Below are positions 1 to 64,000 of a stretch of 64,000 nt of DNA, in pieces; position 1 is the stretch's first letter; each line of letters begins with the position of its first letter. The DNA is from Arenibacter algicola (lineage in GTDB: Bacteria; Bacteroidota; Bacteroidia; Flavobacteriales; Flavobacteriaceae): the NCBI RefSeq assembly GCF_018860365.1, contig NZ_JAHKPO010000018.1, positions 186,001 through 250,000 of the forward strand. The letters run 5' to 3'. Both the position numbers and the translations under genes were made by a program. The notes under the pieces are model-generated. The model was not told where the DNA came from. It searched no databases and worked only from the letters and a program-made list of their open reading frames with translations.

Positions 1-1
1 T

Positions 2-277
2 GGAGATGGAATTATGGACTTAATCACAGGAGCGAATCAACAAAATGAAGGTTGGGCTTATGTACTGTATTTGAATGCGGACAAGACAGTTAAATCATTC
101 TCAAGAATTAATAATACTGAGGGCGGTTTTAATTTAACTTTGGATTCAGAGGAACGATTTTCACGTTCAATCTCTTGTGTTGGAGATTTAAAGGGTGATG
201 GTTCAGTTGCGATAAATTTTGGAGGTGGAGCTGGTGGTACAGGTACACTTTATACCCTGTTTTTTAGACCGCAGTAA
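2..277 (+). CDS. FG-GAP/VCBS-repeat protein, C-terminal part (5' end outside window)
   Basis: The reading frame is open from the window edge to a TAA at 277. The ATG at 14 is internal, because the frame upstream reads GDGIMDLITG, a calcium-loop FG-GAP/VCBS repeat signature. A second loop, GDLKGDG, follows about 50 residues later. Such repeats form surface or secreted beta-propellers in Bacteroidota. It lies outside the last recombination site recognised (343) and is oriented against most cassettes, so it may be chromosomal flank or one more reversed cassette. The full architecture cannot be seen. Confidence 0.7.
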   Translation, partial: GDGIMDLITGANQQNEGWAYVLYLNADKTVKSFSRINNTEGGFNLTLDSEERFSRSISCVGDLKGDGSVAINFGGGAGGTGTLYTLFFRPQ

Positions 278-342
278 AATAAATATTATTCTTTTTGATT
301 AAAAAAAGATGTTTGTATTGGTTAAATTTTTGATCAGTTAGG

Positions 343-516
343 AGATAACGTTTTCGTATAACCATTATTTGCCGGTTAATATGCAATAATTATTGGTTGG
401 GACTGACGTTACCAATTCCGAGTGCCTACCTGCCTGAGTGTAGTTTAAGGAAAGTTTAATCGGCCGTTCCGAGTTAAGAGAACAGTGCAATAAATAGCGG
501 TTATTCATTGTTGGTT
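343..516 (-). repeat. attC-like site S1 (most distal recognised)
   Basis: AACG at 347, box GTATAACC; the right half ends TTATTCATTGTTGG with GTT at 510. The outer arms pair over about 20 nt (ATAACC-ATTATTTG with its counterpart at 490-506). The minus-strand R'' flank GTTGGT equals the start of the MBL cassette at 1479. It has a CGTTCCGAG-type inner segment shared with S5. Confidence 0.8.
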
Positions 517-560
517 TAAGGTTTCTCTTTATTTAGGTAGACATTGGGATTATATTTTTC

Positions 561-655
561 CATTTAGATTTCTGGTTTAGGTAGTTTGGTAAATCCGTAT
601 TTTACATAGAGCCATTCCGCTGTGCTTGTCTATAAAATCCAACATCTTAAATCTT
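561..655 (-). pseudogene. GNAT acetyltransferase remnant
   Basis: On the minus strand this stretch reads QDLRCWIL-stop-TSTAEWLYVKYGFTKLPKPEI-stop. It aligns in frame with the end of the intact GNAT at 40574-41029 (LQGLRRWILLTDTAEWLYKKFGF...). An in-frame TAG and the absence of the rest of the domain show it is decayed. It sits between site S1 and the MBL gene with no attC of its own, so it is probably the remains of an older cassette that fused with its neighbour. Confidence 0.65.
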
Positions 656-734
656 GCCCTAATAGACCTCAGGCATAAGAGGGTTCAGGGAAAGGTGAGG
701 CAGTTATGAATTATTGCCATCCAAAGTTTGTCTT

Positions 735-1463
735 TCATATTTTGATTACTTGTCCAATTGTCGGAATGATACACTTGATATTTTCCCCTTTGACTTTCAG
801 CTTATTTTCAAATTCGCTAAAACTCTTACCAAGATTATGGATAGGGACAACAATTTTCGGATTAATCGTTATGGTTGTCTTTACTGCCTCGTCAATGTTC
901 ATAGTGAATTTACCGCCAATTGGAATAAATGCTACGTCAATGTCTTTCAATAATTCCATTTCTACTAAAAAGTCCGTGTCGCCCAAATGATAAAAGGATA
1001 ATCCGTTAATTCTAAAAATATAGCCAACACCTTGGCCCTTTTTATGTTGTTTTATTGTTGAAGTTCCATGTTGGGTATTATAGGCATTCAAAACGGTTAC
1101 GGAGATGCCGACATTAATTTGGAGGGTGTCATTTGGCTTCACAAGGATGATTCTATCTCCAAGTTCCTTAAAACAACTTTTAGGGGCAAAAATTTTCGTA
1201 TCCTGTTTTATCAGTCGGTCTACCGTTACTCTTTTGCAGTGGTCTTTGTGGTGATGAGTTATAAATATAAAATCCGCTTTCTCAAGTCCGTTCGGCATTC
1301 CGTCAATTGGGTCAGGCCATTTTGAGTACTCTGTTTTATCGGGATATTTTGAAAAATACGTCTTTAAATAGGCGGGGTCAAAATAGATTACTTTTTTGTT
1401 GATCCGCAATCGAATCCAGGAATTAGGAAACCAGGTTATATCAGTTTTAGTTGTTATTTCCAT
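735..1463 (-). CDS. MBL-fold metallo-hydrolase (UlaG-like)
   Basis: 242 aa, cytoplasmic, no signal peptide. The zinc-binding HxHxDH motif is THHHKDH at residues 69-75 (H70, H72, D74, H75). A further ligand His lies in NTQHGTS and an Asp in HLGDTDF. The order and spacing fit the UlaG/YtkL-type beta-lactamase-fold hydrolases. The substrate cannot be inferred. It is the coding part of the cassette between S1 and S2. The three + strand frames inside it are shadows. Confidence 0.88.
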   Translation of the reverse strand: MEITTKTDITWFPNSWIRLRINKKVIYFDPAYLKTYFSKYPDKTEYSKWPDPIDGMPNGLEKADFIFITHHHKDHCKRVTVDRLIKQDTKIFAPKSCFKELGDRIILVKPNDTLQINVGISVTVLNAYNTQHGTSTIKQHKKGQGVGYIFRINGLSFYHLGDTDFLVEMELLKDIDVAFIPIGGKFTMNIDEAVKTTITINPKIVVPIHNLGKSFSEFENKLKVKGENIKCIIPTIGQVIKI

Positions 1464-1474
1464 TCTGTTTTAAT

Positions 1475-1688
1475 TACCAACAACATGTTCGTTTATGGCT
1501 ATTTGCCTTGGCAATAACTAAGTTAGCAAAAGAAAACGAATCTGCGGAAAACCCTTCCTGTTACGCTTTTGGGAGTGGAGGATTTTCCAAGAAGGCGAAA
1601 AAAAAGCAACCCGTCCACCGGCCTTAATAACAAAATTGTGCAGGTAACGATTAGGGTGGGGGCGGGTTAGTTATACACAGTGTTTTCA
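1475..1688 (-). repeat. attC-like site S2
   Basis: The left core ACCAAC (AAC at 1479) gives cassette start GTTGGT, matching the R'' flank of S1. The right end TTATACACAGTGTTTTC has GTT at 1682. Inner hairpin TTACGCTTTTGGGAGTGG resembles the CCACGC...GCGTGG hairpin of S12/S24/S30/S31. Confidence 0.75.
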
Positions 1689-1776
1689 TATCGTTTTTTC
1701 AATTTATTCTATTTTACAGGATAATCAAATAAAAACAAACCTAATATACTTATATTGTTCATTAAAATAAATACCT

Positions 1777-2865
1777 ATGCCCATTTACATGGATCGTCAT
1801 GATGTATCTAAAGAAGTAACTGCTGAAAGTGTTGCACGGTTACATTTGGAAGACCTAAAGGTTCAACATAAGTACAATTGCCGAGGATTAACATATTGGT
1901 TTGATAATAAACGAAAAACCGCATTCTGTTTAGTGGAAGCTCCCAATGCAGAATCTGTAAACAAAATGCACAATCATGCACACGGTGAGTTATCTCATTC
2001 AATTATTGAGGTAGATGCAAGTCTTGTTGAATCGTTTCTTGGAAGAATGGAAGATCCTGATGTTAAGCCTGGGGCAGAACTGAACGTCATTGGCGAATCC
2101 GCATTTCGTTTTTTACTATCTGTTCGAATACAAATCGGGCGGTTAAACAATAATCTAGATAGTGGTTTAGCATCGTCCATAAGTGACTATACGCATAAGA
2201 TCATCAAAGTGGTCAAGGCTATGCAAGGAACACTTGTACGGCAAGATAGCCGCAACCTACTAATCTCATTAACAACTGTCCAACATGCTGTTCATTGTGG
2301 TTTAGCACTTCAAGAGAAATTGGGAAAGGTATATCCTCAACTCAGTTTGAGTATAGGTTTGGATGCTGGACAACCTGTGGAGGGCAACAAATCTATATTT
2401 GAAGATACCATACAGACCTCAAGGAGGTTATGTGAAATGGGAAGAGGATTTTCTGTTTCACCTATGGTTCAGGAAATGTATAAGAACGAGCAATCGGATA
2501 CCGATCTCAATTCAATACAAATGGTCAAGATTAGTGCCGTTGAGATGGTTTTCTTTAATAAGCTCTTTGATTTTCTGGAGTCCAATTTTTCACGCTCTGA
2601 ATTGAGAATTGATGCATTTGCCTCCAGCCTTGGATACAGTAGGTCTCAAGCTTATAGAAATAGTTTGGGTTTGTTAGGACTTTCACCAAACGCATACTTG
2701 AATAAGTATAGGTTGGAAAAATCATTGGATAAACTGAATAGTGGGATGAACACCGTATCCGAAACGGGTTTTTTATGTGGCTTTTCCAGCTCCTCCTATT
2801 TTTCAAAGTGTTTTCGCAAAATGTATGGAATATCTCCCAAAGAATACATGACCGCCTTTCACTAA
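1777..2865 (+). CDS. DUF4242 - cyclase-like - AraC-type HTH regulator
   Basis: 362 aa in three parts. Residues 1-85 (MPIYMDRHDV... HNHAHGEL) fit the small nickel-binding DUF4242 domain. Residues about 110-240 look like a degenerate class III nucleotide cyclase fold (LSIGLDAGQPV). Residues about 255-362 are an AraC/XylS helix-turn-helix pair (GLSPNAYLNKYRL, GFSSSSYFSKCFRK.YGISPKEY). It runs opposite to most cassettes and lies 128 bp upstream of a truncated haemoglobin on the same strand, so regulation of that gene is plausible but unproven. Confidence 0.8.
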   Translation: MPIYMDRHDVSKEVTAESVARLHLEDLKVQHKYNCRGLTYWFDNKRKTAFCLVEAPNAESVNKMHNHAHGELSHSIIEVDASLVESFLGRMEDPDVKPGAELNVIGESAFRFLLSVRIQIGRLNNNLDSGLASSISDYTHKIIKVVKAMQGTLVRQDSRNLLISLTTVQHAVHCGLALQEKLGKVYPQLSLSIGLDAGQPVEGNKSIFEDTIQTSRRLCEMGRGFSVSPMVQEMYKNEQSDTDLNSIQMVKISAVEMVFFNKLFDFLESNFSRSELRIDAFASSLGYSRSQAYRNSLGLLGLSPNAYLNKYRLEKSLDKLNSGMNTVSETGFLCGFSSSSYFSKCFRKMYGISPKEYMTAFH

Positions 2866-2993
2866 TAAAAACCAGCACTGGCAAAATGCTATTTTGGTCA
2901 AAATTTACATTCTTTTGGATTAATAGCACTAGTATGGCTTTAAGGTAAAAGATACTTTTGGTGTTATTGAAATTATTAAATAAATCCAAAATT

Positions 2994-3368
2994 ATGTCAG
3001 AGTCATTATTTGAACGATTAGGTGCAGAAAAAGGTATTGTAAAAATTGTAGATGATGTGGTTGAGGCACACATGAACAATCCAGTAATTTCCGCCCGGTT
3101 TACTCCCTATTTAGAGCAGCCAGAAAATTTGGCAAAGATTAAAACGCATACTGTCAATTTCTTTACAACAGGAAGTGGTGGACCTCAGGTTTATACCGGT
3201 AGGGATATGGAAACAACCCACAGGGGAATGAACATAAGTGCTGCAGAATATATGGAAACGATGGATGATATTTTCATGGTACTTGATAAACATGGAAAAA
3301 ATGCCCAAACTAAAAAAGATGTACTTGAAATCCTTTGGTCATTAAAAGCCATGATAATAGGTAGGTAA
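2994..3368 (+). CDS. truncated haemoglobin, group I
   Basis: 124 aa. ATG at 2994 (MSESLFERLGAEKG) is preferred over an in-frame ATG at 2958, because the family begins with the S.Y/F.RLG motif. The F7/F8 region METTHRGMNIS provides the proximal haem His (H76), and FFTTGSGGP is the usual group I turn. Roles of this family are O2/NO binding and NO detoxification. It shares the S2-S3 cassette with the AraC gene upstream. Confidence 0.88.
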   Translation: MSESLFERLGAEKGIVKIVDDVVEAHMNNPVISARFTPYLEQPENLAKIKTHTVNFFTTGSGGPQVYTGRDMETTHRGMNISAAEYMETMDDIFMVLDKHGKNAQTKKDVLEILWSLKAMIIGR

Positions 3369-3439
3369 ATCTTTAGCTGCAGATAATTAAAGCTATAAAG
3401 GTAATCACCTTTAGGCCTTTCCCATTTTTATAAAATGCA

Positions 3440-3638
3440 TGCCAACGGTCCCGGTTGTGAAACGTAGTGCAGAAAACAGGCAGTTTCGTTTTGGATAAAC
3501 ACAAGCCCAATTATTAGATTTCACTAAGAATCTTTTTTTCTCAATTAGCCAAATTTAAAAAATTTGATGACCTCTCAAAAATTATCGAACCTTAGTGTTG
3601 GCAATGGCTAGTACTATGTTTTATACAGGTTGTTGGGC
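3440..3638 (-). repeat. attC-like site S3
   Basis: AAC at 3444, GTT at 3632 (CTATGTTTTATACAGGTTGTTGGGC). Cassette start GTTGGCAT compares with GTTTTCAT of S2. Left part GAAACGTAGTG and right part TATGTTTTATA are shared with S34. Confidence 0.8.
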
Positions 3639-3666
3639 ATATTTTTATATCGCGTTTGTTGCCTTT

Positions 3667-4287
3667 TTATTTTACCAAGTCAAATGATATTTTGATTCCT
3701 TCTATAATCATATTTGTTCCGATAATTGCAATTATCAATCCCATTAATTTACCAATTACAGAAATTACATTTTCTCCTATTTTTTTAGCAATTAAATCGC
3801 TTAAGCTAAAGGTTATGTAGGTTAACAAACACATAATTCCGAAAACAAGTATTACTAAAGCTATGTGTACATATGAGGCATGGGAAACAAAATTCATTGC
3901 CGTAACAATAGTTCCTGGGCCAGCTAATATCGGAATCGCTAAAGGCGAGACTGCTATGTTTTCATCAATGTTGACTTTCTCTAAGTGTTTAACGTTTGAT
4001 TTTTTTGATTGTAACATTTCAAAACCTACAAAGAATATTAAAATACCTCCAGTTATTTTAAATGCAGGTATTGTTATTCCGAATAATTCAAAGATAAATT
4101 TCCCTAAAATGACAAATACGGAAACAATAATGAAAGCAATTATTACTGCTTTTAAGTTTATTCTTTGTTTTGTTTTTTTATCTGCTCCTTCAACCAATGT
4201 TATGAATATTGGCATATTTGAAATAGGATTCATAATTGCAAAAAAGCCAGTAAAAACAGTAATTGAAAACGTTATTATATTATCCAT
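3667..4287 (-). CDS. MarC family integral membrane protein
   Basis: 206 aa with about six hydrophobic segments. Family signatures are FFAIMNPISNMPIFITL near the N-terminus and PLAIPILAGPGTIVT around residues 115-130. MarC/YhgN proteins are inner-membrane proteins of unclear transport role. Its ATG (4287-4285) directly follows the TAA of the APC permease (4290-4288), giving TAAATG, so the two genes are translationally coupled. Confidence 0.9.
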   Translation of the reverse strand: MDNIITFSITVFTGFFAIMNPISNMPIFITLVEGADKKTKQRINLKAVIIAFIIVSVFVILGKFIFELFGITIPAFKITGGILIFFVGFEMLQSKKSNVKHLEKVNIDENIAVSPLAIPILAGPGTIVTAMNFVSHASYVHIALVILVFGIMCLLTYITFSLSDLIAKKIGENVISVIGKLMGLIIAIIGTNMIIEGIKISFDLVK

Positions 4288-5565
4288 TTATTTCTTTTCC
4301 GTCTTTTTATAAATCCACTCTACTGTAAAGCAAAATACAATAATTGCCAGTGCAATAATAACACCAATAGCATTTGAAGTGTATTGTTGATTAATTAAGA
4401 TTACTGAGGCAATGATACATAAAGCAAAACCTAACAATGGAATTATCCTATTACTATCTGTTTCCTTGGATAATCGATATCCAACAAGATTGACTACACC
4501 AAAAATGAGTAAAAAGCCAACACTTCCTGCGGTTGATATGCTTTCTAATTGAAGTATGTTTACTAAAATTAATGTAGCTACTGCTGTAACCATTAATCCT
4601 ATGGGTTTATTCCAAAGTTTTGCTAAAAAGTGATGTGGTAGTTCATCGTCCTCAGCAATTTCATAATTTACTTTACTGCCTCCATAAAGAGATGCGTTAA
4701 TTGCGGAAAAAGTTGAAATTAAGGCAGCAATTGTAATTATAGAAAAACCAATTTTCCCTAACATAGGTTTTGCCGCTTCTGCCAAAACATAGTCTTGCGC
4801 CGTGGCAATTTCCCCAAAAGGAAGTGATCCTACAGTTACCAAAGCAATAATGATATATAGCACAATTACGAAAATTACAGAATAGTAATACGCTCTTGGA
4901 ATATTCTTTTCAGGATTAACTATATCAGGTGCTGCGTTTGCAATTAGTTCAAATCCTTCATAGGCAACGAAAATAACCATTCCGCCAGCAAATAACTTGA
5001 TTGGTGCTTCCCAATTTGTGACTGCAAGTTGAGCTATATTTGGATTGCCAATTAGACCATAGGCACCAATAAAAACAAAGGAAATTAGAATCACCAATTT
5101 AATAATTACTGCGTAAGATTCTATTTTGCCAACGACAGCAATACTATAATAATTAATAGCGGTAGCTAAAACAATAATTGCACTTGCATAAATGTGTGAA
5201 TCAATTATTTTGTCGTGCGTTAATTCTAATAAGTTTGGGGCATAAGACCCAAATGCCGAAGCATAAAGTGAAAGCATAATAATATAGCTTATCCACAACA
5301 GATTATTAATTCCGCCACTAAAGATAGTTTTTCCGAAACCTTGATTGATGAATTTAACGGTTCCGCCTCTGTCAGGATACTTTTTTGATAGCTTTATATA
5401 ACTGTAAGAAGTTATCAATGCTAAAATACCAGCGAATAAAAAGGCTATTGGTGTTCCGCCTTTGGCCAGTGATACAGCAAGCCCAAGGACTGCAAAAATT
5501 CCACCACCGACCATTCCTCCAATTCCGATTGAAATAGCTTCTATTAAACCTATTTTTTTATTCAT
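4288..5565 (-). CDS. APC-superfamily amino acid permease
   Basis: 425 aa with about 12 hydrophobic segments. The N-terminal GIGGMVGGGIFAVLG is the glycine-rich first helix of amino acid/polyamine permeases, and AYEGFELIANAAPDI is the helix 6 motif. Substrate is unknown. It is cotranscribed with marC-like 3667-4287 with no gap. Only 48 bp separate its ATG from the stop of the FG-GAP gene upstream and no attC-like site is visible there. Confidence 0.88.
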   Translation of the reverse strand: MNKKIGLIEAISIGIGGMVGGGIFAVLGLAVSLAKGGTPIAFLFAGILALITSYSYIKLSKKYPDRGGTVKFINQGFGKTIFSGGINNLLWISYIIMLSLYASAFGSYAPNLLELTHDKIIDSHIYASAIIVLATAINYYSIAVVGKIESYAVIIKLVILISFVFIGAYGLIGNPNIAQLAVTNWEAPIKLFAGGMVIFVAYEGFELIANAAPDIVNPEKNIPRAYYYSVIFVIVLYIIIALVTVGSLPFGEIATAQDYVLAEAAKPMLGKIGFSIITIAALISTFSAINASLYGGSKVNYEIAEDDELPHHFLAKLWNKPIGLMVTAVATLILVNILQLESISTAGSVGFLLIFGVVNLVGYRLSKETDSNRIIPLLGFALCIIASVILINQQYTSNAIGVIIALAIIVFCFTVEWIYKKTEKK

Positions 5566-5613
5566 ATTATAGGGTTTTTCAAATTGTGGCCATCGATCTT
5601 GATAAAATGCGTC

Positions 5614-6861
5614 TTACCTATTGACAGTTACTTTATTAAATGGATTTTCGTACCAAATTACTCCTAAACCTTGACTCTCCGCTCCATAGTTTTCCTCACA
5701 AGTGAGAACATCCAAGTCACCATCGCCATCTAAATCCAGTAGTTCGATCCTATCAAATTTAATACCCTTTGGACCACTGAGTTTATGCCAATCCCACATA
5801 GGATCACTTGGATTATCTCTATACGATATCCAATATATTCCTGATTTATTAGGATTCTTCAATGTATTTGTGGTGTGCACAAGATCAAGCTTTCCATCCC
5901 CATCAATATCTCCAACTTTGACAGCCTTTGCTCTTCCTGTGATTTTTGGAATATCAATATGATAACTCTTCCATTTTAAACCATTTTTGTTCAACCGCTT
6001 CATATAAACAATCTTTTGGTTGGTATATTCCGTAACAATGGCATCTTCAAGTCCGTCTCCGTCAATATCGGCCATGTCCATGAACATAACTTCTAAACCC
6101 TTACCTCCAATAAAATGATCATGCCACTCTTGTTTTTGATTTTCGATTTTGCCAGGATTCTCCAACCATCGAACCCCATTGGTTACACCAGGTTTGCGAT
6201 CGGAGGTAACTACATCCATATCCCCGTCATTATCCATATCTCTTATAAGAATGGACATAGTCCATGTTGCGGAACCAATCGGATACCATTTCCAGTCAGA
6301 AAGATTTCTAGTATTTTTTGGTGCTTGAAACCAACCGATTTTTGCTGCTTTGTTTTTAGAACCAACCACTAAATCAGTTCCATTTTTTCCATCTATTTGA
6401 GCAGGGATTGCAAACATCCATTGCATGAGACCATCAGACGCAGGGAGAGTCTGGGTATTCCATTTTGAGGAATCCAGATAGTCATGGGGATTAGTAGGAG
6501 CCCAGCTGAAATAAATTTTTCTATTTCCCCCTTCTGTGCTACTGACCACATCAGTTCTTCCATCATTGTCAAGGTCAACAAAAACGGCATCTTCAACATC
6601 AGGAGTCTTACCTACAATAACTGATGGCCATTTTTCCTTTACCAAATTGTATCCTGGATGAACATAAACCTTAGTATAACCACCTTCTTCCCAGCCAGTA
6701 GTAATATCCATCAAGTTATCATTATTTACGTCGGCTAATCGTACTCCGTCAGCCCCGCTCAATGTAGAATCAATCACATGCCTATCCCAAGTGTTGTTTT
6801 GTGCCTGTAGAGACAAAGTGGTAAAAGTTGCTAAAAACAAGAAAAGAAAAAGCCTGCCCAT
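5614..6861 (-). CDS. secreted FG-GAP/VCBS repeat protein
   Basis: 415 aa with a signal peptide (MGRLFLFLFLATFTTLSLQAQ). At least six repeats of the D-x-D-x-D-G-x-x-D type are visible (LADVNNDNLMD, VDLDNDGRTD, RDMDNDGDMD, ADIDGDGLED, GDIDGDGKLD, LDLDGDGDLD), spread through the chain. This predicts a calcium-binding seven-bladed-type propeller outside the cytoplasm. Its neighbour is a carbohydrate-type propeller lipoprotein, so a role in glycan binding is possible. Confidence 0.85.
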   Translation of the reverse strand: MGRLFLFLFLATFTTLSLQAQNNTWDRHVIDSTLSGADGVRLADVNNDNLMDITTGWEEGGYTKVYVHPGYNLVKEKWPSVIVGKTPDVEDAVFVDLDNDGRTDVVSSTEGGNRKIYFSWAPTNPHDYLDSSKWNTQTLPASDGLMQWMFAIPAQIDGKNGTDLVVGSKNKAAKIGWFQAPKNTRNLSDWKWYPIGSATWTMSILIRDMDNDGDMDVVTSDRKPGVTNGVRWLENPGKIENQKQEWHDHFIGGKGLEVMFMDMADIDGDGLEDAIVTEYTNQKIVYMKRLNKNGLKWKSYHIDIPKITGRAKAVKVGDIDGDGKLDLVHTTNTLKNPNKSGIYWISYRDNPSDPMWDWHKLSGPKGIKFDRIELLDLDGDGDLDVLTCEENYGAESQGLGVIWYENPFNKVTVNR

Positions 6862-6884
6862 ATTTTCATATAAATATTAAATTC

Positions 6885-6962
6885 GTTACTACATATGTTC
6901 GCTATGGCACATAGTTTACACAAGTTTAAGTTTAGCGTTTATTAGCCATGTTTTGTGCACTG
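6885..6962. repeat. possible decayed attC-like remnant
   Basis: Between the FG-GAP gene and the propeller lipoprotein, TTCGCTATGGCACATAG on the left and TTAGCCATGTTTTG on the right form an approximate inverted pair with CTATGGC/GCCAT. Neither AACG nor GTTG cores are intact, so this is a weak call. Confidence 0.25.
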
Positions 6963-6974
6963 TATTATGGCAAG

Positions 6975-8027
6975 TTATATTGCTAAATCCTTTGATGTCG
7001 CTAATGCAATAACTCTACCACTGGTACCTACGGCATTGTAAAAGTGGTAAACAACGCCATTCCATTTTATTACCCAGGGTTTATGGGCATACTTTTTATC
7101 ATAATCTTCTGAAGAAGCTAACAAGTCTTCTCCTTCCCAATCTGTCCAATTTATTAAATCGTAAGAGCAGGCAAACCTTTCAAAAGCTCCAGGTTTCCAG
7201 AATGCTCCAAAATAGAACATTACGTAAATATCACCGATTTTTGCAATCTGTGCATCGCCACAAATGCCTTTTCCTCTTGTAATAACAGGATTTTCTCCAT
7301 ATCGTTTCCAGGTATGCATGTCATCAGATACAGCCATGGCAATACTTTCATAATTAGCAGTATCTCCCTTGGCGTTATAATACATAACAAAGGGATGCCC
7401 TGTGTGCTTGTTACTATCACGAATGACCAAACTTTTGTAGATAGTTTTATCCTCAAACCAACGAGCACCTTCATCTTCAGGCGACAAAAGAGGAGAATTA
7501 TTCGTATTCCATTCCTCAGCTTCTGTTATTGTGGTGGAATTTGCCAAGCCAATTTTTAATGTGCCTGATTCGTATCCGGCTGTATTTCCACCTAAGTAGG
7601 TCATCCAGTATTTATCTTGATATTTCTCCACGGTATAATCACCACCCCAATCGGTTTTAACAAGTGATACGTAGCCAGCTTTTTGGTTGGCATCCCATGT
7701 GTTTTCTGTAAACGACAATATTTTTCCTTTCGATTTCCAATTTAGCAAATCGTCACTTTCCGATAACCAAGTTTCATATCCTTGACCATCAAAAACAATA
7801 TAAGTCATATACCAGATATCGTTTTTCCGAAAGATAGTTGGACTGTCAACCATTTTTGTGGTATCAGGATGTTTAACAACAACACCATATTTATAAGGAG
7901 TTTTAATCTCATTGAAAATTTTTTCCATTTCTTCCTGAGGTACCACCTTGTTTAATGAGTTGCCTTTGTGATGACAACCGACTAACGATATTGCAGCTAT
8001 TGCTACCAGTAATAAAATATTCTTCAT
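6975..8027 (-). CDS. beta-propeller glycosidase-like lipoprotein (GH43/GH117-type fold)
   Basis: 350 aa. The N-terminal lipobox SLVGC (Cys18) predicts an outer lipoprotein. The chain has repeated propeller-blade patterns typical of five-bladed glycosidases: DSPTIFRKNDIWYMTY, SDDLLNWKSKG, SDDMHTWKRYG, DAQIAKIGDIYVMFY, SYDLINWTDW and HKPWVIKWNGVVYHFY. This fits clan GH43/32/117/130-like proteins acting on polysaccharides. I cannot assign the family or substrate. It is followed downstream by the FG-GAP protein. Confidence 0.75.
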   Translation of the reverse strand: MKNILLLVAIAAISLVGCHHKGNSLNKVVPQEEMEKIFNEIKTPYKYGVVVKHPDTTKMVDSPTIFRKNDIWYMTYIVFDGQGYETWLSESDDLLNWKSKGKILSFTENTWDANQKAGYVSLVKTDWGGDYTVEKYQDKYWMTYLGGNTAGYESGTLKIGLANSTTITEAEEWNTNNSPLLSPEDEGARWFEDKTIYKSLVIRDSNKHTGHPFVMYYNAKGDTANYESIAMAVSDDMHTWKRYGENPVITRGKGICGDAQIAKIGDIYVMFYFGAFWKPGAFERFACSYDLINWTDWEGEDLLASSEDYDKKYAHKPWVIKWNGVVYHFYNAVGTSGRVIALATSKDLAI

Positions 8028-8061
8028 TCTAAATATATTTATTTCTCCTTATGTTGATTTA

Positions 8062-8157
8062 CCATAACGGTTAACTAAGCGTAGGGTAGGGGTACTGCAC
8101 GGTACCTGCCCAACTTTGTTATACAGGCGGGAAGGTTACTTATAGGCATTGTTGTAG
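8062..8157 (-). repeat. attC-like site S4
   Basis: AAC at 8066, GTT at 8151. The outer arms CTAAGCGTAG and ACTTATAG-type right half pair loosely. The start GTTATGG does not match the flank of S3, which suggests that the 3.6-8.1 kb block is not one original cassette. Confidence 0.7.
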
Positions 8158-8165
8158 CCAGTTAT

Positions 8166-8930
8166 TTAATTCCAAATTTCATTGGATTCTGTTAAAATGA
8201 CTGGATAGTTATCGGTTACTAGTATGGTCTGTTCGTGTTGGGTTACATATCCACCTTTGTTCCCTACTAAAGTCCAACCATCATTCAATTCTACTGCAAC
8301 AGTGGAGTGTGTTGAAATAAAAGTCTCTATTGCTACAGTTGTATTTTTCTTAAATCGTTCTCTGTTACTTCTAACTCTGTAGTTCAAAATATTTTCAGGC
8401 TCTTCGTGTAAACTTCCACCAACTCCGTGTCCAGCCAAATTTTTTATGACCTTAAATCCAGATTTTTTAGCTTCTGTTTCTATTAAATATCCAATTTCAG
8501 AAATTTTTACTCCGCCTTTGATATTGTTTATTGCTTTGCGTAAAATGTTTTTAGAAGCATCTACAAGTGGTTGGTGATGATGAATGTCTTTTCCAAGTAC
8601 AAAAGAACCTCCATTATCAGACCAAAAACCATTTAGTTCTGCGGATACATCAATATTAATTAAATCTCCTTCTTTCAATATTTTTTTCTCTGATGGTATT
8701 CCGTGAGCGGCTTCTTTATTAACACTTATACAAGAGTAACCAGGAAATCCATAAGTTTCGTAAGGTGCAGATTTAGCTCCATAACTTTTTAAAATATTAG
8801 CTCCGTATTCATCAAGTTCTTTGGTTGACATTCCTACTTTAGCGTATTCTCTCATTAATTTTAGTGTAGTTCCTACAACTTCACTAATTTTTTTCATTCC
8901 GATTAATTCTGATTCTTTTGTTATGGACAT
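8166..8930 (-). CDS. map: type I methionine aminopeptidase
   Basis: 254 aa, the usual length. All metal ligands are present: Asp in NIDVS, Asp in FWSDNGG, His in AGHGVG, Glu in IETF and Glu in TQHEQT. Substrate-binding HGIP is also present. It removes the initiator Met from nascent proteins. As an accessory copy in a cassette array it is probably a second map gene; resistance to a Map inhibitor or dosage are possible reasons but are not visible in the sequence. Confidence 0.93.
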   Translation of the reverse strand: MSITKESELIGMKKISEVVGTTLKLMREYAKVGMSTKELDEYGANILKSYGAKSAPYETYGFPGYSCISVNKEAAHGIPSEKKILKEGDLINIDVSAELNGFWSDNGGSFVLGKDIHHHQPLVDASKNILRKAINNIKGGVKISEIGYLIETEAKKSGFKVIKNLAGHGVGGSLHEEPENILNYRVRSNRERFKKNTTVAIETFISTHSTVAVELNDGWTLVGNKGGYVTQHEQTILVTDNYPVILTESNEIWN

Positions 8931-8944
8931 ATTATTTTTTTATT

Positions 8945-9115
8945 TAACTACATTAGTTATAACTGCGTATTTAGCTTGGAACTTTTATCATATGCGCTGC
9001 CAAATTTTAACGTCTTATTTTAATTACCTACCAGCTGGGCCTAAATGGCCTGCCAGTATGAACAATTTACATATTATTCTCGTCCGGCTCGTTTACAATG
9101 GTTCCATTTAGTCTT
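8945..9115. repeat. intergenic spacer with possible decayed attC-like site
   Basis: The spacer between map and the Na/Pi transporter has TTAGTTATAACTGCG on the left, like the GATTAGTTGCG part of other sites, and GTTTACAATGGTTCC on the right, like the TTATACATTGTTG end. The cores are substituted and the circle test fails, so this is only a candidate. Confidence 0.3.
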
Positions 9116-9127
9116 AAATTATTAATA

Positions 9128-10894
9128 TCAGGTATTAACTTCATTGAGATCCATAGTGTCTTGGTTAATATAGATTAATTCACCGGCTTCAATCAACTTT
9201 TTTGAAATTAAGGCTACAATATGGCTGTCGTTGACCAAAGAGCTAACCACATTACTGGGAATTTTACTTTCCTTGATCAATTGATCCAGCGTTCCATCCA
9301 ACAGGATGTCGCTCTTTTCTGCTTGTGATTTTAATTTTTTCAGTTTCTTCAGGTGCAGGGTTGGCTCAGTGCTTTTTTGTAATAAATATAATTCTCTGAG
9401 GATTTTGGAAATTTTCTGTCTCAATAGATCATATTCATACTGGATACGAATATCTTCAGAAAAAAGATATACGTTCATGTTTTTCCTTATTTCTTCTAAG
9501 GCCTTGATGGCCTCCACAATGTTTCTGCTGGCCAATTTAATTTGTGCAAATTGTTTGGTCAATTCCGGAGAAACGGAAGAGCGGGATTGCGCCAAGGTGG
9601 TAAACTCAATGATTTTGCTGTAAATGGTCTTTATCTTACGCAGGTACAACTCTTCAATGTTCACTTCAATCTCCTTTCTCGATTTTTTTATAACCTCCTT
9701 AATTTTCTCTTCTCCAAAAAGATCGGTCCGGTGAATATTCATACCATGGGGTATTATAGTGAAAGCGGCTTTCTCAAATAAACGCTTGGTTTCATTACGC
9801 AGAGCAAGCAATGCAGTTTGAGGATAAGCCAACGCATTTTCATCCAAAAACTGAGGTTGTTCTATGATATCTTCTTCATCGGTAGACTTGAATACCCTGT
9901 GCAAAATATTGATCAATGGGTTGATCAATGGTATCATTATGATGACTCCTAGGACATTGAATATACTATGAAATACGGACAGTTTAAAAGTGTAATTGGA
10001 TTGGGCTATACCCACCCACTCAGAAATTATATCCACCAGTTGCCCCAAATAGCCAATAAATACCAATGCAATCAATCCGGTTACGATATTGAATATAAAG
10101 TGTGCACCCGCAAGCCTTTTCCCGGAAGTATTGGAACCGAGAGAACCAATTATAGCAGTTATAGTAGTGCCCACGTTTGCTCCAATAGACAGTGCCAATG
10201 AGTTGGTATAGGTAATCTGACCGACAGCCAATGCTGTAAGTATAAGGGCCATGGTGGCGCTACTTGATTGCAATATCATGGTTATCAACACCCCAATAAA
10301 AGTATATATTAGTAGGCCCATTACTCCAGGAATGGCAAAGTCGGCAAGGTTGATATTGTCCTTATAGACATCAAAACCATTTTTCATGAAATAGATTCCC
10401 ATGAAGAAAAATCCGAGACCGGCCAAGATCTGGCCAATTCCTTTTAGTTTTTTGGGTTTTTGCAATACCAAGACAATCCCGAATGCCAGCATAGGCATAG
10501 CAAGACCAGCAATATCTATTTTTAGGCCCAACGTAGATACCAGCCAGGTTGTTGCTGTTGTTCCAATATTTGAACCAAAAATTATCCCAATTCCAGCCCT
10601 AAGTTCAATAAGACCGGCACTAATAAAAGAAATGAGAATTACAGAAATCAATGAACTGGATTGCAGGATTGCAGTACTCAAAAATCCCAAGCCTATACTC
10701 TTGTACAACTTATCGGTAGATTTTTTGAGTAGGGCCTGAAGCGGACCAGAAACAAAGGAGTGAAACCCTTCTTCCAACATGATCATACCAAAGAGTAAGA
10801 TTGCTATACCTGCTGCAATCTCTTTTACTGTCGGGTTCATAAACAGTAACATCCCCAACAAAATTAGACTACTGATTAATAATATTTTTTTCAA
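9128..10894 (-). CDS. Na/Pi cotransporter with PhoU-like C-terminus
   Basis: 588 aa. Two inverted Na/Pi-cotransporter repeats are visible: QSSSLISVILISF with GSNIGTTATTW in the first half, QSSSATMALILTAL with GANVGTTITA in the second. About eight membrane segments lie in residues 1-340. The remaining residues about 350-580 are helical and charged, as in the PhoU-like tail of the NptA/YjbB type. The expected role is sodium-coupled phosphate transport in the inner membrane. Confidence 0.92.
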   Translation of the reverse strand: MKKILLISSLILLGMLLFMNPTVKEIAAGIAILLFGMIMLEEGFHSFVSGPLQALLKKSTDKLYKSIGLGFLSTAILQSSSLISVILISFISAGLIELRAGIGIIFGSNIGTTATTWLVSTLGLKIDIAGLAMPMLAFGIVLVLQKPKKLKGIGQILAGLGFFFMGIYFMKNGFDVYKDNINLADFAIPGVMGLLIYTFIGVLITMILQSSSATMALILTALAVGQITYTNSLALSIGANVGTTITAIIGSLGSNTSGKRLAGAHFIFNIVTGLIALVFIGYLGQLVDIISEWVGIAQSNYTFKLSVFHSIFNVLGVIIMIPLINPLINILHRVFKSTDEEDIIEQPQFLDENALAYPQTALLALRNETKRLFEKAAFTIIPHGMNIHRTDLFGEEKIKEVIKKSRKEIEVNIEELYLRKIKTIYSKIIEFTTLAQSRSSVSPELTKQFAQIKLASRNIVEAIKALEEIRKNMNVYLFSEDIRIQYEYDLLRQKISKILRELYLLQKSTEPTLHLKKLKKLKSQAEKSDILLDGTLDQLIKESKIPSNVVSSLVNDSHIVALISKKLIEAGELIYINQDTMDLNEVNT

Positions 10895-10962
10895 TTTGCC
10901 TTTTTTTGAGTTTTGCTTTGATTAATAATTTAAAAATAGGAAATAATTTCAGCCTACATCTT

Positions 10963-11207
10963 TTATAACATCATTTATGCAATTATATGCTTCCCGAGAA
11001 AGGTCCGGCTTAAATGTGGATTACGGAATTTATGTTATTGTTTTTAGGATAAGCACAGACATTAGCTATTCAGAACAGCCCGACAAAGTTATTCTAGCGG
11101 GCTGGATTATCTGTGTCCGTCCAGAGCTAAGTTGAAAGCTTGTAAAATCTGCCGTTCCGAGCGAAGCGAACAATGCAACAAATTGTGGCATTATAGTAAA
11201 GTTCTGT
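10963..11207 (-). repeat. attC-like site S5 (long family)
   Basis: AAC at 10967, GTT at 11201 (GTTCTGTAGC). The interior AGCCCGACAAAGTTATTC and GCGGGCTGGATT is shared with S16 and S19, and CGTTCCGAGCGAAGCG with S1. The ends are degenerate. Confidence 0.6.
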
Positions 11208-11214
11208 AGCGCAT

Positions 11215-11871
11215 TTACCATTCTCTAATTTTACCTTGATGCCAAAAGTTACCGCTTTTAGGACTCTTGTTTAGTAAGTCCTTAATGTCGTTGGCAACTT
11301 CCTTGGGTTCTCTAGAAGCATCACTTCCGCCCATATCCGTTTTAGTCCATCCCGGGTCTAAAGACGAAACAATCACATTTTGATTTTCAAGTCTTTTTGC
11401 CAGCAGTTTTGTGTACATATTCAAGGCAGACTTCGACATTTTATAGTGAGGTTGAAATTCATCAAAGTTCTTTTCACTGAACGAACCCCAATCTGAAGTA
11501 ATATTAATTATTTGTCCGTTTTTATTAAAATTTGGAATCAACTTTTCGGTCAACTCAATTGTTCCAAATAAATTCACATTAAAGGTTTGTCTTAAATATT
11601 CGAGGTTTATGGCAGATTCATTCCATTTTTCCAACAAAATTCCGGCATTATTAATAAGAAAGTCAATTTTTCTGTTGCCAATAATATTAATGAATTTTTC
11701 TATTGACTTACTTTCGGCAAGATTTAGTGTATAGCATTCAAAATTCGATTTTGAAATGGAGCAACTTCCTGAAGTTGAAGTTCCAATAACTTTTATATTA
11801 TTATCGGTCAGTAGGTCGACTGTTGCAAATCCAATTCCTCTACTGCATCCAGTTATTATGCCAGTTTTCAT
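11215..11871 (-). CDS. classical short-chain dehydrogenase/reductase
   Basis: 218 aa. It has a Rossmann TGCSRGIG motif at residues 7-14, NNAG around 75, catalytic Tyr and Lys in HYKMSKSALN, and the PG motif SSLDPGWTKTD. The NAD(P) preference and substrate are unknown. It is a single gene between S5 and S6. Confidence 0.9.
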   Translation of the reverse strand: MKTGIITGCSRGIGFATVDLLTDNNIKVIGTSTSGSCSISKSNFECYTLNLAESKSIEKFINIIGNRKIDFLINNAGILLEKWNESAINLEYLRQTFNVNLFGTIELTEKLIPNFNKNGQIINITSDWGSFSEKNFDEFQPHYKMSKSALNMYTKLLAKRLENQNVIVSSLDPGWTKTDMGGSDASREPKEVANDIKDLLNKSPKSGNFWHQGKIREW

Positions 11872-11892
11872 TTTCGATTAGTATTTTTTAGA

Positions 11893-11961
11893 TGCACGTA
11901 AACAAAGCACCCCGCCCTGCCCGAATCATTATAGGCGGGTTAATTTTATACGGTGTTGTAG
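11893..11961 (-). repeat. attC-like site S6 (short, left end worn)
   Basis: The right half ATTTTATACGGTGTTGTAGG has GTT at 11955 and is nearly identical to the end of S17. The inner stem CCCGCCC...GGCGGG is intact. The left AAC core is not recognisable (GCACGTAAAC). The R'' flank GTTGTAGGTA matches the CDF cassette start GTTGTAAGTA. Confidence 0.65.
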
Positions 11962-11976
11962 GTAGTGCTTTTTTCG

Positions 11977-12771
11977 TCACTTGCTCAATTTTAGAATCCG
12001 AAACGCTCCTTGTATGACCAAAATAAAAACGATTGTACCAATAAGCAAATCAGGTTTACTAGAGCTCAACCAATTCACCAAAATTCCTGCAATAATTACT
12101 CCCAAATTTATAATCACGTCATTTGAGGTGAAAATCATACTCGCTTTCATATGTGCCTCTTCTTTGCTTTTTGACTTTTGTAAAATGTAAAGACAAATTC
12201 CGTTTGCTATAAGTGCAAAAATGGAAACTATTATCATTGTCGAAAAATCGGGAAGTTTTTCGTCTCCGAAAAATCTCCTTAAAACTTCTACAAACCCAAT
12301 AATCGCAAGTGTTATTTGAAAATATCCAGCAAGTTTGGCAATCCGTTTTTTCTTTATTATTGTTCCGCCAACAGCAAACAAACTAATTCCGTACACAAAA
12401 CTGTCGGCTAGCATATCCAAGCTGTCGGCAACCAACCCCATTGATTTTGAGATTATTCCAGTTGTCATTTCGATTAGGAAAAAGGCAAAATTTATTCCGA
12501 GTACTGTCCAAAGTAATTTTTTCTGGTTTGCATTTTCTTTAAATTCTGTTTGGTCTGTTTGTTCGGTCGAGATTTTCTTTCCGCCTAAATTTAGTTCGAG
12601 AACTGACTTTTCTATTTGGTCAATTTGTCCGCTGTGAAAAACGGTCAATTTTCGGTTCGGAATATCAAAGTCCAAACTCGAAATACTTGAAATTCCGTCC
12701 AATTTCATTCGGATTAAATTTTCCTCAGAAGGACAGTCCATTTTAGTAATTTCAAATACTGTTTTATTCAC
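11977..12771 (-). CDS. cation diffusion facilitator with N-terminal HMA-like domain
   Basis: About 264 aa from a GTG at 12771. Longer in-frame starts up to 12897 lie inside site S7 and would translate the repeat, so they are rejected. Residues 1-70 resemble a heavy-metal-associated fold (VFEITKMDCPSEE). The rest has about six membrane segments with the CDF motifs GLVADSLDMLADSFVYG and the later FTSNDVIINLG. The expected role is efflux of Zn, Co or a similar divalent metal. Confidence 0.85.
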   Translation of the reverse strand: MNKTVFEITKMDCPSEENLIRMKLDGISSISSLDFDIPNRKLTVFHSGQIDQIEKSVLELNLGGKKISTEQTDQTEFKENANQKKLLWTVLGINFAFFLIEMTTGIISKSMGLVADSLDMLADSFVYGISLFAVGGTIIKKKRIAKLAGYFQITLAIIGFVEVLRRFFGDEKLPDFSTMIIVSIFALIANGICLYILQKSKSKEEAHMKASMIFTSNDVIINLGVIIAGILVNWLSSSKPDLLIGTIVFILVIQGAFRILKLSK

Positions 12772-12797
12772 TTGGTTTCTGGGTTTTAAGGGATTAC

Positions 12798-12948
12798 TTA
12801 CAACGATGGTGTAAAAAATGGTAGACCGGAAAATGGGCGACGACCATTGGGTTGAACACAAGACGAATTTTAAAATTTGGGGACTTTTCAAATGCACCCG
12901 AACCTTTCGGTTTTGTTATAATTGCCTTATTGTTTATATGCGTTGTAC
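12798..12948 (-). repeat. attC-like site S7
   Basis: AAC at 12802, GTT at 12942 (TTATATGCGTTGTAC). Cassette start GTTGTAAGTA agrees with the flank of S6. It overlaps a spurious 5' extension of the CDF reading frame. Confidence 0.75.
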
Positions 12949-13961
12949 TATACCATTTTCTTTTCTTTCCAATCGTTTTTTAAATATTTCAAAGCATCTT
13001 CTAAAGCCACTTTTGAAGGTTTAGGATTAAAATCTAATTCTTCTCTGGACTTACTAATGTCATAATCTTGCTTTAAATCATAAAACATATCTAAGTAATG
13101 CCTCTGTAATTGAGGTTCTTTTCCAGTAAACTTACTGCTAAATTCCATTAAACCCGCAACAGAGTATAACAAACATTTTGGCACTTTTTTAGGCGTTTTT
13201 AATTTTAGTTCAGGATATAAATCGGATGCCATTTTTACACTTTCTTGCAATGTAGTATGTTTCTCGTTGGATAAAATATATCTTTCACCATCTCTGCCTT
13301 TTGTCATTGCGTTATACGTTCCTGAAGCTACATCTTTTACATCTACCCAATTTAAAGTTACATTGGTGTCTACAGGTATTTCTCCATTTAAAACTTGTAA
13401 TACAAGATTGTTGGAATAGCTTAATTTATAAGCTTTGAAACCGATCATTGCAGAAGGCAAAACAATAACCGTTCTGATGCCATATTTTTTTCCCAATTCC
13501 AATGCTAGCTTATCGGAATCATTTTTAGAATTATAATACCAATTTCTTCGGTCTTTATTGTATCCATTGTCTACCTTGGCTGGTAACTTCGTGAAATCCA
13601 AACTGGCTACTGAACTTACATAAACGATGTTCTTAATGCCGTATTCTTTTGCAATATCAAACACATTTTGAGTTCCTTGCATATTATTATCATAAATTTC
13701 AGTTTTGGGGTTTTTGGCCCACATACTGAAATTTGCAGCAACTGCATATAGGTGTGTAACTCCCTGAAACGCTTTTCTTAGAGATTTTCTATCAGTAATA
13801 TCAGCTTGTACAACTTCACAATCCAACCCTTTAAATGGCTCTACATTACTGATATTTCTAACAGTTGTTCGTACTTTTTTATTTTCAGAAAGCAATAGTC
13901 GAACTAAGTTGTTACCTAAATGTCCGTTTCCTCCTGTTACTAATGAAATTTCTTTGCTCAT
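12948..13961 (-). CDS. NAD-dependent epimerase/dehydratase-like extended SDR
   Basis: 337 aa from the ATG at 13961 (MSKEISLVTGGNGHLG); an upstream in-frame start at 13985 is less likely. It has TGGNGHLG for cofactor binding, the family YVSSVAS motif and catalytic Tyr/Lys in WYYNSKNDSDK. It resembles dihydroflavonol-4-reductase-type reductases. It lies 61 bp downstream of the Crp-type regulator on the same strand with no site between, so the pair is one two-gene cassette. Confidence 0.85.
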   Translation of the reverse strand: MSKEISLVTGGNGHLGNNLVRLLLSENKKVRTTVRNISNVEPFKGLDCEVVQADITDRKSLRKAFQGVTHLYAVAANFSMWAKNPKTEIYDNNMQGTQNVFDIAKEYGIKNIVYVSSVASLDFTKLPAKVDNGYNKDRRNWYYNSKNDSDKLALELGKKYGIRTVIVLPSAMIGFKAYKLSYSNNLVLQVLNGEIPVDTNVTLNWVDVKDVASGTYNAMTKGRDGERYILSNEKHTTLQESVKMASDLYPELKLKTPKKVPKCLLYSVAGLMEFSSKFTGKEPQLQRHYLDMFYDLKQDYDISKSREELDFNPKPSKVALEDALKYLKNDWKEKKMV

Positions 13962-14022
13962 AATTCTTACATTTTGTCTGAGCAAATTTCGGGACCTTTT
14001 ATGGGGTTGGAAATAACATTTG

Positions 14023-14592
14023 TTAGATAACGATTTGTTTTCGAATACGACTTAGAGATTGGGGTTCCATTCCTAAAAAAGAAGCGATATTGTCGATAGA
14101 TACATTTAAAGCCAATTTTGGATATTGATTTACAAATTTCAGATAGCGTTCTTTTGCAGTTAAAATTTGAAAATCTTTAACACGTTCTAATTTGCAACTT
14201 AAATGTTCATTGGTTACTTCTTTGACAATTATTGCCCAGAATTTTGTTTCCTTATGCAAAATATCAAAATCAGGTTTTGATATTTTTACAAGATTACAAT
14301 CCGTAATCGTTTCGTAATAGTCTAAGGAAGGTGTTTCGCTCATAAAACTATCTAAAGATGTGAAAAAATCGTATTCCCCTACAAGGTGCTGTACTACAAT
14401 CTTTCCATCAACATTTTGATATCCCTTTACAAATCCAGTATCTAAGAAATAAATATATCGCTCTACGTTTCCAGCTTTTAAAAGTTTGGTTTGAGCTGGA
14501 ATTTCTTCTGAAACGCAATGTTTTTTAATTAAATTAATCTCGTGTTGAGTTAAAGTAATTCTTGATTGTATATAATTAATTAGATTTTCCAT
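14023..14592 (-). CDS. Crp/Fnr family transcription regulator
   Basis: 189 aa. An N-terminal cyclic-nucleotide-binding-type beta-roll (residues about 20-120, IYFLDTGFVKGY, LVGEYDFFTSLDS) is followed by a C-terminal HTH (SIDNIASFLGMEPQSLSRIRKQ). No Cys cluster for an Fe-S sensor is seen. It precedes the SDR gene 12948-13961 and probably controls it. Confidence 0.87.
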   Translation of the reverse strand: MENLINYIQSRITLTQHEINLIKKHCVSEEIPAQTKLLKAGNVERYIYFLDTGFVKGYQNVDGKIVVQHLVGEYDFFTSLDSFMSETPSLDYYETITDCNLVKISKPDFDILHKETKFWAIIVKEVTNEHLSCKLERVKDFQILTAKERYLKFVNQYPKLALNVSIDNIASFLGMEPQSLSRIRKQIVI

Positions 14593-14609
14593 CCTTGATT
14601 TTTATTGGT

Positions 14610-14830
14610 TTAGAACGCCTGGGCTCTGATTAGTGCGGTGTAGAAATATGACGGATTCCCAGCCGCGCGCTAAGCTAAGCATTTGGTTTTGATTTGTTTT
14701 TTGTTTTGTCCAAAGCTAAAATTGAATATTTCGCTGTCACGTAATTTTCAATTTAGTCACTTTATAAATATACACAGACCTTTCCGTTTAAACCTAAAGT
14801 TCGCATTACGTTTAGGTTGTTTTGTTCTGT
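14610..14830 (-). repeat. attC-like site S8
   Basis: AAC at 14614 (AACGCCTGGGCT), GTT at about 14824. Right half CGCATTACGTTTAGG and the stretch TTTATAAATATACACAGACC are shared with S33 and S40. The end sequence is altered (GTTCTG). Confidence 0.75.
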
Positions 14831-14832
14831 CG

Positions 14833-15072
14833 TTATCCTTTTTCTAATCGATATTTTAATGTTTCAATCAGTTCAATGGCTAGTTGCTGAGTTTTCCCCT
14901 CTAGTTTATGCGTTTTAAGAGCCTTTTCAAATGCATTAAGAAAGTCATACCAACCATCAGTCAATCCATTTACATAGGATTGAGCTTTTCGAAGTTCGTC
15001 AATAAGAGTTTGTTTTCCATCAGTCTTTAGATCGGAACAGAGTATGTCAAATTTCTTCCAGTAGTCTTGCAT
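14833..15072 (-). CDS. small hypothetical protein
   Basis: 79 aa, all-alpha by composition, no signal or membrane segment. Unrecognised. It lies 14 bp downstream of another unknown gene (15087-15485) on the same strand, without a site between. Two small adjacent genes in one cassette would fit an interacting pair such as toxin-antitoxin or effector-immunity, but no motif supports this. Confidence 0.6.
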   Translation of the reverse strand: MQDYWKKFDILCSDLKTDGKQTLIDELRKAQSYVNGLTDGWYDFLNAFEKALKTHKLEGKTQQLAIELIETLKYRLEKG

Positions 15073-15086
15073 TGTTCATTCTCCTT

Positions 15087-15485
15087 TTACTGATTAACAG
15101 ATTCTATCTTCTTGGAAAGTTCACAGAATTTAGTAAAATGACTGTCAATTAATTCAAACAATTCTGGCTCAATATCCACGTAGTTAAAATGACTAATGGC
15201 ATAGTCATAAAACTTCCCATTAGTAAGAGCATTCATTTCTGCCATTCGTATAATCTTAGGGTCAAGTGTTTTAAATTTCCCATATTTATCTAGTTGATTT
15301 GTGAGATTTTGAAGCAACGTTATAAGTTCTTTAAGGGATTCACTTCGGAATCTAAGATAGTCATCCACTTTCTTAAAAGTTGAATTAACAGGTATCCGGA
15401 TGTTTGGTATGTTATTGGAATATTCTGTTAGTTTAAATAAATAGCTTTTGGCTAATGAGTTATATTGACTTATTACTTTATCCAT
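15087..15485 (-). CDS. hypothetical protein
   Basis: 132 aa, charged and helical (KVDDYLRFRSESLKELI), no membrane segment, no motif I recognise. It is the first gene of a two-gene cassette between S8 and S9; the second is the 79-aa protein. Confidence 0.65.
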   Translation of the reverse strand: MDKVISQYNSLAKSYLFKLTEYSNNIPNIRIPVNSTFKKVDDYLRFRSESLKELITLLQNLTNQLDKYGKFKTLDPKIIRMAEMNALTNGKFYDYAISHFNYVDIEPELFELIDSHFTKFCELSKKIESVNQ

Positions 15486-15506
15486 CTATTTGAGTTCGCG
15501 AATGCA

Positions 15507-15637
15507 CCACAACGTGTTTGTGTATGGTTAGTTGCGTGTTTAATTAACTAATTTAGCAAACAAATCACGGATAGAAAATTTCAGTGGAATTTTCGTAAGT
15601 CGGCAGTGATCTAGCAATCAATTATACATTGTTGGCT
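15507..15637 (-). repeat. attC-like site S9
   Basis: AAC at 15511, GTT at 15631. AACGTGTTTGTGTATGG and AATTATACATTGTTGG are a clear conserved pair of ends. Central stem GAAAATTTC/GGAATTTTC. Confidence 0.85.
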
Positions 15638-15644
15638 GTAGTTA

Positions 15645-16580
15645 TTATTTATCCGTTCCAAATTCAAGTTGTCGCTTGTATTCTTTTTCATCAAAATAGC
15701 CTTTTGATTTTTGGATTAATCCATCATCATTTAATGTCCATTCTTCAAATCCACTAATTTTAACTTTCTTACCAGTTCCATTTGGTACGTCATTTGTTCC
15801 AGTCAGTATCCAATAGAATCGTGTTTTGTCAGATTTAGTGACTAGACTATCCATTGAAACAATCATATCGGGAAAAGCGTCCATAAATCCTTTAGCAACA
15901 TTTGTAATGGCATTTCTACCAACGGCAGGTTCTCCGTCATTCACTTGTAATGAACCGTCTTCAGCATAAAACATAGCAACAAATTCAGGTCGGTTACTAC
16001 CCCAGACTTGTGCATAGTTGCGTGCATAGAGATTTAAGTCGAATTCTCTTTCTTCTTCGGGAATCCGGTGAGCGGTCCATGAAATACTTAACAGTTTCCA
16101 TTGGTCGCTGTCTTTCATCATTATAACATGATTGACCTCATTGCTACTGGCAACACCGAATTTTGAAATGACGGTAGGCATTATTACTGAGGCCAATTGA
16201 TCTTCGGTTATATTTATCTTATACGAATTGACGGATTCTAAAATAGGCTTTGGATCTTTCATATCCCGGATGGTTTGCAAATACGAGTCAATAGTCATCT
16301 CTTTATGCTGCCATTGTCCATCCTTCGGATACGTATATGCGATAATGGCCTGGTCGAAACTCAGGTCATCCAATTCTTGAGCATCCCGGTTTCCAACTGC
16401 AGCCAAGATCCTTTCCAGTATGGCTTTTATTTCTTTTTCAGATTGACTTGATGTGCTTTCTATTTGGTCTGAAGTAGTGTTTTCAGAACGTTCTTCTGTG
16501 CTTTGTTTAGATTGACAACTCACAATCAGCAAGAAAACTATAATGGAAAATAAAATTTGATTTCTCGTAATATTGTTCAT
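15645..16580 (-). CDS. lipoprotein with two NTF2/SnoaL-like domains
   Basis: 311 aa. The lipobox LLIVSC gives Cys22, followed by a Ser/Thr/Glu-rich linker. Residues about 48-170 and 185-305 each have an NTF2-like pattern (ILAAVGNRDAQELD...; NYAQVWGSNRPEFVAMFYAEDG). The second copy resembles the ester-cyclase type. Function is unknown; such domains bind small molecules or are simple enzymes. Confidence 0.75.
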   Translation of the reverse strand: MNNITRNQILFSIIVFLLIVSCQSKQSTEERSENTTSDQIESTSSQSEKEIKAILERILAAVGNRDAQELDDLSFDQAIIAYTYPKDGQWQHKEMTIDSYLQTIRDMKDPKPILESVNSYKINITEDQLASVIMPTVISKFGVASSNEVNHVIMMKDSDQWKLLSISWTAHRIPEEEREFDLNLYARNYAQVWGSNRPEFVAMFYAEDGSLQVNDGEPAVGRNAITNVAKGFMDAFPDMIVSMDSLVTKSDKTRFYWILTGTNDVPNGTGKKVKISGFEEWTLNDDGLIQKSKGYFDEKEYKRQLEFGTDK

Positions 16581-16600
16581 TTTTCGATTGGTTTAATTGT

Positions 16601-16669
16601 TGCCAACGGTTCGTGGATATTAAATGTTGCATCCCTTAGGGTGCTATGATCTCATATACTTTGTTGTAA
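16601..16669 (-). repeat. attC-like site S10 (short)
   Basis: AAC at 16605, GTT at 16663, only 69 bp. Start GTTGGCAACA agrees with the S9 flank GTTGGC. The central palindrome is CATCCCTTAGGGTG. Confidence 0.75.
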
Positions 16670-16676
16670 GTAGTAT

Positions 16677-18182
16677 TTATTCATTCAATTGATTCACAAA
16701 TGCATGAAGCAAGTTTACGTATATACGCTGACCTTTTTTAAAACTCTCAATACGCATATATTCATTGTCAGCATGAAAATTTTCGTCACTCCTTTGGAAG
16801 CCTACGGAAACTAAATTTGGGCCACCACCATCGGGAATAGAGGACAGGGCCGGCACGGTACCTCCAATATAGAGTATGATCGGGGGGGTCCCGAAAAAGT
16901 CTGTTAATACTTGTTTGCCTATTCTAAAGCCCAAATCACTTTCATCGAAAACAGGGGCAGTGCCCATCACACTTTCTTTGAAATCCACTTTCAATCCCCA
17001 TGGGAGACTATCTTTGATGTGTTTTTTAAGCATTTCCAATACTTCTTTAGGATCATGGTCGGGCCCCGTCCTTGCCAACATTCTGAACCAAGCAGTGTGA
17101 GGTATAATAGAGGCCTTACCTTGAACATAACCAGCTTTAAACCCTGTAATGTCTACTGAGGTACGAATCCAAGGACGCTCATAAAAGGAGTATTCTCTCT
17201 CTCCGATCCATTGGTCGATGCCAAATTTCTTTAAATCCTTAGCTTGTTGATCTTGGTCTACGACAGCAGCAATTTCCTTTCGTTCTTTTTCAGAATATTG
17301 CCTTAGGCCATCATAAAATCCTTTAATAGCTATTATACCATCATTATTCCAAAGGGAAGCAATTACTTTAGAAGCAGCTAAAGCAGCATTCGGTGCAACA
17401 CCTCCATAGATGCCTGAGTGCAAATCGGTATTTGCTGATGTAATAGTGACTTCAAGGTCTGCGGCTCCTCGTAGTCCTTTCCACATCATTCCTTGGTTGT
17501 CATTATTCATCATGGCATCTACACTAACTCCAAAATCAATGTCACTTAGCCATTCTTGATTTGAAGCTAACCATATTGGTAAATGTGGACTCCCCATTTC
17601 TTCGCCACCATCCAATAGTAACTTGATGTTGACAGGAAGCTTGCCATCCACCTTTATCAATCCTTCTATGGCACTAATTAAAGCAATAATAGGCCCTTTG
17701 TCATCGGTGGCTCCTCTTCCATAAAGCCTTTCATCTCTTATTTCTGCACTAAATGGGTCGCTTTTCCAACGATCTTCATTGACAGGTTGCACATCAAAAT
17801 GCCCATAAAAAAGGATGGTAGGTTGCCTTTTGTTCCGTGTATAGGAGGCAGTAACTACTGGCAATTCATTAGTGAAAAACACTTCTGTGTTATCCATACC
17901 AATGGTATGGAGCATGTCTTTAAGTAAGTCTGCAGCTTTTTTGAGTTCTGGCCTGTTTTCTGGTTTCATCGACATGGTCGGGATGGCAATCAGTTCAACT
18001 AAATCATTGATATGCCTTTTATGATTTTCTACAAAAAAACTATCATATTCCTTTAGTTGCTTTTGAGTCGCCTTATTTAGGACCAAGGAGTTATTCCGGA
18101 CTTGACTTTGAGCGATAGAATCATGATGATAGCTAAAGAAAACTAGCAGGGTGAAATAGTAGATTACATTCTTTTTCATCAT
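16677..18182 (-). CDS. secreted M20-family metallopeptidase
   Basis: 501 aa with an N-terminal signal (KKNVIYYFTLLVFFSYHHDSIAQ). M20 metal sites are in FYGHFDVQPV, RGATDDKGP and GGEEMGSP, followed by the dimerisation domain (SANTDLHSGIYGG) and the C-terminal part of the catalytic domain. The architecture is that of dipeptidases of the ArgE/DapE/CNDP group with dinuclear zinc. Likely periplasmic. Confidence 0.92.
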   Translation of the reverse strand: MMKKNVIYYFTLLVFFSYHHDSIAQSQVRNNSLVLNKATQKQLKEYDSFFVENHKRHINDLVELIAIPTMSMKPENRPELKKAADLLKDMLHTIGMDNTEVFFTNELPVVTASYTRNKRQPTILFYGHFDVQPVNEDRWKSDPFSAEIRDERLYGRGATDDKGPIIALISAIEGLIKVDGKLPVNIKLLLDGGEEMGSPHLPIWLASNQEWLSDIDFGVSVDAMMNNDNQGMMWKGLRGAADLEVTITSANTDLHSGIYGGVAPNAALAASKVIASLWNNDGIIAIKGFYDGLRQYSEKERKEIAAVVDQDQQAKDLKKFGIDQWIGEREYSFYERPWIRTSVDITGFKAGYVQGKASIIPHTAWFRMLARTGPDHDPKEVLEMLKKHIKDSLPWGLKVDFKESVMGTAPVFDESDLGFRIGKQVLTDFFGTPPIILYIGGTVPALSSIPDGGGPNLVSVGFQRSDENFHADNEYMRIESFKKGQRIYVNLLHAFVNQLNE

Positions 18183-18194
18183 TAATTATATTAA

Positions 18195-18325
18195 TTACAA
18201 CGGTCTCGGCTAAGAGTAGTTGCGTGGTTTAACCCTTAATTTTGCACGTACACACCAAGATGGAAATTCCGCAGGAATCTCCAAAATAGACGAGGACAAC
18301 CAATTACCTATGGTCATTCTTATAC
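18195..18325 (-). repeat. attC-like site S11
   Basis: AAC at 18199; the right core has one change (CTTATACCCAG at 18319). The bases TTATACCCAG match the start of its cassette at S12 (GTTATACCCAA). Interior GAAATTCCGCAGGAAT is shared with S18. Confidence 0.75.
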
Positions 18326-18329
18326 CCAG

Positions 18330-19508
18330 TTATTTATGCTTAAGTGCTGGGATTATTCTGTCTTGTAAAACTCTATAAGTTGACTTTTCAGGTTCATCAT
18401 TTATATTCCAACCATTAAAGACAATTATTAAATTATGTTCTGGTGCCATCATTAAATACTGACCTCCATATCCGTTCGCGGAATAAATATTGGTTTTGCC
18501 ATTATCCGTATATTCAGGAATCCACCATTGATACCCATATCCCGTAACACTTTGCCATTGAGGTTTTACGTCTTTAAGTAAAGGGCTTGTGGATGTTGTG
18601 ACCCAACTTTCAGATACAATCTGCTTACCGTTCCATTTCCCTTTGTTCAAAAACAATGAACCAATTTTAGCCAAGTCTTCTGCCTTAAGATATAAACCTC
18701 CTTCTGTATCAATTTCTCCATAAGGCGTTTCTTTCCAATAGTAATCTGTAATGCCGAGTGGCTCAAATAATTTTTCTTCTGCCCAATGATCAATTCGTTT
18801 GCCCGTAATGGTTCTAATGATTTTACCTAAAAGAACAGTTCCTCCACCATTATATACGAATTTTGTTCCTGGTATGGTATCCATAGGCTTGCTCAATACA
18901 TATTCTATCCAGTTGTCGCTTGATTCCAGCCTAAAACAGTCATTTGTAGTATCATTATGATCGGTTTCTTCATTCCATTGTAATCCACTTCTCATAGTCA
19001 ATAAATCTTCAATAGATATATTTTGCTTTCGTTTATCTAAAAAGTTAGTATCATAATCAGTCAAAAAAGGCATTGCTTTGTTGTTAACATTATAATCCTC
19101 ATTCAAATCCAACGCAATACCTAAAAGGATTGAGGTGATACTTTTGGTGACAGACTGAAGGGTGTGCAATTCAGTTTGCTTGTAGTATGGATGCCAATAC
19201 GTATTATTGAAATTGTATTGATGATTGGTTGTGTCATATTTTTGAACTATGGTTTCATAGTCCTGTTCATATTTGTAATCCGCTAATAACTCTTCATTTT
19301 GTATGACCATAAAGCGGTCAATTAATCCATAGTCTCTATCATTTATTTCTGAATTAATAGAATCAATCACGGCGGAAAGGGCATTTTGGGATGTTACCTT
19401 CTGTGGGGCTTTATTAGACTCTTTATTTTTTGAGTTACAACCCAATAACGTTACTATAATTAAAATTGAAAATGTTAGGGTTATGATTTTAACTATAGCT
19501 GTTCTCAT
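18330..19508 (-). CDS. serine hydrolase lipoprotein (class C beta-lactamase/penicillin-binding fold)
   Basis: 392 aa with lipobox LLGC (Cys24). The SxxK motif is SVTK at residues 119-122. The YxN-type motif lies in KFVYNGGGTVL. Tail pattern YGGQYLMMAPEHNLIIV replaces a KTG motif. The family covers esterases and D-aminoacyl hydrolases; the substrate is unknown. Confidence 0.87.
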   Translation of the reverse strand: MRTAIVKIITLTFSILIIVTLLGCNSKNKESNKAPQKVTSQNALSAVIDSINSEINDRDYGLIDRFMVIQNEELLADYKYEQDYETIVQKYDTTNHQYNFNNTYWHPYYKQTELHTLQSVTKSITSILLGIALDLNEDYNVNNKAMPFLTDYDTNFLDKRKQNISIEDLLTMRSGLQWNEETDHNDTTNDCFRLESSDNWIEYVLSKPMDTIPGTKFVYNGGGTVLLGKIIRTITGKRIDHWAEEKLFEPLGITDYYWKETPYGEIDTEGGLYLKAEDLAKIGSLFLNKGKWNGKQIVSESWVTTSTSPLLKDVKPQWQSVTGYGYQWWIPEYTDNGKTNIYSANGYGGQYLMMAPEHNLIIVFNGWNINDEPEKSTYRVLQDRIIPALKHK

Positions 19509-19526
19509 TAATTATGTTTTAATTGG

Positions 19527-19680
19527 GTATAACGTTGATGTATAAGATTGGTTACAATGTTTAAGCACCTAATTTAGCAAATACAAACGAAATAGAAAAT
19601 CCGTCCTGCCACGCTTTTGGGCGTGGGTGGATTTTCGTAAGTAATTGAGAACCAGCCATTAATTATACGCGGTGTTGTAC
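19527..19680 (-). repeat. attC-like site S12
   Basis: AAC at 19531, GTT at 19674 (AATTATACGCGGTGTTGTAC). Inner hairpin CCACGCTTTTGGGCGTGG. R'' flank GTTGTACTGC is identical to the start of the LysR/MdaB cassette at S13. Confidence 0.88.
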
Positions 19681-19685
19681 TGCGT

Positions 19686-20588
19686 TTATTTCATTTTTGA
19701 TGTAAATATATTCTTAATTATATTTAATTCTTTTTTGTATTTCAAATCTGTTCTTGACGCAAAATATAAGGTGTTTTCCGTTTTTACTTTTCCTTCCCAA
19801 ACTAAATTTATTTGGTTTCTTAAAATTTGTTCTTGACATAAAAAATCTGGAACTAATGCAAGTCCGTTTCCATTGTTTAAACATCTTATAATAGAAGTAA
19901 TATTTGGTAAAATATAGTTTGGTTTGAAAGCAGGTTTCTTATTAAAATTCTCAAACCAAAAACGTCTAAAATGTTTCATTTCGTTTGATGAACTATACCA
20001 AACATTTTGAAGTAGTTCGTCTTCTAACTTACTTAAATTTTTTGATTTAATGTGTTTTTGTATTTTAGTTACATTCGTTTTATTTCCTGCTATTAAAACG
20101 ATTCTTTCTTTTGAAAAAGGAATATACTCAACTAATGATTTTTTTTCATTCTGTTTTTTAGGTGTTATTACTAAATCTAAAATACCATTGTTTAGGTCTT
20201 TTATTAAATCTGTATGTGCCCCAAATCTAGCTACTAGGTCAAAGTCTAGTTTTGGAATTTCGGGTTCAATAATTAGTTGAAACATTTCTGAACACATTCC
20301 AATGTTCAGAGATGGATTTTTTTCTTGAGTTGTTTTTTTAAAATGCTGTTCTGCTATTTCAAGTTTTTTTAAAGATTCAATAATATATTCATATAAAAAT
20401 TTCCCATCCTCTGTTGGAATCATTTTTCTCGAAGTACGTTCAAATAATTTTTTGCCAACATAAGCTTCTAGTGCATTTAAGTGTACACTAACTCCAGGCT
20501 GGGACGCATATAAAGCAATAGAAGCTTTAGTCAAAGTTCCGTTTTCATATATTTCTTTAAATGTTCTGTACCATTCTAAATTTACCAT
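19686..20588 (-). CDS. LysR family transcription regulator
   Basis: 300 aa. N-terminal winged HTH (LEWYRTFKEIYENGTLTKAS, ASQPGVSVHLNALE), then a two-lobed effector domain (LNIGMCSEMFQL...). It is transcribed divergently from the MdaB-type reductase at 20682 with a 93-bp shared upstream region. A promoter TTG-N18-TACCTTTG is visible at 20636-20608 on the minus strand. Confidence 0.9.
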   Translation of the reverse strand: MVNLEWYRTFKEIYENGTLTKASIALYASQPGVSVHLNALEAYVGKKLFERTSRKMIPTEDGKFLYEYIIESLKKLEIAEQHFKKTTQEKNPSLNIGMCSEMFQLIIEPEIPKLDFDLVARFGAHTDLIKDLNNGILDLVITPKKQNEKKSLVEYIPFSKERIVLIAGNKTNVTKIQKHIKSKNLSKLEDELLQNVWYSSSNEMKHFRRFWFENFNKKPAFKPNYILPNITSIIRCLNNGNGLALVPDFLCQEQILRNQINLVWEGKVKTENTLYFASRTDLKYKKELNIIKNIFTSKMK

Positions 20589-20607
20589 AGTTATTAAAAT
20601 ATTGATA

Positions 20608-20659
20608 CAAAGGTATGATTTGTATTATTTTTACAATAATAAATATAGCTTTAGTTTTG
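20608..20659. promoter_or_regulatory. divergent lysR/mdaB promoter region
   Basis: Minus strand: TACCTTTG (20615-20608) with TTG 18 bp upstream, 20 bp before the lysR ATG. Plus strand: TAGTTTTG (20652-20659), 23 bp before the mdaB ATG. Both match the Bacteroidota -7 consensus TAnnTTTG. ATTATTTTTACAATAAT between them has the T-N11-A form of a LysR box. No good -33 element was found for the plus-strand promoter. Confidence 0.55.
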
Positions 20660-20681
20660 CCTCAAATAAATTAAGAGACAA

Positions 20682-21278
20682 ATGAAAAATATATTTATAA
20701 TTAATGGAAGTCATCCATTTGCACATTCTGGTGGAAGATTTTACGAAACACTTTTCACTAATACGATTTCATTTTTTGATAAGCTTGAAGAATTTGAAGT
20801 GAAATTTACTCAAGTAGGTGAAAATTATAACGTAAAAAAAGAAGTTGAAAAATTTAAGTGGGCAGATTTAGTGATCTATCATACTCCAATTTGGTGGTTT
20901 CAAATACCTTTTGGATTTAAAAAATATATAGATGAAGTTTTTACGGAAGGTCATCAAAATGGAATTTATGCAAGTGATGGAAGAAGTAGAAAAAATCCAA
21001 ACATCAATTACGGGACCGGTGGTTTAATGCACGGAAAAAAATATATACTTACTACAAGTTGGAATGCACCTAAAACCGCATTTACTTTAGAAAATGAATT
21101 TTTTAATCAAAAAAGTGTAGATGAAGGTGCTATGTTTGGGTTTCACAGAATGAATGCTTTTACAGGAATGGAATTATTAGCAACACATCATTTTCACGAT
21201 ATGGAAAAAAATGCAGATGTTCCTTTTGAGTTGAATAATTACAGTGTTTTTTTAAATGATTTAATGATTAATTTGTAA
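20682..21278 (+). CDS. mdaB: NAD(P)H-dependent oxidoreductase, MdaB type
   Basis: 198 aa flavodoxin-like fold. The FMN/FAD loop GSHPFAHSGGRFYETL and TPIWWFQIPFGFKKYIDEVF are typical of the MdaB/NQO quinone-reductase group. It reduces quinones by two electrons and protects from redox-cycling drugs. It is paired with a divergent LysR gene in one cassette, which suggests inducer-dependent expression. Confidence 0.88.
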   Translation: MKNIFIINGSHPFAHSGGRFYETLFTNTISFFDKLEEFEVKFTQVGENYNVKKEVEKFKWADLVIYHTPIWWFQIPFGFKKYIDEVFTEGHQNGIYASDGRSRKNPNINYGTGGLMHGKKYILTTSWNAPKTAFTLENEFFNQKSVDEGAMFGFHRMNAFTGMELLATHHFHDMEKNADVPFELNNYSVFLNDLMINL

Positions 21279-21304
21279 TTATCTGGTTTAGTTTCGAAAA
21301 TGCA

Positions 21305-21581
21305 GTACAACGGTTGAGCTATGAACATTACGGGAGCAAACTAGCGTTTGCTTTCCGCCACGCACACAGCAAAATCTTTTACCTGCCCGTACCGAAAAGG
21401 TAACGGCCCGACTTTGTTATTCAGTCTGGCGTTCGGGCGGGTTTTCGCCTGCCACGCTTTTTAGCGTGGTTTTTTCTTTTTTTGTTCTAAAGCAAAATCC
21501 ATAAGATTTAGCAACTTTATAAATATACACAAACCTTTCGATTAAGCACGAAGCTCTTATGGTTTATAGGTTGTGTTTCAG
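21305..21581 (-). repeat. attC-like site S13 (longest, about 277 bp)
   Basis: AAC at 21309 and GTT at 21575. Inner hairpins TGCCACGCTTTTTAGCGTGG (shared with S22) and CCCGAC...TTCGGGCGGG. AAATATACACAAACC and the GGTTTATAGG right half tie it to the S22/S33 family. Start GTTGTACTGC matches S12. Confidence 0.8.
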
Positions 21582-21655
21582 GTCGTTATTCTTTTTTGTC
21601 AAAAGGCAGACAATTGATGCCATATATAATTTCGCTATCTTTAATAAAAATATAA

Positions 21656-22969
21656 ATGACAATAAACTCGAATGCCGGCTATCAAGCAATTCAAATATTA
21701 ATTATTCTCTGCTTTACGTTTATCAGCTCACAAACCAGTGCCCAAGATAGTGAAGCAATAAGCATTAATCAACAGCTTGATGTGATACGCAACTATCCAT
21801 TTGATATGCCGTTCGAGCGAAGTGATATTAATCTCCTTAATTGGCAGTATTGGCCTTATAGCCGTTATGCAAGTCATCACCCACGAGAGTTTATACCAAT
21901 GGCTACCATCCACGCTGACCCTGAAGCAGCAGCACTTGAAGAAATAAAAAATGACCCATTCAATCTCGTGGAGCTGGAAGTTTCTGTTGATACGGAAAAA
22001 GATGTTCCATTATCAGACCTTCTGCAGTCAATACAAATGAAAGGCTTTGCTGTGATGCATGAGGGGAAATTAGTTTTTGAAACCTACGATCAAGGCATGC
22101 AAAAACATGATATTCAAATTTTACAATCTAGTTCAAAAACGTTCACCGGTATGTTAATCCATAAGTTGGCAAGCGAGGGCCTATTAGATTTAGGCGCTAA
22201 TGTGGACGAATATTTACCTGAATTGAATGCTGATGTTTTCAAAGGTTCTACGTTGCAAAATATGCTTGATATGGAAGTGGGGTTTCCTGACTTTGGTAGT
22301 TACCACAATGCAGATGATTTTGGCTTTATGAGTGAAGTTCATATGGGGCTGAAGCCAAAGGTGCTAGGTGTTGAACATCGTTCAACTTTGTTATTTATTC
22401 AACAGTTTCAAAAACCATCCTTCGCAGCTGGCAACAAATTTTCATATAATGATATGAATACTCAGGTGTTGGCTATGGTTGCTGAGCAGGTCACAGGTAA
22501 GCAATATGCTCAGTTGATAGAAGAAAACTTCTGGCGCCCCTTACAAGCCCGCTATGATGCAGCTGTTTCCATTGATGAAGACGGCAATGCAGGCGCTAGC
22601 TGGGGTATGGCAGTAACACTAAGGGATGCTGCTAGGTTTGGCCAAATGATGTTAAATAGAGGCAGTTTTAAAGGTAAGAGGGTAATCCCTGAGAGTTACT
22701 TTGAATCAACATTTGACCAACCACCTACAGAACCCTTATCGCCTTATTTCGTACTTGGACAACAAGAGGATTACAGAAATCAAGTATGGATGCTGCGAGA
22801 CGATGGGTTGATGCATACGATAGGTTCATTTGGCCAGTTTATTTTTGCGGATTACAAAAACGAAATCGCCATAGTTTTCATGGCAAATTGGAAGGATAAT
22901 GGTCACTTGGAAAGCAAAGAGCATTTGCTGCGAATTGTCCGTGCAGTAGGCAAACAAATTAATCGTTAA
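21656..22969 (+). CDS. secreted serine hydrolase (beta-lactamase-like)
   Basis: 437 aa with a signal peptide ending TSAQ. The active-site SxxK is SSSK at 158-161, followed by KFSYNDMNTQ (YxN type). It is the only serine hydrolase here on the + strand. By eye its codon use is richer in GC and in CGC/GGC codons than the neighbouring genes, so it may come from a different donor, possibly gammaproteobacterial. The ATG at 21656 is the only start that keeps the signal peptide. Confidence 0.85.
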   Translation: MTINSNAGYQAIQILIILCFTFISSQTSAQDSEAISINQQLDVIRNYPFDMPFERSDINLLNWQYWPYSRYASHHPREFIPMATIHADPEAAALEEIKNDPFNLVELEVSVDTEKDVPLSDLLQSIQMKGFAVMHEGKLVFETYDQGMQKHDIQILQSSSKTFTGMLIHKLASEGLLDLGANVDEYLPELNADVFKGSTLQNMLDMEVGFPDFGSYHNADDFGFMSEVHMGLKPKVLGVEHRSTLLFIQQFQKPSFAAGNKFSYNDMNTQVLAMVAEQVTGKQYAQLIEENFWRPLQARYDAAVSIDEDGNAGASWGMAVTLRDAARFGQMMLNRGSFKGKRVIPESYFESTFDQPPTEPLSPYFVLGQQEDYRNQVWMLRDDGLMHTIGSFGQFIFADYKNEIAIVFMANWKDNGHLESKEHLLRIVRAVGKQINR

Positions 22970-23113
22970 CCATTTTATTGATACCTTCTCTATAGTAGGG
23001 TTCTTCACCGCTTTATTGATTTCTATTTTTTTTGTTCTTACATAAAGAAAAAAGAGAAACGAATAAGAAAATACCAATTGCTCTGATGTAATTAAGTATT
23101 TTTTTTTAATGAC

Positions 23114-23244
23114 CTGTATCGTTTAGTAAATGAAAAGTAGGCGATTTCGAAGTGCCAAACTTTCGGTTAAGCACAATGTTTGATACGAGCCAAAAGCCTT
23201 TGTTTTATTACTGTTTCGCCTGTTTTTTAAATACATTGTTGTGT
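23114..23244 (-). repeat. attC-like site S14
   Basis: The left core is changed to ATCG (23118). Right AAATACATTGTTGTG has GTT at 23238. GAAAAGTAGGCGATTTCGAAG and the right counterpart TTCGCCTGTTTT are shared with S28. The CAGGTC flank links it with S13. It overlaps the 3' end of the GNAT gene. Confidence 0.78.
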
Positions 23245-23795
23245 GCAGGTATTCCATTTTTATTAGTTTCTATTTTTAAGACAATCGTGTCTTCATAGTC
23301 TGGAATAAAGTCATCTGGAATTTTATCGGTTTCAATGAATCCTGCTTTTTTATATGACTTAATTGCATTCAGATTTCGATTTGAAGGAGCTATGTAAATT
23401 GTCTTGCAATCAAATTTATCTTTTAAATAGTTACATAAGCACATTATTGCTTCCGGTCCAAATCCTTTTCCAGTATATTTTCTGTCGGCCAACCAAATGT
23501 CAATTTCTGTGGACTTTGTTTTTTTGTTTATGTCGTTATAGTTTATTTGTCCAATTTCCTGTCCAAAATGTGTCAATATGAAACATTGTCCATTCAGTGG
23601 TTTCGAACCGTCAAAATAATGGTCTAAAAAATCTTGGTTAAATTCTTCCCAAGTTGGAATAGGAGCGTCAGGGAAATTTGGAGAGCCAAGCATATAACTT
23701 GTTAGGTTTGAACGAGTTAGCCAATCATATACACTTCTTTTGTCCTGTAAAGTAGCTGGTCTGATTATCAGTCTATGTGTATTTAATAGTTCCAA
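23208..23795 (-). CDS. GNAT acetyltransferase (RimJ/RimL type)
   Basis: About 195 aa from a TTG at 23795 (KKLELLNTHRLIIRPA). A further in-frame TTG at 23834 lies inside site S15 and is rejected. The acetyl-CoA loop is YTGKGFGPEAI, with NLNAIKSYKKAGF as the C-terminal beta-bulge helix. The frame reads through the R'' of S14 and stops 30 bp inside it (tail IPAHNNVFKKQAKQ), so the last dozen residues are repeat-encoded. Confidence 0.83.
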   Translation of the reverse strand: MELLNTHRLIIRPATLQDKRSVYDWLTRSNLTSYMLGSPNFPDAPIPTWEEFNQDFLDHYFDGSKPLNGQCFILTHFGQEIGQINYNDINKKTKSTEIDIWLADRKYTGKGFGPEAIMCLCNYLKDKFDCKTIYIAPSNRNLNAIKSYKKAGFIETDKIPDDFIPDYEDTIVLKIETNKNGIPAHNNVFKKQAKQ

Positions 23796-23807
23796 TTTCT
23801 TCGATTT

Positions 23808-23864
23808 ACCCAACTGCCTTTCGGCAAGCACCAAAGCCTGTATTGCTTATAGCCATTGTTGTAC
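23808..23864 (-). repeat. attC-like site S15 (short, 57 bp)
   Basis: AAC at 23812, GTT at 23858 (TTATAGCCATTGTTGTACG). Arms GCC..GGCAAGC and GCTTATAGCC pair imperfectly. The left end is worn (CAACTGCC). Confidence 0.65.
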
Positions 23865-23884
23865 GTTCGTTCTTTTTCCCACGT

Positions 23885-24379
23885 TTAGTTTGGGGAATGC
23901 AGACCAATTTTATTTCCTTCCGAGTCAAGGAATATTGCGTAATAACCGCTTTCGTCAGCGTGAAGTGATTTTGGAACAATGATTTCTCCACCATTTTGCT
24001 CTACTTTATCAAGAATTATTTGAAGATTATCTCCACCATCTAGATATATGGTAACTCCGTCAGCCGAGGGTTTGTAACCTTCCGCTTTCATTATAACTCC
24101 CGTAACCATTTGCCCTTCATATGGGAATATGCCCATTTGCATTTCTGGGAAATCCATTTTTTCAATGTTAAGGTCTAAAATTGTTTGATAAAAATCGACT
24201 GCTCTTGAAATATCTGTAGCCGGAATTTCAAAAATGGAAATAAAACTTTTCATATCGCTCGTTTTTTGTGTTTCGTTTGAATCGGTTTGTTGGTTCTCGT
24301 TACTGGATTTGTCTTGACCTTTACAAGCTATAATGCAAAAGGAAAGTATAACCGCACAACAAAGTGTTCTCTTTTTCAT
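23885..24379 (-). CDS. VOC/glyoxalase-fold lipoprotein
   Basis: 164 aa with a lipobox (IIAC) and a Gln/Ser/Glu-rich spacer. Residues about 45-160 are one VOC module (ISIFEIPATDISRAVDFYQTIL ... SEGNKIGLHS). It lies 74 bp downstream of an AraC-family gene on the same strand without a site between. VOC proteins include isomerases, dioxygenases and binding proteins; the role here is unknown. Confidence 0.82.
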   Translation of the reverse strand: MKKRTLCCAVILSFCIIACKGQDKSSNENQQTDSNETQKTSDMKSFISIFEIPATDISRAVDFYQTILDLNIEKMDFPEMQMGIFPYEGQMVTGVIMKAEGYKPSADGVTIYLDGGDNLQIILDKVEQNGGEIIVPKSLHADESGYYAIFLDSEGNKIGLHSPN

Positions 24380-24453
24380 ATTTGATGTTTAAATTCTCGG
24401 TGCAAATATGAAATTTTTACGAAGTCAAAAATTGTAAAAATGCGACACCTTGT

Positions 24454-25269
24454 TTATTTGTAGAAGAGTGTTGAAAGAGCCATATTTTCGTTACCTAAAA
24501 AATCCTTCGGGTTAATTCCTGTAAACTCCTTAAAGTCTTTTATAAAATGTGCTTGGTCGAAATATTCACTTTCGTATGCAATGTTGGTTAAGGTGTCTGT
24601 CTTTTTGTTTAGCAACATTTTTAAAGCAGTTTGAAGTCGGATGACTTTACCCAATTGTTTTGGGCTGACACCAATTTGCTTTTTAAAATTTCTTTCTAGT
24701 TGTCTTCTTTTGGACAAGTCTTCTTTAAGAATAGTCAATATCGATTCAGTTCCATTTGATGATATAAGTGCATCAACGGTCCGTTTTACAATATTGTCAA
24801 CTGTGGTTTTATCATTGAGTTTTTCTAAAAGAAAGTTTTCTACGATTTCAATTCGTTGTTTGCTGTCTGTTGCGTGAATTATTTTTTGTTCCAATTCTTT
24901 TGCGGTATTCTCTCCAAACAATAATTCTATTGGCGTTTCTTTATTTGCCAAATTTTTAATGGGCGTAGTAACGAAATTGGCAAAGCCATAAGGGTAAAAT
25001 CTAATTGCAAATGTATTTACGTAGCCTGTTGGCTCGATAAAAAATGGTTCAATCGTTTGTCCAAGTACCATTGCACGAGGTTGAAGGATAAATTCATCTT
25101 GCGTAGTGTAACGCTTTATGTCGTCTCCAAGGATAAATGCCATTTCAATACAACCATCAGGTATAATTAGCTGTCTTTCCTTATCGTTTTCGTTAGGAAC
25201 TTCCAAAGTCCAATAACAACTTACAAGAGATTCTAAATCTGGATGTGGTTGGAATGTTTGATAGTCCAT
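24454..25269 (-). CDS. AraC family regulator with DUF6597-like sensor
   Basis: 271 aa. N-terminal sensor (FQPHPDLESLVSCYWTLE, IIPDGCIEMAF) and C-terminal AraC HTHs (KKQIGVSPKQLGKVIRLQ, YFDQAHFIKDFKEFTGINPKDF). It is the upstream gene of a two-gene cassette whose second gene is the VOC lipoprotein, its likely target. Confidence 0.85.
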   Translation of the reverse strand: MDYQTFQPHPDLESLVSCYWTLEVPNENDKERQLIIPDGCIEMAFILGDDIKRYTTQDEFILQPRAMVLGQTIEPFFIEPTGYVNTFAIRFYPYGFANFVTTPIKNLANKETPIELLFGENTAKELEQKIIHATDSKQRIEIVENFLLEKLNDKTTVDNIVKRTVDALISSNGTESILTILKEDLSKRRQLERNFKKQIGVSPKQLGKVIRLQTALKMLLNKKTDTLTNIAYESEYFDQAHFIKDFKEFTGINPKDFLGNENMALSTLFYK

Positions 25270-25296
25270 TGATTAATTGATGTTTTTTTGAATGAC

Positions 25297-25529
25297 GCAC
25301 AACGGTCTCGTGTAACCGCCAGGTACGGGTTAAATTAGCGATTATTTTCGGTTTAGCACAGGCTTTGGCCATTCCGACCGGCCCGACAAGGGTATGCTGG
25401 CGGGGTGGATTCTAGCCTGCCCTGAGCGAAGTCGAAGGGTAGTAGGATCCGCCGACCAGAGCATTGCGACCAACGAACTCCTTATAAAATATACATCAAT
25501 GCATAAATGGCGGTTATATATTGTTGGCT
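25297..25529 (-). repeat. attC-like site S16 (long family)
   Basis: AAC at 25301 (AACGGTCTCGTGTAAC), GTT at 25523. Interior ATTAGCGATTATTTTCGG, CCCGACAAGG and CCTGAGCGAAGTCGAAGGG is nearly the same as in S19, 2.8 kb away in the same orientation. Confidence 0.88.
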
Positions 25530-25541
25530 GTAGTGTTTTTT

Positions 25542-26009
25542 TCAATCCCATATGTTTGGTCTATCAATTTTCATTGCTCTTAAATACGATAAAAATGTTC
25601 CTGCGTGTACAGATTCATGATATCCAATCCGTAACAAATATTTTGCAAGGATTTTCTTGTCTCCATTTCCAGGGTGTACTATTTTCGTTTCGTTTAATTC
25701 CCTATCCGAAAATTGTCGAATACTTTCTAAAAATGTTTTTCTAAAAGGCTCAGCAAATTCAAGTTCATCTTTTAGGTTTATGAATGGTCGGTTTTTCCAA
25801 GGTGTTTTATAATTTGTCATATCTCCTTGATTAATAATAACATTCCAGCCATAATCAGCCTCCAAAACGTGTCTTATCATTTCTGACGCACTCATTGCTT
25901 TTTCGTCAGGTTTCCAATTATAATATTTCTCAGGTAGTCCATTCCAAAGTTTTATACTTCTTCTCCTTATTTCTTTGAAATTTATAATTATGAGTTCGGA
26001 TTGGTTCAT
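25542..26009 (-). CDS. DinB/YfiT-like metal-binding four-helix protein
   Basis: 155 aa. The three metal-ligand His positions of the DinB superfamily are suggested by SASEMIRHVLEAD and YHESVHAGTFL. Members include thiol-dependent detoxification enzymes as well as many proteins without known activity. Single-gene cassette between S16 and S17. Confidence 0.82.
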   Translation of the reverse strand: MNQSELIIINFKEIRRRSIKLWNGLPEKYYNWKPDEKAMSASEMIRHVLEADYGWNVIINQGDMTNYKTPWKNRPFINLKDELEFAEPFRKTFLESIRQFSDRELNETKIVHPGNGDKKILAKYLLRIGYHESVHAGTFLSYLRAMKIDRPNIWD

Positions 26010-26042
26010 TTTCTTTGTTTCAAGAATGTCTTTTTACATTTC

Positions 26043-26133
26043 AGACAACGGTTTAGTATAAGTGACATAGCCAACAGACAAAAACCTTTGATTAAGCCAA
26101 AAACACCCACATTAATTTTATACGGTGTTGTTT
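26043..26133 (-). repeat. attC-like site S17
   Basis: AAC at 26047 (ACAACGGTTTAGTATAAG), GTT at 26127 (ATTTTATACGGTGTTGTTTG), 91 bp. The right half is shared with S6. Confidence 0.83.
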
Positions 26134-26144
26134 GCAGTATTTTT

Positions 26145-26588
26145 TTACTTTCTTACTGTTGAATGTAAAAAGTCCATTTTCCATTTTCCGTCAATCTTTT
26201 TAAAAGTAGCACTTTCTAACCAGTCAAATTTAACTTTAGTTGTATCATTAAAAACAAAGTTTGCGCGATTAAAATAATTGATATTACCAGAATTGTTATC
26301 CACGTTAATTCTCAGATTTTCAAATTTATATTCAGCTGTATATTTTGGAAAACTCTTCATCATTTTGAAAATACTGTCATTGTTAAAAACTACTCCATCT
26401 TCATATATAATAAAGTCGTCAGTTGTCAAATCTCGCATTTTTTTAAAATCCATTGTTTCAATTCCGTTAAAATATCCAATTAAAACGGACTTTAATTGTT
26501 CAGGATTATCAGTTTTTTCTTCTTGACAAGAACTAAATAGCAGAATCTGGGTCAGAAGTAAAATTGACAATTGTTTCATATGATTCAT
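26145..26588 (-). CDS. NTF2/SnoaL-like lipoprotein
   Basis: 147 aa with lipobox FSSC and an NTF2-like domain (VLIGYFNGIETMDFKKMRDLTTDDFIIYEDG). The start may be the second ATG (MKQLSILLL) at 26579. One of several unrelated NTF2-like cassettes in the array. Confidence 0.78.
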   Translation of the reverse strand: MNHMKQLSILLLTQILLFSSCQEEKTDNPEQLKSVLIGYFNGIETMDFKKMRDLTTDDFIIYEDGVVFNNDSIFKMMKSFPKYTAEYKFENLRINVDNNSGNINYFNRANFVFNDTTKVKFDWLESATFKKIDGKWKMDFLHSTVRK

Positions 26589-26624
26589 TTTTGGTGGGTT
26601 TGTTTATTCGTTTTGGCTTATTGC

Positions 26625-26780
26625 ACGCAACGCAGCGCTATGTGTAGTTGCGTGGTTTAGCACTTAACCTCGCCAATACACGCCAAGTTGGAAATTCCGC
26701 AGGAATTTTCAAAGTAGGCGAGAACAAGCAACCCGCCGGAACGACCCTGTCGGGCTGGTTACTTATAGCCACTGTTGTGC
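26625..26780 (-). repeat. attC-like site S18
   Basis: AAC at 26629 (AACGCAGCGCTATG), GTT at 26774 (TTATAGCCACTGTTGTGCC). R'' flank GTTGTGCCG equals the start of the pectate-lyase cassette at S19. Central stem GAAATTCCGCAGGAATTTTC is shared with S11. Confidence 0.87.
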
Positions 26781-26790
26781 CGTCGTGCTT

Positions 26791-28107
26791 TTAATTTATA
26801 TTGTTTAAATATTTTTCTAACATAGTATATCCATCCGAAGCTACTACATTGCGGTCATCAGGGTTTTGTTTGTCCAACTTGTTTTTAATCTCCCAGTAAT
26901 CAGGCATTCCGTCATGGTCTGTGTCAATGGGGGCGGGGGAGCTTTTTAGTTCGGGCCAGCCACCAACATCGCTTGGAACATCAATAATACCTTTATTGCC
27001 ATATTTTGCTGTTCCATGAAGAACATCATCGATAATATCTGCATCTACTTTATCTCGTGTAGGTAAAGAACAACCCGCGTATTTTAATACAGCTTTATAA
27101 GCTTCTTCAGCTGTTTGTTGATTAATTTCCATTGCAGGCCATGGTTGGTTGAGTTTATACGCCGCACTTGTTTTTGTCACCCCCAACAAATTATTGTCAG
27201 TGACTTTAGGGTATCCATCAACAATATTTTCAGAAACCCACCATTTTCCCGCGTCAGCATCTTCATCCCTTGATGAGGGATCAACAATACAGCTCCTCAC
27301 TTTTGAATCGGTTGCGGGTCCTGGCTTATAATAATTGGCAATCATGTTAATCGTAGAATGTTCAATTGGTGGGTTGCGTCTATCCCCTTTCTGATGTGCC
27401 TCACCTCCATAACTACTTGCATATTCCCAATTATAAATTACATTGTTTCTGTAATCATTAAACCCACTGCCAGAAGCCCAACGTGGGTTTCGACTAGCAT
27501 TATGTGCAAAAAGGTTATGATGCCAAGAACCGTATTTATTTCCCCATATTCCCCCAAAACGATGATCATCGGAACTGCCTTTGGGGCACGCTTGTGCAAT
27601 AATACACCATTGAACCGTTGTATTCTCGTTATGGTAAAGTGTCATCGTTTCATCGGTACTCCAACTAGCAGATATATGATCGAAAATAATATTCTTATGA
27701 TACCTACCGCCTATTCCGTCATTTTCACCTGTGGAAGGGTCAAACCTTACTCGAATATACCGAATGATTATATTATCGGCATCGGTAGACAGGTTTCCTT
27801 TGATACATATTCCATCACCAGGAGCCGTTTGTCCAGCAATAGTTATACTGTCATTTTTGATACTAAAATTACCCGTTATCGTACCCGAAACTCTGAAGAC
27901 AACTGTTCTAGGTCCTTTAGCTTCTAATGCAGCCCTTAGACTTCCTTCTCCTGAATCATTAAGATTTGTGACTTCAAATACATTTCCACCACGTCCACCA
28001 ACAGTATATTTACCGTATCCTTCTGCAGTAGGGAAGGCTAATTGTTGAGACCATGCATAAAATAAAGTCAGGATCGAAATCATTCCAGTTAAAAATAATT
28101 TTCTCAT
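26791..28107 (-). CDS. secreted pectate lyase-like protein (PL1-type)
   Basis: 438 aa with a signal peptide. It has a right-handed beta-helix pattern (FPTAEGYGKYTVGGRGG, VFRVSGTI, IAGQTAPGDGICIKG, IIRYIRVRF, IIFDHISASWS) of the polysaccharide lyase 1 group. A calcium-loop segment DTDHDGMPDYWE near residue 395 resembles Bacteroidota pectate lyases. Predicted to cleave pectin-like polymers outside the cell. Confidence 0.88.
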   Translation of the reverse strand: MRKLFLTGMISILTLFYAWSQQLAFPTAEGYGKYTVGGRGGNVFEVTNLNDSGEGSLRAALEAKGPRTVVFRVSGTITGNFSIKNDSITIAGQTAPGDGICIKGNLSTDADNIIIRYIRVRFDPSTGENDGIGGRYHKNIIFDHISASWSTDETMTLYHNENTTVQWCIIAQACPKGSSDDHRFGGIWGNKYGSWHHNLFAHNASRNPRWASGSGFNDYRNNVIYNWEYASSYGGEAHQKGDRRNPPIEHSTINMIANYYKPGPATDSKVRSCIVDPSSRDEDADAGKWWVSENIVDGYPKVTDNNLLGVTKTSAAYKLNQPWPAMEINQQTAEEAYKAVLKYAGCSLPTRDKVDADIIDDVLHGTAKYGNKGIIDVPSDVGGWPELKSSPAPIDTDHDGMPDYWEIKNKLDKQNPDDRNVVASDGYTMLEKYLNNIN

Positions 28108-28147
28108 ATTTTTAATTTTTATATAATGTAGAAAGTTCTAACATGCG

Positions 28148-28380
28148 GCACAACGGTCTCGTATAACTGTCCATTACGGGTTAAATTAGCGATTATTTTC
28201 GGTTTAGCACAGGCTTTGGTATTTCCGACCAGCCCGACAAGGTTATACTGGCGGGGTGGATTGTAGCCTGCCCTGAGCGAAGTCGAAGGGTAGTCAAATC
28301 CGCTGACCAGAGCATTGCGACCGACGAACTCCTAGAAAAATAAACATTAGTGAGTAAATTGGGGTTATACATTGTTGCCT
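28148..28380 (-). repeat. attC-like site S19 (long family)
   Basis: AAC at 28152 (AACGGTCTCGTATAAC), GTT at 28374 (GGTTATACATTGTTGCC). Very similar to S16 over its whole length, including CCTGAGCGAAGTCGAAGGG. Confidence 0.9.
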
Positions 28381-28391
28381 GCTGGATTTTT

Positions 28392-29450
28392 TTATTTTAA
28401 TATTTTTTTTAAAGTATTTTTCGCTGAAAGTATTGCTCCTTCCATATAGCCAGAGAATTCATCAATGGATTCTGTCCCTGAAAAAAATAATTTACCACCC
28501 ATATAGGTATTCTTAAATAACGGATGTCCATTATTTTGATGTGGTATACTGTTTATTCGATTACCATTTAGAACAAATTCGTCTGTCCATATTTTTTCAT
28601 AGTAGGTTAAAGGAGTCGAAGCATCTTTTCCCAAAAGTTCTTCTAATTGCCTTAATACAAGTTCCTTTCTGAGTTCTTTAGTATAGGTTGATGAACTACC
28701 ATTCAAGAAGCCTGTGAAACCAAATTTATCTTCTTCAAAATTTGTATGGTCGTACATTTCAGAAACAATTCCTACATGACTGTACAACATTCCGGAATAT
28801 CCATTTTTTCTCCAAAACGGTTCGGAATATTCTAAAACAAATTTAATGGCTCCCGCCATCCAAGTTTGGACCGTTGGTAAAACAGCTGAAATATTGTCAG
28901 GTAATTCAGGGATAAATTTAATTTGCGAACCCACCAACTGTGCAGGTAAGCATAAGATAACTTTATCAGCTATAATTTTTTCTCCTTTATTGGATTGAAC
29001 TATTAATTCATTTTCAGTTTCTTCAATGGAAACAACTTTTGTTTTTAGTTTAATTTGTTCAGCATCTATTTTTTCATTCAGAGTGTTTATTAAACGCTCT
29101 GTTCCGCCTGCAATTCTATAAGATGGCGTTTCGGCTTCGGGTATATAAAATTCCTGAGCTGGTTCAAATGATTTGGTTTGAAATAAAGATTTCCCTTTAG
29201 AATATTGAGGGAATTTTTTTAATTCTAACTCATCCAATAATGAAATTAAGTTGGGATGCATATCAGAGAACCAAGTAGCACCTAATTCTAGAGGTGTTTC
29301 ATTTTCTCCTTTTATGGTTTGTATTCTACCACCTAACCTATTCGAGGCTTCCAAAACTGTTGCAAACACATTCTTTTTTGATAATGAATATGCTAAAGTA
29401 AGACCGCTAAGTCCCGCACCAATGATTATTATTCTTTCGTTTTGTTTCAT
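28392..29450 (-). CDS. flavin amine oxidase
   Basis: 352 aa from the ATG at 29450; a TTG at 29468 is rejected. Dinucleotide motif IIIGAGLSGLTLAYSL with LEASNRLGGRIQT (FAD binding), ELGATWF, and the C-terminal FAD motif LFFSGTESIDEFSGYMEGAI. Substrate unknown; the family oxidises primary or polyamines. Confidence 0.9.
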   Translation of the reverse strand: MKQNERIIIIGAGLSGLTLAYSLSKKNVFATVLEASNRLGGRIQTIKGENETPLELGATWFSDMHPNLISLLDELELKKFPQYSKGKSLFQTKSFEPAQEFYIPEAETPSYRIAGGTERLINTLNEKIDAEQIKLKTKVVSIEETENELIVQSNKGEKIIADKVILCLPAQLVGSQIKFIPELPDNISAVLPTVQTWMAGAIKFVLEYSEPFWRKNGYSGMLYSHVGIVSEMYDHTNFEEDKFGFTGFLNGSSSTYTKELRKELVLRQLEELLGKDASTPLTYYEKIWTDEFVLNGNRINSIPHQNNGHPLFKNTYMGGKLFFSGTESIDEFSGYMEGAILSAKNTLKKILK

Positions 29451-29478
29451 TAATTGATATTTGTTCAATTCTGCTGGC

Positions 29479-29547
29479 AGCTAACGTCCCATGTATGGTG
29501 TCGTAGCTATCCCGCAGGGTAGCTATGCACTATACATATTGTTGTAC
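29479..29547 (-). repeat. attC-like site S20 (short, copy of S21)
   Basis: AAC at 29483, GTT at 29541. Core hairpin GTAGCTATCCCGCAGGGTAGCTA. Differs from S21 at one or two positions. The identity continues into the following 240 bp, so the two sites belong to a segmental duplication. Confidence 0.87.
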
Positions 29548-29552
29548 TTTCG

Positions 29553-29788
29553 TTATTTTTCAACTTCTTTTTTAATCATATCTACTATACTTTCAATCTT
29601 TTCTTTTACGCCTTCAGATTGTTCATTATTATATCTCGTATAACTTATCATTTGAAATAAATAATCTTCAAAATCAGGATGAATCAACAAAGGTTTGAAA
29701 TCTGATTTAGATACTAAGTCTTTCGTGGATTGATATTCTTTTAAGCTCCCAATCGCAAATTTTTCCCTTATTTGTTTGTCTTCCATAA
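29553..29788 (-). pseudogene. truncated 3' copy of the DUF6090 gene
   Basis: The last 78 codons are almost identical to the end of the intact gene 31313-32113 (EDKQIREKFAIGSLKEYQ... MIKKEVEK; one N/T difference at residue TRYNNEQ). The 5' two thirds, with the membrane anchor, are missing. The identity stops at 29788, inside the word CTTCCATAAA. The remaining upstream codons come from unrelated sequence. Confidence 0.85.
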
Positions 29789-29789
29789 A

Positions 29790-29924
29790 TGGGCTACATA
29801 TACATCTTACACTTCTCATGCTTTAGATCTTGATGATGATTTAACTTCGAAAGAAGAGGCAGTCATAGTTAGTCTAAATGCTGAAAATCATGATATTCTA
29901 AAAGCTAATGCTAGCTCAAGCTAG
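29790..29924 (+). pseudogene. 3' fragment of an unknown gene
   Basis: On the + strand the frame directly abutting the truncated DUF6090 copy is open for 44 codons (WATYTSYTSHALDL..., ending ILKANASSS) up to a TAG at 29924. Amino acid use looks coding. No start codon remains. I read it as the tail of another gene, joined end to end with the truncated DUF6090 copy. Confidence 0.4.
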
Positions 29925-29943
29925 TATAGAATAATCAAGATTA

Positions 29944-31167
29944 TTATTTGCATTTACCTTCTTTGTTTTCAACGGTTTTTAAGACCTTTCCGGTATTTGC
30001 AATCGATAGAGCTCTTGTGAAATCTTTTAGTGAAAAACGGGCTGAAGCTTGAAGCAACATTTTACTTTTAAAGCCAGTTACATTAGAAGCATCTTTGACC
30101 AACTCTTTGCCAATAACCTTTATCTCGACTTCCGACCCAAGCTTGAAAATATCAATTATATTCTGATTGATAGCAGGAGCTTTTGCTGATTTTAATTTGC
30201 CATCGGCATAGCGTTCTATTGTCCATTTTCCTTCATGGAATAAGGCCCCGTCAATGTAGATTTGTTGTATATGATCATCGGAAAAATTTCCTGAATCATA
30301 ATTAAATGCTAGTTGGTACTTCCCCGTCTTATCAAAATATTCAATTCTTAAATCATTAGATAATAATTTCTGTATGTCATAAAGTTGTGGTTTTAGAGTA
30401 AAGAAACTATTCGTCCAGAATATTTCCCAATCACCTAGAGTTTTCGTTCCAGTACATAAAGGTATTCTTTGCGGTTTGGTTGCAGTGTATTCTTTCGGAG
30501 CAGGGGATCTGAGCAAATCATAGAAATTAATATCCACTTCAGCACAACCGACCACAAACTTATTGCTCTTTTCGCGATCAAAAAACAAAGTCTCTGGATG
30601 GATCAATCCATTTTTTGCTTTGTGCCATGTTATTTCACAATCTATTTTTGTTTTGCCAATAGCATTATCCACTCCTCTTTTTATATCAGGATGGTCTTTG
30701 TCCAAAATAGCTTTCATGCGATCTGACCAATCTCTTAACTCCTGGGCCTTAGCTTTTTGGGAATTAAAAAACTTTTTTAAGCTGGTTTTTATGTACGCTT
30801 TTTCAAAAGGAAATTTGAGCGCAAAATCGGCCCCATAATCTACTAGATTTACATAGCTTCTAATATTTCTTAAAATCATAAAGCGTACAGCAGGGCTCGA
30901 GCTTTTAAGAGTAAAATTTTCTTTCTTGAATTGAGCTGTTTTGAGTAGGTTGTCAATCTGCACCATTTGAGCCGATGTGCCACCAGCCACAAGACAGCCA
31001 ATGAATTTTTCAGCAGTGCCGTATTTCTCCAAAAGAGTCGGGGCTTTCTTATTGGCGCATGCTTCACATTCTGCTCTTGATGGTAGTTTGGGTGCAGAAT
31101 TTTGTGCTGCAGTAGATAGGGTTAAAAGTAAAATAAGGATTAGAATAAAAGGGTTGTAAGTTCTCAT
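29944..31167 (-). CDS. secreted hypothetical protein
   Basis: 407 aa with a signal peptide (FILILILLLTLSTAAQN) and an early Cys motif CEACANKK. No family recognised. Lys-rich middle, later beta-strand-rich part (IQQIYIDGALFHEGKWTIERY). It lies 20 bp upstream of the gene fragments and is the only intact gene between sites S20 and S21. Confidence 0.7.
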   Translation of the reverse strand: MRTYNPFILILILLLTLSTAAQNSAPKLPSRAECEACANKKAPTLLEKYGTAEKFIGCLVAGGTSAQMVQIDNLLKTAQFKKENFTLKSSSPAVRFMILRNIRSYVNLVDYGADFALKFPFEKAYIKTSLKKFFNSQKAKAQELRDWSDRMKAILDKDHPDIKRGVDNAIGKTKIDCEITWHKAKNGLIHPETLFFDREKSNKFVVGCAEVDINFYDLLRSPAPKEYTATKPQRIPLCTGTKTLGDWEIFWTNSFFTLKPQLYDIQKLLSNDLRIEYFDKTGKYQLAFNYDSGNFSDDHIQQIYIDGALFHEGKWTIERYADGKLKSAKAPAINQNIIDIFKLGSEVEIKVIGKELVKDASNVTGFKSKMLLQASARFSLKDFTRALSIANTGKVLKTVENKEGKCK

Positions 31168-31238
31168 AACTTATTTGTGTTAAAAGTTATTTTTTCAAAA
31201 TAGTCCATATTCACATTGCAGTATTTGTTGTTAATGTT

Positions 31239-31307
31239 GTACAACGTCCCATGTATGGTGTAGTAGCTATCCCGCAGGGTAGCTATGCACTATACATATT
31301 GTTGTAC
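31239..31307 (-). repeat. attC-like site S21
   Basis: AAC at 31243, GTT at 31301, 69 bp. Start GTTGTAC matches the S20 flank GTTGTAC. Near-identical to S20. Confidence 0.87.
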
Positions 31308-31312
31308 TTTCG

Positions 31313-32113
31313 TTATTTTTCAACTTCCTTTTTAATCATATCTACTATACTTTCAATCTTTTCTTTTACGCCTTCAGATTGTTCATTAGTATATCTCGTA
31401 TAACTTATCATTTGAAATAAATAATCTTCAAAATCAGGATGAATCAACAAAGGTTTGAAATCTGATTTAGATACTAAGTCTTTCGTGGATTGATATTCTT
31501 TTAAGCTCCCAATCGCAAATTTTTCCCTTATTTGTTTGTCTTCCATAAAAATCATTTGCATTCCTCCAATTTGATAATTTTCTATTAAGAAAGGAATTAA
31601 ACGCTCTTCTGTTAACTTCACAATTATTGATTCTTCTTCACTTAGTTCACTTAAATAACTTGAAAATGATGTGATATTGTTTCTTAAATCAATGTTTTCC
31701 AATAAATAGAGCTTTCCAGAATTTATCAATTCATTACTTACACTAAGCTGTGGGTCGAAAGTAGGTCGGATGGAAATTCGAGAAAGATGAACGTTAAGGC
31801 TATCCTGTAAAATTAGTTCTGGCTTTTCTGTTCTATATTTTAATAGCTTAAAACTGGAGTACAATATATCATTTCTTATATCTATTTTTTGTTCTATTTG
31901 GTTTAGATTATTCGAATACTCTTTTAATAGTTGTGATAGAATTAGCTGTTCTTGTTTTCTATTTTGTTTATTTTGATTCCAACTATTAATCTGTAAAGCA
32001 ATTAAAATTCCGATAACCACGAGCACTATTTCTCCGATTGCATAGATCAGATATGTCCTGAATTTGTTTTCAGTGAGCATTTTTTGCCTAATTTTTCTAA
32101 AGAATTTTATCAT
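31313..32113 (-). CDS. DUF6090 family membrane protein
   Basis: 266 aa. The N-terminus MIKFFRKIRQKMLTE followed by a single membrane helix (YAIGEIVLVVIGILIALQIN) and SWNQNKQ is the hallmark of DUF6090, a family common in flavobacteria. A periplasmic helical domain follows. Function unknown. A truncated copy lies at 29553. Confidence 0.87.
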   Translation of the reverse strand: MIKFFRKIRQKMLTENKFRTYLIYAIGEIVLVVIGILIALQINSWNQNKQNRKQEQLILSQLLKEYSNNLNQIEQKIDIRNDILYSSFKLLKYRTEKPELILQDSLNVHLSRISIRPTFDPQLSVSNELINSGKLYLLENIDLRNNITSFSSYLSELSEEESIIVKLTEERLIPFLIENYQIGGMQMIFMEDKQIREKFAIGSLKEYQSTKDLVSKSDFKPLLIHPDFEDYLFQMISYTRYTNEQSEGVKEKIESIVDMIKKEVEK

Positions 32114-32137
32114 TGGTTAGCGGTTTCTGATAATGAA

Positions 32138-32356
32138 GCACAACGTTTAAGCTATGAAAAGTAAGGGAGCAAACTAACGTTTACTTTTCACCACGCACAT
32201 AGCCAAATCTTTTTGTTTTCGCCTGCCACGCTTTTTAGCGTGGTTTTTTCTTTTCCTTGTTTAAAGCAAAATCCCAAAGATTTTGCGGACTTCATAAAAA
32301 TACGCAAACCCTGCGAATAAACTCTAAGCCCGTATTGTTTATAGGTTTTGTTACCT
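32138..32356 (-). repeat. attC-like site S22
   Basis: AAC at 32142 (AACGTTTAAGCTATG), GTT at 32350 (GTTACCTG). Minus-strand R'' CAGGTAAC is the exact complement of the start GTTACCTG of its cassette. Inner hairpin CCACGCTTTTTAGCGTGG as in S13. Confidence 0.9.
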
Positions 32357-32363
32357 GTGGTTT

Positions 32364-32801
32364 TTATTTCACATTTCTAATCACAACAATCGGTTCTTTG
32401 AGTTTTTTACTTGCAATGGAAATATTGTTATAGATCCATTTATCACTATTCCAATCCGCCAAAACCCTCATTCTACCTTGTCCCTTTGTTCCAGTGATGT
32501 GAACGTATATATCGATTGTAGTATCATTGTTTGAATAGTTAACAATCCCTCTAACTATGTCAATTCCTTTTACCGGTTCTAAAATACCTAACAATTCAAC
32601 TACTTCTTCATTTTCCTGAGCTTTTAGAATGGCATTTTGCATAAGATTTGGGTCGACATAAGCTTTTGTAATATCAGAAAATCTTGTCCCAATTGGAGAG
32701 GACGCAATAGCAATAACAAAGAATACAAGTACACCAAACACAGGAGTGAACCATTTCCAATTCCGTTTCCACCAACTTTTATGTTCAATTAATTCGTCCA
32801 T
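32364..32801 (-). CDS. Coa1-like membrane protein
   Basis: 145 aa with one membrane segment (WFTPVFGVLVFFVIAIAS), then a compact alpha/beta domain (AILKAQENEEVVELLGILEPVKG... VLADWNSDKWIYNNISI) of the cytochrome c oxidase assembly factor Coa1/Tim21 type. A link to oxidase assembly in bacteria is not established. The ATG lies 16 bp from the R' core of S23. Confidence 0.72.
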   Translation of the reverse strand: MDELIEHKSWWKRNWKWFTPVFGVLVFFVIAIASSPIGTRFSDITKAYVDPNLMQNAILKAQENEEVVELLGILEPVKGIDIVRGIVNYSNNDTTIDIYVHITGTKGQGRMRVLADWNSDKWIYNNISIASKKLKEPIVVIRNVK

Positions 32802-32813
32802 TTTTTAAATTAC

Positions 32814-32945
32814 AGGTAACGGTCTCGTATAGGAGTAGTAGCGGATTTCTACACACTAACTTTTCAGTTGAGCACTGACCTTTGTTTTATGTTTTATCTT
32901 ACGTTGTATCACTTTAACCGCTATTACTTGTAAACATTGTTAGGG
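32814..32945 (-). repeat. attC-like site S23
   Basis: AAC at 32818 (AACGGTCTCGTATAG), GTT at 32939 (TTGTAAACATTGTTAGGGC). Outer arms AGTAGCGG and CCGCTATTACT pair. Minus-strand R'' GCCCTAAC is a classical RYYYAAC. Same family as S37 and S39. Confidence 0.9.
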
Positions 32946-33983
32946 CTAGTTTTTCTTTCTCAATATTTTTACTATTCGATTATACATTATTTCTGATAAA
33001 TTCCAGTTGTAGCCTTCAAAGTCCACCGTATTTGTAAATTGAATGACTACCGCATCGATGTCCTTGTGGTATTTGGCAATTGTTTGATAGCCTGGAATCA
33101 AACCTGTATGTTCATACTCATAAATTGAGGTATAGATTTCCTGTTCTTTTTTGTCTTTAAATACAGAGCCATCATTTAGAGCTCTAATAAATTTGCCCAA
33201 ATCTTCTGCCGTAGCCAACATTACACCATTATCGTCTTTCTTTAAATCGTTTTCATAGCCAACGTAATAGCCACTCATTACATCATCTAGATTGACATCC
33301 TGAATAGAGCCATAAGTGCTTTTAAGATTCAGAGGGGTTAAAATTTCCTCACTTATGTATTTAAATTTACTTTTACCTGTCACTTTTTCTATGAGCTTAG
33401 AAAGTAATAAGTAATTTGTATTGCTATATTCAAAATCAGTATCGGGTTCAAAGTTGGCTGGCAAGTCAAGTACCAATTCTAACCGTTCTTTGTCGTTTTG
33501 TTTTGGATGAACCCAATAATTTTTGGTGTCGGTATAATTTGGAATTCCACTCCGATGCTGAACCATCATTCTTATCATAATTTTATCAGCATTTTCGATC
33601 TTATCTGAAAGTTCAGGAAAGTAGTCAGCAAGAGTTTTATCCAAAGACAAACGTCCGTTATTTACCAATTTGGTGATAGCTACGGCAGTATATAATTTGC
33701 TAACACTGGCAATTTTGAACAAAGAATGTGGTTCGGCAGGGGTTTTGCTATCTCTATTTTTATAGCCTGAGACATAAAATGCTGGAGGTTTATTTTTTTT
33801 ATCAACATAAACTATAATTCCATCAAACCCATATTCAGATACTTTATTAACTTGTTCCTGCACTGTTTTGGGCAAGGGTGTCATCCATGCTTTTACTATT
33901 GGCCAAGGAACAAAGTACAATGAGATTATTGTTCCAATAAGCAGTGCTATTCTTATAATTCCCCTTGTGTACTTCTTTGTCAT
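32946..33983 (-). CDS. membrane-anchored serine hydrolase (paralogue of 49607-50635)
   Basis: 345 aa with an N-terminal anchor (GIIRIALLIGTIISLYFV). SxxK is SVSK at 93-96; YSNTNYLLL provides the YxN motif. It is alike throughout to the 342-aa protein at 49607. It follows the MDR gene by 22 bp, so here the hydrolase travels in a two-gene cassette, whereas the paralogue is alone. Confidence 0.87.
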   Translation of the reverse strand: MTKKYTRGIIRIALLIGTIISLYFVPWPIVKAWMTPLPKTVQEQVNKVSEYGFDGIIVYVDKKNKPPAFYVSGYKNRDSKTPAEPHSLFKIASVSKLYTAVAITKLVNNGRLSLDKTLADYFPELSDKIENADKIMIRMMVQHRSGIPNYTDTKNYWVHPKQNDKERLELVLDLPANFEPDTDFEYSNTNYLLLSKLIEKVTGKSKFKYISEEILTPLNLKSTYGSIQDVNLDDVMSGYYVGYENDLKKDDNGVMLATAEDLGKFIRALNDGSVFKDKKEQEIYTSIYEYEHTGLIPGYQTIAKYHKDIDAVVIQFTNTVDFEGYNWNLSEIMYNRIVKILRKKN

Positions 33984-34005
33984 ATTATCTCTAAACGAAA
34001 AACTT

Positions 34006-34926
34006 TTAATTTGCTATTTCAATGACTACATTCCCTTTTTTTTGTCCCTTATCAACATACTCGTGAGCGGCCACAATTTCCGAAAGAGGAAAACATTTAT
34101 CTATGTACGGTCTGACCTTTCCCCCTTCAGCAAGTTCATGTAGTTTATTCAGATGCTCCTGTTTCGGGCTTGTGAGTGACTTTACCGAAACAAAGCTGCC
34201 TTCCTGTTTCAATACTTTCTTTGCTTTCGATTTTGACGTTTTTCCAACTGCGTCAAAAACGATATCAAACTTCTTTTCAAGTGAAGAATAATCCTGCTTC
34301 CTGTAGTCAATAGCACTATCAGCTCCAAGTGATGTTACCATTTCTAAATTGGAACTACTACAGACAGCCACCACCGTTGCTCCTTGTTCTTTAGCAATTT
34401 GGATGGCGTAGCTTCCTACACTTCCTGAAGCACCATAAATTAATACATCCTGTCCTTTGCTGAGGTTAGCTTTGTTTAGCAGAAACAAAGCTGTCATCCC
34501 TCCAACGGGCAGGGCCGTAGCTTCTTTGAAATCAAGCTTTTTTGGCATTAACCCGAGTACTCCTTTTTTTCTTTCTTGCGGTATGCATATATATTCGGTG
34601 TAAGAGCCGGTATCAAGCATGGTAGGAGTGGCAAAAACTTCATCACCAACTTTATACTTGGTAACATCTTTTCCAACAGCTTCCACAATTCCCGACAATT
34701 CATGCCCTAATATTTCCTTTTTCGGTTTAAACAGGCCGAACATTAGTCTGACAAAAAGCCAAGCTACTGGTGGAAAATCTGAACTACGTAATCTCGCATC
34801 ACCTGAAGTGACAGTAGTAGCACATATTTTGACAAGAACTTCGTTGTCCTTTGGCTGTGGTTTTGCAATATCAACCAATTTTAAAACGCTTGGGGGGCCG
34901 TATTTTGTGTAAATAACTGCCTTCAT
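34006..34926 (-). CDS. zinc-independent MDR-family NAD(P) oxidoreductase
   Basis: 306 aa. GroES-like N-terminus (GHELSGIVEAVGKDV) and Rossmann domain (LIYGASGSVGSYAIQIAKEQGA). Structural-zinc cysteines are absent, which fits quinone-oxidoreductase/enone-reductase type MDR proteins. First gene of the S23-S24 cassette. Confidence 0.87.
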   Translation of the reverse strand: MKAVIYTKYGPPSVLKLVDIAKPQPKDNEVLVKICATTVTSGDARLRSSDFPPVAWLFVRLMFGLFKPKKEILGHELSGIVEAVGKDVTKYKVGDEVFATPTMLDTGSYTEYICIPQERKKGVLGLMPKKLDFKEATALPVGGMTALFLLNKANLSKGQDVLIYGASGSVGSYAIQIAKEQGATVVAVCSSSNLEMVTSLGADSAIDYRKQDYSSLEKKFDIVFDAVGKTSKSKAKKVLKQEGSFVSVKSLTSPKQEHLNKLHELAEGGKVRPYIDKCFPLSEIVAAHEYVDKGQKKGNVVIEIAN

Positions 34927-34946
34927 ATTTTTTATTTAAGAATTAG

Positions 34947-35119
34947 CCACATCGTGTTTGTGTATGATTTCGTTGCGCCTGCCTGCCGCAGGCGGGTGTT
35001 TCAGCAACTAATTTAGCAAATACAAACCGAATAGAAAATCCGTCCCGCCACGCTTTTGGGCGTGGGAGAATTTACGTAAGTAGGCTAGAACTAGCAATGA
35101 ATTATATACGTTGTTGGCA
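34947..35119 (-). repeat. attC-like site S24
   Basis: The left core is ATCG (34951), one base off AACG. GTT at 35113 (TTATATACGTTGTTGGC). Hairpin CCACGCTTTTGGGCGTGG. It carries an extra insert CCTGCCTGCCGCAGGCGGG (a perfect short hairpin) absent from relatives S30 and S31. R'' flank GTTGGCACC agrees with GTTAGCACC at S25. Confidence 0.87.
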
Positions 35120-35127
35120 CCTGCTTT

Positions 35128-35466
35128 TTATTTGTAGATACTCTCAATATTCAACTCTTCAGTTACCATATCTTGCAGCGTTTTCAATTCCTTATTATAA
35201 TTTATATTTTCTTCGTCTCTACCTTTTAATTCTGATAAAACTTCAAATACAAAATTTTCTTCTCCATACTCATTCCAATCTTTTTGGAAGCTCCGATTCC
35301 TGTGGTTTCCAAATTTGAGTTCCATTTTATGTCTATTCCATTTTGATTCCATATCAATACTATGGTCAATCAGAAATTTATTATTACTAATATTTCTTAT
35401 TTGAAAAACTCCCATTGGGATTTTCAATTGTTGGTAGGCTTCTTTAAGTTCTTTTTTAGTTTTCAT
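35128..35466 (-). CDS. GIY-YIG nuclease-like protein
   Basis: 112 aa. MGVFQIRNISNNKFLI corresponds to the GIY-YIG strand pair with substitutions; KWNRHKMELK and KDWNEYGEENFVFEVL follow the order of the small stand-alone GIY-YIG family of Firmicutes and Bacteroidota. The GIY and YIG tyrosines are replaced (GVF, FLI), so catalysis is doubtful. The gene starts 1 bp after the stop of the SnoaL-like gene. Confidence 0.7.
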   Translation of the reverse strand: MKTKKELKEAYQQLKIPMGVFQIRNISNNKFLIDHSIDMESKWNRHKMELKFGNHRNRSFQKDWNEYGEENFVFEVLSELKGRDEENINYNKELKTLQDMVTEELNIESIYK

Positions 35467-35467
35467 A

Positions 35468-35881
35468 TTACATAAATCCTAATTGTTTCATAACTGTTAT
35501 TCTGTCAAAAACTTGAGTGTGTCCATTAATTAAATTGTCCTTAAAATGATAAATTGTTAGACCTTTTGTATTAATGGATTTTTTAGTTGGCGGATATTCT
35601 CCAATCATTCCAAGATTAGTACCTGTTAATATCCATGTTATAGCAACGTAATTTTCTTCTGGAATAGCAGATGTTATTTCAAAATTCATATCAGGAAATG
35701 AATTGAATGAAAAATTCAATCGTTCTTTGAATTCAGAATGAGATAAAGTTTTTCCTTCCCAAGGGTCAGTTGTATCAATATGGATTGTATATTCTGGATG
35801 AACATATTGTTCAACTTTATCATAATTCTTTTTATTCCAAATTTCAGTCATAAATTCCCGAAGGAAAGATTCTTTGTTCAT
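35468..35881 (-). CDS. SnoaL-like ester cyclase family protein
   Basis: 137 aa. The pattern FMTEIWNKKNYDKVEQYVHPEYTIHI, FNSFPDMNFEI, ITWILTGTNLG fits the SnoaL/ester-cyclase branch of NTF2-like proteins. First gene of a two-gene cassette with the GIY-YIG-like gene. Confidence 0.82.
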   Translation of the reverse strand: MNKESFLREFMTEIWNKKNYDKVEQYVHPEYTIHIDTTDPWEGKTLSHSEFKERLNFSFNSFPDMNFEITSAIPEENYVAITWILTGTNLGMIGEYPPTKKSINTKGLTIYHFKDNLINGHTQVFDRITVMKQLGFM

Positions 35882-35899
35882 CTTCTTTTTTTAAGTTGG

Positions 35900-36055
35900 T
35901 GCTAACGTGCACGTATAAGTATAGTTGCGAGTTTACGTGCGAGGATTTTCCGACTTGTGACGCCATTTGGCGTTAAGGAAAATCAGACGTAGTAAACTTG
36001 CAACGACCTTTGGTTAAGCCCAAAATTGAGCAATTATTTTTATACATTGTTGGCA
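35900..36055 (-). repeat. attC-like site S25
   Basis: AAC at 35904 (CTAACGTGCACGTATAAG), GTT at 36049 (TTTTTATACATTGTTGGC). Inner dyad TTTTCC...GGAAAA around CGCCATTTGGCG. R'' flank GTTGGCAAC is identical to the start of its cassette at S26. Confidence 0.88.
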
Positions 36056-36077
36056 ACTGGCTTTTTTCCACTTTTGG

Positions 36078-36455
36078 TTAAATTCCGATTACGTATGATG
36101 TTATTGATTTTATTTTCGTTCCTTTTGCTCCACTAAATTCATAAAAGTCCGAAAACGCATATTTTTTACCGTTCTGCATTTTTATAATTCCGCTTACAGC
36201 ACCTTCTTTTCCGTGAGTTAAAATTCGGTCGAGTATCAATTCCGATGCTTTTTCCTTTTTCATCTTTCCCAATTCCTCTGTAAAATTTTCTTTTCCCTCA
36301 ATTTTTTTGTCGCCAATTATATTCCACACAATTTTGTCCGTTACGCTCTCTGTCAGAAAATCCAAATTTCCTTTCGCAAAAGCGATATTTATTTCTTTTA
36401 AAAATTCCTTTTTCGGTGCATTTCCGCAATCAGCACTTACAGTTATTTTTGTCAT
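36078..36455 (-). CDS. NTF2/SnoaL-like protein
   Basis: 125 aa cytoplasmic NTF2-like domain (EINIAFAKGNLDFLTESVTDKIVWNIIGD, GIIKMQNGKKYAFSDFYEF). Single-gene cassette. Function unknown. Confidence 0.78.
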   Translation of the reverse strand: MTKITVSADCGNAPKKEFLKEINIAFAKGNLDFLTESVTDKIVWNIIGDKKIEGKENFTEELGKMKKEKASELILDRILTHGKEGAVSGIIKMQNGKKYAFSDFYEFSGAKGTKIKSITSYVIGI

Positions 36456-36500
36456 TTTTCCGAATCTTTAATTTCAGTTCCGAGTTTTTTTTAAGCTTGT

Positions 36501-36771
36501 TGCCAACGCAGCGCTATGTACGACATCTGCGACAGCAGTGGGCGGGTTGTAGCGTTGGTGGGCAATTTTATGGAAATATAGTGAAAACCTTTTTTGTTTT
36601 TCGACGGTATTGGGAATAAAATGTGGCGGTCCTACCGAGCGCAGCGAACACATGAATACATTAAACAATGGACATGGCATGAATAAATTACATATAGTGA
36701 CTTGATATGTTGCGCAAGAGTTAAATCCATTTAAGCAAACAAGCAAAAAGTCTATCTGTTTAATGTTATCA
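36501..36771 (-). repeat. attC-like site S26 (worn right half)
   Basis: AAC at 36505 (GCCAACGCAGCGCTATG). The right end is probably TTTAATGTTATC with GTT at 36765. GTTATC compares with the start GTTAGC at S27. The interior contains CCGAGCGCAGCGAAC. A 90-aa frame across this stretch (36474-36746) is not considered coding. Confidence 0.55.
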
Positions 36772-36781
36772 TTTGGTGTAG

Positions 36782-37444
36782 TTATGCCAAACCAAAGTAA
36801 AAACTCAAAATACCTAGTGTGTTAAAAAAGCCATGTATCATTATCATAAACCATAAATCGTATTTGCGCATGTAGAATATTATAGATAAGAGTGCTCCGA
36901 TAATTACTACAACAAGTTGCCCTGTTATTCCCTGCTGCATGTGCATGTATCCGAAAAAACCACAAATTATTAGAATATTAATAGCAAGACTGCTTTTACT
37001 GTCTCCAAAGAATTTGACGAACTGTCGCATAAGATAACCTCGAAAAATAATTTCTTCTCCAAATCCTGCAGTAGCCCACACTATTAATAGCCAGACGATG
37101 GTGACTTCAAGGTTTCCTTCCAATTGGCTCATGCTTGAATAATCAATAGGAATTCCTGTTAGTATCTCAATGGCCGGAACCACTGCAAAGACATAAAAAA
37201 TAAAGAGTCCCAGTGCAACTAACGGAGCATGCACAAGGAGATTTTTTGCATTGAATTTTGCACGTTTAAACCCAAGCGCTGAAAATGGTTTCCCCTCGTA
37301 TTCTAAGTAATTAGCTATAATGATGATAATAGAGATAATTATATTTTCAAAAGGTGTTCTGGTGATTGGCCCAAAGTACATGAAACAAATAATGGCAAGA
37401 GTGACTAATGGAATTATAATTTGTCGTAAGGTCATTTTTCTCAT
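36782..37444 (-). CDS. CPBP family intramembrane metalloprotease
   Basis: 220 aa, about eight hydrophobic segments. CPBP/Abi motifs: EEIIFRGYL (E130, E131, R135), HMQQG (H168) and HGFFNTL (H204). Related to CAAX prenyl proteases and bacteriocin-immunity proteins. It lies downstream of a LytTR regulator, an arrangement common for bacteriocin-type or stress loci, though no peptide gene is seen. Confidence 0.88.
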   Translation of the reverse strand: MRKMTLRQIIIPLVTLAIICFMYFGPITRTPFENIIISIIIIIANYLEYEGKPFSALGFKRAKFNAKNLLVHAPLVALGLFIFYVFAVVPAIEILTGIPIDYSSMSQLEGNLEVTIVWLLIVWATAGFGEEIIFRGYLMRQFVKFFGDSKSSLAINILIICGFFGYMHMQQGITGQLVVVIIGALLSIIFYMRKYDLWFMIMIHGFFNTLGILSFYFGLA

Positions 37445-37569
37445 CGTTTTTGATTTTAAATTCTAAGACGAAGTAATGAACAAGACTCCCAAAAACCCCT
37501 TTAAATATTAATGTTTTTACTGAATGGTAGTAAATTGATAACTGGATGGTCGATATCTTATAATTTATT

Positions 37570-38406
37570 TTATTGAAACCAAGTCATAAATGCTTTTCGT
37601 TTATAACGACTGCTGTTGATTTCGGTAATCGCATCATTTTCAATAGAAGTTTTTAACGTAATCCGCAACTTGCCATTTGCAATTTTTTCAATTTGGTCTA
37701 CCGCACTTTTATGAATGATAATTTGACGATTGACTCTAAAAAACAATTGGTCGTTTATTTTTTCTTCGAGTTCATTCAATGTAAAATCGGTGGTAATTGT
37801 GGTGCCATCATTTTGAACAGTATAGACAATTTTATTTTCGCTATAGAAACATGCAATATTTTCGTAGGTAAGCTTGGTTATTTTCGCACCACTTTCAATA
37901 GTAATTTCATTATCTTTTATAGATAGCTTATATAAATTGTAGATGTCTAGGGAATATGCTAACCCTATGAGAATAAAACTTAACAACAAGGTAATTAGCA
38001 ATCCAATTAATAAATAATAGAATTCAGTTTCTCCACCCGCAATTTTATTTAAGACAATACCTAACGGAATATACATGACTGTAATATACCCAAGAGTAGA
38101 GACCATATACCATGACATAGAGGCGATTTCTACTTTTTTAGAGAAATACTTTTTCTTGTAATATTTAAAATTAAGCTCTGCTATAATTCCAATAAGAATA
38201 CACAAAGCAATAGTGGATAGAAAACCTTCTACAGGGAATCGATACGATTCACTATTTAGGAAACTCTCGGGAGTTGATAAATGATTTAGGACTAAAGAGA
38301 ATATTATAAAGACAATTAATTTCTGAAACCAACTCCATAGAGAACTATAGTTAAATTTAATCAATACTGTTTTTAATGCATTCTTGGTTGGTTGTGAAGT
38401 ACTCAT
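37570..38406 (-). CDS. membrane-bound LytTR transcription regulator
   Basis: 278 aa. Four hydrophobic segments in residues 25-160, then a LytTR DNA-binding domain (IACFYSENKIVYTVQNDG, FFRVNRQIIIHKSAVDQI, SRYKRKAFMTWF). A 125-bp spacer leads to the CPBP gene on the same strand, its likely target. The two form one cassette. Confidence 0.87.
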   Translation of the reverse strand: MSTSQPTKNALKTVLIKFNYSSLWSWFQKLIVFIIFSLVLNHLSTPESFLNSESYRFPVEGFLSTIALCILIGIIAELNFKYYKKKYFSKKVEIASMSWYMVSTLGYITVMYIPLGIVLNKIAGGETEFYYLLIGLLITLLLSFILIGLAYSLDIYNLYKLSIKDNEITIESGAKITKLTYENIACFYSENKIVYTVQNDGTTITTDFTLNELEEKINDQLFFRVNRQIIIHKSAVDQIEKIANGKLRITLKTSIENDAITEINSSRYKRKAFMTWFQ

Positions 38407-38449
38407 TAATTTGAAGTTTCTATTGTAGGACGATGTGTTTTTACCATTG

Positions 38450-38503
38450 CAGCTAACGTTCTGAATAAACGCCTGTTTTAATGGCGTTTATTTTTTGTTA
38501 GCA
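38450..38503 (-). repeat. attC-like site S27 (minimal, 54 bp)
   Basis: AAC at 38454, GTT at 38497. On the minus strand it reads GCTAAC - 5-nt A run - ATAAACGCC - loop - GGCGTTTAT - TCAGAAC - GTTAGC. The 9-bp inner arms are perfect and both outer cores are textbook integron cores. The unequal spacers (5 and 7 nt) give the site a direction. The stop codon of the deiminase gene lies in the spacer. Confidence 0.93.
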
Positions 38504-39810
38504 TCAGTTTTTGGCTGTTGTTGCGTAGAGCAATGTATTCCACCTCCGTCCCAATTCTGCGGCATGAAGTCAAGAAATACGATTTTACGACCAGGGAATT
38601 GCTTTTTAAAAATCTGTTCGACCTCTTTCTCTCTTTTTTCAGAGGTGCCCATTCTAGTATATGTCGGTAGAATTACCAAGCCATTAGTGACCAGATAGTT
38701 CATATAACTTGCTGCAGGTATTCTCAATAATGTATCTCCTTCTTGCGGTCTTTCAGAAGGAAGAAACCAACTGGGAGGTAAGTCAAGTGAATTCTCTGAA
38801 AAGTCTATATTTTCCGTAGCTATAATTTTCTCAGTGATAAGTTCTGGTAACGGGACCTTAACAATGGTAAATGGCTTGCCATCCTGATCGGTAGAATTTT
38901 CAAGAATTCTAAGATTCTCACTCATTCTTTCATAGTTTATTCTATTTATGGGATTCAAATCCTTTTCATCCTCGTCAACCCAAGCCAATAAAATCGTATT
39001 CGCATCTGAAAATCGTACAAATTCGTCTGAATGCTGCACACCTCCACCGACATAATTGTCAGCAATCCTTCTGTAAAAACCATTTGGATCATCTGCCAGG
39101 CTTTGTTTGAGCCAAATGATATTTGAGACTCCAAGGACCTTTTTAAACTCTTTTTCAATTTCTTTCTTAGTACGATTGGGATTTCTGTTGAATACAGCGC
39201 TTTCACAGATTATGAGTGTTCCTTTCCCATTCACTTCAATATTGCCTCCTTCATGTACAACACTCGTTTTTTGAATAACAGCATTTTCAACTTTTGCCAT
39301 CAAACTGTCGACCATAGTCGTTTTAGGGTTAATCCAAAGTTCTGAGTATTTGCGAATGCTATCGACATTGCCCTCATGCATTAATCGCAAAAATTCAGGA
39401 AGACCATATTGATCAAAGCCAAAATCTGCAACCCCTAATTCACCTTTTTTGTTGACTAAAAATGCTGCACCATAGTCGCGAATCCAATATTGTTCGCCTA
39501 GTATAACGTGAAATTCTAGTCTGGTACTATCGACCTTTTGAAGACTCAGATATTTCTTTGCTACCTGTAACAGGCTATCTGATGATACTGCTATTTTGAC
39601 TTTTACTGTAGGTGTAAGCGTCTTTATTAACTCAACAATCCCTTCTTGAAATTGTGTGTTTTTTCTTTCTCTCCAGCCTAGCCAAATAGCCTGGTGAGTT
39701 TCCCATTCGGCCGGCATATAAAAGGCTGATTCATCAATGCCTTGTTCACCATTTTTTTGATTGCAACTAAAAATGGTTAGTAGTATAAATATGGTTAAAA
39801 TATATTTCAT
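38488..39810 (-). CDS. agmatine deiminase / peptidylarginine-deiminase family lipoprotein
   Basis: 440 aa with lipobox IFSC (Cys16). Guanidino-modifying fold with catalytic Asp112 (WIRDYG), Glu187 (VHEGGN), His260 (QHSDEF) and Cys427 (GIHCSTQQ), complete for hydrolysis of agmatine or arginine-like guanidines. The C-terminal ANKK-stop is encoded by the R'' core and spacer of site S27. Confidence 0.9.
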   Translation of the reverse strand: MKYILTIFILLTIFSCNQKNGEQGIDESAFYMPAEWETHQAIWLGWRERKNTQFQEGIVELIKTLTPTVKVKIAVSSDSLLQVAKKYLSLQKVDSTRLEFHVILGEQYWIRDYGAAFLVNKKGELGVADFGFDQYGLPEFLRLMHEGNVDSIRKYSELWINPKTTMVDSLMAKVENAVIQKTSVVHEGGNIEVNGKGTLIICESAVFNRNPNRTKKEIEKEFKKVLGVSNIIWLKQSLADDPNGFYRRIADNYVGGGVQHSDEFVRFSDANTILLAWVDEDEKDLNPINRINYERMSENLRILENSTDQDGKPFTIVKVPLPELITEKIIATENIDFSENSLDLPPSWFLPSERPQEGDTLLRIPAASYMNYLVTNGLVILPTYTRMGTSEKREKEVEQIFKKQFPGRKIVFLDFMPQNWDGGGIHCSTQQQPKTDANKK

Positions 39811-39828
39811 TGTTGATGATTTTATTTA

Positions 39829-39959
39829 TGCTAACGGTTAGGCTATGAAAAGTAGGCGATTTCGAAGGACTCCACTTTCGGTTACGCACAAACTTTAATA
39901 CGAGCCAAAAGCCTTGAATTTACTACTAGTTCGCCTATTTTCTATATACATTGTTACCA
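39829..39959 (-). repeat. attC-like site S28
   Basis: AAC at 39833, GTT at 39953 (TATATACATTGTTACC). R'' flank GTTACCAGC equals the start at S29; start GTTAGCAT equals the flank of S27. Inner AAAAGTAGGCGATTTCGAAG is shared with S14. Confidence 0.9.
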
Positions 39960-40409
39960 GCTTGCTTTTTCATCAATCAGTTCAAGTTTTCCATCCGCAA
40001 TTTTATAGAACATCATTTTTTCGCTACCTTCTTTCACGTATGGAAGTCCAAAAATTATTGGTTCTTTTTTTGAACTCGTTTTCGAAGATATAAACTGATA
40101 TTTAGGTTCTATTAAAATATTCTTATTGTTATCTGCAATTCCATAAGAAAAATAATCATCTGTTCGGCTTCCTCCACCACCAAAACCAATCAACATTACA
40201 TCTTTTGAGTACATATACTTTTTAATTAAAATCAGCTTATTATCAAGTTGCTCATTTGCATAATTCAGTTCGTCCGCATTTTCAATGTATTCGGTTCCGA
40301 TAAGGCTAATTCTATAGTAAGGTTGTCCAAAAAATCGCCAAACAAATAATGAGATAATTACAACCGCTATAAAAGTTATTATTAATCCTATTTTCAATGT
40401 TTTATTCAA
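39954..40409 (-). CDS. hypothetical membrane-anchored protein
   Basis: 151 aa: an N-terminal membrane helix (IGLIITFIAVVIISLFVW) followed by a soluble domain with a glycine run (LIGFGGGGSRTDDYFSYG). No family recognised. The stop codon overlaps the R'' core of site S28 (TTA within GTTACC). Confidence 0.7.
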   Translation of the reverse strand: MNKTLKIGLIITFIAVVIISLFVWRFFGQPYYRISLIGTEYIENADELNYANEQLDNKLILIKKYMYSKDVMLIGFGGGGSRTDDYFSYGIADNNKNILIEPKYQFISSKTSSKKEPIIFGLPYVKEGSEKMMFYKIADGKLELIDEKASW

Positions 40410-40441
40410 TTAATAAATTGTTTTTTGTGAGTTCAGCTTGC

Positions 40442-40573
40442 TGGTAACGGTCTTGTGTATGATTAGTTGCGGGAAAGGACGCGAGTCGTTTTCCGCCGTA
40501 ACTGAAAGATAATTAATAAGATTGAATTTCCGAGAGGAAATTCAGCCGCAATTAATTATGCACGTTGTTGGCA
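40442..40573 (-). repeat. attC-like site S29
   Basis: AAC at 40446 (AACGGTCTTGTGTATGATTAG), GTT at 40567 (AATTATGCACGTTGTTGGC). R'' flank GTTGGCATTA is identical to the start at S30. Same family as S41. Confidence 0.9.
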
Positions 40574-41029
40574 TTAGTTTTTTATTCCCTTATATACATT
40601 CGGGTTGTGTTTCTCCATATAAAATTCAGGATTAGGTATTTCTGAAAAACCAAACTTTTTATAAAGCCATTCAGCTGTATCAGTTAATAAAATCCAGCGT
40701 CTTAATCCTTGAAGATTAGGATGTTCCATTATTTCATTTATCAGCCATTTACTTAATCCCTTTCCTCTATATTCCTTTAAAACATAAACATCTCCTAAAT
40801 ATGCAATAGTTGAATAGTCTGAAATTATTCTAGCAAAGCCAATTTGCTTGTTTTCGTAATAAAGTCCAAAATTCAAAGAGTTTTCAATTGATGTTTTCAA
40901 AGTATTGATTGGAATTCCTTTAGCCCAATCAGTTTCATTTGAAAGGAATTTGTGAATGCTCAAAACATCTAATTTATCCTTGTCAGTTGAAATGGTATAT
41001 TCATTTCTATGAGTTTCTCTAATTTTCAT
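40574..41029 (-). CDS. GNAT acetyltransferase
   Basis: 151 aa from the ATG at 41029 (MKIRETHRNEY). An in-frame upstream extension to 41083 lies in site S30 and is rejected. Acetyl-CoA loop EYRGKGLSKWLI; C-terminal WLYKKFGFSEIPNPEF. It is the intact relative of the remnant at 561-655. Short N-acetyltransferases of this form act on small amines or drugs; the substrate is unknown. Confidence 0.87.
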   Translation of the reverse strand: MKIRETHRNEYTISTDKDKLDVLSIHKFLSNETDWAKGIPINTLKTSIENSLNFGLYYENKQIGFARIISDYSTIAYLGDVYVLKEYRGKGLSKWLINEIMEHPNLQGLRRWILLTDTAEWLYKKFGFSEIPNPEFYMEKHNPNVYKGIKN

Positions 41030-41041
41030 TTTCTTAATTAA

Positions 41042-41196
41042 TGCCAACGTTGTTGTATATGGTTTGTTGCGTGTTTTAAGCACCTAATTTAGCAAATACA
41101 AAGCAAATAGAAAATCCGTCCCGCCACGCTTTTGGGCGTGGGAGGACTTTCGTAAGTAGGCTAGAAGCAAGCAATTAATTATACACGTTGTTATGC
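41042..41196 (-). repeat. attC-like site S30
   Basis: AAC at 41046, GTT at 41190 (AATTATACACGTTGTTATGC). R'' flank GTTATGCTC is identical to the start at S31. Hairpin CCACGCTTTTGGGCGTGG. Confidence 0.9.
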
Positions 41197-41219
41197 TCTG
41201 TTTTAATTCAGTTCTTCTA

Positions 41220-42491
41220 TTAATTAAAAAGGTCTGATTTAGAAACCTGTCTTGAAATATCATCTAATTCGTTATAAACTCCATCATCATCGGCAGTTCC
41301 AAAAAAGGCTATCACTAAATTGCGAGAAGGAGAAATGTAAAGACCTTGTCCGCTAAATCCACCTTTATAAAAATCTCCGTCTTCCATTACTTTGTCCCAT
41401 TGATAGGTATTGTGACGAACAACTTCTTTATCAAGCGTGTAATTTTCAGAACCGTATGCAGTTACCAAGTGAGGACGACCTTGCTTTTGAATTTTATCAA
41501 AATATTCATTTGAAACGAAAGCATTTTCAGTTGAACGACCTTCGTTCAGAAACATATAGCCAAATCGAGCTAAATCTCGAAGTGTAGAATTAATTCCTGC
41601 GTGAGAAATGCTAGTGCCATTTGTTTGAGTAATAAATGCATCAGATTCCGCACCGATTTTTCGCCAAATTTCACGTTCAATATTTTTTGCATAAGAAAGA
41701 CCTGTGATTCTCTCTATGAGGCAAGAGAGAACGTATGTGTTTACTGAAGTATATTCAAATACCTCTCCAGAGGTTTTTGCAGATGATAAGGTCTTAATGT
41801 GCTCAAAAGCATTGTCTGCGGTTTTTTCTGTTCGTTTTAGAAATCCAAGTGCTGCTTCAAATTGATAGTAACAAGTTTCAGGGTTTTCAAAAGCACCATC
41901 AACCCATTCACGACAATCAATTCCTGAAGCCATATCAAGAATGTCAATAACAGGAACGTTTTCCCATCCAGACCCTTTAAGTTCAGGTAGATAATGTTCT
42001 ATCGGTTTTGTTGCATCAAGTTGTTTTCTGTCTTCCAAAATTGCTATAAGAGTTGAAGCAAATACTTTAGATACTGACCAGTAAAGGTGCCTATCGTTTG
42101 GAAACATTCTTGGGTAGGCTTCATATACAATACGGTCTCCTTGCAATATTATCATACCATCCACTTTCTCGCTAGTTTTGACATAGTTTTGAAGTGTCAT
42201 TTGTCCTAATTCAGAAGTAACAACAAACTCCTCGATTTCTTTGCGGTAATCTTCTTTCAGGCTTTTAATATTTCCTTCTCTATTGATAATGGCGTGAGTC
42301 CAAAATTCAGGCATATTTAAAAATATATAACGAGATATTTCACCTCCATCATCCCAATTATCCAAATTCCATTGCTTAAATACGGATTGAATTTCCTTAT
42401 TTGAAAAACCATCATAAGTTTGAGCAAATAAATTTGAATATGGAACAATTAATAAAAGAAGTAATAGTCTGTAATAGTACATTTTTTTCAA
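41220..42491 (-). CDS. secreted serine hydrolase (beta-lactamase-like)
   Basis: 423 aa with a signal peptide (RLLLLLLIVPYSNLFAQ). SxxK is SVSK at 139-142; FEYTSVNTYVL gives the Tyr motif; GFSGQGLYISPSRNLVIAF is the C-terminal strand motif. It belongs to the 6-aminohexanoate-oligomer-hydrolase-like branch by pattern. Substrate unknown. Confidence 0.86.
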   Translation of the reverse strand: MKKMYYYRLLLLLLIVPYSNLFAQTYDGFSNKEIQSVFKQWNLDNWDDGGEISRYIFLNMPEFWTHAIINREGNIKSLKEDYRKEIEEFVVTSELGQMTLQNYVKTSEKVDGMIILQGDRIVYEAYPRMFPNDRHLYWSVSKVFASTLIAILEDRKQLDATKPIEHYLPELKGSGWENVPVIDILDMASGIDCREWVDGAFENPETCYYQFEAALGFLKRTEKTADNAFEHIKTLSSAKTSGEVFEYTSVNTYVLSCLIERITGLSYAKNIEREIWRKIGAESDAFITQTNGTSISHAGINSTLRDLARFGYMFLNEGRSTENAFVSNEYFDKIQKQGRPHLVTAYGSENYTLDKEVVRHNTYQWDKVMEDGDFYKGGFSGQGLYISPSRNLVIAFFGTADDDGVYNELDDISRQVSKSDLFN

Positions 42492-42515
42492 GGATATGTG
42501 GTTTTTAGAAATTGA

Positions 42516-42668
42516 GCATAACGTGTTTGTATATGGTTTGTTTCGTGGTTTAGTACGTAATTTAGCAAATACAAACCGAATAGAAAATCCGTCCCCCCAC
42601 GCTTTTGGGCGTGGGAGGATTTTCGTAAGTAGGCTAGAACTAGCAATTAATTATACACGTTGTTAGCC
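42516..42668 (-). repeat. attC-like site S31
   Basis: AAC at 42520, GTT at 42662 (AATTATACACGTTGTTAGCC). R'' GGCTAAC. Start GTTATGCTC. Nearly the same as S30 and S24 inside. Confidence 0.9.
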
Positions 42669-42678
42669 ACAGTACTTT

Positions 42679-43014
42679 TTATTTTCCTTTTGAGGTCAGT
42701 TGTTCGTTAAAGTCCAATGCAAGTTCAATCCAATGTTTGAATTCATTTTCTTGTTTCAAGTTTTCTTCTTGGACGTGTATGTAACCTTTGTAATTCCGTC
42801 CTCTCATCACAACAGTTGAACATCCTTTTTTTTTGACTTCTTGTTCGTGCAATTTGGGGTCAATTCGGCACATCATTCTTTTTGGTCCAGCAGTTAAACA
42901 GATTTTACCCTTGACCATAAAAGCCAAACTGCCGAACATTTTCTTTTCCTTAACATTAGTTAAATGTTCGAGAGAAACTCTAATCCTTTGTGCGATGTTT
43001 TCGCTGTATCCCAT
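42679..43014 (-). CDS. TfoX N-terminal domain protein
   Basis: 111 aa. The pattern KKMFGSLAFMVKGKICL, RIDPKLHEQ and MRGRNYKGYI is the stand-alone TfoX/Sxy N-terminal domain. A competence role is known only for full-length TfoX, so the function here is open. Its ATG overlaps the stop of the upstream SnoaL-like gene by one base (TAATG). Confidence 0.85.
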   Translation of the reverse strand: MGYSENIAQRIRVSLEHLTNVKEKKMFGSLAFMVKGKICLTAGPKRMMCRIDPKLHEQEVKKKGCSTVVMRGRNYKGYIHVQEENLKQENEFKHWIELALDFNEQLTSKGK

Positions 43015-43397
43015 TATTTTTTCGGTGTGTTTTTGTCAAACGTAAGCGTATCGAAGTAGATATGCAATGAAGTCAATTTACCATCCTTTGCAGTCCAAAA
43101 TTCCGCTACATCTCCAGAAATATGCTTTCCATTTGGGAAAATGTAATCGTAATTGGCAATCACACTTGCATTATCTCCATCTATTATCATTCTTTTTACT
43201 CGCATATTTTGGTAGACCCTTGAAAATCGTGCAATAATGTTTACATAGACTTCTTTTCCTTTATTTATATCTTCATTTTCCATATTGTCAGCCCTAAATT
43301 CAAAGTCATCCGAGATTACGGATTCCCAACCTCCTTTTTTTGCAAAGCCTTTGTAATACGTTTCTAAAAGCTTTTTTGTAGTCGTATAGTTTACCAT
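43014..43397 (-). CDS. SnoaL-like protein
   Basis: 127 aa NTF2/SnoaL-like domain (LLETYYKGFAKKGGWESVISDDFEFRAD, NYDYIFPNGKHISGDVAEFWTAKDGKL). First gene of an operon with the TfoX-like gene, divergent from an HxlR regulator with a 101-bp shared upstream region. Confidence 0.83.
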   Translation of the reverse strand: MVNYTTTKKLLETYYKGFAKKGGWESVISDDFEFRADNMENEDINKGKEVYVNIIARFSRVYQNMRVKRMIIDGDNASVIANYDYIFPNGKHISGDVAEFWTAKDGKLTSLHIYFDTLTFDKNTPKK

Positions 43398-43435
43398 TTT
43401 TTTATTTTTTGTCGTTAATTCAAGTTATTGCATTT

Positions 43436-43480
43436 TGCAAGTTCTACAAATTTATAAATGTTATTGTAAATTGCAAGTAC
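43436..43480. promoter_or_regulatory. promoter and direct-repeat operator for the HxlR-controlled pair
   Basis: TTGCAAGTTC at 43436-43445 and TTGCAAGTAC at 43471-43480 are direct repeats 35 bp apart. On the minus strand TTG (43476) - 19 bp - TAAATTTG (43454-43447) matches a Bacteroidota promoter for the SnoaL/TfoX operon; one repeat covers the -33 element, the other lies downstream of the -7. This fits repression by the divergent HxlR protein. Confidence 0.55.
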
Positions 43481-43498
43481 TTTTTATATTTTTGTATA

Positions 43499-43906
43499 AT
43501 GAAAAAAAACAGGTCGGACTGTCCAATCAGTTGTTCGTTAGACGTTTTCGGTGATAAATGGTCATTGTTAATAATCAGGGATATTATGCTCCGTGGGAAG
43601 TTGTCATACAGCGAATTTTTAAAATCTGAAGAAAAAATTGCTACGAATATTTTGGTTAATAGACTGAATGTGCTTGAATCTGAAAATATCCTTTACAAAA
43701 AGGTCTCGCCTGAAAACAAGTCCAAATTTGTTTATAGCTTGACGAAAAAAGGCATTGACTTACTACCGATTGTCATTGAAATTATGGATTGGGGTGCAAA
43801 GTACAATGAAAACTGTCCGAGAAGGGAACTTGGTAAAAAAATCCAAGTGGATAAGTCAAAAGTCATTTCCGATTATCTTGAAAAACTAACTGAAGAATTT
43901 GGGTAG
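43499..43906 (+). CDS. HxlR family transcription regulator
   Basis: 135 aa from the ATG at 43499 (MKKNRSDCPISCSLDVFGDKWSLLI). A longer frame from 43409 would translate the shared promoter region and is rejected. Winged HTH of the MarR-like HxlR family with the N-terminal Cys (CPISC) that acts as a redox sensor in some members. Divergent from the SnoaL/TfoX pair. Confidence 0.9.
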   Translation: MKKNRSDCPISCSLDVFGDKWSLLIIRDIMLRGKLSYSEFLKSEEKIATNILVNRLNVLESENILYKKVSPENKSKFVYSLTKKGIDLLPIVIEIMDWGAKYNENCPRRELGKKIQVDKSKVISDYLEKLTEEFG

Positions 43907-43930
43907 CCTGTTCGTTTTTTTCCGTATTGT

Positions 43931-44127
43931 GGTTAACGTTCAAGCTATGAGTAGTGCGGAGACAAGGAAATCTTTTTGTTTCCGTCTACGCACGTAGCAA
44001 AAGCTTTTTGTTTTGTTTTATTTTTTTGTTTTCAGAGCAAAATCCTAAAGATTTTGCGCACACATAAATATACACAAACAATAGAATTAAACACCAAACT
44101 CCGCATTACTTATAGGTATTGTTGTGG
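43931..44127 (-). repeat. attC-like site S32
   Basis: AAC at 43935, GTT at 44121 (ATTACTTATAGGTATTGTTGTGG). GAAATCTTTTTGTTTCCGTC and AAAATCCTAAAGATTTTGCG inner stems. R'' flank GTTGTGGTG equals the start at S33. Start GTTAACCACA compares with S31 GTTAGCCACA. Confidence 0.9.
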
Positions 44128-44145
44128 TGTCGTTTTTTTTTTTTT

Positions 44146-44430
44146 TTAAGCAGACATTGGATTCACCTGAATTTGTCCTCCAATCGCTTTCAAAACTTTC
44201 ATAATCGTAGCAAATTGAGGTTTAGAACCTTCAGATAAGGCTTTGTACAAACTCGGTCTACTTAATCCAGTTTCTTCAGATATTTTAGTCATTCCAATCG
44301 CTTTTGCAATGTGTCCAATTGCATTTATCACATCGTCATTATCTCCTTCTTCTAAAACAGTATTGAGATACTCTGCAATCATTTCTTTGCTGTCCAAATA
44401 ATCCGCTATGTCAAATTTTGAAGTTCCCAT
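44146..44430 (-). CDS. higA: HigA-type antitoxin
   Basis: 94 aa. The pattern DYLDSKEMIAEYLNTVLEEGD, IGHIAKAIGMTKISEETGLSRPSLYKAL is the addiction-module antidote family with an HTH. It follows the toxin gene by 5 bp in one transcript. It neutralises the RelE-like toxin and probably represses the operon. Confidence 0.9.
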   Translation of the reverse strand: MGTSKFDIADYLDSKEMIAEYLNTVLEEGDNDDVINAIGHIAKAIGMTKISEETGLSRPSLYKALSEGSKPQFATIMKVLKAIGGQIQVNPMSA

Positions 44431-44435
44431 TTTAT

Positions 44436-44735
44436 TTATTTATTTAATTTGTTCCAGATTTCTTTCGCTTTTTTTATGTCTTTCTGTTGAGTCGACTTAT
44501 CTCCACCAATGAGTAGAACAATTATTTTACCATCTTTTTCTTTGAAGTAAACTCTGTAACCTTTTGCGAAATTCACTCGTAATTCCCTAATTCCGTCACC
44601 GACAGGTTTGCAATCCCCAAAGTGTTCGTCGTTTTCTAGTTTCTGTATTCTAAACAGAATCTTGGCTTTGCCTTTCAAGTCCTTTAACTTTCTCAGCCAC
44701 TTATCAAATTCGATTGTTTTTTCAATAAAGAACAT
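44436..44735 (-). CDS. higB: RelE/HigB-type toxin
   Basis: 99 aa RelE-superfamily addiction-module killer protein (IEFDKWLRKLKDLKGKAKILFRI, GDGIRELRVNFAKGYRVYFKEKDGKIIVLLIGGDKSTQQKDI). Predicted mRNA interferase. Toxin-first order is that of higBA. In large integrons such cassettes are thought to stabilise the array. Confidence 0.9.
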   Translation of the reverse strand: MFFIEKTIEFDKWLRKLKDLKGKAKILFRIQKLENDEHFGDCKPVGDGIRELRVNFAKGYRVYFKEKDGKIIVLLIGGDKSTQQKDIKKAKEIWNKLNK

Positions 44736-44741
44736 AAAAAC

Positions 44742-44765
44742 TGTATCTACTTGGATACAAATTTA
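44742..44765 (-). promoter_or_regulatory. promoter/operator of the toxin-antitoxin cassette
   Basis: Inverted repeat TGTATC-TACT-6-mer partner GATACA (44742-44759) overlaps a -7 element TAAATTTG (minus strand, 44765-44758), just upstream of the toxin ATG. This is the usual position for autorepression by the antitoxin. No clear -33 TTG was seen. Confidence 0.55.
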
Positions 44766-44826
44766 AGATATTTATTTTTAATCCGCAGTAAATTTTTGGA
44801 ATTTTCGACTTGAGTGAGACAATGCA

Positions 44827-45022
44827 CCACAACGCCTGAGCTAAGCGTAGTGCGGAAGTAAGGAAACTTTTCGTTTCCGTCTTAGCACGAAGCTAAAGCT
44901 TATTGTTTTGCTTTTTCTTTTTTTGTCCAAAGCTAAATCCATAAAATTTAGCGACTTTATAAATATGCATAGGCCCCTAGATTTTGACCTAAAGTCCGCA
45001 TTACGTTTAGGTTTTGTTGTGC
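44827..45022 (-). repeat. attC-like site S33
   Basis: AAC at 44831 (AACGCCTGAGCTAAGCG), GTT at 45016. GGAAACTTTTCGTTTCC and CGCATTACGTTTAGG are shared with S40. R'' flank GTTGTGCCCA equals the start at S34. Confidence 0.9.
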
Positions 45023-45549
45023 CCAGTTTTAATTCGCTCAATTAGATTTTCAAGTCCTTCATTTCGACACCAGGCTGTTCGGTCAAAATTTATTTCGTGA
45101 GCTGTTTTTTGATTTTTTAGTATGTGTAAAATTCTTTGCTTACCAAAAAGAGCATCGTCTGCTTTATAAAACTTAAAATCAAGAGTTTCATAATCATATT
45201 TGTATGCTTTTTCCGCTTTATTCATTGTGTTGATTGTCCAAACGTTTAGGATTTGTGTAGCGTCATCAAAATTTATCTTGAACACTTCTCCATATTTATA
45301 TTTTTTTCTAATCCAATACACAAACCAAGCAATAATAGTTGCAGAAAATATTAAGCTAAAAGGAAGAGGATTTTCCGCTAAAAATTCCGCAACCGGATTA
45401 ATTCTGCTTCCGCGTCCTTTTGCTATGAATAATGGAATCGCAATCCAACTTGTAAGAAATAGAACGATGAATAACACAACATACTTAATTCCAATTGTAA
45501 AATAGTTGGTTTCAGTAGCAGGTTTTTCTATTTCGTAAATGTTTGTCAT
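45007..45549 (-). CDS. two-TM protein with PH-like domain (paralogue of 61373-61930)
   Basis: 180 aa: two membrane segments (YVVLFIVLFLTSWIAIPL; PLPFSLIFSATIIAWFVYW), then KYKYGEVFKINFDD and a compact beta-rich domain (FGKQRILHILKNQKTAHEINFDRTAW). The same plan and several identical motifs occur in the first cassette at 61373. Function unknown. The final codons GHNKT-stop are encoded by the R'' part of site S33. Confidence 0.75.
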   Translation of the reverse strand: MTNIYEIEKPATETNYFTIGIKYVVLFIVLFLTSWIAIPLFIAKGRGSRINPVAEFLAENPLPFSLIFSATIIAWFVYWIRKKYKYGEVFKINFDDATQILNVWTINTMNKAEKAYKYDYETLDFKFYKADDALFGKQRILHILKNQKTAHEINFDRTAWCRNEGLENLIERIKTGHNKT

Positions 45550-45556
45550 AAATTGG

Positions 45557-45751
45557 GCACAACGTTTTGTGTATGAAACGTAGCGTGTTATAAGACCCTG
45601 ACTTTTTGGATAAACAAAGAGCCGAATTTTTATATTTTGTTTTTAACTTATCAATTTTAAAGGCCAAATTTAGAAATTTGGCATTCTTGTTAAATAAGCA
45701 GAAACCTTTGGGAAACCCTATAATAGCTATGTTTTATATACATTGTTGCAG
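45557..45751 (-). repeat. attC-like site S34
   Basis: AAC at 45561 (AACGTTTTGTGTATG), GTT at 45745 (TTTTATATACATTGTTGC). GCCAAATTTAGAAATTTGGC is a perfect inner hairpin. Start GTTGTGCCCA equals the flank of S33. Confidence 0.9.
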
Positions 45752-45781
45752 GGCGTTTTTTTTCCGCTGTAATCTTCAGAT

Positions 45782-46135
45782 TTAAAATTGTTTTTTCATT
45801 TCAGCCTTTAATTCCGCAGGTGTCAAATCACTTAAAATCCTGTCCTCTTTGTTCAGTAATTGATTTCGGGTAAACATATTTCTACCTGATATTATTTGAA
45901 TTTCCTTGTTGTTTTCAAAGCAAACAGCTTCAAAATCATCTACTTTTCTCGAACCTCTTGGATGAAAACGCCTTACACCATCTTCGTCAATTCTAAACCC
46001 ATAAACATAGTGGAACAAAGTACCTTTTACACCTATTTTATTTTTAAATTCGCTCCCTTTTTCGGTAAACTCTGCATCAATTCCGCCCAATGAGAAAAGA
46101 CCCGTTTTGATATTTCGCATTTTCCAATATTTCAT
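45782..46135 (-). CDS. hypothetical protein
   Basis: 117 aa, soluble, no recognised family (GLFSLGGIDAEFTEKGSEFKN, TPAELKAEMKKQF). Its ATG overlaps the end of the sigma-factor gene (46132-46135, ATGA), so it is the third gene of one transcript. Confidence 0.65.
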   Translation of the reverse strand: MKYWKMRNIKTGLFSLGGIDAEFTEKGSEFKNKIGVKGTLFHYVYGFRIDEDGVRRFHPRGSRKVDDFEAVCFENNKEIQIISGRNMFTRNQLLNKEDRILSDLTPAELKAEMKKQF

Positions 46136-46959
46136 ATGGTCTCTAATTTTAAATCTTTTAATAATTCATACTTATTGTCTGGGTTGTAAAATGGTTGCTC
46201 TTGAAATATCTTTTTAGACGCATTTGGTATTTCATTATCAAGATGTTCACTTAATGGTCTAATGACTTCGCTTACCAATTGATTATATTCTTTGGTAAAC
46301 GTTTTTTCTTTTGGGTCTATCCAGCCATTATCAATAAATCCTTTTGTTTTGTTTCTACATTTACAAGGGTTGTTGCTGTTTACGAGACTACATTTTTTAT
46401 TCATAAAGTTCTGCAAGTCATTTCTTGTTCTTGAAAGTTTTTTTCTGTAGTTCTCTTTGGTTATATCAAAAATATAAGCACCTAAATTATGGTCAATTTC
46501 TAATATTTCTCCAAATATGTACAATAGTCTTTGTGGTCTTGATAGACACATTAACATTCCTCTTGTACAGCTTATTTTTATTTCTTCTAATATTAGTTTT
46601 GATTCTATCGGGTTTTCTGCTTCAAAGTAGGAATCTTTAATATTATCCAGTCCGTTTCCGTAACCACTAAAACTTGAGACTGATTTTTCAATAGGTCGTT
46701 TTTTACTGTTCAAAAAGTGGTTGACTGTTATACGATACAGCCAACCTTTAAAATTTTGATTTTCTTGAAATGAAGATAGGTTTGTAATAATCTTAACGAT
46801 TATGTCTTGGGTCAAATCTAGAGCGTCTTGTTTGTAAAAAACCATTCTTATTGCTACATTATAAATGAAATCATAATGTCTTACAATAAGAGTTTCTAAA
46901 TCTTTTTTGCTCCCATCTATTGCAGATTTTAATAGTTCAATATCTTCTTTTTCCATCAT
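46132..46959 (-). CDS. ECF-type RNA polymerase sigma factor with C-terminal extension
   Basis: 275 aa. Region 2 is clear: ETLIVRHYDFIYNVAIRMVFYKQDALDLTQDIIVKII, with NFKGWLYRITVNHFLNSKKR. Region 4 is weaker (LSRPQRLLYIFGEILEI, TKENYRKKLSRTRNDL). A Cys-bearing extension (NPCKCRNKTKGF) follows at residue about 200. Encoded between a flavodoxin gene and an unknown gene. Confidence 0.83.
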   Translation of the reverse strand: MMEKEDIELLKSAIDGSKKDLETLIVRHYDFIYNVAIRMVFYKQDALDLTQDIIVKIITNLSSFQENQNFKGWLYRITVNHFLNSKKRPIEKSVSSFSGYGNGLDNIKDSYFEAENPIESKLILEEIKISCTRGMLMCLSRPQRLLYIFGEILEIDHNLGAYIFDITKENYRKKLSRTRNDLQNFMNKKCSLVNSNNPCKCRNKTKGFIDNGWIDPKEKTFTKEYNQLVSEVIRPLSEHLDNEIPNASKKIFQEQPFYNPDNKYELLKDLKLETI

Positions 46960-46962
46960 ATT

Positions 46963-47538
46963 TTAGTTTTCCAACTCACATTGGAATAAATTTTGTCCAT
47001 TTATAGTTTTTGCAACTCTAGCGATATTTTGAGCGTGTATTCTACAAACTTCTAGTTGATTTTCCATTAAAGTTTGCGGTTGCATATCTTCATTTGCAGA
47101 AACTCCGTAAGCTCCCCATTGAATTCCACCAAATTTATATCCTTGTGTGTTTTTTGGTAAAGGAACATAAATAATACCCATTTCCATTAAGACATTGGCT
47201 AGTGAAGTGAAAGTTATTTCTGCACCTGCACCACCTTTGCCAAATCCGCCACCAGAAGCAAAAGTTCCACCCACTTTTCCGACAAGTTTGTTCGCAACCC
47301 AAAGTGAACCCATTACGGTGTCAATCATTTTTTTCAGTTGCCAATCAATTGAACCCATTTTTACAGGACTGCCCAAAATAATGGCATCTGCGTTAATAAA
47401 ATCCGTTTCGGTTACTGTTTCAGCCTTTTTTAATTGGCACTTAATTTCACTTGATTCGAGTAAGGTTTGCTCCATTGCTTTTGCCATTTTTTCCGTATTC
47501 CCAAATTGTGAAGCATATACGATTAATACATTTGTCAT
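46963..47538 (-). CDS. WrbA-like flavodoxin-family protein
   Basis: 191 aa. FMN-binding loop YASQFGNTEKMAKAM, GSPVKMGSIDWQLKKMID and FASGGGFGKGGAG fit NAD(P)H:quinone oxidoreductase WrbA-type flavodoxins. First gene of a three-gene cassette; the sigma-factor gene begins 3 bp later. Confidence 0.87.
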   Translation of the reverse strand: MTNVLIVYASQFGNTEKMAKAMEQTLLESSEIKCQLKKAETVTETDFINADAIILGSPVKMGSIDWQLKKMIDTVMGSLWVANKLVGKVGGTFASGGGFGKGGAGAEITFTSLANVLMEMGIIYVPLPKNTQGYKFGGIQWGAYGVSANEDMQPQTLMENQLEVCRIHAQNIARVAKTINGQNLFQCELEN

Positions 47539-47609
47539 AAGATTGTTTTATATAATAACAATCCAAAACGGAAGGTGTGACAACTTATCGTGAGTTTTTT
47601 TCAAATGCC

Positions 47610-47810
47610 CTACAACGGCTTCGGCTATGGCAAGTAGGGCAGGCAAGGAAACTTTTCGTTTCCGTCTGGTCTGCTAGCCAGAGCTTTTTGTTTTGTAATT
47701 ATTTTTTCTTTTTTAATTGCCAAATCCAAAAGATTTGGTGGACTTAGCAAATACGCCCAAGCCATTAAATTTAGCACTTTATGCCCTATTTGTTATAGCC
47801 ATTGTTAGCT
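47610..47810 (-). repeat. attC-like site S35
   Basis: AAC at 47614 (AACGGCTTCGGCTATGGC), GTT at 47804 (TTGTTATAGCCATTGTTAGC). R'' flank GTTAGCTGC equals the start at S36. Same family as S38. Confidence 0.92.
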
Positions 47811-48724
47811 GCTGCCTTTTTTATTCGTTCCGTCGTGAATTCCAGGTCCTGAATTTTAACATTATATTCTTTGCATTCGTCAATTGCATCTTTATCAAAA
47901 ATCCGGATTGCTATTTTTTTGTCTACTTCGGAATGACCACAGAAAACAATTTCTCTAAAAGCCATGATATTATAAATCAAATTACCACAAAAAAGGGTCA
48001 TTTTAAAATCCCTTTCTGTATCAAAAACTTTTGTTCTAATTGATGACTTTTCATTTTTTTCCTCGTATGTCTGGAACGATAAAGAATTAGATAAATCCCA
48101 TTCCATTCCCACTTTGTTAGTTTCTGCATCTAGTAGATATAAGGCTTTAAAAGATGGAAAGATTCGTAAAGCATGTTTGTAGGCATTATATTCGTCTCGG
48201 TCAGAAAAATCCTTTGCTATTTCAATTAGACCAAATTTGACATCATTTATACTCTTTTCAATTGACTTGAATAATTTGTCTGGGAATTTACCATTTGGAA
48301 AAATCCCTAAGTAAAACATGTAGTGGCCAACAGAAACCTTATGCCCTTCAAAGTCAATGATTTCGTCTAGAAAATTTAGTTTCAATTTTCCTGTTGCTAT
48401 ACTTTGAATTTTTTTGTAGTTTTTTCTCCAATTAGATTTCACTAATTTTCTTAAAATTGCTTTATTATCTGGAATTTTTCTGTTGATTGGTAGAAAAGCA
48501 AAGAAAAACTCAAAAAAGGTTTCTATTGCATGAAAGTAGTTCTGTCTCAAGTCGGCTTGCAGAATAAATTTTGTGTTTTCGGTTAGAGAATTATGTATTT
48601 CATATTTTTTAACTTGTTCTTCAAGCTCAATATGATTTTCTATAGTTCGCTTTAGATTTATTGCCTTGACTAAATGAAACTCTTTTAAATAACTTTTATA
48701 GAATAATTGGTAATCGGTTTCCAT
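47786..48724 (-). CDS. hypothetical protein, possibly HEPN-like all-alpha
   Basis: 312 aa, mostly helical, no membrane segment (LRQNYFHAIETFFEFFFAFL, RDEYNAYKHALRIFPSF). The RDEYNAYKHALR helix looks like the region seen in some HEPN or abortive proteins, but the R-x4-6-H motif cannot be confirmed. The stop lies in site S35, whose R'' encodes ANNGYNK-stop. Confidence 0.6.
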   Translation of the reverse strand: METDYQLFYKSYLKEFHLVKAINLKRTIENHIELEEQVKKYEIHNSLTENTKFILQADLRQNYFHAIETFFEFFFAFLPINRKIPDNKAILRKLVKSNWRKNYKKIQSIATGKLKLNFLDEIIDFEGHKVSVGHYMFYLGIFPNGKFPDKLFKSIEKSINDVKFGLIEIAKDFSDRDEYNAYKHALRIFPSFKALYLLDAETNKVGMEWDLSNSLSFQTYEEKNEKSSIRTKVFDTERDFKMTLFCGNLIYNIMAFREIVFCGHSEVDKKIAIRIFDKDAIDECKEYNVKIQDLEFTTERIKKAAANNGYNK

Positions 48725-48738
48725 TTTTTTAAGGTTGC

Positions 48739-48870
48739 AGCTAACGGGTTTGGCTATGATTTCGGCGTGGATAAATACGCAGGATTTGTCCGCAGAGAAA
48801 TCAGGTTTGTTAAGTTTATATATTTTTCAAAATAGTTCATAAACCACCCTGAATTATAGCCGGTGTTGCC
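48739..48870 (-). repeat. attC-like site S36
   Basis: AAC at 48743 (CTAACGGGTTTGGCTATGA), GTT at 48864 (AATTATAGCCGGTGTTGCC). R'' flank GTTGCCATT equals the start at S37. Confidence 0.9.
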
Positions 48871-48881
48871 ATTTCGTTGTT

Positions 48882-49433
48882 TTATTGATACAAAACATAT
48901 CTTGGTGGTTTTAGTCCGTTCAGTCGCATATAAACAAGCATTTGTCCTCTGTGATGTGTTATATGGTCGGCAAGTAATAATAAAATCTGCCTTTTTGTTC
49001 TGTCTGCTCCAAAATAATCCAATCTTTCTTCAAGTCTCTTCGGGTCAAAATTTGAGATAAATTCTATTGTTTTGTCAAAAGTCTCGCTGATTTTGGCAAT
49101 CATTTCTTTTTTCGATTTGTTGTCAACTTTAAGTTCCGTGTCAGTATCCCATATTCTCGCCTCGCGTCCGCCCATTAATGATTGACTGTGCCAATCCATT
49201 GCCCAACCAATATGCATTAAATTTTCCGCAAAACTCATTGATTCAGGTGTTGCTTTGAATTCATATTTATCTTCTGGCATTGTTTCCGCTACAAGAATTA
49301 AGTATTCGTTCGATTTTTCTAATCGTTCCAAATATTCTTTGATGAAGTCATTTTCTTGTGCAAAAATCGGCTGTGAAAATGAAGACAAAATCATTACCGA
49401 AGTCAGAATTAATATATATTTTATGTTTTTCAT
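48882..49433 (-). CDS. secreted DinB-like protein
   Basis: 183 aa from the ATG at 49433 (MKNIKYILILTSVMI, signal peptide ending IFAQ); the longer frame to 49517 enters site S37 and is rejected. DinB four-helix pattern with His in ENLMHIGWAMDWHSQ and ADHITHHRGQM. An exported DinB-family protein is unusual by its location. Confidence 0.83.
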   Translation of the reverse strand: MKNIKYILILTSVMILSSFSQPIFAQENDFIKEYLERLEKSNEYLILVAETMPEDKYEFKATPESMSFAENLMHIGWAMDWHSQSLMGGREARIWDTDTELKVDNKSKKEMIAKISETFDKTIEFISNFDPKRLEERLDYFGADRTKRQILLLLADHITHHRGQMLVYMRLNGLKPPRYVLYQ

Positions 49434-49475
49434 TTGGTTCAATTTATTATTTCCGTTGAGTTTGTTCACAATGAA

Positions 49476-49606
49476 TGGCAACGGTCTAGTATAAGAATAG
49501 TAGCGGATTTTATGCACTTACTTTTTGGTTTGTTACTGTCTTTGATTTTTAAAATTCATTTTCGTTTAAGCGATTAAACCGCTATTATTTTTATACAATG
49601 TTGTGG
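49476..49606 (-). repeat. attC-like site S37
   Basis: AAC at 49480 (AACGGTCTAGTATAAGAATAG), GTT at 49600 (TTATACAATGTTGTGG). AGTAGCGG/CCGCTATTATT arms. R'' flank GTTGTGGCTA equals the start at S38. Confidence 0.92.
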
Positions 49607-50635
49607 CTAGTTTTTCTTTTTAATGATTTTTACGATTCGGTTAATTATAATTTCTGACAAGTTCCATTCATACCCTTCAAAATCTGTTGTATTTATAAAT
49701 TGAACTACCACAGCATCTAAATCTTTATGATATTCTGCGAGACTTTGATAACCAATGACTAAACCACCGTGATTATATTCGTAAGGATATAATTCCTGCT
49801 CTCCTTCTTCAAATACTGAACCATCATTCAAGGCTCTTAGGAATGTGCCTACATCCTTTGCGGTTGCTAACATTCCAAATTCTCGGGCTTTAAAATCTTC
49901 TTCAATTCCTACATAATATCCGCTCATCACGTCTTCCAAATCTACTTCGGTAATCGAAAAATAGGTGTCGTTAAGGTTCAGAGGTTTTAAAATTTTCTCT
50001 TTGATATATTCATTGTGGTTATAGCCTAAAACATCATCCATAATCCTGCGCAGTAATAAATAATTCGTGTTTGAATATTCATAACCTTTGTCTGGTTTAA
50101 AGCTAGCAGGTAAGTCTAAAGCAAAATCTAATGGATTTTTGCCATTTTCTTCTTCGTTTTCCCAGAACGCTGGATTGTCCGTAAAGTTTGGAATTCCAGA
50201 GCGGTGTTGAATCATCATTTTCAATGAGATATCATTGGCATTCTCTATTCTTCCTTTTAGTTCGGGTTGGTAATCGGTTAATGGTTTATCAAAAGACAAA
50301 CGCTTTTCTTTGACCAATTTTGTAGCTGCTACGGCAGTATACAACTTACTAATACTTGCGATTTTGAAGAGTGATTTGGGGTCGGCAGGTATTTTCTTTT
50401 CTCTATCTTTCCACCCGCCTGTGTAAAATTGTGGTGGTTTACCTGTTTGGTCTACATAAACAATCATTCCATCAAATCCATGTCCAATGGCTTCATCTAC
50501 TTGTTCTTGAACGGTATCTGGTAGCGGTAAAATCCAAGCCTTTACCAAAATCCAAGGAACAAAAAACAATGAAACTGCGGTTCCAACAAGTAATATTGCT
50601 CTTACAAGCCATTTGGCCTTTTTGTTTTTTATCAT
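49607..50635 (-). CDS. membrane-anchored serine hydrolase (paralogue of 32946-33983)
   Basis: 342 aa with an N-terminal anchor (VRAILLVGTAVSLFFVPWILV). SxxK is SISK at 94-97, YSNTNYLLL the YxN motif. Alike over the full length to 32946-33983 (PLPxTVQEQV, KIASxSKLYTAVA, EVDLEDVMSGYYVG). Their attC sites, S23 and S37, are also alike. Single-gene cassette. Confidence 0.88.
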   Translation of the reverse strand: MIKNKKAKWLVRAILLVGTAVSLFFVPWILVKAWILPLPDTVQEQVDEAIGHGFDGMIVYVDQTGKPPQFYTGGWKDREKKIPADPKSLFKIASISKLYTAVAATKLVKEKRLSFDKPLTDYQPELKGRIENANDISLKMMIQHRSGIPNFTDNPAFWENEEENGKNPLDFALDLPASFKPDKGYEYSNTNYLLLRRIMDDVLGYNHNEYIKEKILKPLNLNDTYFSITEVDLEDVMSGYYVGIEEDFKAREFGMLATAKDVGTFLRALNDGSVFEEGEQELYPYEYNHGGLVIGYQSLAEYHKDLDAVVVQFINTTDFEGYEWNLSEIIINRIVKIIKKKN

Positions 50636-50680
50636 TTTTCTGTTTCAGTCTTCGCTTTTGTGTTTGGTTTTTCAAATTAG

Positions 50681-50880
50681 CCACAACGCTCCTGCTATGG
50701 CAAGTGGGGCGGGCAGGGAAACGTTTCGTTTCCGCCCGTGCCCGTAGCCAGAGCTTTTGCATTTTGTTCTTATCTTTTTTATTTCAAGAGCCAAATCAAA
50801 AGATTTGGCGGACTTCACAAACATGCCCAAGCCAATGGATCCAAGACTTAACGCCCTATTTGTTATAGCAATTGTTGTGC
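50681..50880 (-). repeat. attC-like site S38
   Basis: AAC at 50685 (AACGCTCCTGCTATGGC), GTT at 50874 (TTATAGCAATTGTTGTGC). Stems GGAAACGTTTCGTTTCC, CCAAATCAAAAGATTTGG. R'' flank GTTGTGCACA equals the start at S39. Confidence 0.92.
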
Positions 50881-50889
50881 ACAGTGTTT

Positions 50890-51450
50890 TCAGAATAAAT
50901 TGAAGGTCAAAAAGTATCTATAACCACCTTGGTTCAACATTATCCAAGCAGCCAATTTATCGCTTTCAGGTTCAAACAATAATACGCCCAAGGGATTTTC
51001 AGGGTCATTTTTTTTGTAGTATGCAAAAACATTTTCATCTCTAGCATACATTTTTTCCCCTCCAATGGTTTCATGTTCGGATTTTTCCTTGTCAAAAGGT
51101 TCATAGATCTTATGGCCTTTATAGAATCTTACCGGTTTCGCGTCCAGGTTTTCCAATCCGATACTGTCAACGGTTTTCCTGAAATAATAGAATAGAGTGT
51201 CGAACTGCACAGCTCTTCTTTCTCTTCTTTCCTTGTCGGTGTCGTTTAACACGTTGTCGAAGTAGACGTAATTTTTGAACAGGCTGTCCTTGGAAATTTC
51301 GGTTTTTTTCTTTTGATAAACATAACCGGCCAATTCCTTGAGTTTGGCATATTGGGCCATATCGTTTTCGGTCCAATCTTCCGGACTCCTATTTTGTCCT
51401 GATCCTAGACACGTCGAAAGCAAAATTAATCCGATCAATATTTTTTCCAT
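50890..51450 (-). CDS. hypothetical secreted protein
   Basis: 186 aa from the ATG at 51450 (MEKILIGLILLSTCLGSGQ, signal peptide with a Cys that may be lipidated); longer frames enter site S39. Charged C-terminal domain (SEDWTENDMAQYAKL, NLDAKPVRFYKGHKIYEPF). No family recognised. Confidence 0.68.
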   Translation of the reverse strand: MEKILIGLILLSTCLGSGQNRSPEDWTENDMAQYAKLKELAGYVYQKKKTEISKDSLFKNYVYFDNVLNDTDKERRERRAVQFDTLFYYFRKTVDSIGLENLDAKPVRFYKGHKIYEPFDKEKSEHETIGGEKMYARDENVFAYYKKNDPENPLGVLLFEPESDKLAAWIMLNQGGYRYFLTFNLF

Positions 51451-51464
51451 ATCGTTTTCATTGT

Positions 51465-51595
51465 GCACAACGGTCTCGTATAAGAATAGTAGCGGATTTT
51501 CACGCACTAAATTTCCGTTAAACACAGACCTTTATTATATTTACTCACTTTCGTTTTAGCGATTAAACCGCTATTATTTTTATACATTGTTGTAA
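51465..51595 (-). repeat. attC-like site S39
   Basis: AAC at 51469 (AACGGTCTCGTATAAG), GTT at 51589 (TTATACATTGTTGTAAG). R'' flank GTTGTAAGC equals the cassette start at S40, which defines 51592-59722 as one cassette. Confidence 0.93.
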
Positions 51596-51741
51596 GCTGG
51601 CTTTCCACTTCCTACTTGGTTTTCCGAAGTTTTAATGCTTGTTTGGAAGCGTGAGTTGGCAAATCATACTATTTTGCAATTTTTGGCTTGTGTGTCGGCT
51701 GATGCAAATTGCAAATGTGTATGGCTTTTAGCGTTGGCTTA

Positions 51742-53613
51742 TTATCTGTCTGCAAAATATCCATATTCTTTATTAATTACTAATCCTCTGTCAAGGTATA
51801 AATTCGATAGCTCACAAGTTGTTTCAGGTGTTAAAGCACAAGAATGACAAGCTGCAAGATTTAATTGACCAACTCCTTGACCATCTGATTCTATACAAAT
51901 TGGGTCGGATGAACAATCAGTTGCCCTGAAAATGGCACTATTAACTATAGTATTGAGGTTATCTAAATCGTTACATAAATTTGATAATCCACCTAAATAT
52001 CCGTCAGTTCCATCAAAAGCAGAAATTAAAAATCCGTGCATTGTTTCGTTTACATACAATCTTTCAGACAAAGAAGATACAGGATAACCACAGACATATT
52101 CCAATTCACGCATCAACAAATGCGAAAGCGTATGAATTAAGATTTTTCTTGGTGTTAAAGTTTTGGCTATAATTTGATGAGATTTCCAATCGGCATTATT
52201 AGCATTAGTCTTTATTTTTTCTGTGCGTTCAATTACGACTTGTTGGCTCTCCCATTGTTCCAATTTATGATTATCCAAAATGAATAAAATTCCTTCTCCA
52301 TAACTTTCTGATGCAGGTAAGGTTTTTGTGTCAAAATTGTTTTTTGATACTGATTGTCTTTTAACTGTGTACTCATAAGCATTATCGCCATCTTTGAGCA
52401 ATATTGAATCAATATCAATAGGCTCGTTTCTTGTAAAGGATGTTTGAACGGTTGTCTTTTTTAATTTGTCAATTTTTATAAGCTTATTAAACCCATTGAT
52501 TTGTTCACTACTATCAATTACACGGAATTTTATCTGCTTATTATCTGGTTGCTCCTTTTCCAAGAAATAGTCGTACTCAGTTTGTCGATAAATATTATCT
52601 GGAATGTATTTAATGTCTCCTGTGTCTAAATATTGTTGAATCAACTCTTTTTCAATTTTCTTTTGGATGCTTATTAATTGAATTATTTGTTCTGTTGAGA
52701 ATTCTCGACTTTCTAACATATTGTCGATATCAATTCTTACTTCTGGTGATAGTGGATTTTGAAGCTCAGGAATAAATAGACTACTTAAACTATTCGAATA
52801 ATATACACTATTACTCGTTTTCAGTTTTACGCTTGTAATTTCTGAACACTCTTCTTCGTAAAACTTTCCATTAATTTGACCTAACCAATATTTCTTACCA
52901 TTGCAGATTTGCTCATAGTTAAAAATACCTTTTAGATTTGCTTTTTTATTGCAATTTTTACACTCAATCCATATACCAGATAGTTCGGTGTTTTCTCGAC
53001 TGATTTTGTAGATTAAGTTTTGATTTTCGCAACAAGGTTTAGAAAAATCTAATTGCGGACCTGTTGGTTTTTCATTTGCTTCTTCTTTTTCTTGTTCGTT
53101 GGTTCGGTCGCTTGGTAAACGGTTATTCCAAAATTTCCAAGGTAAATCGTGAATATGACCATTTTTACAAGTCATAACAAAACGAATTTGCTCCAAATGA
53201 TTTTCCTTGCAGTCTTTATTACTGCATTTTGGTGGATTGAAAAAATCAAGTTTCTTGCCTGCACTTCTCCAACGGGTTTTCCATTCGTTGTATGGTGCAA
53301 ACCGTTTGCAATAAGAGCAATAAAACCATTTTGAGAAATAATTTGCTTTTGGTCTTACTTGATGCAAAAAAGAATCTCTGTCAGTAGGTATTGAAACCAA
53401 ATGTTTCAAATTTGGGAAACGGTTTTTTAAGCGTTGCAATAATCTATCGTCCTTTATGATATAATGAGCTAATTTTTCGTTTAAATCTCCATATCCCCAA
53501 TTATCAAAGGTTTCTATCATTATAGAATTATCAGTTGTTTCAATCAAAGAACCAACACCACCATAATTTGAAATATGCTTGCTTCTTCCGTGTTTTATTT
53601 TGTCGTTTGGCAT
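51742..53613 (-). CDS. drmB: DrmB-like DUF1998 protein (DISARM-type defence)
   Basis: 623 aa. N-terminal ISNYGGVGSLIE, several zinc-type Cys pairs (FYCSYCKRF, PKCSNKDC, IECKNCNKK), central TCKNGHIHDLPW, and the C-terminal DUF1998 pattern ILIHTLSHLLMRELEYVCGYP ... LAACHSCALTPETTCE. This is the architecture of DrmB, the partner of the DrmA helicase. Last gene of a four-gene operon, 3 bp after drmA. DrmB-DrmA form the core of DISARM anti-phage systems. Confidence 0.9.
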   Translation of the reverse strand: MPNDKIKHGRSKHISNYGGVGSLIETTDNSIMIETFDNWGYGDLNEKLAHYIIKDDRLLQRLKNRFPNLKHLVSIPTDRDSFLHQVRPKANYFSKWFYCSYCKRFAPYNEWKTRWRSAGKKLDFFNPPKCSNKDCKENHLEQIRFVMTCKNGHIHDLPWKFWNNRLPSDRTNEQEKEEANEKPTGPQLDFSKPCCENQNLIYKISRENTELSGIWIECKNCNKKANLKGIFNYEQICNGKKYWLGQINGKFYEEECSEITSVKLKTSNSVYYSNSLSSLFIPELQNPLSPEVRIDIDNMLESREFSTEQIIQLISIQKKIEKELIQQYLDTGDIKYIPDNIYRQTEYDYFLEKEQPDNKQIKFRVIDSSEQINGFNKLIKIDKLKKTTVQTSFTRNEPIDIDSILLKDGDNAYEYTVKRQSVSKNNFDTKTLPASESYGEGILFILDNHKLEQWESQQVVIERTEKIKTNANNADWKSHQIIAKTLTPRKILIHTLSHLLMRELEYVCGYPVSSLSERLYVNETMHGFLISAFDGTDGYLGGLSNLCNDLDNLNTIVNSAIFRATDCSSDPICIESDGQGVGQLNLAACHSCALTPETTCELSNLYLDRGLVINKEYGYFADR

Positions 53614-53616
53614 ATG

Positions 53617-56600
53617 TTAATATTGTCTAATAAGTATCTCAGCACTTGGTTCTACACTTCGCATTGATTGCATTGCCGTTAAGGTATCGTCATCATTTTT
53701 CTTCTCTTGAATAGGCACGATTAATGAATCTTTAGGATGGTCTCTCCAAAAATATTTAAGGTCTTTTTGTGCATCAATTTTATATTTCCAATCTCTTAAA
53801 ATATTATCAATCTTTTCAGTTATAAGTTGTAAATCATTTTGAGCAAAGTGATGGTTTTGAAAAAGTTGAAGCAAATTATTTCGTAATTCATTTTTTACTT
53901 TGTCATCAATTAAGGCTGTTGCCGCATTATTAGCGGTATATGGTGTGGTATGTCTGAAATAAGCAAGAATTAGTGTAAACAACATTTTGTCCAAAGCATT
54001 TTCGGCAAATGGTGTTACGCTTAATGGTTCTACTTGTTTATAAAATGTTTTGTGGAATTGTACAAAATCTTCAAAGTAAGATAAATCACGGCTATTGAAT
54101 GGGTCGTAAAGCGTAATAACCAAGCCTTCGTTTTTTCTTGCCACACGGCTACTTGCCTGAATATATTCAGCTGTATTTGGTGGCATTCCGTTCATTATCA
54201 TTAGACCTAGCCTACTAACATCAAGACCAACACTAATCATATTAGTTGCCAATACTAAGTCGTAAGCCTTATGTTCATTGATGTTTCCGTTAAATTCAAT
54301 TTCTAATTTATCTAAATTCTTCTTGATTTTTTCATTAGGAATACGGCTTGTCAATTCAATGTTTCGATATGATAATTTATTGTAATTACTTCTTTCACTA
54401 TGTGAATTGTTATTCAAGTATCGAACTTGTAATTGCTTGATAATTGGTTTTAATTCCGAATTAATTTTATTAGAAAATCGTCCAATTTCTTTTAAGCTCT
54501 TGAAATAAGAGAGTATCGTCCAAAAATTATCTACTTCTTTTTTATCTGACGACTTTTTCCAAACTTCCAATCTTGCAAAAAGCAATGATGCCAATAATTG
54601 TAAATTGGTAACAACAGTTGTCTTTCCCGTTGGTAAAATGCCTATATATTTTCTTTTACTTTCTTCAATTACTTTTGAAAAAAATGTGTCGTCTGAATTA
54701 GTAGCATATTGTGGAAATATTCGTGCTTCTCTGCCGTACAAACCTTGAATTTGTTTGTCAACATTTTTGACGGTTGCCGTGGAAGCAATGATTTTAGGGT
54801 TATCACAAAGTTGCAACAAGGCATTTTCAAATAAACCAACTAAACTTCCCAAGGTTCCATTTAATAAGTGTAATTCATCTTGAATTATCAATTCTGGTTT
54901 ACGATTTGAGCCATTGTTGAAGAATGTAGTAGATTCTCCTTTCCAAGCTAATGATGCAAATTTATCAACGGTCGCAAAAAGAATAGTAGGTGGATTTGAA
55001 TAAATATCTTCATCTATTAAGACTACTGGCAAACCTCCGTTTTGTTCCGAAAAATGACAAGCATTGTTCAAGCAATAGCTTCTTAACTGCCTGTAAGTTC
55101 TATGTCCAATTTGATGTGCTTTGTCTTTTTCATTTATTCGTGAGATAATTTTAGTATTACACCATTGACAGTTTGATAATTGAAAAGGGTTTACAACATA
55201 TTGATTGCCTTGATTGAGCTTATTTTGAGCGTATTCTAATTTTTTCTTACCATCTTTTAAGTAATTAGGAATTGTTTGTTTACCCACCCAAAAACCAATC
55301 GAAACAGGTTTGTCACCTAAATCTGTATGATTACTTCGGATAAATTCACAAGCTAAAATTAATTTTGAAGCTCTTTCAAATTGTTGTGCAGAAAGCAAAC
55401 GCAATGTGTAGCGGATGATTATGTTTACACCATCGTAACTATCAGGATATTGTATTCTTCTCCAAAAAATCAAGAATGCTGAAACTGCTAAATATGCTTC
55501 TGTTTTTCCACCACCAGTAGGGAAGTAGAGTAAATCAATCAACTCTTTTTCATTGCTATTTTCATCAACAAACGAAGCCAAACATTGTAAAATAAATGCT
55601 AATTGAAATGGTCGCCATTCTGGTATTCGGTCTGAGGGGAATGGCAATGTTCCATAATCTTGAAATTTATTTTGTAATGGTTCACTACGTTCCCAAACTT
55701 CATATCCTTCTTTTTTCTTACTAAAATGTTGCTGGCTTTGAAAAAATTGCAGATAAATAGCAGTATTAGATAATTGAAATGCTCGTAAAGCATTTTCATT
55801 TTCAGAAAGTAATTTAATTCCATTGATTATTCTGTCGTAAATCTGCTCACACTTTTTGATGTTTTTTAAACCTAATTCATTTCCGTTTGCAGATTTATTT
55901 TCTTCTTCAATCCAATTTTTGTATGCTTTAGCTACCTGCGTAAGATTAGAGATAATACTTTCTGTATCAGAATTGTAAACAGAAAGGTTTTTAATGTTTA
56001 GAATGTCTCCTTTAATTTTGTCGGTTTCTGAACTTTGGTTTTTTACATCATATTCAGGCAAAAAAGTAGATTGAATCCATTGAGGTGTGTTTGGTGATTG
56101 AGCATTTTCCCAAGTGCAAGCTGTGTTATGTCCAATACCAAATGCTAATTTATCACGATAGAGATAATCCAACATTTTGTCTTCATCAGTTTTGTACAAA
56201 TGTGCTTTGTAATCCCTGAATGGTAACAATTTTCCACTTTCAATTCTCACTTCAGTTTGAAAACAGGATAATTGATTTACCTTTTCTTTTGAAAGTGAAA
56301 ACTTGTCTTTAGGAATCAATGTTTTATTTTCAATAACTGCTTTAATAAAATACTTGTCAGAATAATTTGTGTAAATTTTAAAATGAACAACAAGGTTTTC
56401 CTTCATTTCCTTGCTCCATTTTTCTGTATTCACATTTGATTGTTCAGATAGTATTAATTCAAGGTGCTGATTGTCGGCTGAAAGAATATCCTTGATATTT
56501 GTCTCAATCTCAATTGAATTGTCATTTCGTTTGTATTTGTCTTTAAAAAAAAGTTTTGAAATGATTTTGTATAAGGCGTGGTCATAAGATGTTGCTTTTG

Positions 56601-57219
56601 CCAAGGATTTTAATCCATCTTGAAATGCTTGGTATTCTGCGGTTATATTTCCGTCTTTTGTTCGCTGTATTTTTTTAGTTTGTGAAAGTGTCTTGTTCGG
56701 TTCGTCATAACTTATAAAATTATTTAAACCGTGTTCGGATAGTAAGTTTATACCTTCGCCATCATAAGAAATTTTTGTTTCCTCAGGTTTTGCTTTTGAA
56801 TAATTTCCAAAAGAAATAACAGTTTTAAATTTTTCACAAGATTTTTCAACGGCAAACGTAATCCCGAAATGGGAAGGGAAAAACGTGTTTGAAGTATATT
56901 TGGGTTGAGTGTCTGTTTTATCCGTTTCATCATCATCTTTAAAAAATTCTTTTTCCTTTTTTTCTTCTTCATCTATGTCTGAATTTAAATCAGTTACATC
57001 ATCTGCATCTTCTTCTTTCATTTCCTGCTCGCCATTGTCGCTTGCATTTGGTTGTAACTGTTTTGGAAATAAAATTCCCGAATAGTATCGTTGTAAAGGT
57101 TTCCCTTCAATGATTTCATCACTAAAATCATCTTTGCATAGAAAAATGTCAGAACCTGGACCGATTATTTCTTTCTTAACACGTTCAATGACTATATTTC
57201 TGTTCTCTTTTACGCTCAT
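53617..57219 (-). CDS. drmA: DrmA-like SF2 helicase (DISARM-type defence)
   Basis: 1200 aa. Acidic linker at residues about 60-100 (EEDADDVTDLNSDIDEEEKK). Walker A FPTGGGKTEAY at about 565, DEXH motif IIQDELHLLNG at about 780, helicase C-terminal motif ASSRVARKNEGLVITLYDPF at about 1023. Length and order match DrmA. Starts 4 bp before the end of the upstream gene (ATGA overlap with 57216-58688), so translation is coupled. Confidence 0.92.
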   Translation of the reverse strand: MSVKENRNIVIERVKKEIIGPGSDIFLCKDDFSDEIIEGKPLQRYYSGILFPKQLQPNASDNGEQEMKEEDADDVTDLNSDIDEEEKKEKEFFKDDDETDKTDTQPKYTSNTFFPSHFGITFAVEKSCEKFKTVISFGNYSKAKPEETKISYDGEGINLLSEHGLNNFISYDEPNKTLSQTKKIQRTKDGNITAEYQAFQDGLKSLAKATSYDHALYKIISKLFFKDKYKRNDNSIEIETNIKDILSADNQHLELILSEQSNVNTEKWSKEMKENLVVHFKIYTNYSDKYFIKAVIENKTLIPKDKFSLSKEKVNQLSCFQTEVRIESGKLLPFRDYKAHLYKTDEDKMLDYLYRDKLAFGIGHNTACTWENAQSPNTPQWIQSTFLPEYDVKNQSSETDKIKGDILNIKNLSVYNSDTESIISNLTQVAKAYKNWIEEENKSANGNELGLKNIKKCEQIYDRIINGIKLLSENENALRAFQLSNTAIYLQFFQSQQHFSKKKEGYEVWERSEPLQNKFQDYGTLPFPSDRIPEWRPFQLAFILQCLASFVDENSNEKELIDLLYFPTGGGKTEAYLAVSAFLIFWRRIQYPDSYDGVNIIIRYTLRLLSAQQFERASKLILACEFIRSNHTDLGDKPVSIGFWVGKQTIPNYLKDGKKKLEYAQNKLNQGNQYVVNPFQLSNCQWCNTKIISRINEKDKAHQIGHRTYRQLRSYCLNNACHFSEQNGGLPVVLIDEDIYSNPPTILFATVDKFASLAWKGESTTFFNNGSNRKPELIIQDELHLLNGTLGSLVGLFENALLQLCDNPKIIASTATVKNVDKQIQGLYGREARIFPQYATNSDDTFFSKVIEESKRKYIGILPTGKTTVVTNLQLLASLLFARLEVWKKSSDKKEVDNFWTILSYFKSLKEIGRFSNKINSELKPIIKQLQVRYLNNNSHSERSNYNKLSYRNIELTSRIPNEKIKKNLDKLEIEFNGNINEHKAYDLVLATNMISVGLDVSRLGLMIMNGMPPNTAEYIQASSRVARKNEGLVITLYDPFNSRDLSYFEDFVQFHKTFYKQVEPLSVTPFAENALDKMLFTLILAYFRHTTPYTANNAATALIDDKVKNELRNNLLQLFQNHHFAQNDLQLITEKIDNILRDWKYKIDAQKDLKYFWRDHPKDSLIVPIQEKKNDDDTLTAMQSMRSVEPSAEILIRQY

Positions 57220-58688
57220 ATTTCAATTAATTGTAAAGCTGTTTCTTCTAATTTTTCAATGCTTTCACTAATAGCTTCTTTGCTAACAACTGTGTGCATT
57301 GGCATAAACTCATCAACAAAAGCGTGTAAAGTGTATTCGTTGAAATTTCTTTTTCTCAATATTTCCCCAATTTTCTTTTTCTTCAAAAACAGACGCAATT
57401 CTTGTTTTAACCCACGACCAAGTACAATCATTGTGCTATTGTAAGTGGTTTTTGATTTTAAAACTGGGTTTAAAATCGTGTCAATTTCATTATCAGATAA
57501 ATTATGATAATACAATTTTAAAATTGCTCTTAAATCATTTTTATACATTGGAAACTTTCTAAATCCACTACCGTAAGCTGCTAATGTATTAGGTAACACT
57601 TTTAAGCCGTTTTCTTTTAATTTTTGATAAAGTTGTTCATCTCCAAACTTGTTTCGCAAATCACATATGATTTGTTTCCAAAAATTTGAGTGTTCTTCTA
57701 CTTTTCCAAAAATGTCAGGCTCGGTTTCAACAGCAACCTGATAAAGGTTATCGGCTAATTGTTCTTTTGGATAAATTCTAATTTTGTCTCCTACTTTGAT
57801 TTTATAGGATTTTATCAAATCTCCTTTATCAGTAAAAACGGTATCATTGCTTTCTAAGAACAGTTCGATTTTCGTGGTTATTATTTTGTAAATAAGTTTT
57901 TCTTCAATTTCATTCAGCAATAAATCACATTCTTCTTTATATCCATCATAAGCCTTGTTATTCATTTCGTCTAATCGACAAACAATACCATTTATGGTAG
58001 AACTGATGTCAGTAACATTATTTCTTGTTTCTTTATATTCAATACCACAAACTTTAAAACGGTCGGTTGATTTGATTTCAGTTTCAATCAGTTTTTTCCT
58101 TTGGTCAAGATATTTGTGATATAAGTTCTTTTCCTGTTTATAGATAATCAATCTTATTTCATTATCTAAATTGTAGAAATAATCAAAATCTTTCTGACCG
58201 TTGAATGAATAAAATACCAAAACTTTGTTTTGAATATCTATTCGTTTTAAGTTTGAAAAAGGGACTGTTTCAACTCTTCTGTTTTTGATATGTTGACTTA
58301 TGAAATCCAAATCATTGTTGTCAACTACTACAATTGTTCTTTTGTCGCTTTTATTCAAGAAGTCGAATAAAATTTGTTGTTTTGGCTGTCTTTCATTAAT
58401 TAGTTGAAGTAAACTAATGAGTTCAGTTTTTGGATTATTGTCTTTGAGATAATCTGTTGTATATCCACCTGCATTATCTAACTCTTTTTCTAATTCTTTG
58501 TTGATGTTGAGCCTGTTTATGAGATTTTCAATAGTTTCTTTTTGAATAGCATTTAAGCCAACTCGTAATATGTTTCCGTAGGATTTCAAATCAAAACCAA
58601 ACTCTGAATGGATAAATTGTACTTTCATATCAAGACTTTTGATACACTCTTCTATTTCTTTGTTTGGTATGTTTCGGAAATTAATCAT
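57216..58688 (-). CDS. DISARM-associated protein of unknown function (candidate C-terminal half of a split DrmE)
   Basis: 490 aa. No enzyme motif recognised; central alpha/beta segment TIVVVDNNDLDFISQHIKNR, and an all-alpha C-terminus. Starts inside the last codons of 58685-59575 (ATGA) and ends overlapping drmA. Together with the preceding 296-aa protein it totals 786 aa, similar to what is expected for DrmE-like proteins of class 2 DISARM. This is inference from length, order and context only. Confidence 0.5.
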   Translation of the reverse strand: MINFRNIPNKEIEECIKSLDMKVQFIHSEFGFDLKSYGNILRVGLNAIQKETIENLINRLNINKELEKELDNAGGYTTDYLKDNNPKTELISLLQLINERQPKQQILFDFLNKSDKRTIVVVDNNDLDFISQHIKNRRVETVPFSNLKRIDIQNKVLVFYSFNGQKDFDYFYNLDNEIRLIIYKQEKNLYHKYLDQRKKLIETEIKSTDRFKVCGIEYKETRNNVTDISSTINGIVCRLDEMNNKAYDGYKEECDLLLNEIEEKLIYKIITTKIELFLESNDTVFTDKGDLIKSYKIKVGDKIRIYPKEQLADNLYQVAVETEPDIFGKVEEHSNFWKQIICDLRNKFGDEQLYQKLKENGLKVLPNTLAAYGSGFRKFPMYKNDLRAILKLYYHNLSDNEIDTILNPVLKSKTTYNSTMIVLGRGLKQELRLFLKKKKIGEILRKRNFNEYTLHAFVDEFMPMHTVVSKEAISESIEKLEETALQLIEI

Positions 58689-59575
58689 AAGGCATCTACA
58701 ATTTCAATTTCTTCTTTGAACCAATTCCAACAAGGAATAGCCTCATTTTTTAGAGGCAAATAACTGTTGGATACAATTATTAAATTGAAACCAAATCGAG
58801 ATTTGTCTTGAAGTATTTGTTCAATTTTATCAGCTTCGGTATCAAAGACAATAACTGTCTTGATTTTTTCTCCTTTTAATAGAATTTGTTGATAACAAAC
58901 CTCATACTTTGGTGTAAAAAATGCTAAACAGTCTTGTAAAGCTGGAATTGATTTAGTTGTAGAAGTATGATTTTCTTCTCTCGGATTTGGCAAATAGGCA
59001 CAAGGAATTTTGTTTTTATTAGGCAAAGAATCCCAAAGAGGTTTTTTGGCAACGAAAACAGTTTTACTTTCAAAATTAGTGGGTGTAAAGTCCATTTTTT
59101 TCCCTCCATTTAATTCAGAAAAAAATTTGGTATAATCTCTCAATTGCCTCGACCTTTGTTCAATGGGTAGAAAGAACTTAACAAGTTTGTCATATTTGAA
59201 AGGTGAAATAGCTTTGTTTTTAGTGTCTTGAAGGAAATAAGTGTTATTACTAATCCTTTGAATAATTGCGTAGTGTTGTTTTCCATCTCTATGAGTTCGT
59301 AAATCTCTAAGTCTATCTCCCTTTTTTAAATCAGGTAAATCATAATGGTTTAGGAAAATATCATTAGCAAATTCAACAAACAATTGTTTTCCTATTTCAA
59401 GGATTGTTTCTTTTGAGTTTTGAAAGTTAATATGGATAGGTTGGTTTTTTCGGTAAAAGTCTAAAATGAATTTTATTGAAAGGTCAGCAGTATTTGAATT
59501 AGTTAGGTTCAGGGTAATAATCCCGTCATATTTTTTCCATAATGCTTGATAATATTCTTCGTTTAAAATTGTCAT
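58685..59575 (-). CDS. DISARM-associated protein of unknown function (candidate N-terminal half of a split DrmE)
   Basis: 296 aa. RNA- or DNA-binding-like segment LKKGDRLRDLRTHRDGKQHYAIIQRI, then a helical part, then an alpha/beta domain (KTVIVFDTEADKIEQIL, FNLIIVSNSYLP). First gene of the operon. A promoter TATATTTG with TTTG 22 bp upstream lies just before its ATG. No known nuclease, methyltransferase or PLD motif. Confidence 0.5.
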   Translation of the reverse strand: MTILNEEYYQALWKKYDGIITLNLTNSNTADLSIKFILDFYRKNQPIHINFQNSKETILEIGKQLFVEFANDIFLNHYDLPDLKKGDRLRDLRTHRDGKQHYAIIQRISNNTYFLQDTKNKAISPFKYDKLVKFFLPIEQRSRQLRDYTKFFSELNGGKKMDFTPTNFESKTVFVAKKPLWDSLPNKNKIPCAYLPNPREENHTSTTKSIPALQDCLAFFTPKYEVCYQQILLKGEKIKTVIVFDTEADKIEQILQDKSRFGFNLIIVSNSYLPLKNEAIPCWNWFKEEIEIVDAL

Positions 59576-59595
59576 TTGTCAAAATACGTTTCTTT

Positions 59596-59629
59596 CAAAT
59601 ATATTTTCTTTTTTTCGAGCGTTGGCAAA
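59596..59629 (-). promoter_or_regulatory. promoter of the DISARM-like operon
   Basis: On the minus strand TTTG (59629-59626), then 22 bp, then TATATTTG (59603-59596), an exact fit to the Bacteroidota TAnnTTTG -7 box. The first ATG follows 20 bp downstream of the box, leaving a very short leader. Confidence 0.65.
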
Positions 59630-59715
59630 AAACAGCTCTTTTGGTTTTTCTGCTTTGGCTTATGTATCGGCAAAAAACCACATGTGCTGTTTGTGCGGCT
59701 GGCTTTTCAGCTTGC
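59604..59715. other. spacer upstream of the defence operon; loose repeat of the spacer at 51630-51741
   Basis: Both spacers contain AGCG..TTGGCAAA followed by TTTGGCTTRTGTRTCGGC and later GGCTTTT. No gene is seen in it. The other copy lies between S39 and drmB. Confidence 0.4.
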
Positions 59716-59912
59716 TTACAACGGTTCGGCTAAGCGTAGTGCGGAGGCAAGGAAACTTGTCGTTTCCGTCTGAGCACGAAGCTAAAGCTTTTGGTTTTGC
59801 TTTTTCTTTTTTTTGTCCAAAGCTAAATCCCAAAGATTTAGCGACTTCATAAATATACACAGACCTTTCAGTATTGCCCTAAAGTCCGCATTACGTTTAG
59901 GTATTGTTAGCA
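59716..59912 (-). repeat. attC-like site S40
   Basis: AAC at 59720 (AACGGTTCGGCTAAGCG), GTT at 59906 (ATTACGTTTAGGTATTGTTAGC). GGAAACTTGTCGTTTCC and AAATCCCAAAGATTT stems. R'' flank GTTAGCAAAC equals the start at S41. Confidence 0.93.
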
Positions 59913-60048
59913 AACGTTTTTATTTCAGAAACACTAAATCTAGATACGTATTTCGGTTGTTCAAAAAATTAGTGTTTGTAGTATTATTTTAATTACAAAG
60001 TGTATTTTATGATGCCCTTTACCTTTCTAATATTCACTTTATTACCAA

Positions 60049-60918
60049 TTAATTAATAATTTCATCTAAACATTCTGCTTTCCAAACTAGTCCAATGTCA
60101 GAATCTCCTGGCATAAGTCTTCCAGAATAAATTCCTAAAAATTTTTGCGCATAAGCGCCTGCGGAAATAACAAAACTATTTTTAGTATTGTAACTCGACG
60201 TTCTGCAAATAACAGGAGAACCTGACATACCACCCCTTGTAGAAGCATCTATATAAAATAATGGTAATTCATTAATATTTATGTCATAATCAGTTGAAAC
60301 TTGTCCAGTTTTCCAAATAGGTAATTTTCCAAAACTTGAAAATCCGTAAGGAAACCCAATAATGCTAACATCCATTGAAGGATATATCAAAATATCATCG
60401 TTAAATTTAACTTCATTGATAGGATATAATTTCAATAAGATATTATCAATACCTTTGAAGGTTAATGGAATAGCAACAACATCAACTGCACTCCCTTTAG
60501 GGTGCTCAAGCCAAATAGGTTTTTGTTTTTTATATAAATCTATTTCGACAGTCTTCCATTCCCCTAATGTTTTTCGGTGGAAATAAATTTCTAGTTTTTC
60601 GGGATTAGAAATGTCAATTCCCTCACTATTTACCTCTGCTTTTCCATTTGGGTGCTTTCCACTTACAACATGCCAATTAGTTATCAAATAATTTATTCCG
60701 TTTTTTTCGTAGATAAAACCTGTGGCTGTAGTTGTTGGAATGTATTTGCCATTTATTTTTTTTGAGGTTTTTAAAAAAAGCGAAACAGTAGAAAATTGGT
60801 CTATGTTTATTGTGTCTCTTACGTTTTGATTTAAAATACTACTGTCGGTTATTACCTCTTGAGCATAAGAAAAATCTGAAACCATAAAAGTAAGTAAAAG
60901 CCAAAAGAAATTTTTCAT
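60049..60918 (-). CDS. secreted trypsin-like serine protease
   Basis: 289 aa with a signal peptide ending SYAQ. Catalytic triad His83 (LITNWHVV), Asp146 (SAVDVVAI) and Ser232 (RGGMSGSPVI). No PDZ domain follows, so it is a stand-alone trypsin-2 type rather than full DegP. It lies 137 bp downstream of S40 and is the only gene of its cassette. Confidence 0.88.
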   Translation of the reverse strand: MKNFFWLLLTFMVSDFSYAQEVITDSSILNQNVRDTINIDQFSTVSLFLKTSKKINGKYIPTTTATGFIYEKNGINYLITNWHVVSGKHPNGKAEVNSEGIDISNPEKLEIYFHRKTLGEWKTVEIDLYKKQKPIWLEHPKGSAVDVVAIPLTFKGIDNILLKLYPINEVKFNDDILIYPSMDVSIIGFPYGFSSFGKLPIWKTGQVSTDYDININELPLFYIDASTRGGMSGSPVICRTSSYNTKNSFVISAGAYAQKFLGIYSGRLMPGDSDIGLVWKAECLDEIIN

Positions 60919-61260
60919 ATTAAATTTGTTAGTTTCATCAGTGAATAATTTTTATATGAATACATCTCATTTCCTAAAAAATATAAAAGTAGCATAATAA
61001 TCAGAAGAGGAGAAACCAAGTTCTTAACAGTTATAAACAACTATAATTCAGGGATGTATTTAAAATTTCCAATCTCGCCAAAGTAAGAAAAAGCTATTGT
61101 ACTATCTACGTTTTGAAGGTATATATGTATCAAATTTATGACTAACACCTAAGAAACGATTTACAGCTTTTATATTCTAGGAAGAATACTTGATTTTTAG
61201 CTAATTTTTAAGGATAGAATTATTGAGTAAACACAAACTTAAATACTTGGGCAAAATGTT
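60919..61260. other. 342-bp AT-rich non-coding region
   Basis: No credible reading frame, no repeat shared with other spacers. It lies upstream of the protease gene, within its cassette, and may hold its promoter. The length is unusual for this array. Confidence 0.6.
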
Positions 61261-61390
61261 TGCTAACGGTCTAGTGTATGATTAGTTGCGGACATTTCCG
61301 CAGGAAAGTGTCCGCCAGTTCTAAGATAATTAATTGCAGTGATTTCCGTTTAGGAAATCGGCCAGCAATTAATTATACACCGTGTTGTGC
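61261..61390 (-). repeat. attC-like site S41 (first site of the array)
   Basis: AAC at 61265 (AACGGTCTAGTGTATGATTAG), GTT at 61384 (AATTATACACCGTGTTGTGCC). Stems GGACATTTCCGCAGGAAAGTGTCC (imperfect) and GATTTCCGTTTAGGAAATC. R'' flank GTTGTGCCCA equals the sequence at the attI junction 61950. Confidence 0.93.
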
Positions 61391-61930
61391 CCAGTTTTTT
61401 ATTTTATCAATCAAAAGCTCTATTCGGTCATGTCTAACCCAGCCAGTCAAGTCCATATTTATTACATGTACTTTGTCCATTTGTTCATATATTTCAATGA
61501 TCCTTTGGTGGCCAAACAGAGAGTTTTCTTGTTCGCTATAAATGAAGGTTAGTCGGTCGTATGGAATCTTTCTTGTTCTAGTTTTATTATTAAGAAGGTT
61601 TACCGATTTGGTCATAATAGTTTTTTCTCCATCATCAAATTTTACTTCGAAAACCTCTCCAAATTTATATTTTCTACTTGCTCTGTATACTAAAATTCCA
61701 ATTACTACCAATCCGAATATTATAGTCCATAAATATGGTGAAGCTACCATTGATTCAAAAACTGAGTTTTTATTATCTAGATATCGATTTCTCCTCCAAA
61801 ACGGAGTTGATAATCCTAAAACCCAAAGAGCCACTAATCCTAAAGAGAACAGTGTTATGTATTTCATTATTAATGTTCCCCAACTCAAATCAGATTCAGG
61901 TTGGTCAATTTTAAAATTCGATTCATTCAT
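61373..61930 (-). CDS. two-TM protein with PH-like domain (first cassette)
   Basis: 185 aa from the ATG at 61930 (MNESNFKIDQPE); the longer frame from 61954 enters the attI-like junction. Two membrane segments (IMKYITLFSLGLVALWVLGL; YLWTIIFGLVVIGILVYRA), then KYKFGEVFEVKFDDGEK and FGHQRIIEIYEQMDKVHVINMDLTGW, as in 45007-45549. Stop codon within site S41 (tail NWAQHGV). Function unknown. Confidence 0.77.
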   Translation of the reverse strand: MNESNFKIDQPESDLSWGTLIMKYITLFSLGLVALWVLGLSTPFWRRNRYLDNKNSVFESMVASPYLWTIIFGLVVIGILVYRASRKYKFGEVFEVKFDDGEKTIMTKSVNLLNNKTRTRKIPYDRLTFIYSEQENSLFGHQRIIEIYEQMDKVHVINMDLTGWVRHDRIELLIDKIKNWAQHGV

Positions 61931-61939
61931 TGGCTTTAA

Positions 61940-62000
61940 TTGGGCACAACACATATATATGTGTAATTAAAGGTTAAGATATAAAAATAATGGTATACCT
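61940..62000 (-). other. attI-like integration junction
   Basis: Minus strand: a perfect 16-nt palindrome ACACATATATATGTGT (61949-61964) runs directly into G^TTGTGCCCAATT. The last ten bases repeat the R'' flank of the first cassette's own site S41, which places the crossover at 61950/61949. A further 8-nt palindrome GGTATACC lies at 61992. Unlike the attC sites there is no long dyad. Confidence 0.75.
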
Positions 62001-62074
62001 CCTTAACTCCTATGCATAAATAGATAGGATGGTTTTTAAAAGTTGTCATTTTATATATCATTTTGTATCTTACA

Positions 62075-62088
62075 GTATATTGATATAC
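62075..62088. promoter_or_regulatory. inverted repeat before the recombinase gene
   Basis: GTATAT-TG-ATATAC, perfect 6-bp arms, 11 bp upstream of the ATG. It could be an autoregulatory operator or a recombinase-binding arm. It shares the ATATACC ending with the dyad at 61992-61999. No clear TAnnTTTG promoter is visible in the 100 bp upstream. Confidence 0.4.
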
Positions 62089-62098
62089 CTAATGACGA

Positions 62099-63166
62099 AT
62101 GGATTTTTCCCAATATACTTTTAAACCTGTTGTGCATAGAAACAAAGATGTAATATTGGTTATTTTTCCATTTAAACCGCATTTGGTACAACAATTTAGA
62201 GAACGCTTTGCCTCTGCAAAATGGAGCAAAACCAATAAAGCTTGGTATCTACCGGATATACCCGCTGTTAGAAAAGCCTTGAATATAGAGCAGCGACCAT
62301 TTATTACAAAACAACTTCCCAAAATAGCTCCTGTTAACCAAACTGCCCTTATACGGTATTATGATCAGCTTAGGTTAAAAGCGCTTAGTCCAAACACCAT
62401 TCGGATCTATATTGCCGAATTTGTTCATTTACTTCAGTTGATCAAAAATTATCCTGTGGATGAGCTTACACCCAAAAAATTAAAGGATTATTTTCTCTAT
62501 TGTGTTTACCAGGAAAAAATGGGGGAACGAAAAATGAACGGTAAAATAAATGCCATTAAATTTTATTTTGAAAAAGTATTATACAGGCCACAACTCTTTT
62601 TTGATATTCCGAGGCCTAAAAAACCAGCGACCTTACCTAAAATGTTGGCTAAGAGTGAAGTGGCAAAGTTGTTTAAACAGCTTGAAAATTTAAAACATCG
62701 CATTGCCCTGGAACTTTGCTATGGACTGGGACTTAGGGTTTCAGAAGTCATTGCTCTTAAAATAAATGACATTGATAGCTCTAGAATGGTTGTGCATATT
62801 CGTAGTGCAAAAGGAAAGAAAGATAGGATGGTACCGCTACCCGTAACGCTATTGCCAAAACTCAGAAAGTATTATAAGGAATATAATCCCAAGGAGTATT
62901 TGCTTGAAGGCAGGTACGGGGGACAATATTCCAGGGGTAGCATACAGAAGGTATTTAAAGAGGCCATGAAAAGGGCAGGTATCAAAAAAAATATTGGGGT
63001 TCACGGCCTTAGGCACAGCTACGCAACCCACCTTTTGGAATCCGGTACCGATATGCGGTTTATCCAAGAACTTTTAGGACATAGTTCTATTAAGACCACT
63101 CAGGTGTATACAAAGGTAACACCACGTAGGCTTGCCAATATAGAAAGTCCGTTAGATTCATTATAA
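62099..63166 (+). CDS. tyrosine recombinase, non-canonical integron-type integrase
   Basis: 355 aa. Residues 1-62 form an added N-terminal module with WSKTNKAWYLP, similar to a HARP-type fold and common in flavobacterial recombinases. Residues about 80-175 are the SAM-like core-binding domain. Catalytic residues are Arg213 (GLRVSEV), Lys238 (SAKGKKDR), His302 and Arg305 (HGLRHSYATH), His328 (LLGHSS) and Tyr337 (TTQVYTKV). Arg-to-His spacing is 89 residues, as in XerD (96), not IntI1 (131), so the IntI-specific insertion is absent. Transcribed away from the array, with the attI-like junction in its upstream region. Confidence 0.85.
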   Translation: MDFSQYTFKPVVHRNKDVILVIFPFKPHLVQQFRERFASAKWSKTNKAWYLPDIPAVRKALNIEQRPFITKQLPKIAPVNQTALIRYYDQLRLKALSPNTIRIYIAEFVHLLQLIKNYPVDELTPKKLKDYFLYCVYQEKMGERKMNGKINAIKFYFEKVLYRPQLFFDIPRPKKPATLPKMLAKSEVAKLFKQLENLKHRIALELCYGLGLRVSEVIALKINDIDSSRMVVHIRSAKGKKDRMVPLPVTLLPKLRKYYKEYNPKEYLLEGRYGGQYSRGSIQKVFKEAMKRAGIKKNIGVHGLRHSYATHLLESGTDMRFIQELLGHSSIKTTQVYTKVTPRRLANIESPLDSL

Positions 63167-63334
63167 TGCTACATTAAACGAAGGTTAAAGGCAAGTGAAG
63201 AACTATAGGATTTTGACTTGTGGGCCGCTTACTTAAACAAGACAGGGTTTAACTTTTAATGAATACCAGTTGTTTTGAAGCTAGACTGTATATCCCCAAT
63301 AACATATATAGAATAGTTTTGGATTGCGACAGAT
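63167..63334. other. 168-bp gap between recombinase and rlmF
   Basis: The two genes converge here. No clear terminator hairpin or repeat core is seen. Confidence 0.4.
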
Positions 63335-64000
63335 TTATTTGTTGAAAGTCCAGGCCACAAACCTGCTCTTTTTATTGCCCTGTTCCATAGCTATCACCTT
63401 GACTTCTGTAGGCTGCGTCTTGTTAATGGCCCTTTTTATATTTTTAAGGTTTTCTTTTTGGGATACCAAGGAGGTGAACCAATGTACCTGGTCTTGGAAT
63501 TGCATGCTTTCTTCGGCCATCTTTTTTACAAATGCTTCCTCACCACCCTTGTACCACAACTCGTTGGCCAAGCCCCCAAAATTTAGGCGCTCCCTGTCCT
63601 CCAATTGCAGATTCCGCACCTTTCGCAGGTTTTGTTTTTCGGCATCTGTGCGGTTCTTAAAAAATGGTGGGTTGCAGACCACCACGTCAAACTCATCATC
63701 AGGCTTAATTATATGTTCCAAGATGCTGTTTTTAAAACCTTGCTTCCTAAGGGCTATGTTGGCCAATACGCTGTTTCTGTCAATAATTTCCTGGGCATTT
63801 TTTAAGGCATCCAGATCTACCTCACTGGCCGCGCACTGCCAATGGAAGTGACAGGTAGCCAAAATAGGGTAGATAAGGTTGGCTCCGGTGCCAATGTCCA
63901 ATAAACGGATTGTGGGCTTCGGAATCAGGTCAGCTATATGCAAAAGGTAATCCAAGCGTCCAGGAATAGGGGGGCAGAGATTCTGCTCCGGAATATCCCA
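63335..64000 (-). CDS. rlmF: 23S rRNA (adenine-1618-N6)-methyltransferase, 5' end outside window
   Basis: C-terminal 221 codons; the frame is open to the window edge (WDIPEQNLCPPIPGRLDYLLHIADL). SAM site LLDIGTGANLIYPI and catalytic NPPF motif (VVCNPPFF) are present, with FGGLANELWYKGGE and WFTSLVSQKENL typical of RlmF. Core gene that marks the chromosomal side of the array. Confidence 0.93.
   Translation of the reverse strand, partial: WDIPEQNLCPPIPGRLDYLLHIADLIPKPTIRLLDIGTGANLIYPILATCHFHWQCAASEVDLDALKNAQEIIDRNSVLANIALRKQGFKNSILEHIIKPDDEFDVVVCNPPFFKNRTDAEKQNLRKVRNLQLEDRERLNFGGLANELWYKGGEEAFVKKMAEESMQFQDQVHWFTSLVSQKENLKNIKRAINKTQPTEVKVIAMEQGNKKSRFVAWTFNK

Follow-up and report, generated by a model that had tools for sequence, protein, structure and literature searches.

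A chromosomal integron-like cassette platform in Arenibacter algicola, probably served by a tyrosine recombinase outside the IntI lineage

A chromosomal cassette array in Arenibacter

The chromosome of the marine bacterium Arenibacter algicola carries a 61-kb array of site-bounded cassettes, documented by 39 curated oriented sites, their fold and the match of the cassette ends. The window, i.e., the whole analysed stretch of 64,000 nucleotides, contains with high probability a chromosomal integron-like platform in which a non-IntI recombinase would insert cassettes at attI and shuffle them between attC-like sites, and the system very likely works like an integron. The sites, the covariation of their fold, cassette-end complementarity, the attI junction, the recombinase type, site-bounded differences and polarity are read directly from the sequence; from it we infer catalysis by the recombinase at 62099-63166, the cut position, the strand used and expression. 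An earlier note on this DNA had recognized a cassette array of integron type in the chromosome of a member of Bacteroidota, a reading upheld by sites that fold with covariation and by relatives that differ at site boundaries.

From position 346 to 61387, mostly minus-strand genes are set apart by oriented imperfect palindromes (Table 1), and the first cassette starts at 61950. Five larger ORFs within the array lie on the plus strand (1777-2865, 2994-3368, 20682-21278, 21656-22969, and 43409-43906). Curation from hand-picked motifs gave 34 two-armed sites, and the missing arm of a further one (23115-23243) was supplied by a covariance model, so that 35 of the 39 minus-strand sites are two-armed and four are half-sites; the 41 palindromes counted earlier were rightly described as oriented and gene-separating, but their number is corrected here. 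A PWM trained on the curated sites found 35 on the minus strand and one on the plus strand, and six mononucleotide shuffles gave 0-1 each. The covariance-model search of the minus strand suggested in the earlier note was carried out with R1, trained on 13 window sites (23 rows in all), which matched 26 places in the window at E <= 0.1. Neither the PWM nor R1 detected a site in the 20 kb to the left or the 12 kb to the right of the window. Within the proposed RYYYAAC/GTTRRRY layout, strong conservation is confined to AAC, GTT and a purine directly following GTT; the remaining positions vary.

Table 1. Coordinates of the attC-like sites and other features of the window
Feature	Position	Strand	Basis
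attC-like site 1	61264..61387	-	motif curation + R1
attC-like site 2	59719..59909	-	motif curation + R1
attC-like site 3	51468..51592	-	motif curation + R1
attC-like site 4	50684..50877	-	motif curation
attC-like site 5	49479..49603	-	motif curation + R1
attC-like site 6	48742..48868	-	motif curation + R1
attC-like site 7	47613..47807	-	motif curation + R1
attC-like site 8	45560..45748	-	motif curation + R1
attC-like site 9	44830..45019	-	motif curation + R1
attC-like site 10	43934..44124	-	motif curation + R1
attC-like site 11	42519..42665	-	motif curation + R1
attC-like site 12	41045..41193	-	motif curation + R1
attC-like site 13	40445..40570	-	motif curation + R1
attC-like site 14	39832..39956	-	motif curation + R1
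attC-like site 15	35903..36052	-	motif curation + R1
attC-like site 16	34950..35116	-	motif curation + R1
attC-like site 17	32817..32942	-	motif curation + R1
attC-like site 18	32141..32353	-	motif curation + R1
attC-like site 19, short, 63 nt	31242..31304	-	motif curation + R1
attC-like site 20, short, near-copy of site 19	29482..29544	-	motif curation
attC-like site 21	28151..28377	-	motif curation
attC-like site 22	26628..26777	-	motif curation; R1 match partial
attC-like site 23	26046..26130	-	motif curation + R1
attC-like site 24	25300..25526	-	motif curation
attC-like site 25, 5' half only	23842..23861	-	motif curation
attC-like site 26	23115..23243	-	motif curation, completed by R1
attC-like site 27	21308..21578	-	motif curation
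attC-like site 28	19530..19677	-	motif curation + R1
attC-like site 29	18198..18322	-	motif curation + R1
attC-like site 30, short	16604..16666	-	motif curation
attC-like site 31	15510..15634	-	motif curation + R1
attC-like site 32, diverged	14613..14822	-	motif curation
attC-like site 33, 5' half only	12926..12945	-	motif curation
attC-like site 34, 5' half only	11939..11958	-	motif curation
attC-like site 35, weak 5' half only	11166..11187	-	motif curation
attC-like site 36	8065..8154	-	motif curation
attC-like site 37	3443..3635	-	motif curation + R1
attC-like site 38, diverged	1481..1685	-	motif curation
attC-like site 39, distal array end	346..513	-	motif curation + R1 (E 0.05)
attI core, perfect 16-bp palindrome at platform/cassette junction	61949..61964	.	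sequence, relatives' alignment
Tyrosine recombinase, 355 aa, type A (no IntI insert; extra N-terminal domain)	62099..63166	+	PF00589, E 8e-41
RNA methyltransferase gene (PF05971), flanking	63335..63955	-	Pfam; DNA common to Arenibacter relatives
DISARM-like defence cassette, 8.1 kb, four genes	51592..59722	-	Pfam, PADLOC
DrmA of DISARM-like cassette	53617..57219	-	674 bits
DrmB of DISARM-like cassette	51742..53613	-	212 bits
Toxin-antitoxin cassette (Gp49-like toxin, HI1420-like antidote)	44124..44833	-	Pfam
Serine hydrolase PF00144	49607..50635	-	Pfam
Serine hydrolase PF00144	41220..42491	-	Pfam
Serine hydrolase PF00144	32946..33983	-	Pfam
Serine hydrolase PF00144	18330..19508	-	Pfam
Serine hydrolase PF00144	21656..22969	+	Pfam

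Fold of the sites and the preferred strand

Each attC-like site would work as a folded single strand. Double changes occur at 10 of 17 pairs in the first 23 sites, and in 132 further sites 96.8% of the cells are paired, with 413 double-change cells versus 106 in shuffles. In the circle form, 23 of 32 sites have z < -2 (30 mononucleotide shuffles per site). The single-strand folding on which the earlier note had staked its reading is thus well supported, but the sites are not ordinary attC. One-sided extrahelical bases of the L stem are an attC feature as defined in the consulted part of PMC2727003; in the 132 sites opposed A·C mismatches stand in their place, one pair having A in all 132 sites and C in 131, the other having A in 118 sites and C in 114, and the one-sided base seen is a variable 3'-side A (43/132). 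When an attC model is derived from a true-IntI array of this phylum, it recovers no site in the window. The spacer is asymmetric: 3/6 nt here, roughly 2/6 in an array of true-IntI type. The gene strand has up to three opposed A·C mismatches, which on the other strand are T·G, so the bottom strand forms the better hairpin and is the probable substrate; its arm folds are the more stable in 139/139.

Cassette ends, attI and polarity

In the window, positions 5-10 of a cassette end (GTT being 1-3) agree with the opposite end of that cassette at 4.53/6 on average, versus 1.78/6 for mispaired ends. A 5/6 match is reached by 21/34 cassettes and by 0/34 same-site pairs, and in a permutation test of the total 0/20,000 reach the observed value. 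With the PWM unchanged, 5/6 is reached by 142/180 consecutive pairs from 20 further array stretches, versus 3.9% of mispaired ones; in eight other genera the figure is 94/104. Two complementary ends are what excised circles require, and this points to excision of the cassettes as circles with matched ends, which on circularisation would pair to form the R stem. The 5/6 match holds for 14/14 proximal versus 7/20 distal cassettes, a polarity consistent with new cassettes entering at the attI end and distal ones decaying; the 13 distal cassettes below 5/6 count against this explanation of the array, as do the four half-sites.

The putative G^TT cut on the array strand has its G at 61950, with base 61949 forming part of the cassette. 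Six relatives (L009-L014) align with the window from 61945-61948 on and carry different cassettes next to it; the palindrome and the junction are conserved in all six, as befits an attI insertion point. Ends of HSPs fall within 25 nt of a site in 24/30 cases versus 12% for random positions, and cassettes common to different genera end at sites. The comparison of relatives that the earlier note had called for therefore reveals site-bounded differences behind a fixed junction.

The recombinase at the array head

The recombinase gene diverges from the array, just outside the interval described in the earlier note, which named no integrase. Its product would insert circular cassettes at the palindromic attI, and would also excise them or shuffle them between attC-like sites. 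Recombinases of its group, type A (divergent, as in the window) and type B (pointing the same way as the cassettes), head the main array in 8/8 genomes.

By sequence it is not a member of the IntI family, and its lineage is very likely separate. The IntI-specific insert is present in all true IntI proteins aligned and in none of the A/B recombinases aligned, and residues 207-245 of IntI4 find no match in the window protein. The latter scores 199 bits with TIGR02249 (cut-off 265) and 123 with NF011946 (cut-off 435); ten A/B proteins give 183-213 bits with TIGR02249 and IntI1 gives 506, and the cut-off is passed in 0/149 Flavobacteriaceae genomes. In the tree IntI forms one clade (100/100), with the insert columns in or out, and the A/B recombinases fall outside it. 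The best NCBIfam model is NF040815 (XerA_Arch), at 205 bits versus a cut-off of 220; among nine other A/B proteins, five exceed this cut-off and four stay below it; XerC and XerD cut-offs are not reached by the A/B proteins scored. Bacteroidota SOS motifs, as given in the consulted part of PMC8565304, were absent from 18 regions upstream of recombinases but for one at -234, which weighs against the preferred explanation.

Cargo

The Pfam scan of 62 array proteins bore out the cargo named in the earlier note: five proteins carry PF00144, four have SnoaL/NTF2-like domains, and a toxin-antitoxin pair lies at 44149-44735. The cassette with this pair has a 77% identical stretch in a type B array of another genus (L070). 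The two other proteins of the DISARM-like cassette have no match in Pfam or PADLOC; drmC and a methyltransferase are also parts of DISARM.

Distribution and significance

Of 149 Flavobacteriaceae genomes, sampled at one per genus, 133 carry sites of this kind; the extension of the integron range suggested in the earlier note is not an isolated one. Sites and recombinase co-occur at the genome level (odds ratio 12.6, p 2e-5). Since 34 of the 133 site-bearing genomes lack a detected recombinase, and some site clusters lie far from it in genomes having one (G031, G130), part of the sites may be served by a different enzyme. True-IntI integrons were found in 84/296 Bacteroidota genomes; R1 matched 0/10 of the phylum's true-IntI loci, and R2 found 22 sites in 5/9 other such loci. 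Within the phylum, site types and recombinase types segregate together.

Integron finding relies on the IntI-specific domain, according to the consulted text of PMC9668308, and the IntegronFinder 2.0 survey, as far as the consulted part of PMC9024848 goes, lists a single complete integron for Bacteroidetes proper, that of Salinibacter, and states no number for clusters there that lack an integrase. The platforms described here are likely to constitute a second, IntI-independent integron superfamily across Bacteroidota, above all Flavobacteriaceae, with divergent and co-directional recombinases of another lineage, folded sites whose hallmark is the A·C/T·G mismatch, and cassette stores reaching 135 detected sites in one genome, in a family regarded by surveys as almost devoid of integrons. 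Should A/B recombinases indeed mobilize cassettes, a large pool of them, phage defence genes included, has been overlooked in a main marine bacterial group, and how strand choice is encoded becomes directly testable. It would also suggest that folded sites can be recombined without the insert that IntI, according to a title cited in PMC9668308, needs for its activity. A related platform sits on a Chryseobacterium plasmid, and such platforms can therefore leave chromosomes.

Alternative explanations

A canonical integron, with a divergent IntI and divergent attC sites, would account for the common plan (AAC/GTT ends, C before GTT, asymmetric spacer), for the pairing of cassette ends, which in true-IntI arrays extends up to 16 nt, and for the presence of IntI4 among the best structural matches; the true-IntI attC model also matches one flavobacterial site (E 2e-4) and two more weakly (0.01-0.2). 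Given the insert distribution, the TIGR02249 scores, the closed IntI clade and the failure of R1 at true-IntI loci, this reading is very unlikely. More plausible, though still tentative, is that the A/B recombinases branched off the line leading to IntI at a time when it had not yet acquired the insert, which would make the two site systems homologous. The shared site plan and a 100/98 branch that puts A/B and IntI on one side and the tree's two Xer rows on the other agree with it; the deep forks are weak (80/78), and parallel origin fits the data equally. Such descent is compatible with the preferred explanation of how the system works.

That the mover is the host XerCD or a tyrosine recombinase other than the neighbour is very unlikely: further tyrosine recombinases exist in all eight genomes searched, and sites also occur in some genomes where no A/B recombinase was detected, but a single group keeps the head position and two site types track two recombinase types within one phylum. 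Hardly credible at all are dispersed repeats or terminators unrelated to recombination, with the recombinase a chance neighbour. The palindromes are indeed intergenic and foldable, and some lie outside main arrays; against this stand end complementarity specific to each cassette, the recombinase at the array head in every genome of the eight, the attI junction fixed beside differing cassettes, and inter-genus cassettes ending at sites.

Comparison with known systems

Polaribacter phage P12002L has at least 8 R1-type sites, and nearly all genes between them are oriented against the sites. According to the consulted part of Qi 2023 (PMC9892861), its attachment-site cluster was reported without an integrase, and the bottom strand of P12002L_attC2 recombines with attI1 by IntI1, the top strand giving no recombinants; IntI1 may therefore be able to recognize such sites, a point against the preferred explanation.

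True-IntI integrons of other Bacteroidota share with the platform the phylum, arrays, AAC/GTT sites and an asymmetric spacer, but their integrases exceed the TIGR02249 cut-off and have the insert, and R1 finds 0 sites in 10/10 loci. Treponema integrons are inverted and have IntI proteins. Inverted IntIs are mentioned in the consulted part of PMC8352920; their orientation resembles that of type B, which is not IntI, whereas type A of the window is divergent.

Archaeal XerA (4A8E, 5HXY) resolves chromosome dimers at dif. It supplies the nearest solved chain by sequence (4A8E) and the best NCBIfam model, but the window protein aligns with it from residue 86-89 on, its N-terminal domain lying outside the match. 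In the Vibrio superintegron the integrase is divergent from the array, as in type A. From such sedentary chromosomal integrons (Vibrio, IntI4) the window differs in having no SOS box visible upstream of its recombinase and five other type A genes examined, no IntI-specific insert, a position outside the IntI clade, and opposed A·C instead of one-sided extrahelical bases; alike in both are the recombinase at one end, attI, oriented cassettes, folded sites and complementary cassette ends.

The Cassette Array and Its attI Junction

The platform of Arenibacter, that is, the recombinase gene with its attI junction and the adjoining array of cassettes, very likely works like an integron, judging from its sequence. 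The window belongs to a genome of 5.75 Mb and contains 39 curated attC-like sites, of which 34 have both arms; a 35th two-armed site was completed by R1, a covariance model of these flavobacterial sites. A paired position weight matrix (PWM) scan trained on the curated sites gave 35 sites on the minus strand, one on the plus strand, and zero to one in each of six shuffles. Beyond the window neither the PWM nor R1 detected attC-like sites in 20 kb to the left or 12 kb to the right. A palindrome scan with strict AAC/GTT arms as anchors gave nothing useful in the window, the strict RYYYAAC/GTTRRRY regular expression matched four pairs per strand, and the Rfam search returned zero matches. One 1.7-kb cassette is flanked by near-identical sites of 63 nt.

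The palindrome at the junction between the platform and the cassettes is identical in five of six relatives of the platform, and in the sixth, L012, it differs only in the outermost base, which belongs to the cassette. These six loci, five from Arenibacter and one from Zobellia, align with the window from positions 61945–61948 past the recombinase, while the adjoining cassettes do not. Cassettes of the window recur at other places in other arrays, those of other genera included (88% identity over 867 bases in locus L071 and 91.5% over 625 bases in L074). Of 30 ends of aligned segments (HSPs), 24 fall no more than 25 nt from a site, compared with 12% expected and a maximum of 37% in 2,000 draws, with alignments of up to 250 bases and two flanking loci omitted and several HSPs matching the same cassettes. 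The earlier note, which had claimed an integron-like cassette array, named site-bounded differences between related genomes as one of its checks, and such differences are indeed present: the platform is common and the adjoining cassettes differ. It is also worth mentioning that in Tenacibaculum gallaicum (L015) a recombinase 63% identical to that of the window is accompanied by an attI-like junction and a cassette-like start; a single R1 match of 37 bits lies in the 10 kb upstream, so the array there is at most short.

If a cassette exists as a circle that is opened at its site, the bases following GTT at its start should be the reverse complement of those preceding AAC at its other end. At positions 5–10 of the cassette start (GTT and the next base excluded), true pairs of the window match at 4.53 of six positions, versus 1.78 for mispaired combinations and 1.65 for the flanks of the same site; five of the 39 sites, without a preceding start, were left out. 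A match of at least 5/6 was found in 21 of 34 cassettes, and the total was reached by none of 20,000 permutations. With the PWM unchanged, arrays of eight other genera and further arrays of the genus gave 149 of 189 pairs matching at five or six positions, compared with 3.9% of mispaired ends, pairs spaced by more than 6,000 bases having been dropped. Because L010 overlaps L082 and L012 overlaps L084, L010 and L012 were removed, which left 142/180 overall and 94/104 in the eight other genera. Position 11 departs from this pattern: the start has A there in 34/34 cassettes of the window and in 182/189 elsewhere, the opposite end has mostly C, and only 3–5% are matched. The level of 5/6 is reached by all 14 of the window cassettes nearest to attI versus 7 of the remaining 20 (Spearman −0.68), a polarity expected with entry at attI and decay of old cassettes.

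Structure and Folding of the Sites

The sites share one plan: an R stem, an unpaired spacer, 3 nt long on one side and some 6 nt on the other, 6 bp, an A·C mismatch, 4 bp, a second A·C mismatch, at least 4 bp, and a variable interior. Among the first 23 sites both inner mismatches are invariant, and double changes were found in 10 of 17 pairs. For 132 further sites from other loci, in an alignment fitted to the model and hence biased towards its structure, pairing holds in 96.8% of the cells, double changes occur in 413 cells versus 106 in shuffles, and pairing falls to 23–38% when the partner is slid by 1–3 columns. The first mismatch has A in 132/132 and C in 131/132 of these sites; the second has A in 118 and C in 114, with C on the A side in 13 rows and G on the C side in 12.

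An A·C mismatch of the gene strand becomes T·G on its complement, which accordingly forms the better hairpin: it was the more stable one in 139/139 arm-only folds, sites above 230 nt and pairs below 5/6 being excluded, with a mean of −20.1 versus −15.9 kcal/mol. In the window, 32 of the 39 sites were folded as single strands. Integrons use the bottom strand of the site, according to the available text of PMC2727003, and by analogy the bottom strand is likely the substrate of recombination at the window-type sites.

The Recombinase

The recombinase of the window is of type A, divergent from the cassettes, as opposed to type B, which is co-directional with them. It is 93–97% identical to those of its nearest named relatives, A. 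echinorum, A. palladensis, A. troitsensis, and A. hampyeongensis, which places the host in Arenibacter or close to it. On the NCBIfam model TIGR02249 it scores 199 bits (cut-off 265), with the match in two stretches, and on the XerA-like model NF040815, 205 bits (cut-off 220); nine other A/B proteins score 183–213 on TIGR02249, and IntI1 scores 506. Residues 207–245 of IntI4 have no counterpart in the window protein when the two are aligned, and in one alignment IntI1, IntI2, and all 25 IntI sequences from the phylum carry the IntI insert and every A/B row lacks it. In two trees, which took in 39 and 32 of 56 aligned rows, IntI forms a single clade (100/100) with the insert columns in or out, A is a clade, and both A and B lie outside IntI; in the second tree A and B are also separate from two Xer rows, the deep forks being weak in both trees. 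A and B may descend as a stem group of IntI, or may have arisen in parallel to it. The score below the TIGR02249 cut-off, the missing insert, and the position outside the IntI clade led to the rejection of the window recombinase as an IntI member; by these sequence measures it is not one.

An extra N-terminal domain is common to the aligned A/B proteins. It is not general, since it is missing from short relatives (about 280 aa), two of which diverge from nearby sites. The AlphaFold model of the window protein is middling (mean pLDDT 73, pTM 0.44, residues 172–181 and 328–355 below 50), so the fold search supports the family only. SOS boxes were found upstream of the recombinases in 1/18 and 0/18 regions. 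Near-identical tyrosine recombinases of 265–304 aa recur in multiple copies within or close to arrays of L079, L077, and genome G117, the last with eight; they are possibly a mobile element using the array sites.

Spread Through Flavobacteriaceae and the Phylum

Matches to R1 are present in 18/18 genomes of the genus, in at least 133 of 149 Flavobacteriaceae genomes, one per genus, and in at least 87 of 296 genomes of the phylum. These counts are lower bounds, as up to 150, 22, and 11 candidates per genome, respectively, were scored and the default-filter search missed all the phage sites found by the unfiltered one. Eight genomes of 1–10 contigs with strong R1 matches, picked before the recombinases were looked at, have at least 24–135 matches each (up to 150 candidates scored); in 8/8 a recombinase of this group heads the main array, co-directional with the cassettes. 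Both layouts are found on other contigs of the family, co-directional on G110:C19, G080:C16, and G125:C3 and divergent on G102:C24 and G158:C2. Site clusters without a recombinase also occur among the surveyed family genomes, and two second clusters have no recombinase of the group at their head. At E ≤ 1e-60 the recombinase was detected in 99/133 genomes with sites versus 3/16 without (p 2e-5), in a table counted by eye from match lists; this association may partly reflect genome size.

Cargo, Plasmids, and Phage

The array carries five PF00144 hydrolases, four SnoaL/NTF2-like proteins, and a toxin-antitoxin pair, as well as DinB, GNAT, AraC, LysR, and other regulators. An 8.1-kb cassette encodes two components of a DISARM-like phage defence system, DrmA and DrmB; the second cassette of the array encodes a trypsin-like protein that matches PDC-S45, a candidate defence family, with 58.5 bits.

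On the Chryseobacterium plasmid NZ_CP041688.1 a recombinase 41% identical to that of the window is followed by same-strand sites that match R1 more weakly than the chromosomal ones (best score 31 bits). A truncated tyrosine recombinase beside tet(X3) on an Acinetobacter pseudolwoffii plasmid (L091, NZ_CP084302.1) is 49% identical to the window protein and has no IntI insert, and thus looks like a fragment of the flavobacterial A/B family; no R1-type sites above chance were found near it. The Polaribacter phage P12002L (L132) has at least eight R1-type sites, with nearly all the genes between them on the minus strand, the reverse of the bacterial arrays. The available text of Qi 2023 (PMC9892861) shows that IntI1 recombines attI1 with the bottom strand of a single site of this phage, that site being unmatched by coordinate to the R1-type sites.

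Coordinates of features in the window and in compared loci and genomes
Feature	Location	Coordinates	Strand
Curated attC-like sites	window	346-61387	minus
Two-armed site completed by R1	window	23115-23243	
Near-identical 63-nt sites	window	29482-29544, 31242-31304	
PDC-S45-like protein	window	60049-60918	
attI palindrome ACACATATATATGTGT	window	61949-61964	
Tyrosine recombinase gene (355 aa)	window	62099-63166	plus
Single R1 match	L015	8631-8688	
Truncated recombinase	L091	6034-6627	
Phage R1-type sites	L132	31115-40951	plus
Second site cluster	G031:C1	2215116-2260930	
Second site cluster	G130:C1	1875055-1887887	
Short recombinase	G018:C13	65561-66370	
Short recombinase	G158:C2	492523-493344	
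Multi-copy recombinase	L079	5726-6523, 11348-12145	
Multi-copy recombinase	L077	6431-7228	

Relation to Known Integrons

The available text on IntegronFinder 2.0 (PMC9024848) first reports In0 elements and later a single complete integron among Bacteroidetes, that of Salinibacter. Taxon-specific attC models cover 11 taxa, Bacteroidota not being among those named in the accessible part of PMC8352920, and integron detection relies on the IntI-specific domain, as stated in the consulted portion of PMC9668308. Among titles and abstract openings, with preprints and most subscription papers lying outside this search, no account of the recombinase or the arrays was found. Superintegron-like cassettes were perhaps reported in Psychroflexus torquis by Feng et al. 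in 2014; if so, part of the system has been seen before.

True IntI exceeds the TIGR02249 cut-off in 84 of 296 genomes of the phylum and in 0/149 Flavobacteriaceae genomes; the family search for IntI was run at E ≤ 1e-50 with control genomes without IntI, and hence only the over-cut-off tally was used. R1 found no sites in 10/10 true-IntI loci and eight sites in two loci of the same phylum with a non-IntI recombinase. Six of these ten R1-negative loci have canonical sites, recognized in L126 by a relaxed regular expression used in place of the strict one (pairings of about 7–16 nt) and in L121, L125, L127, L130, and L131 by R2, a covariance model built from L126; the remaining four may be without an array. 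At E ≤ 1e-3, R2 found 22 sites in five of the nine other true-IntI loci, none in class 1 and 2 integrons, and one in eight flavobacterial sources, with zero in the window. The ends of true-IntI cassettes pair too, up to 16 nt, without the fixed mismatch at position 11. The reciprocal results of R1 and R2 indicate that each of the two types of site accompanies its own type of recombinase, cross-recognition being slight.
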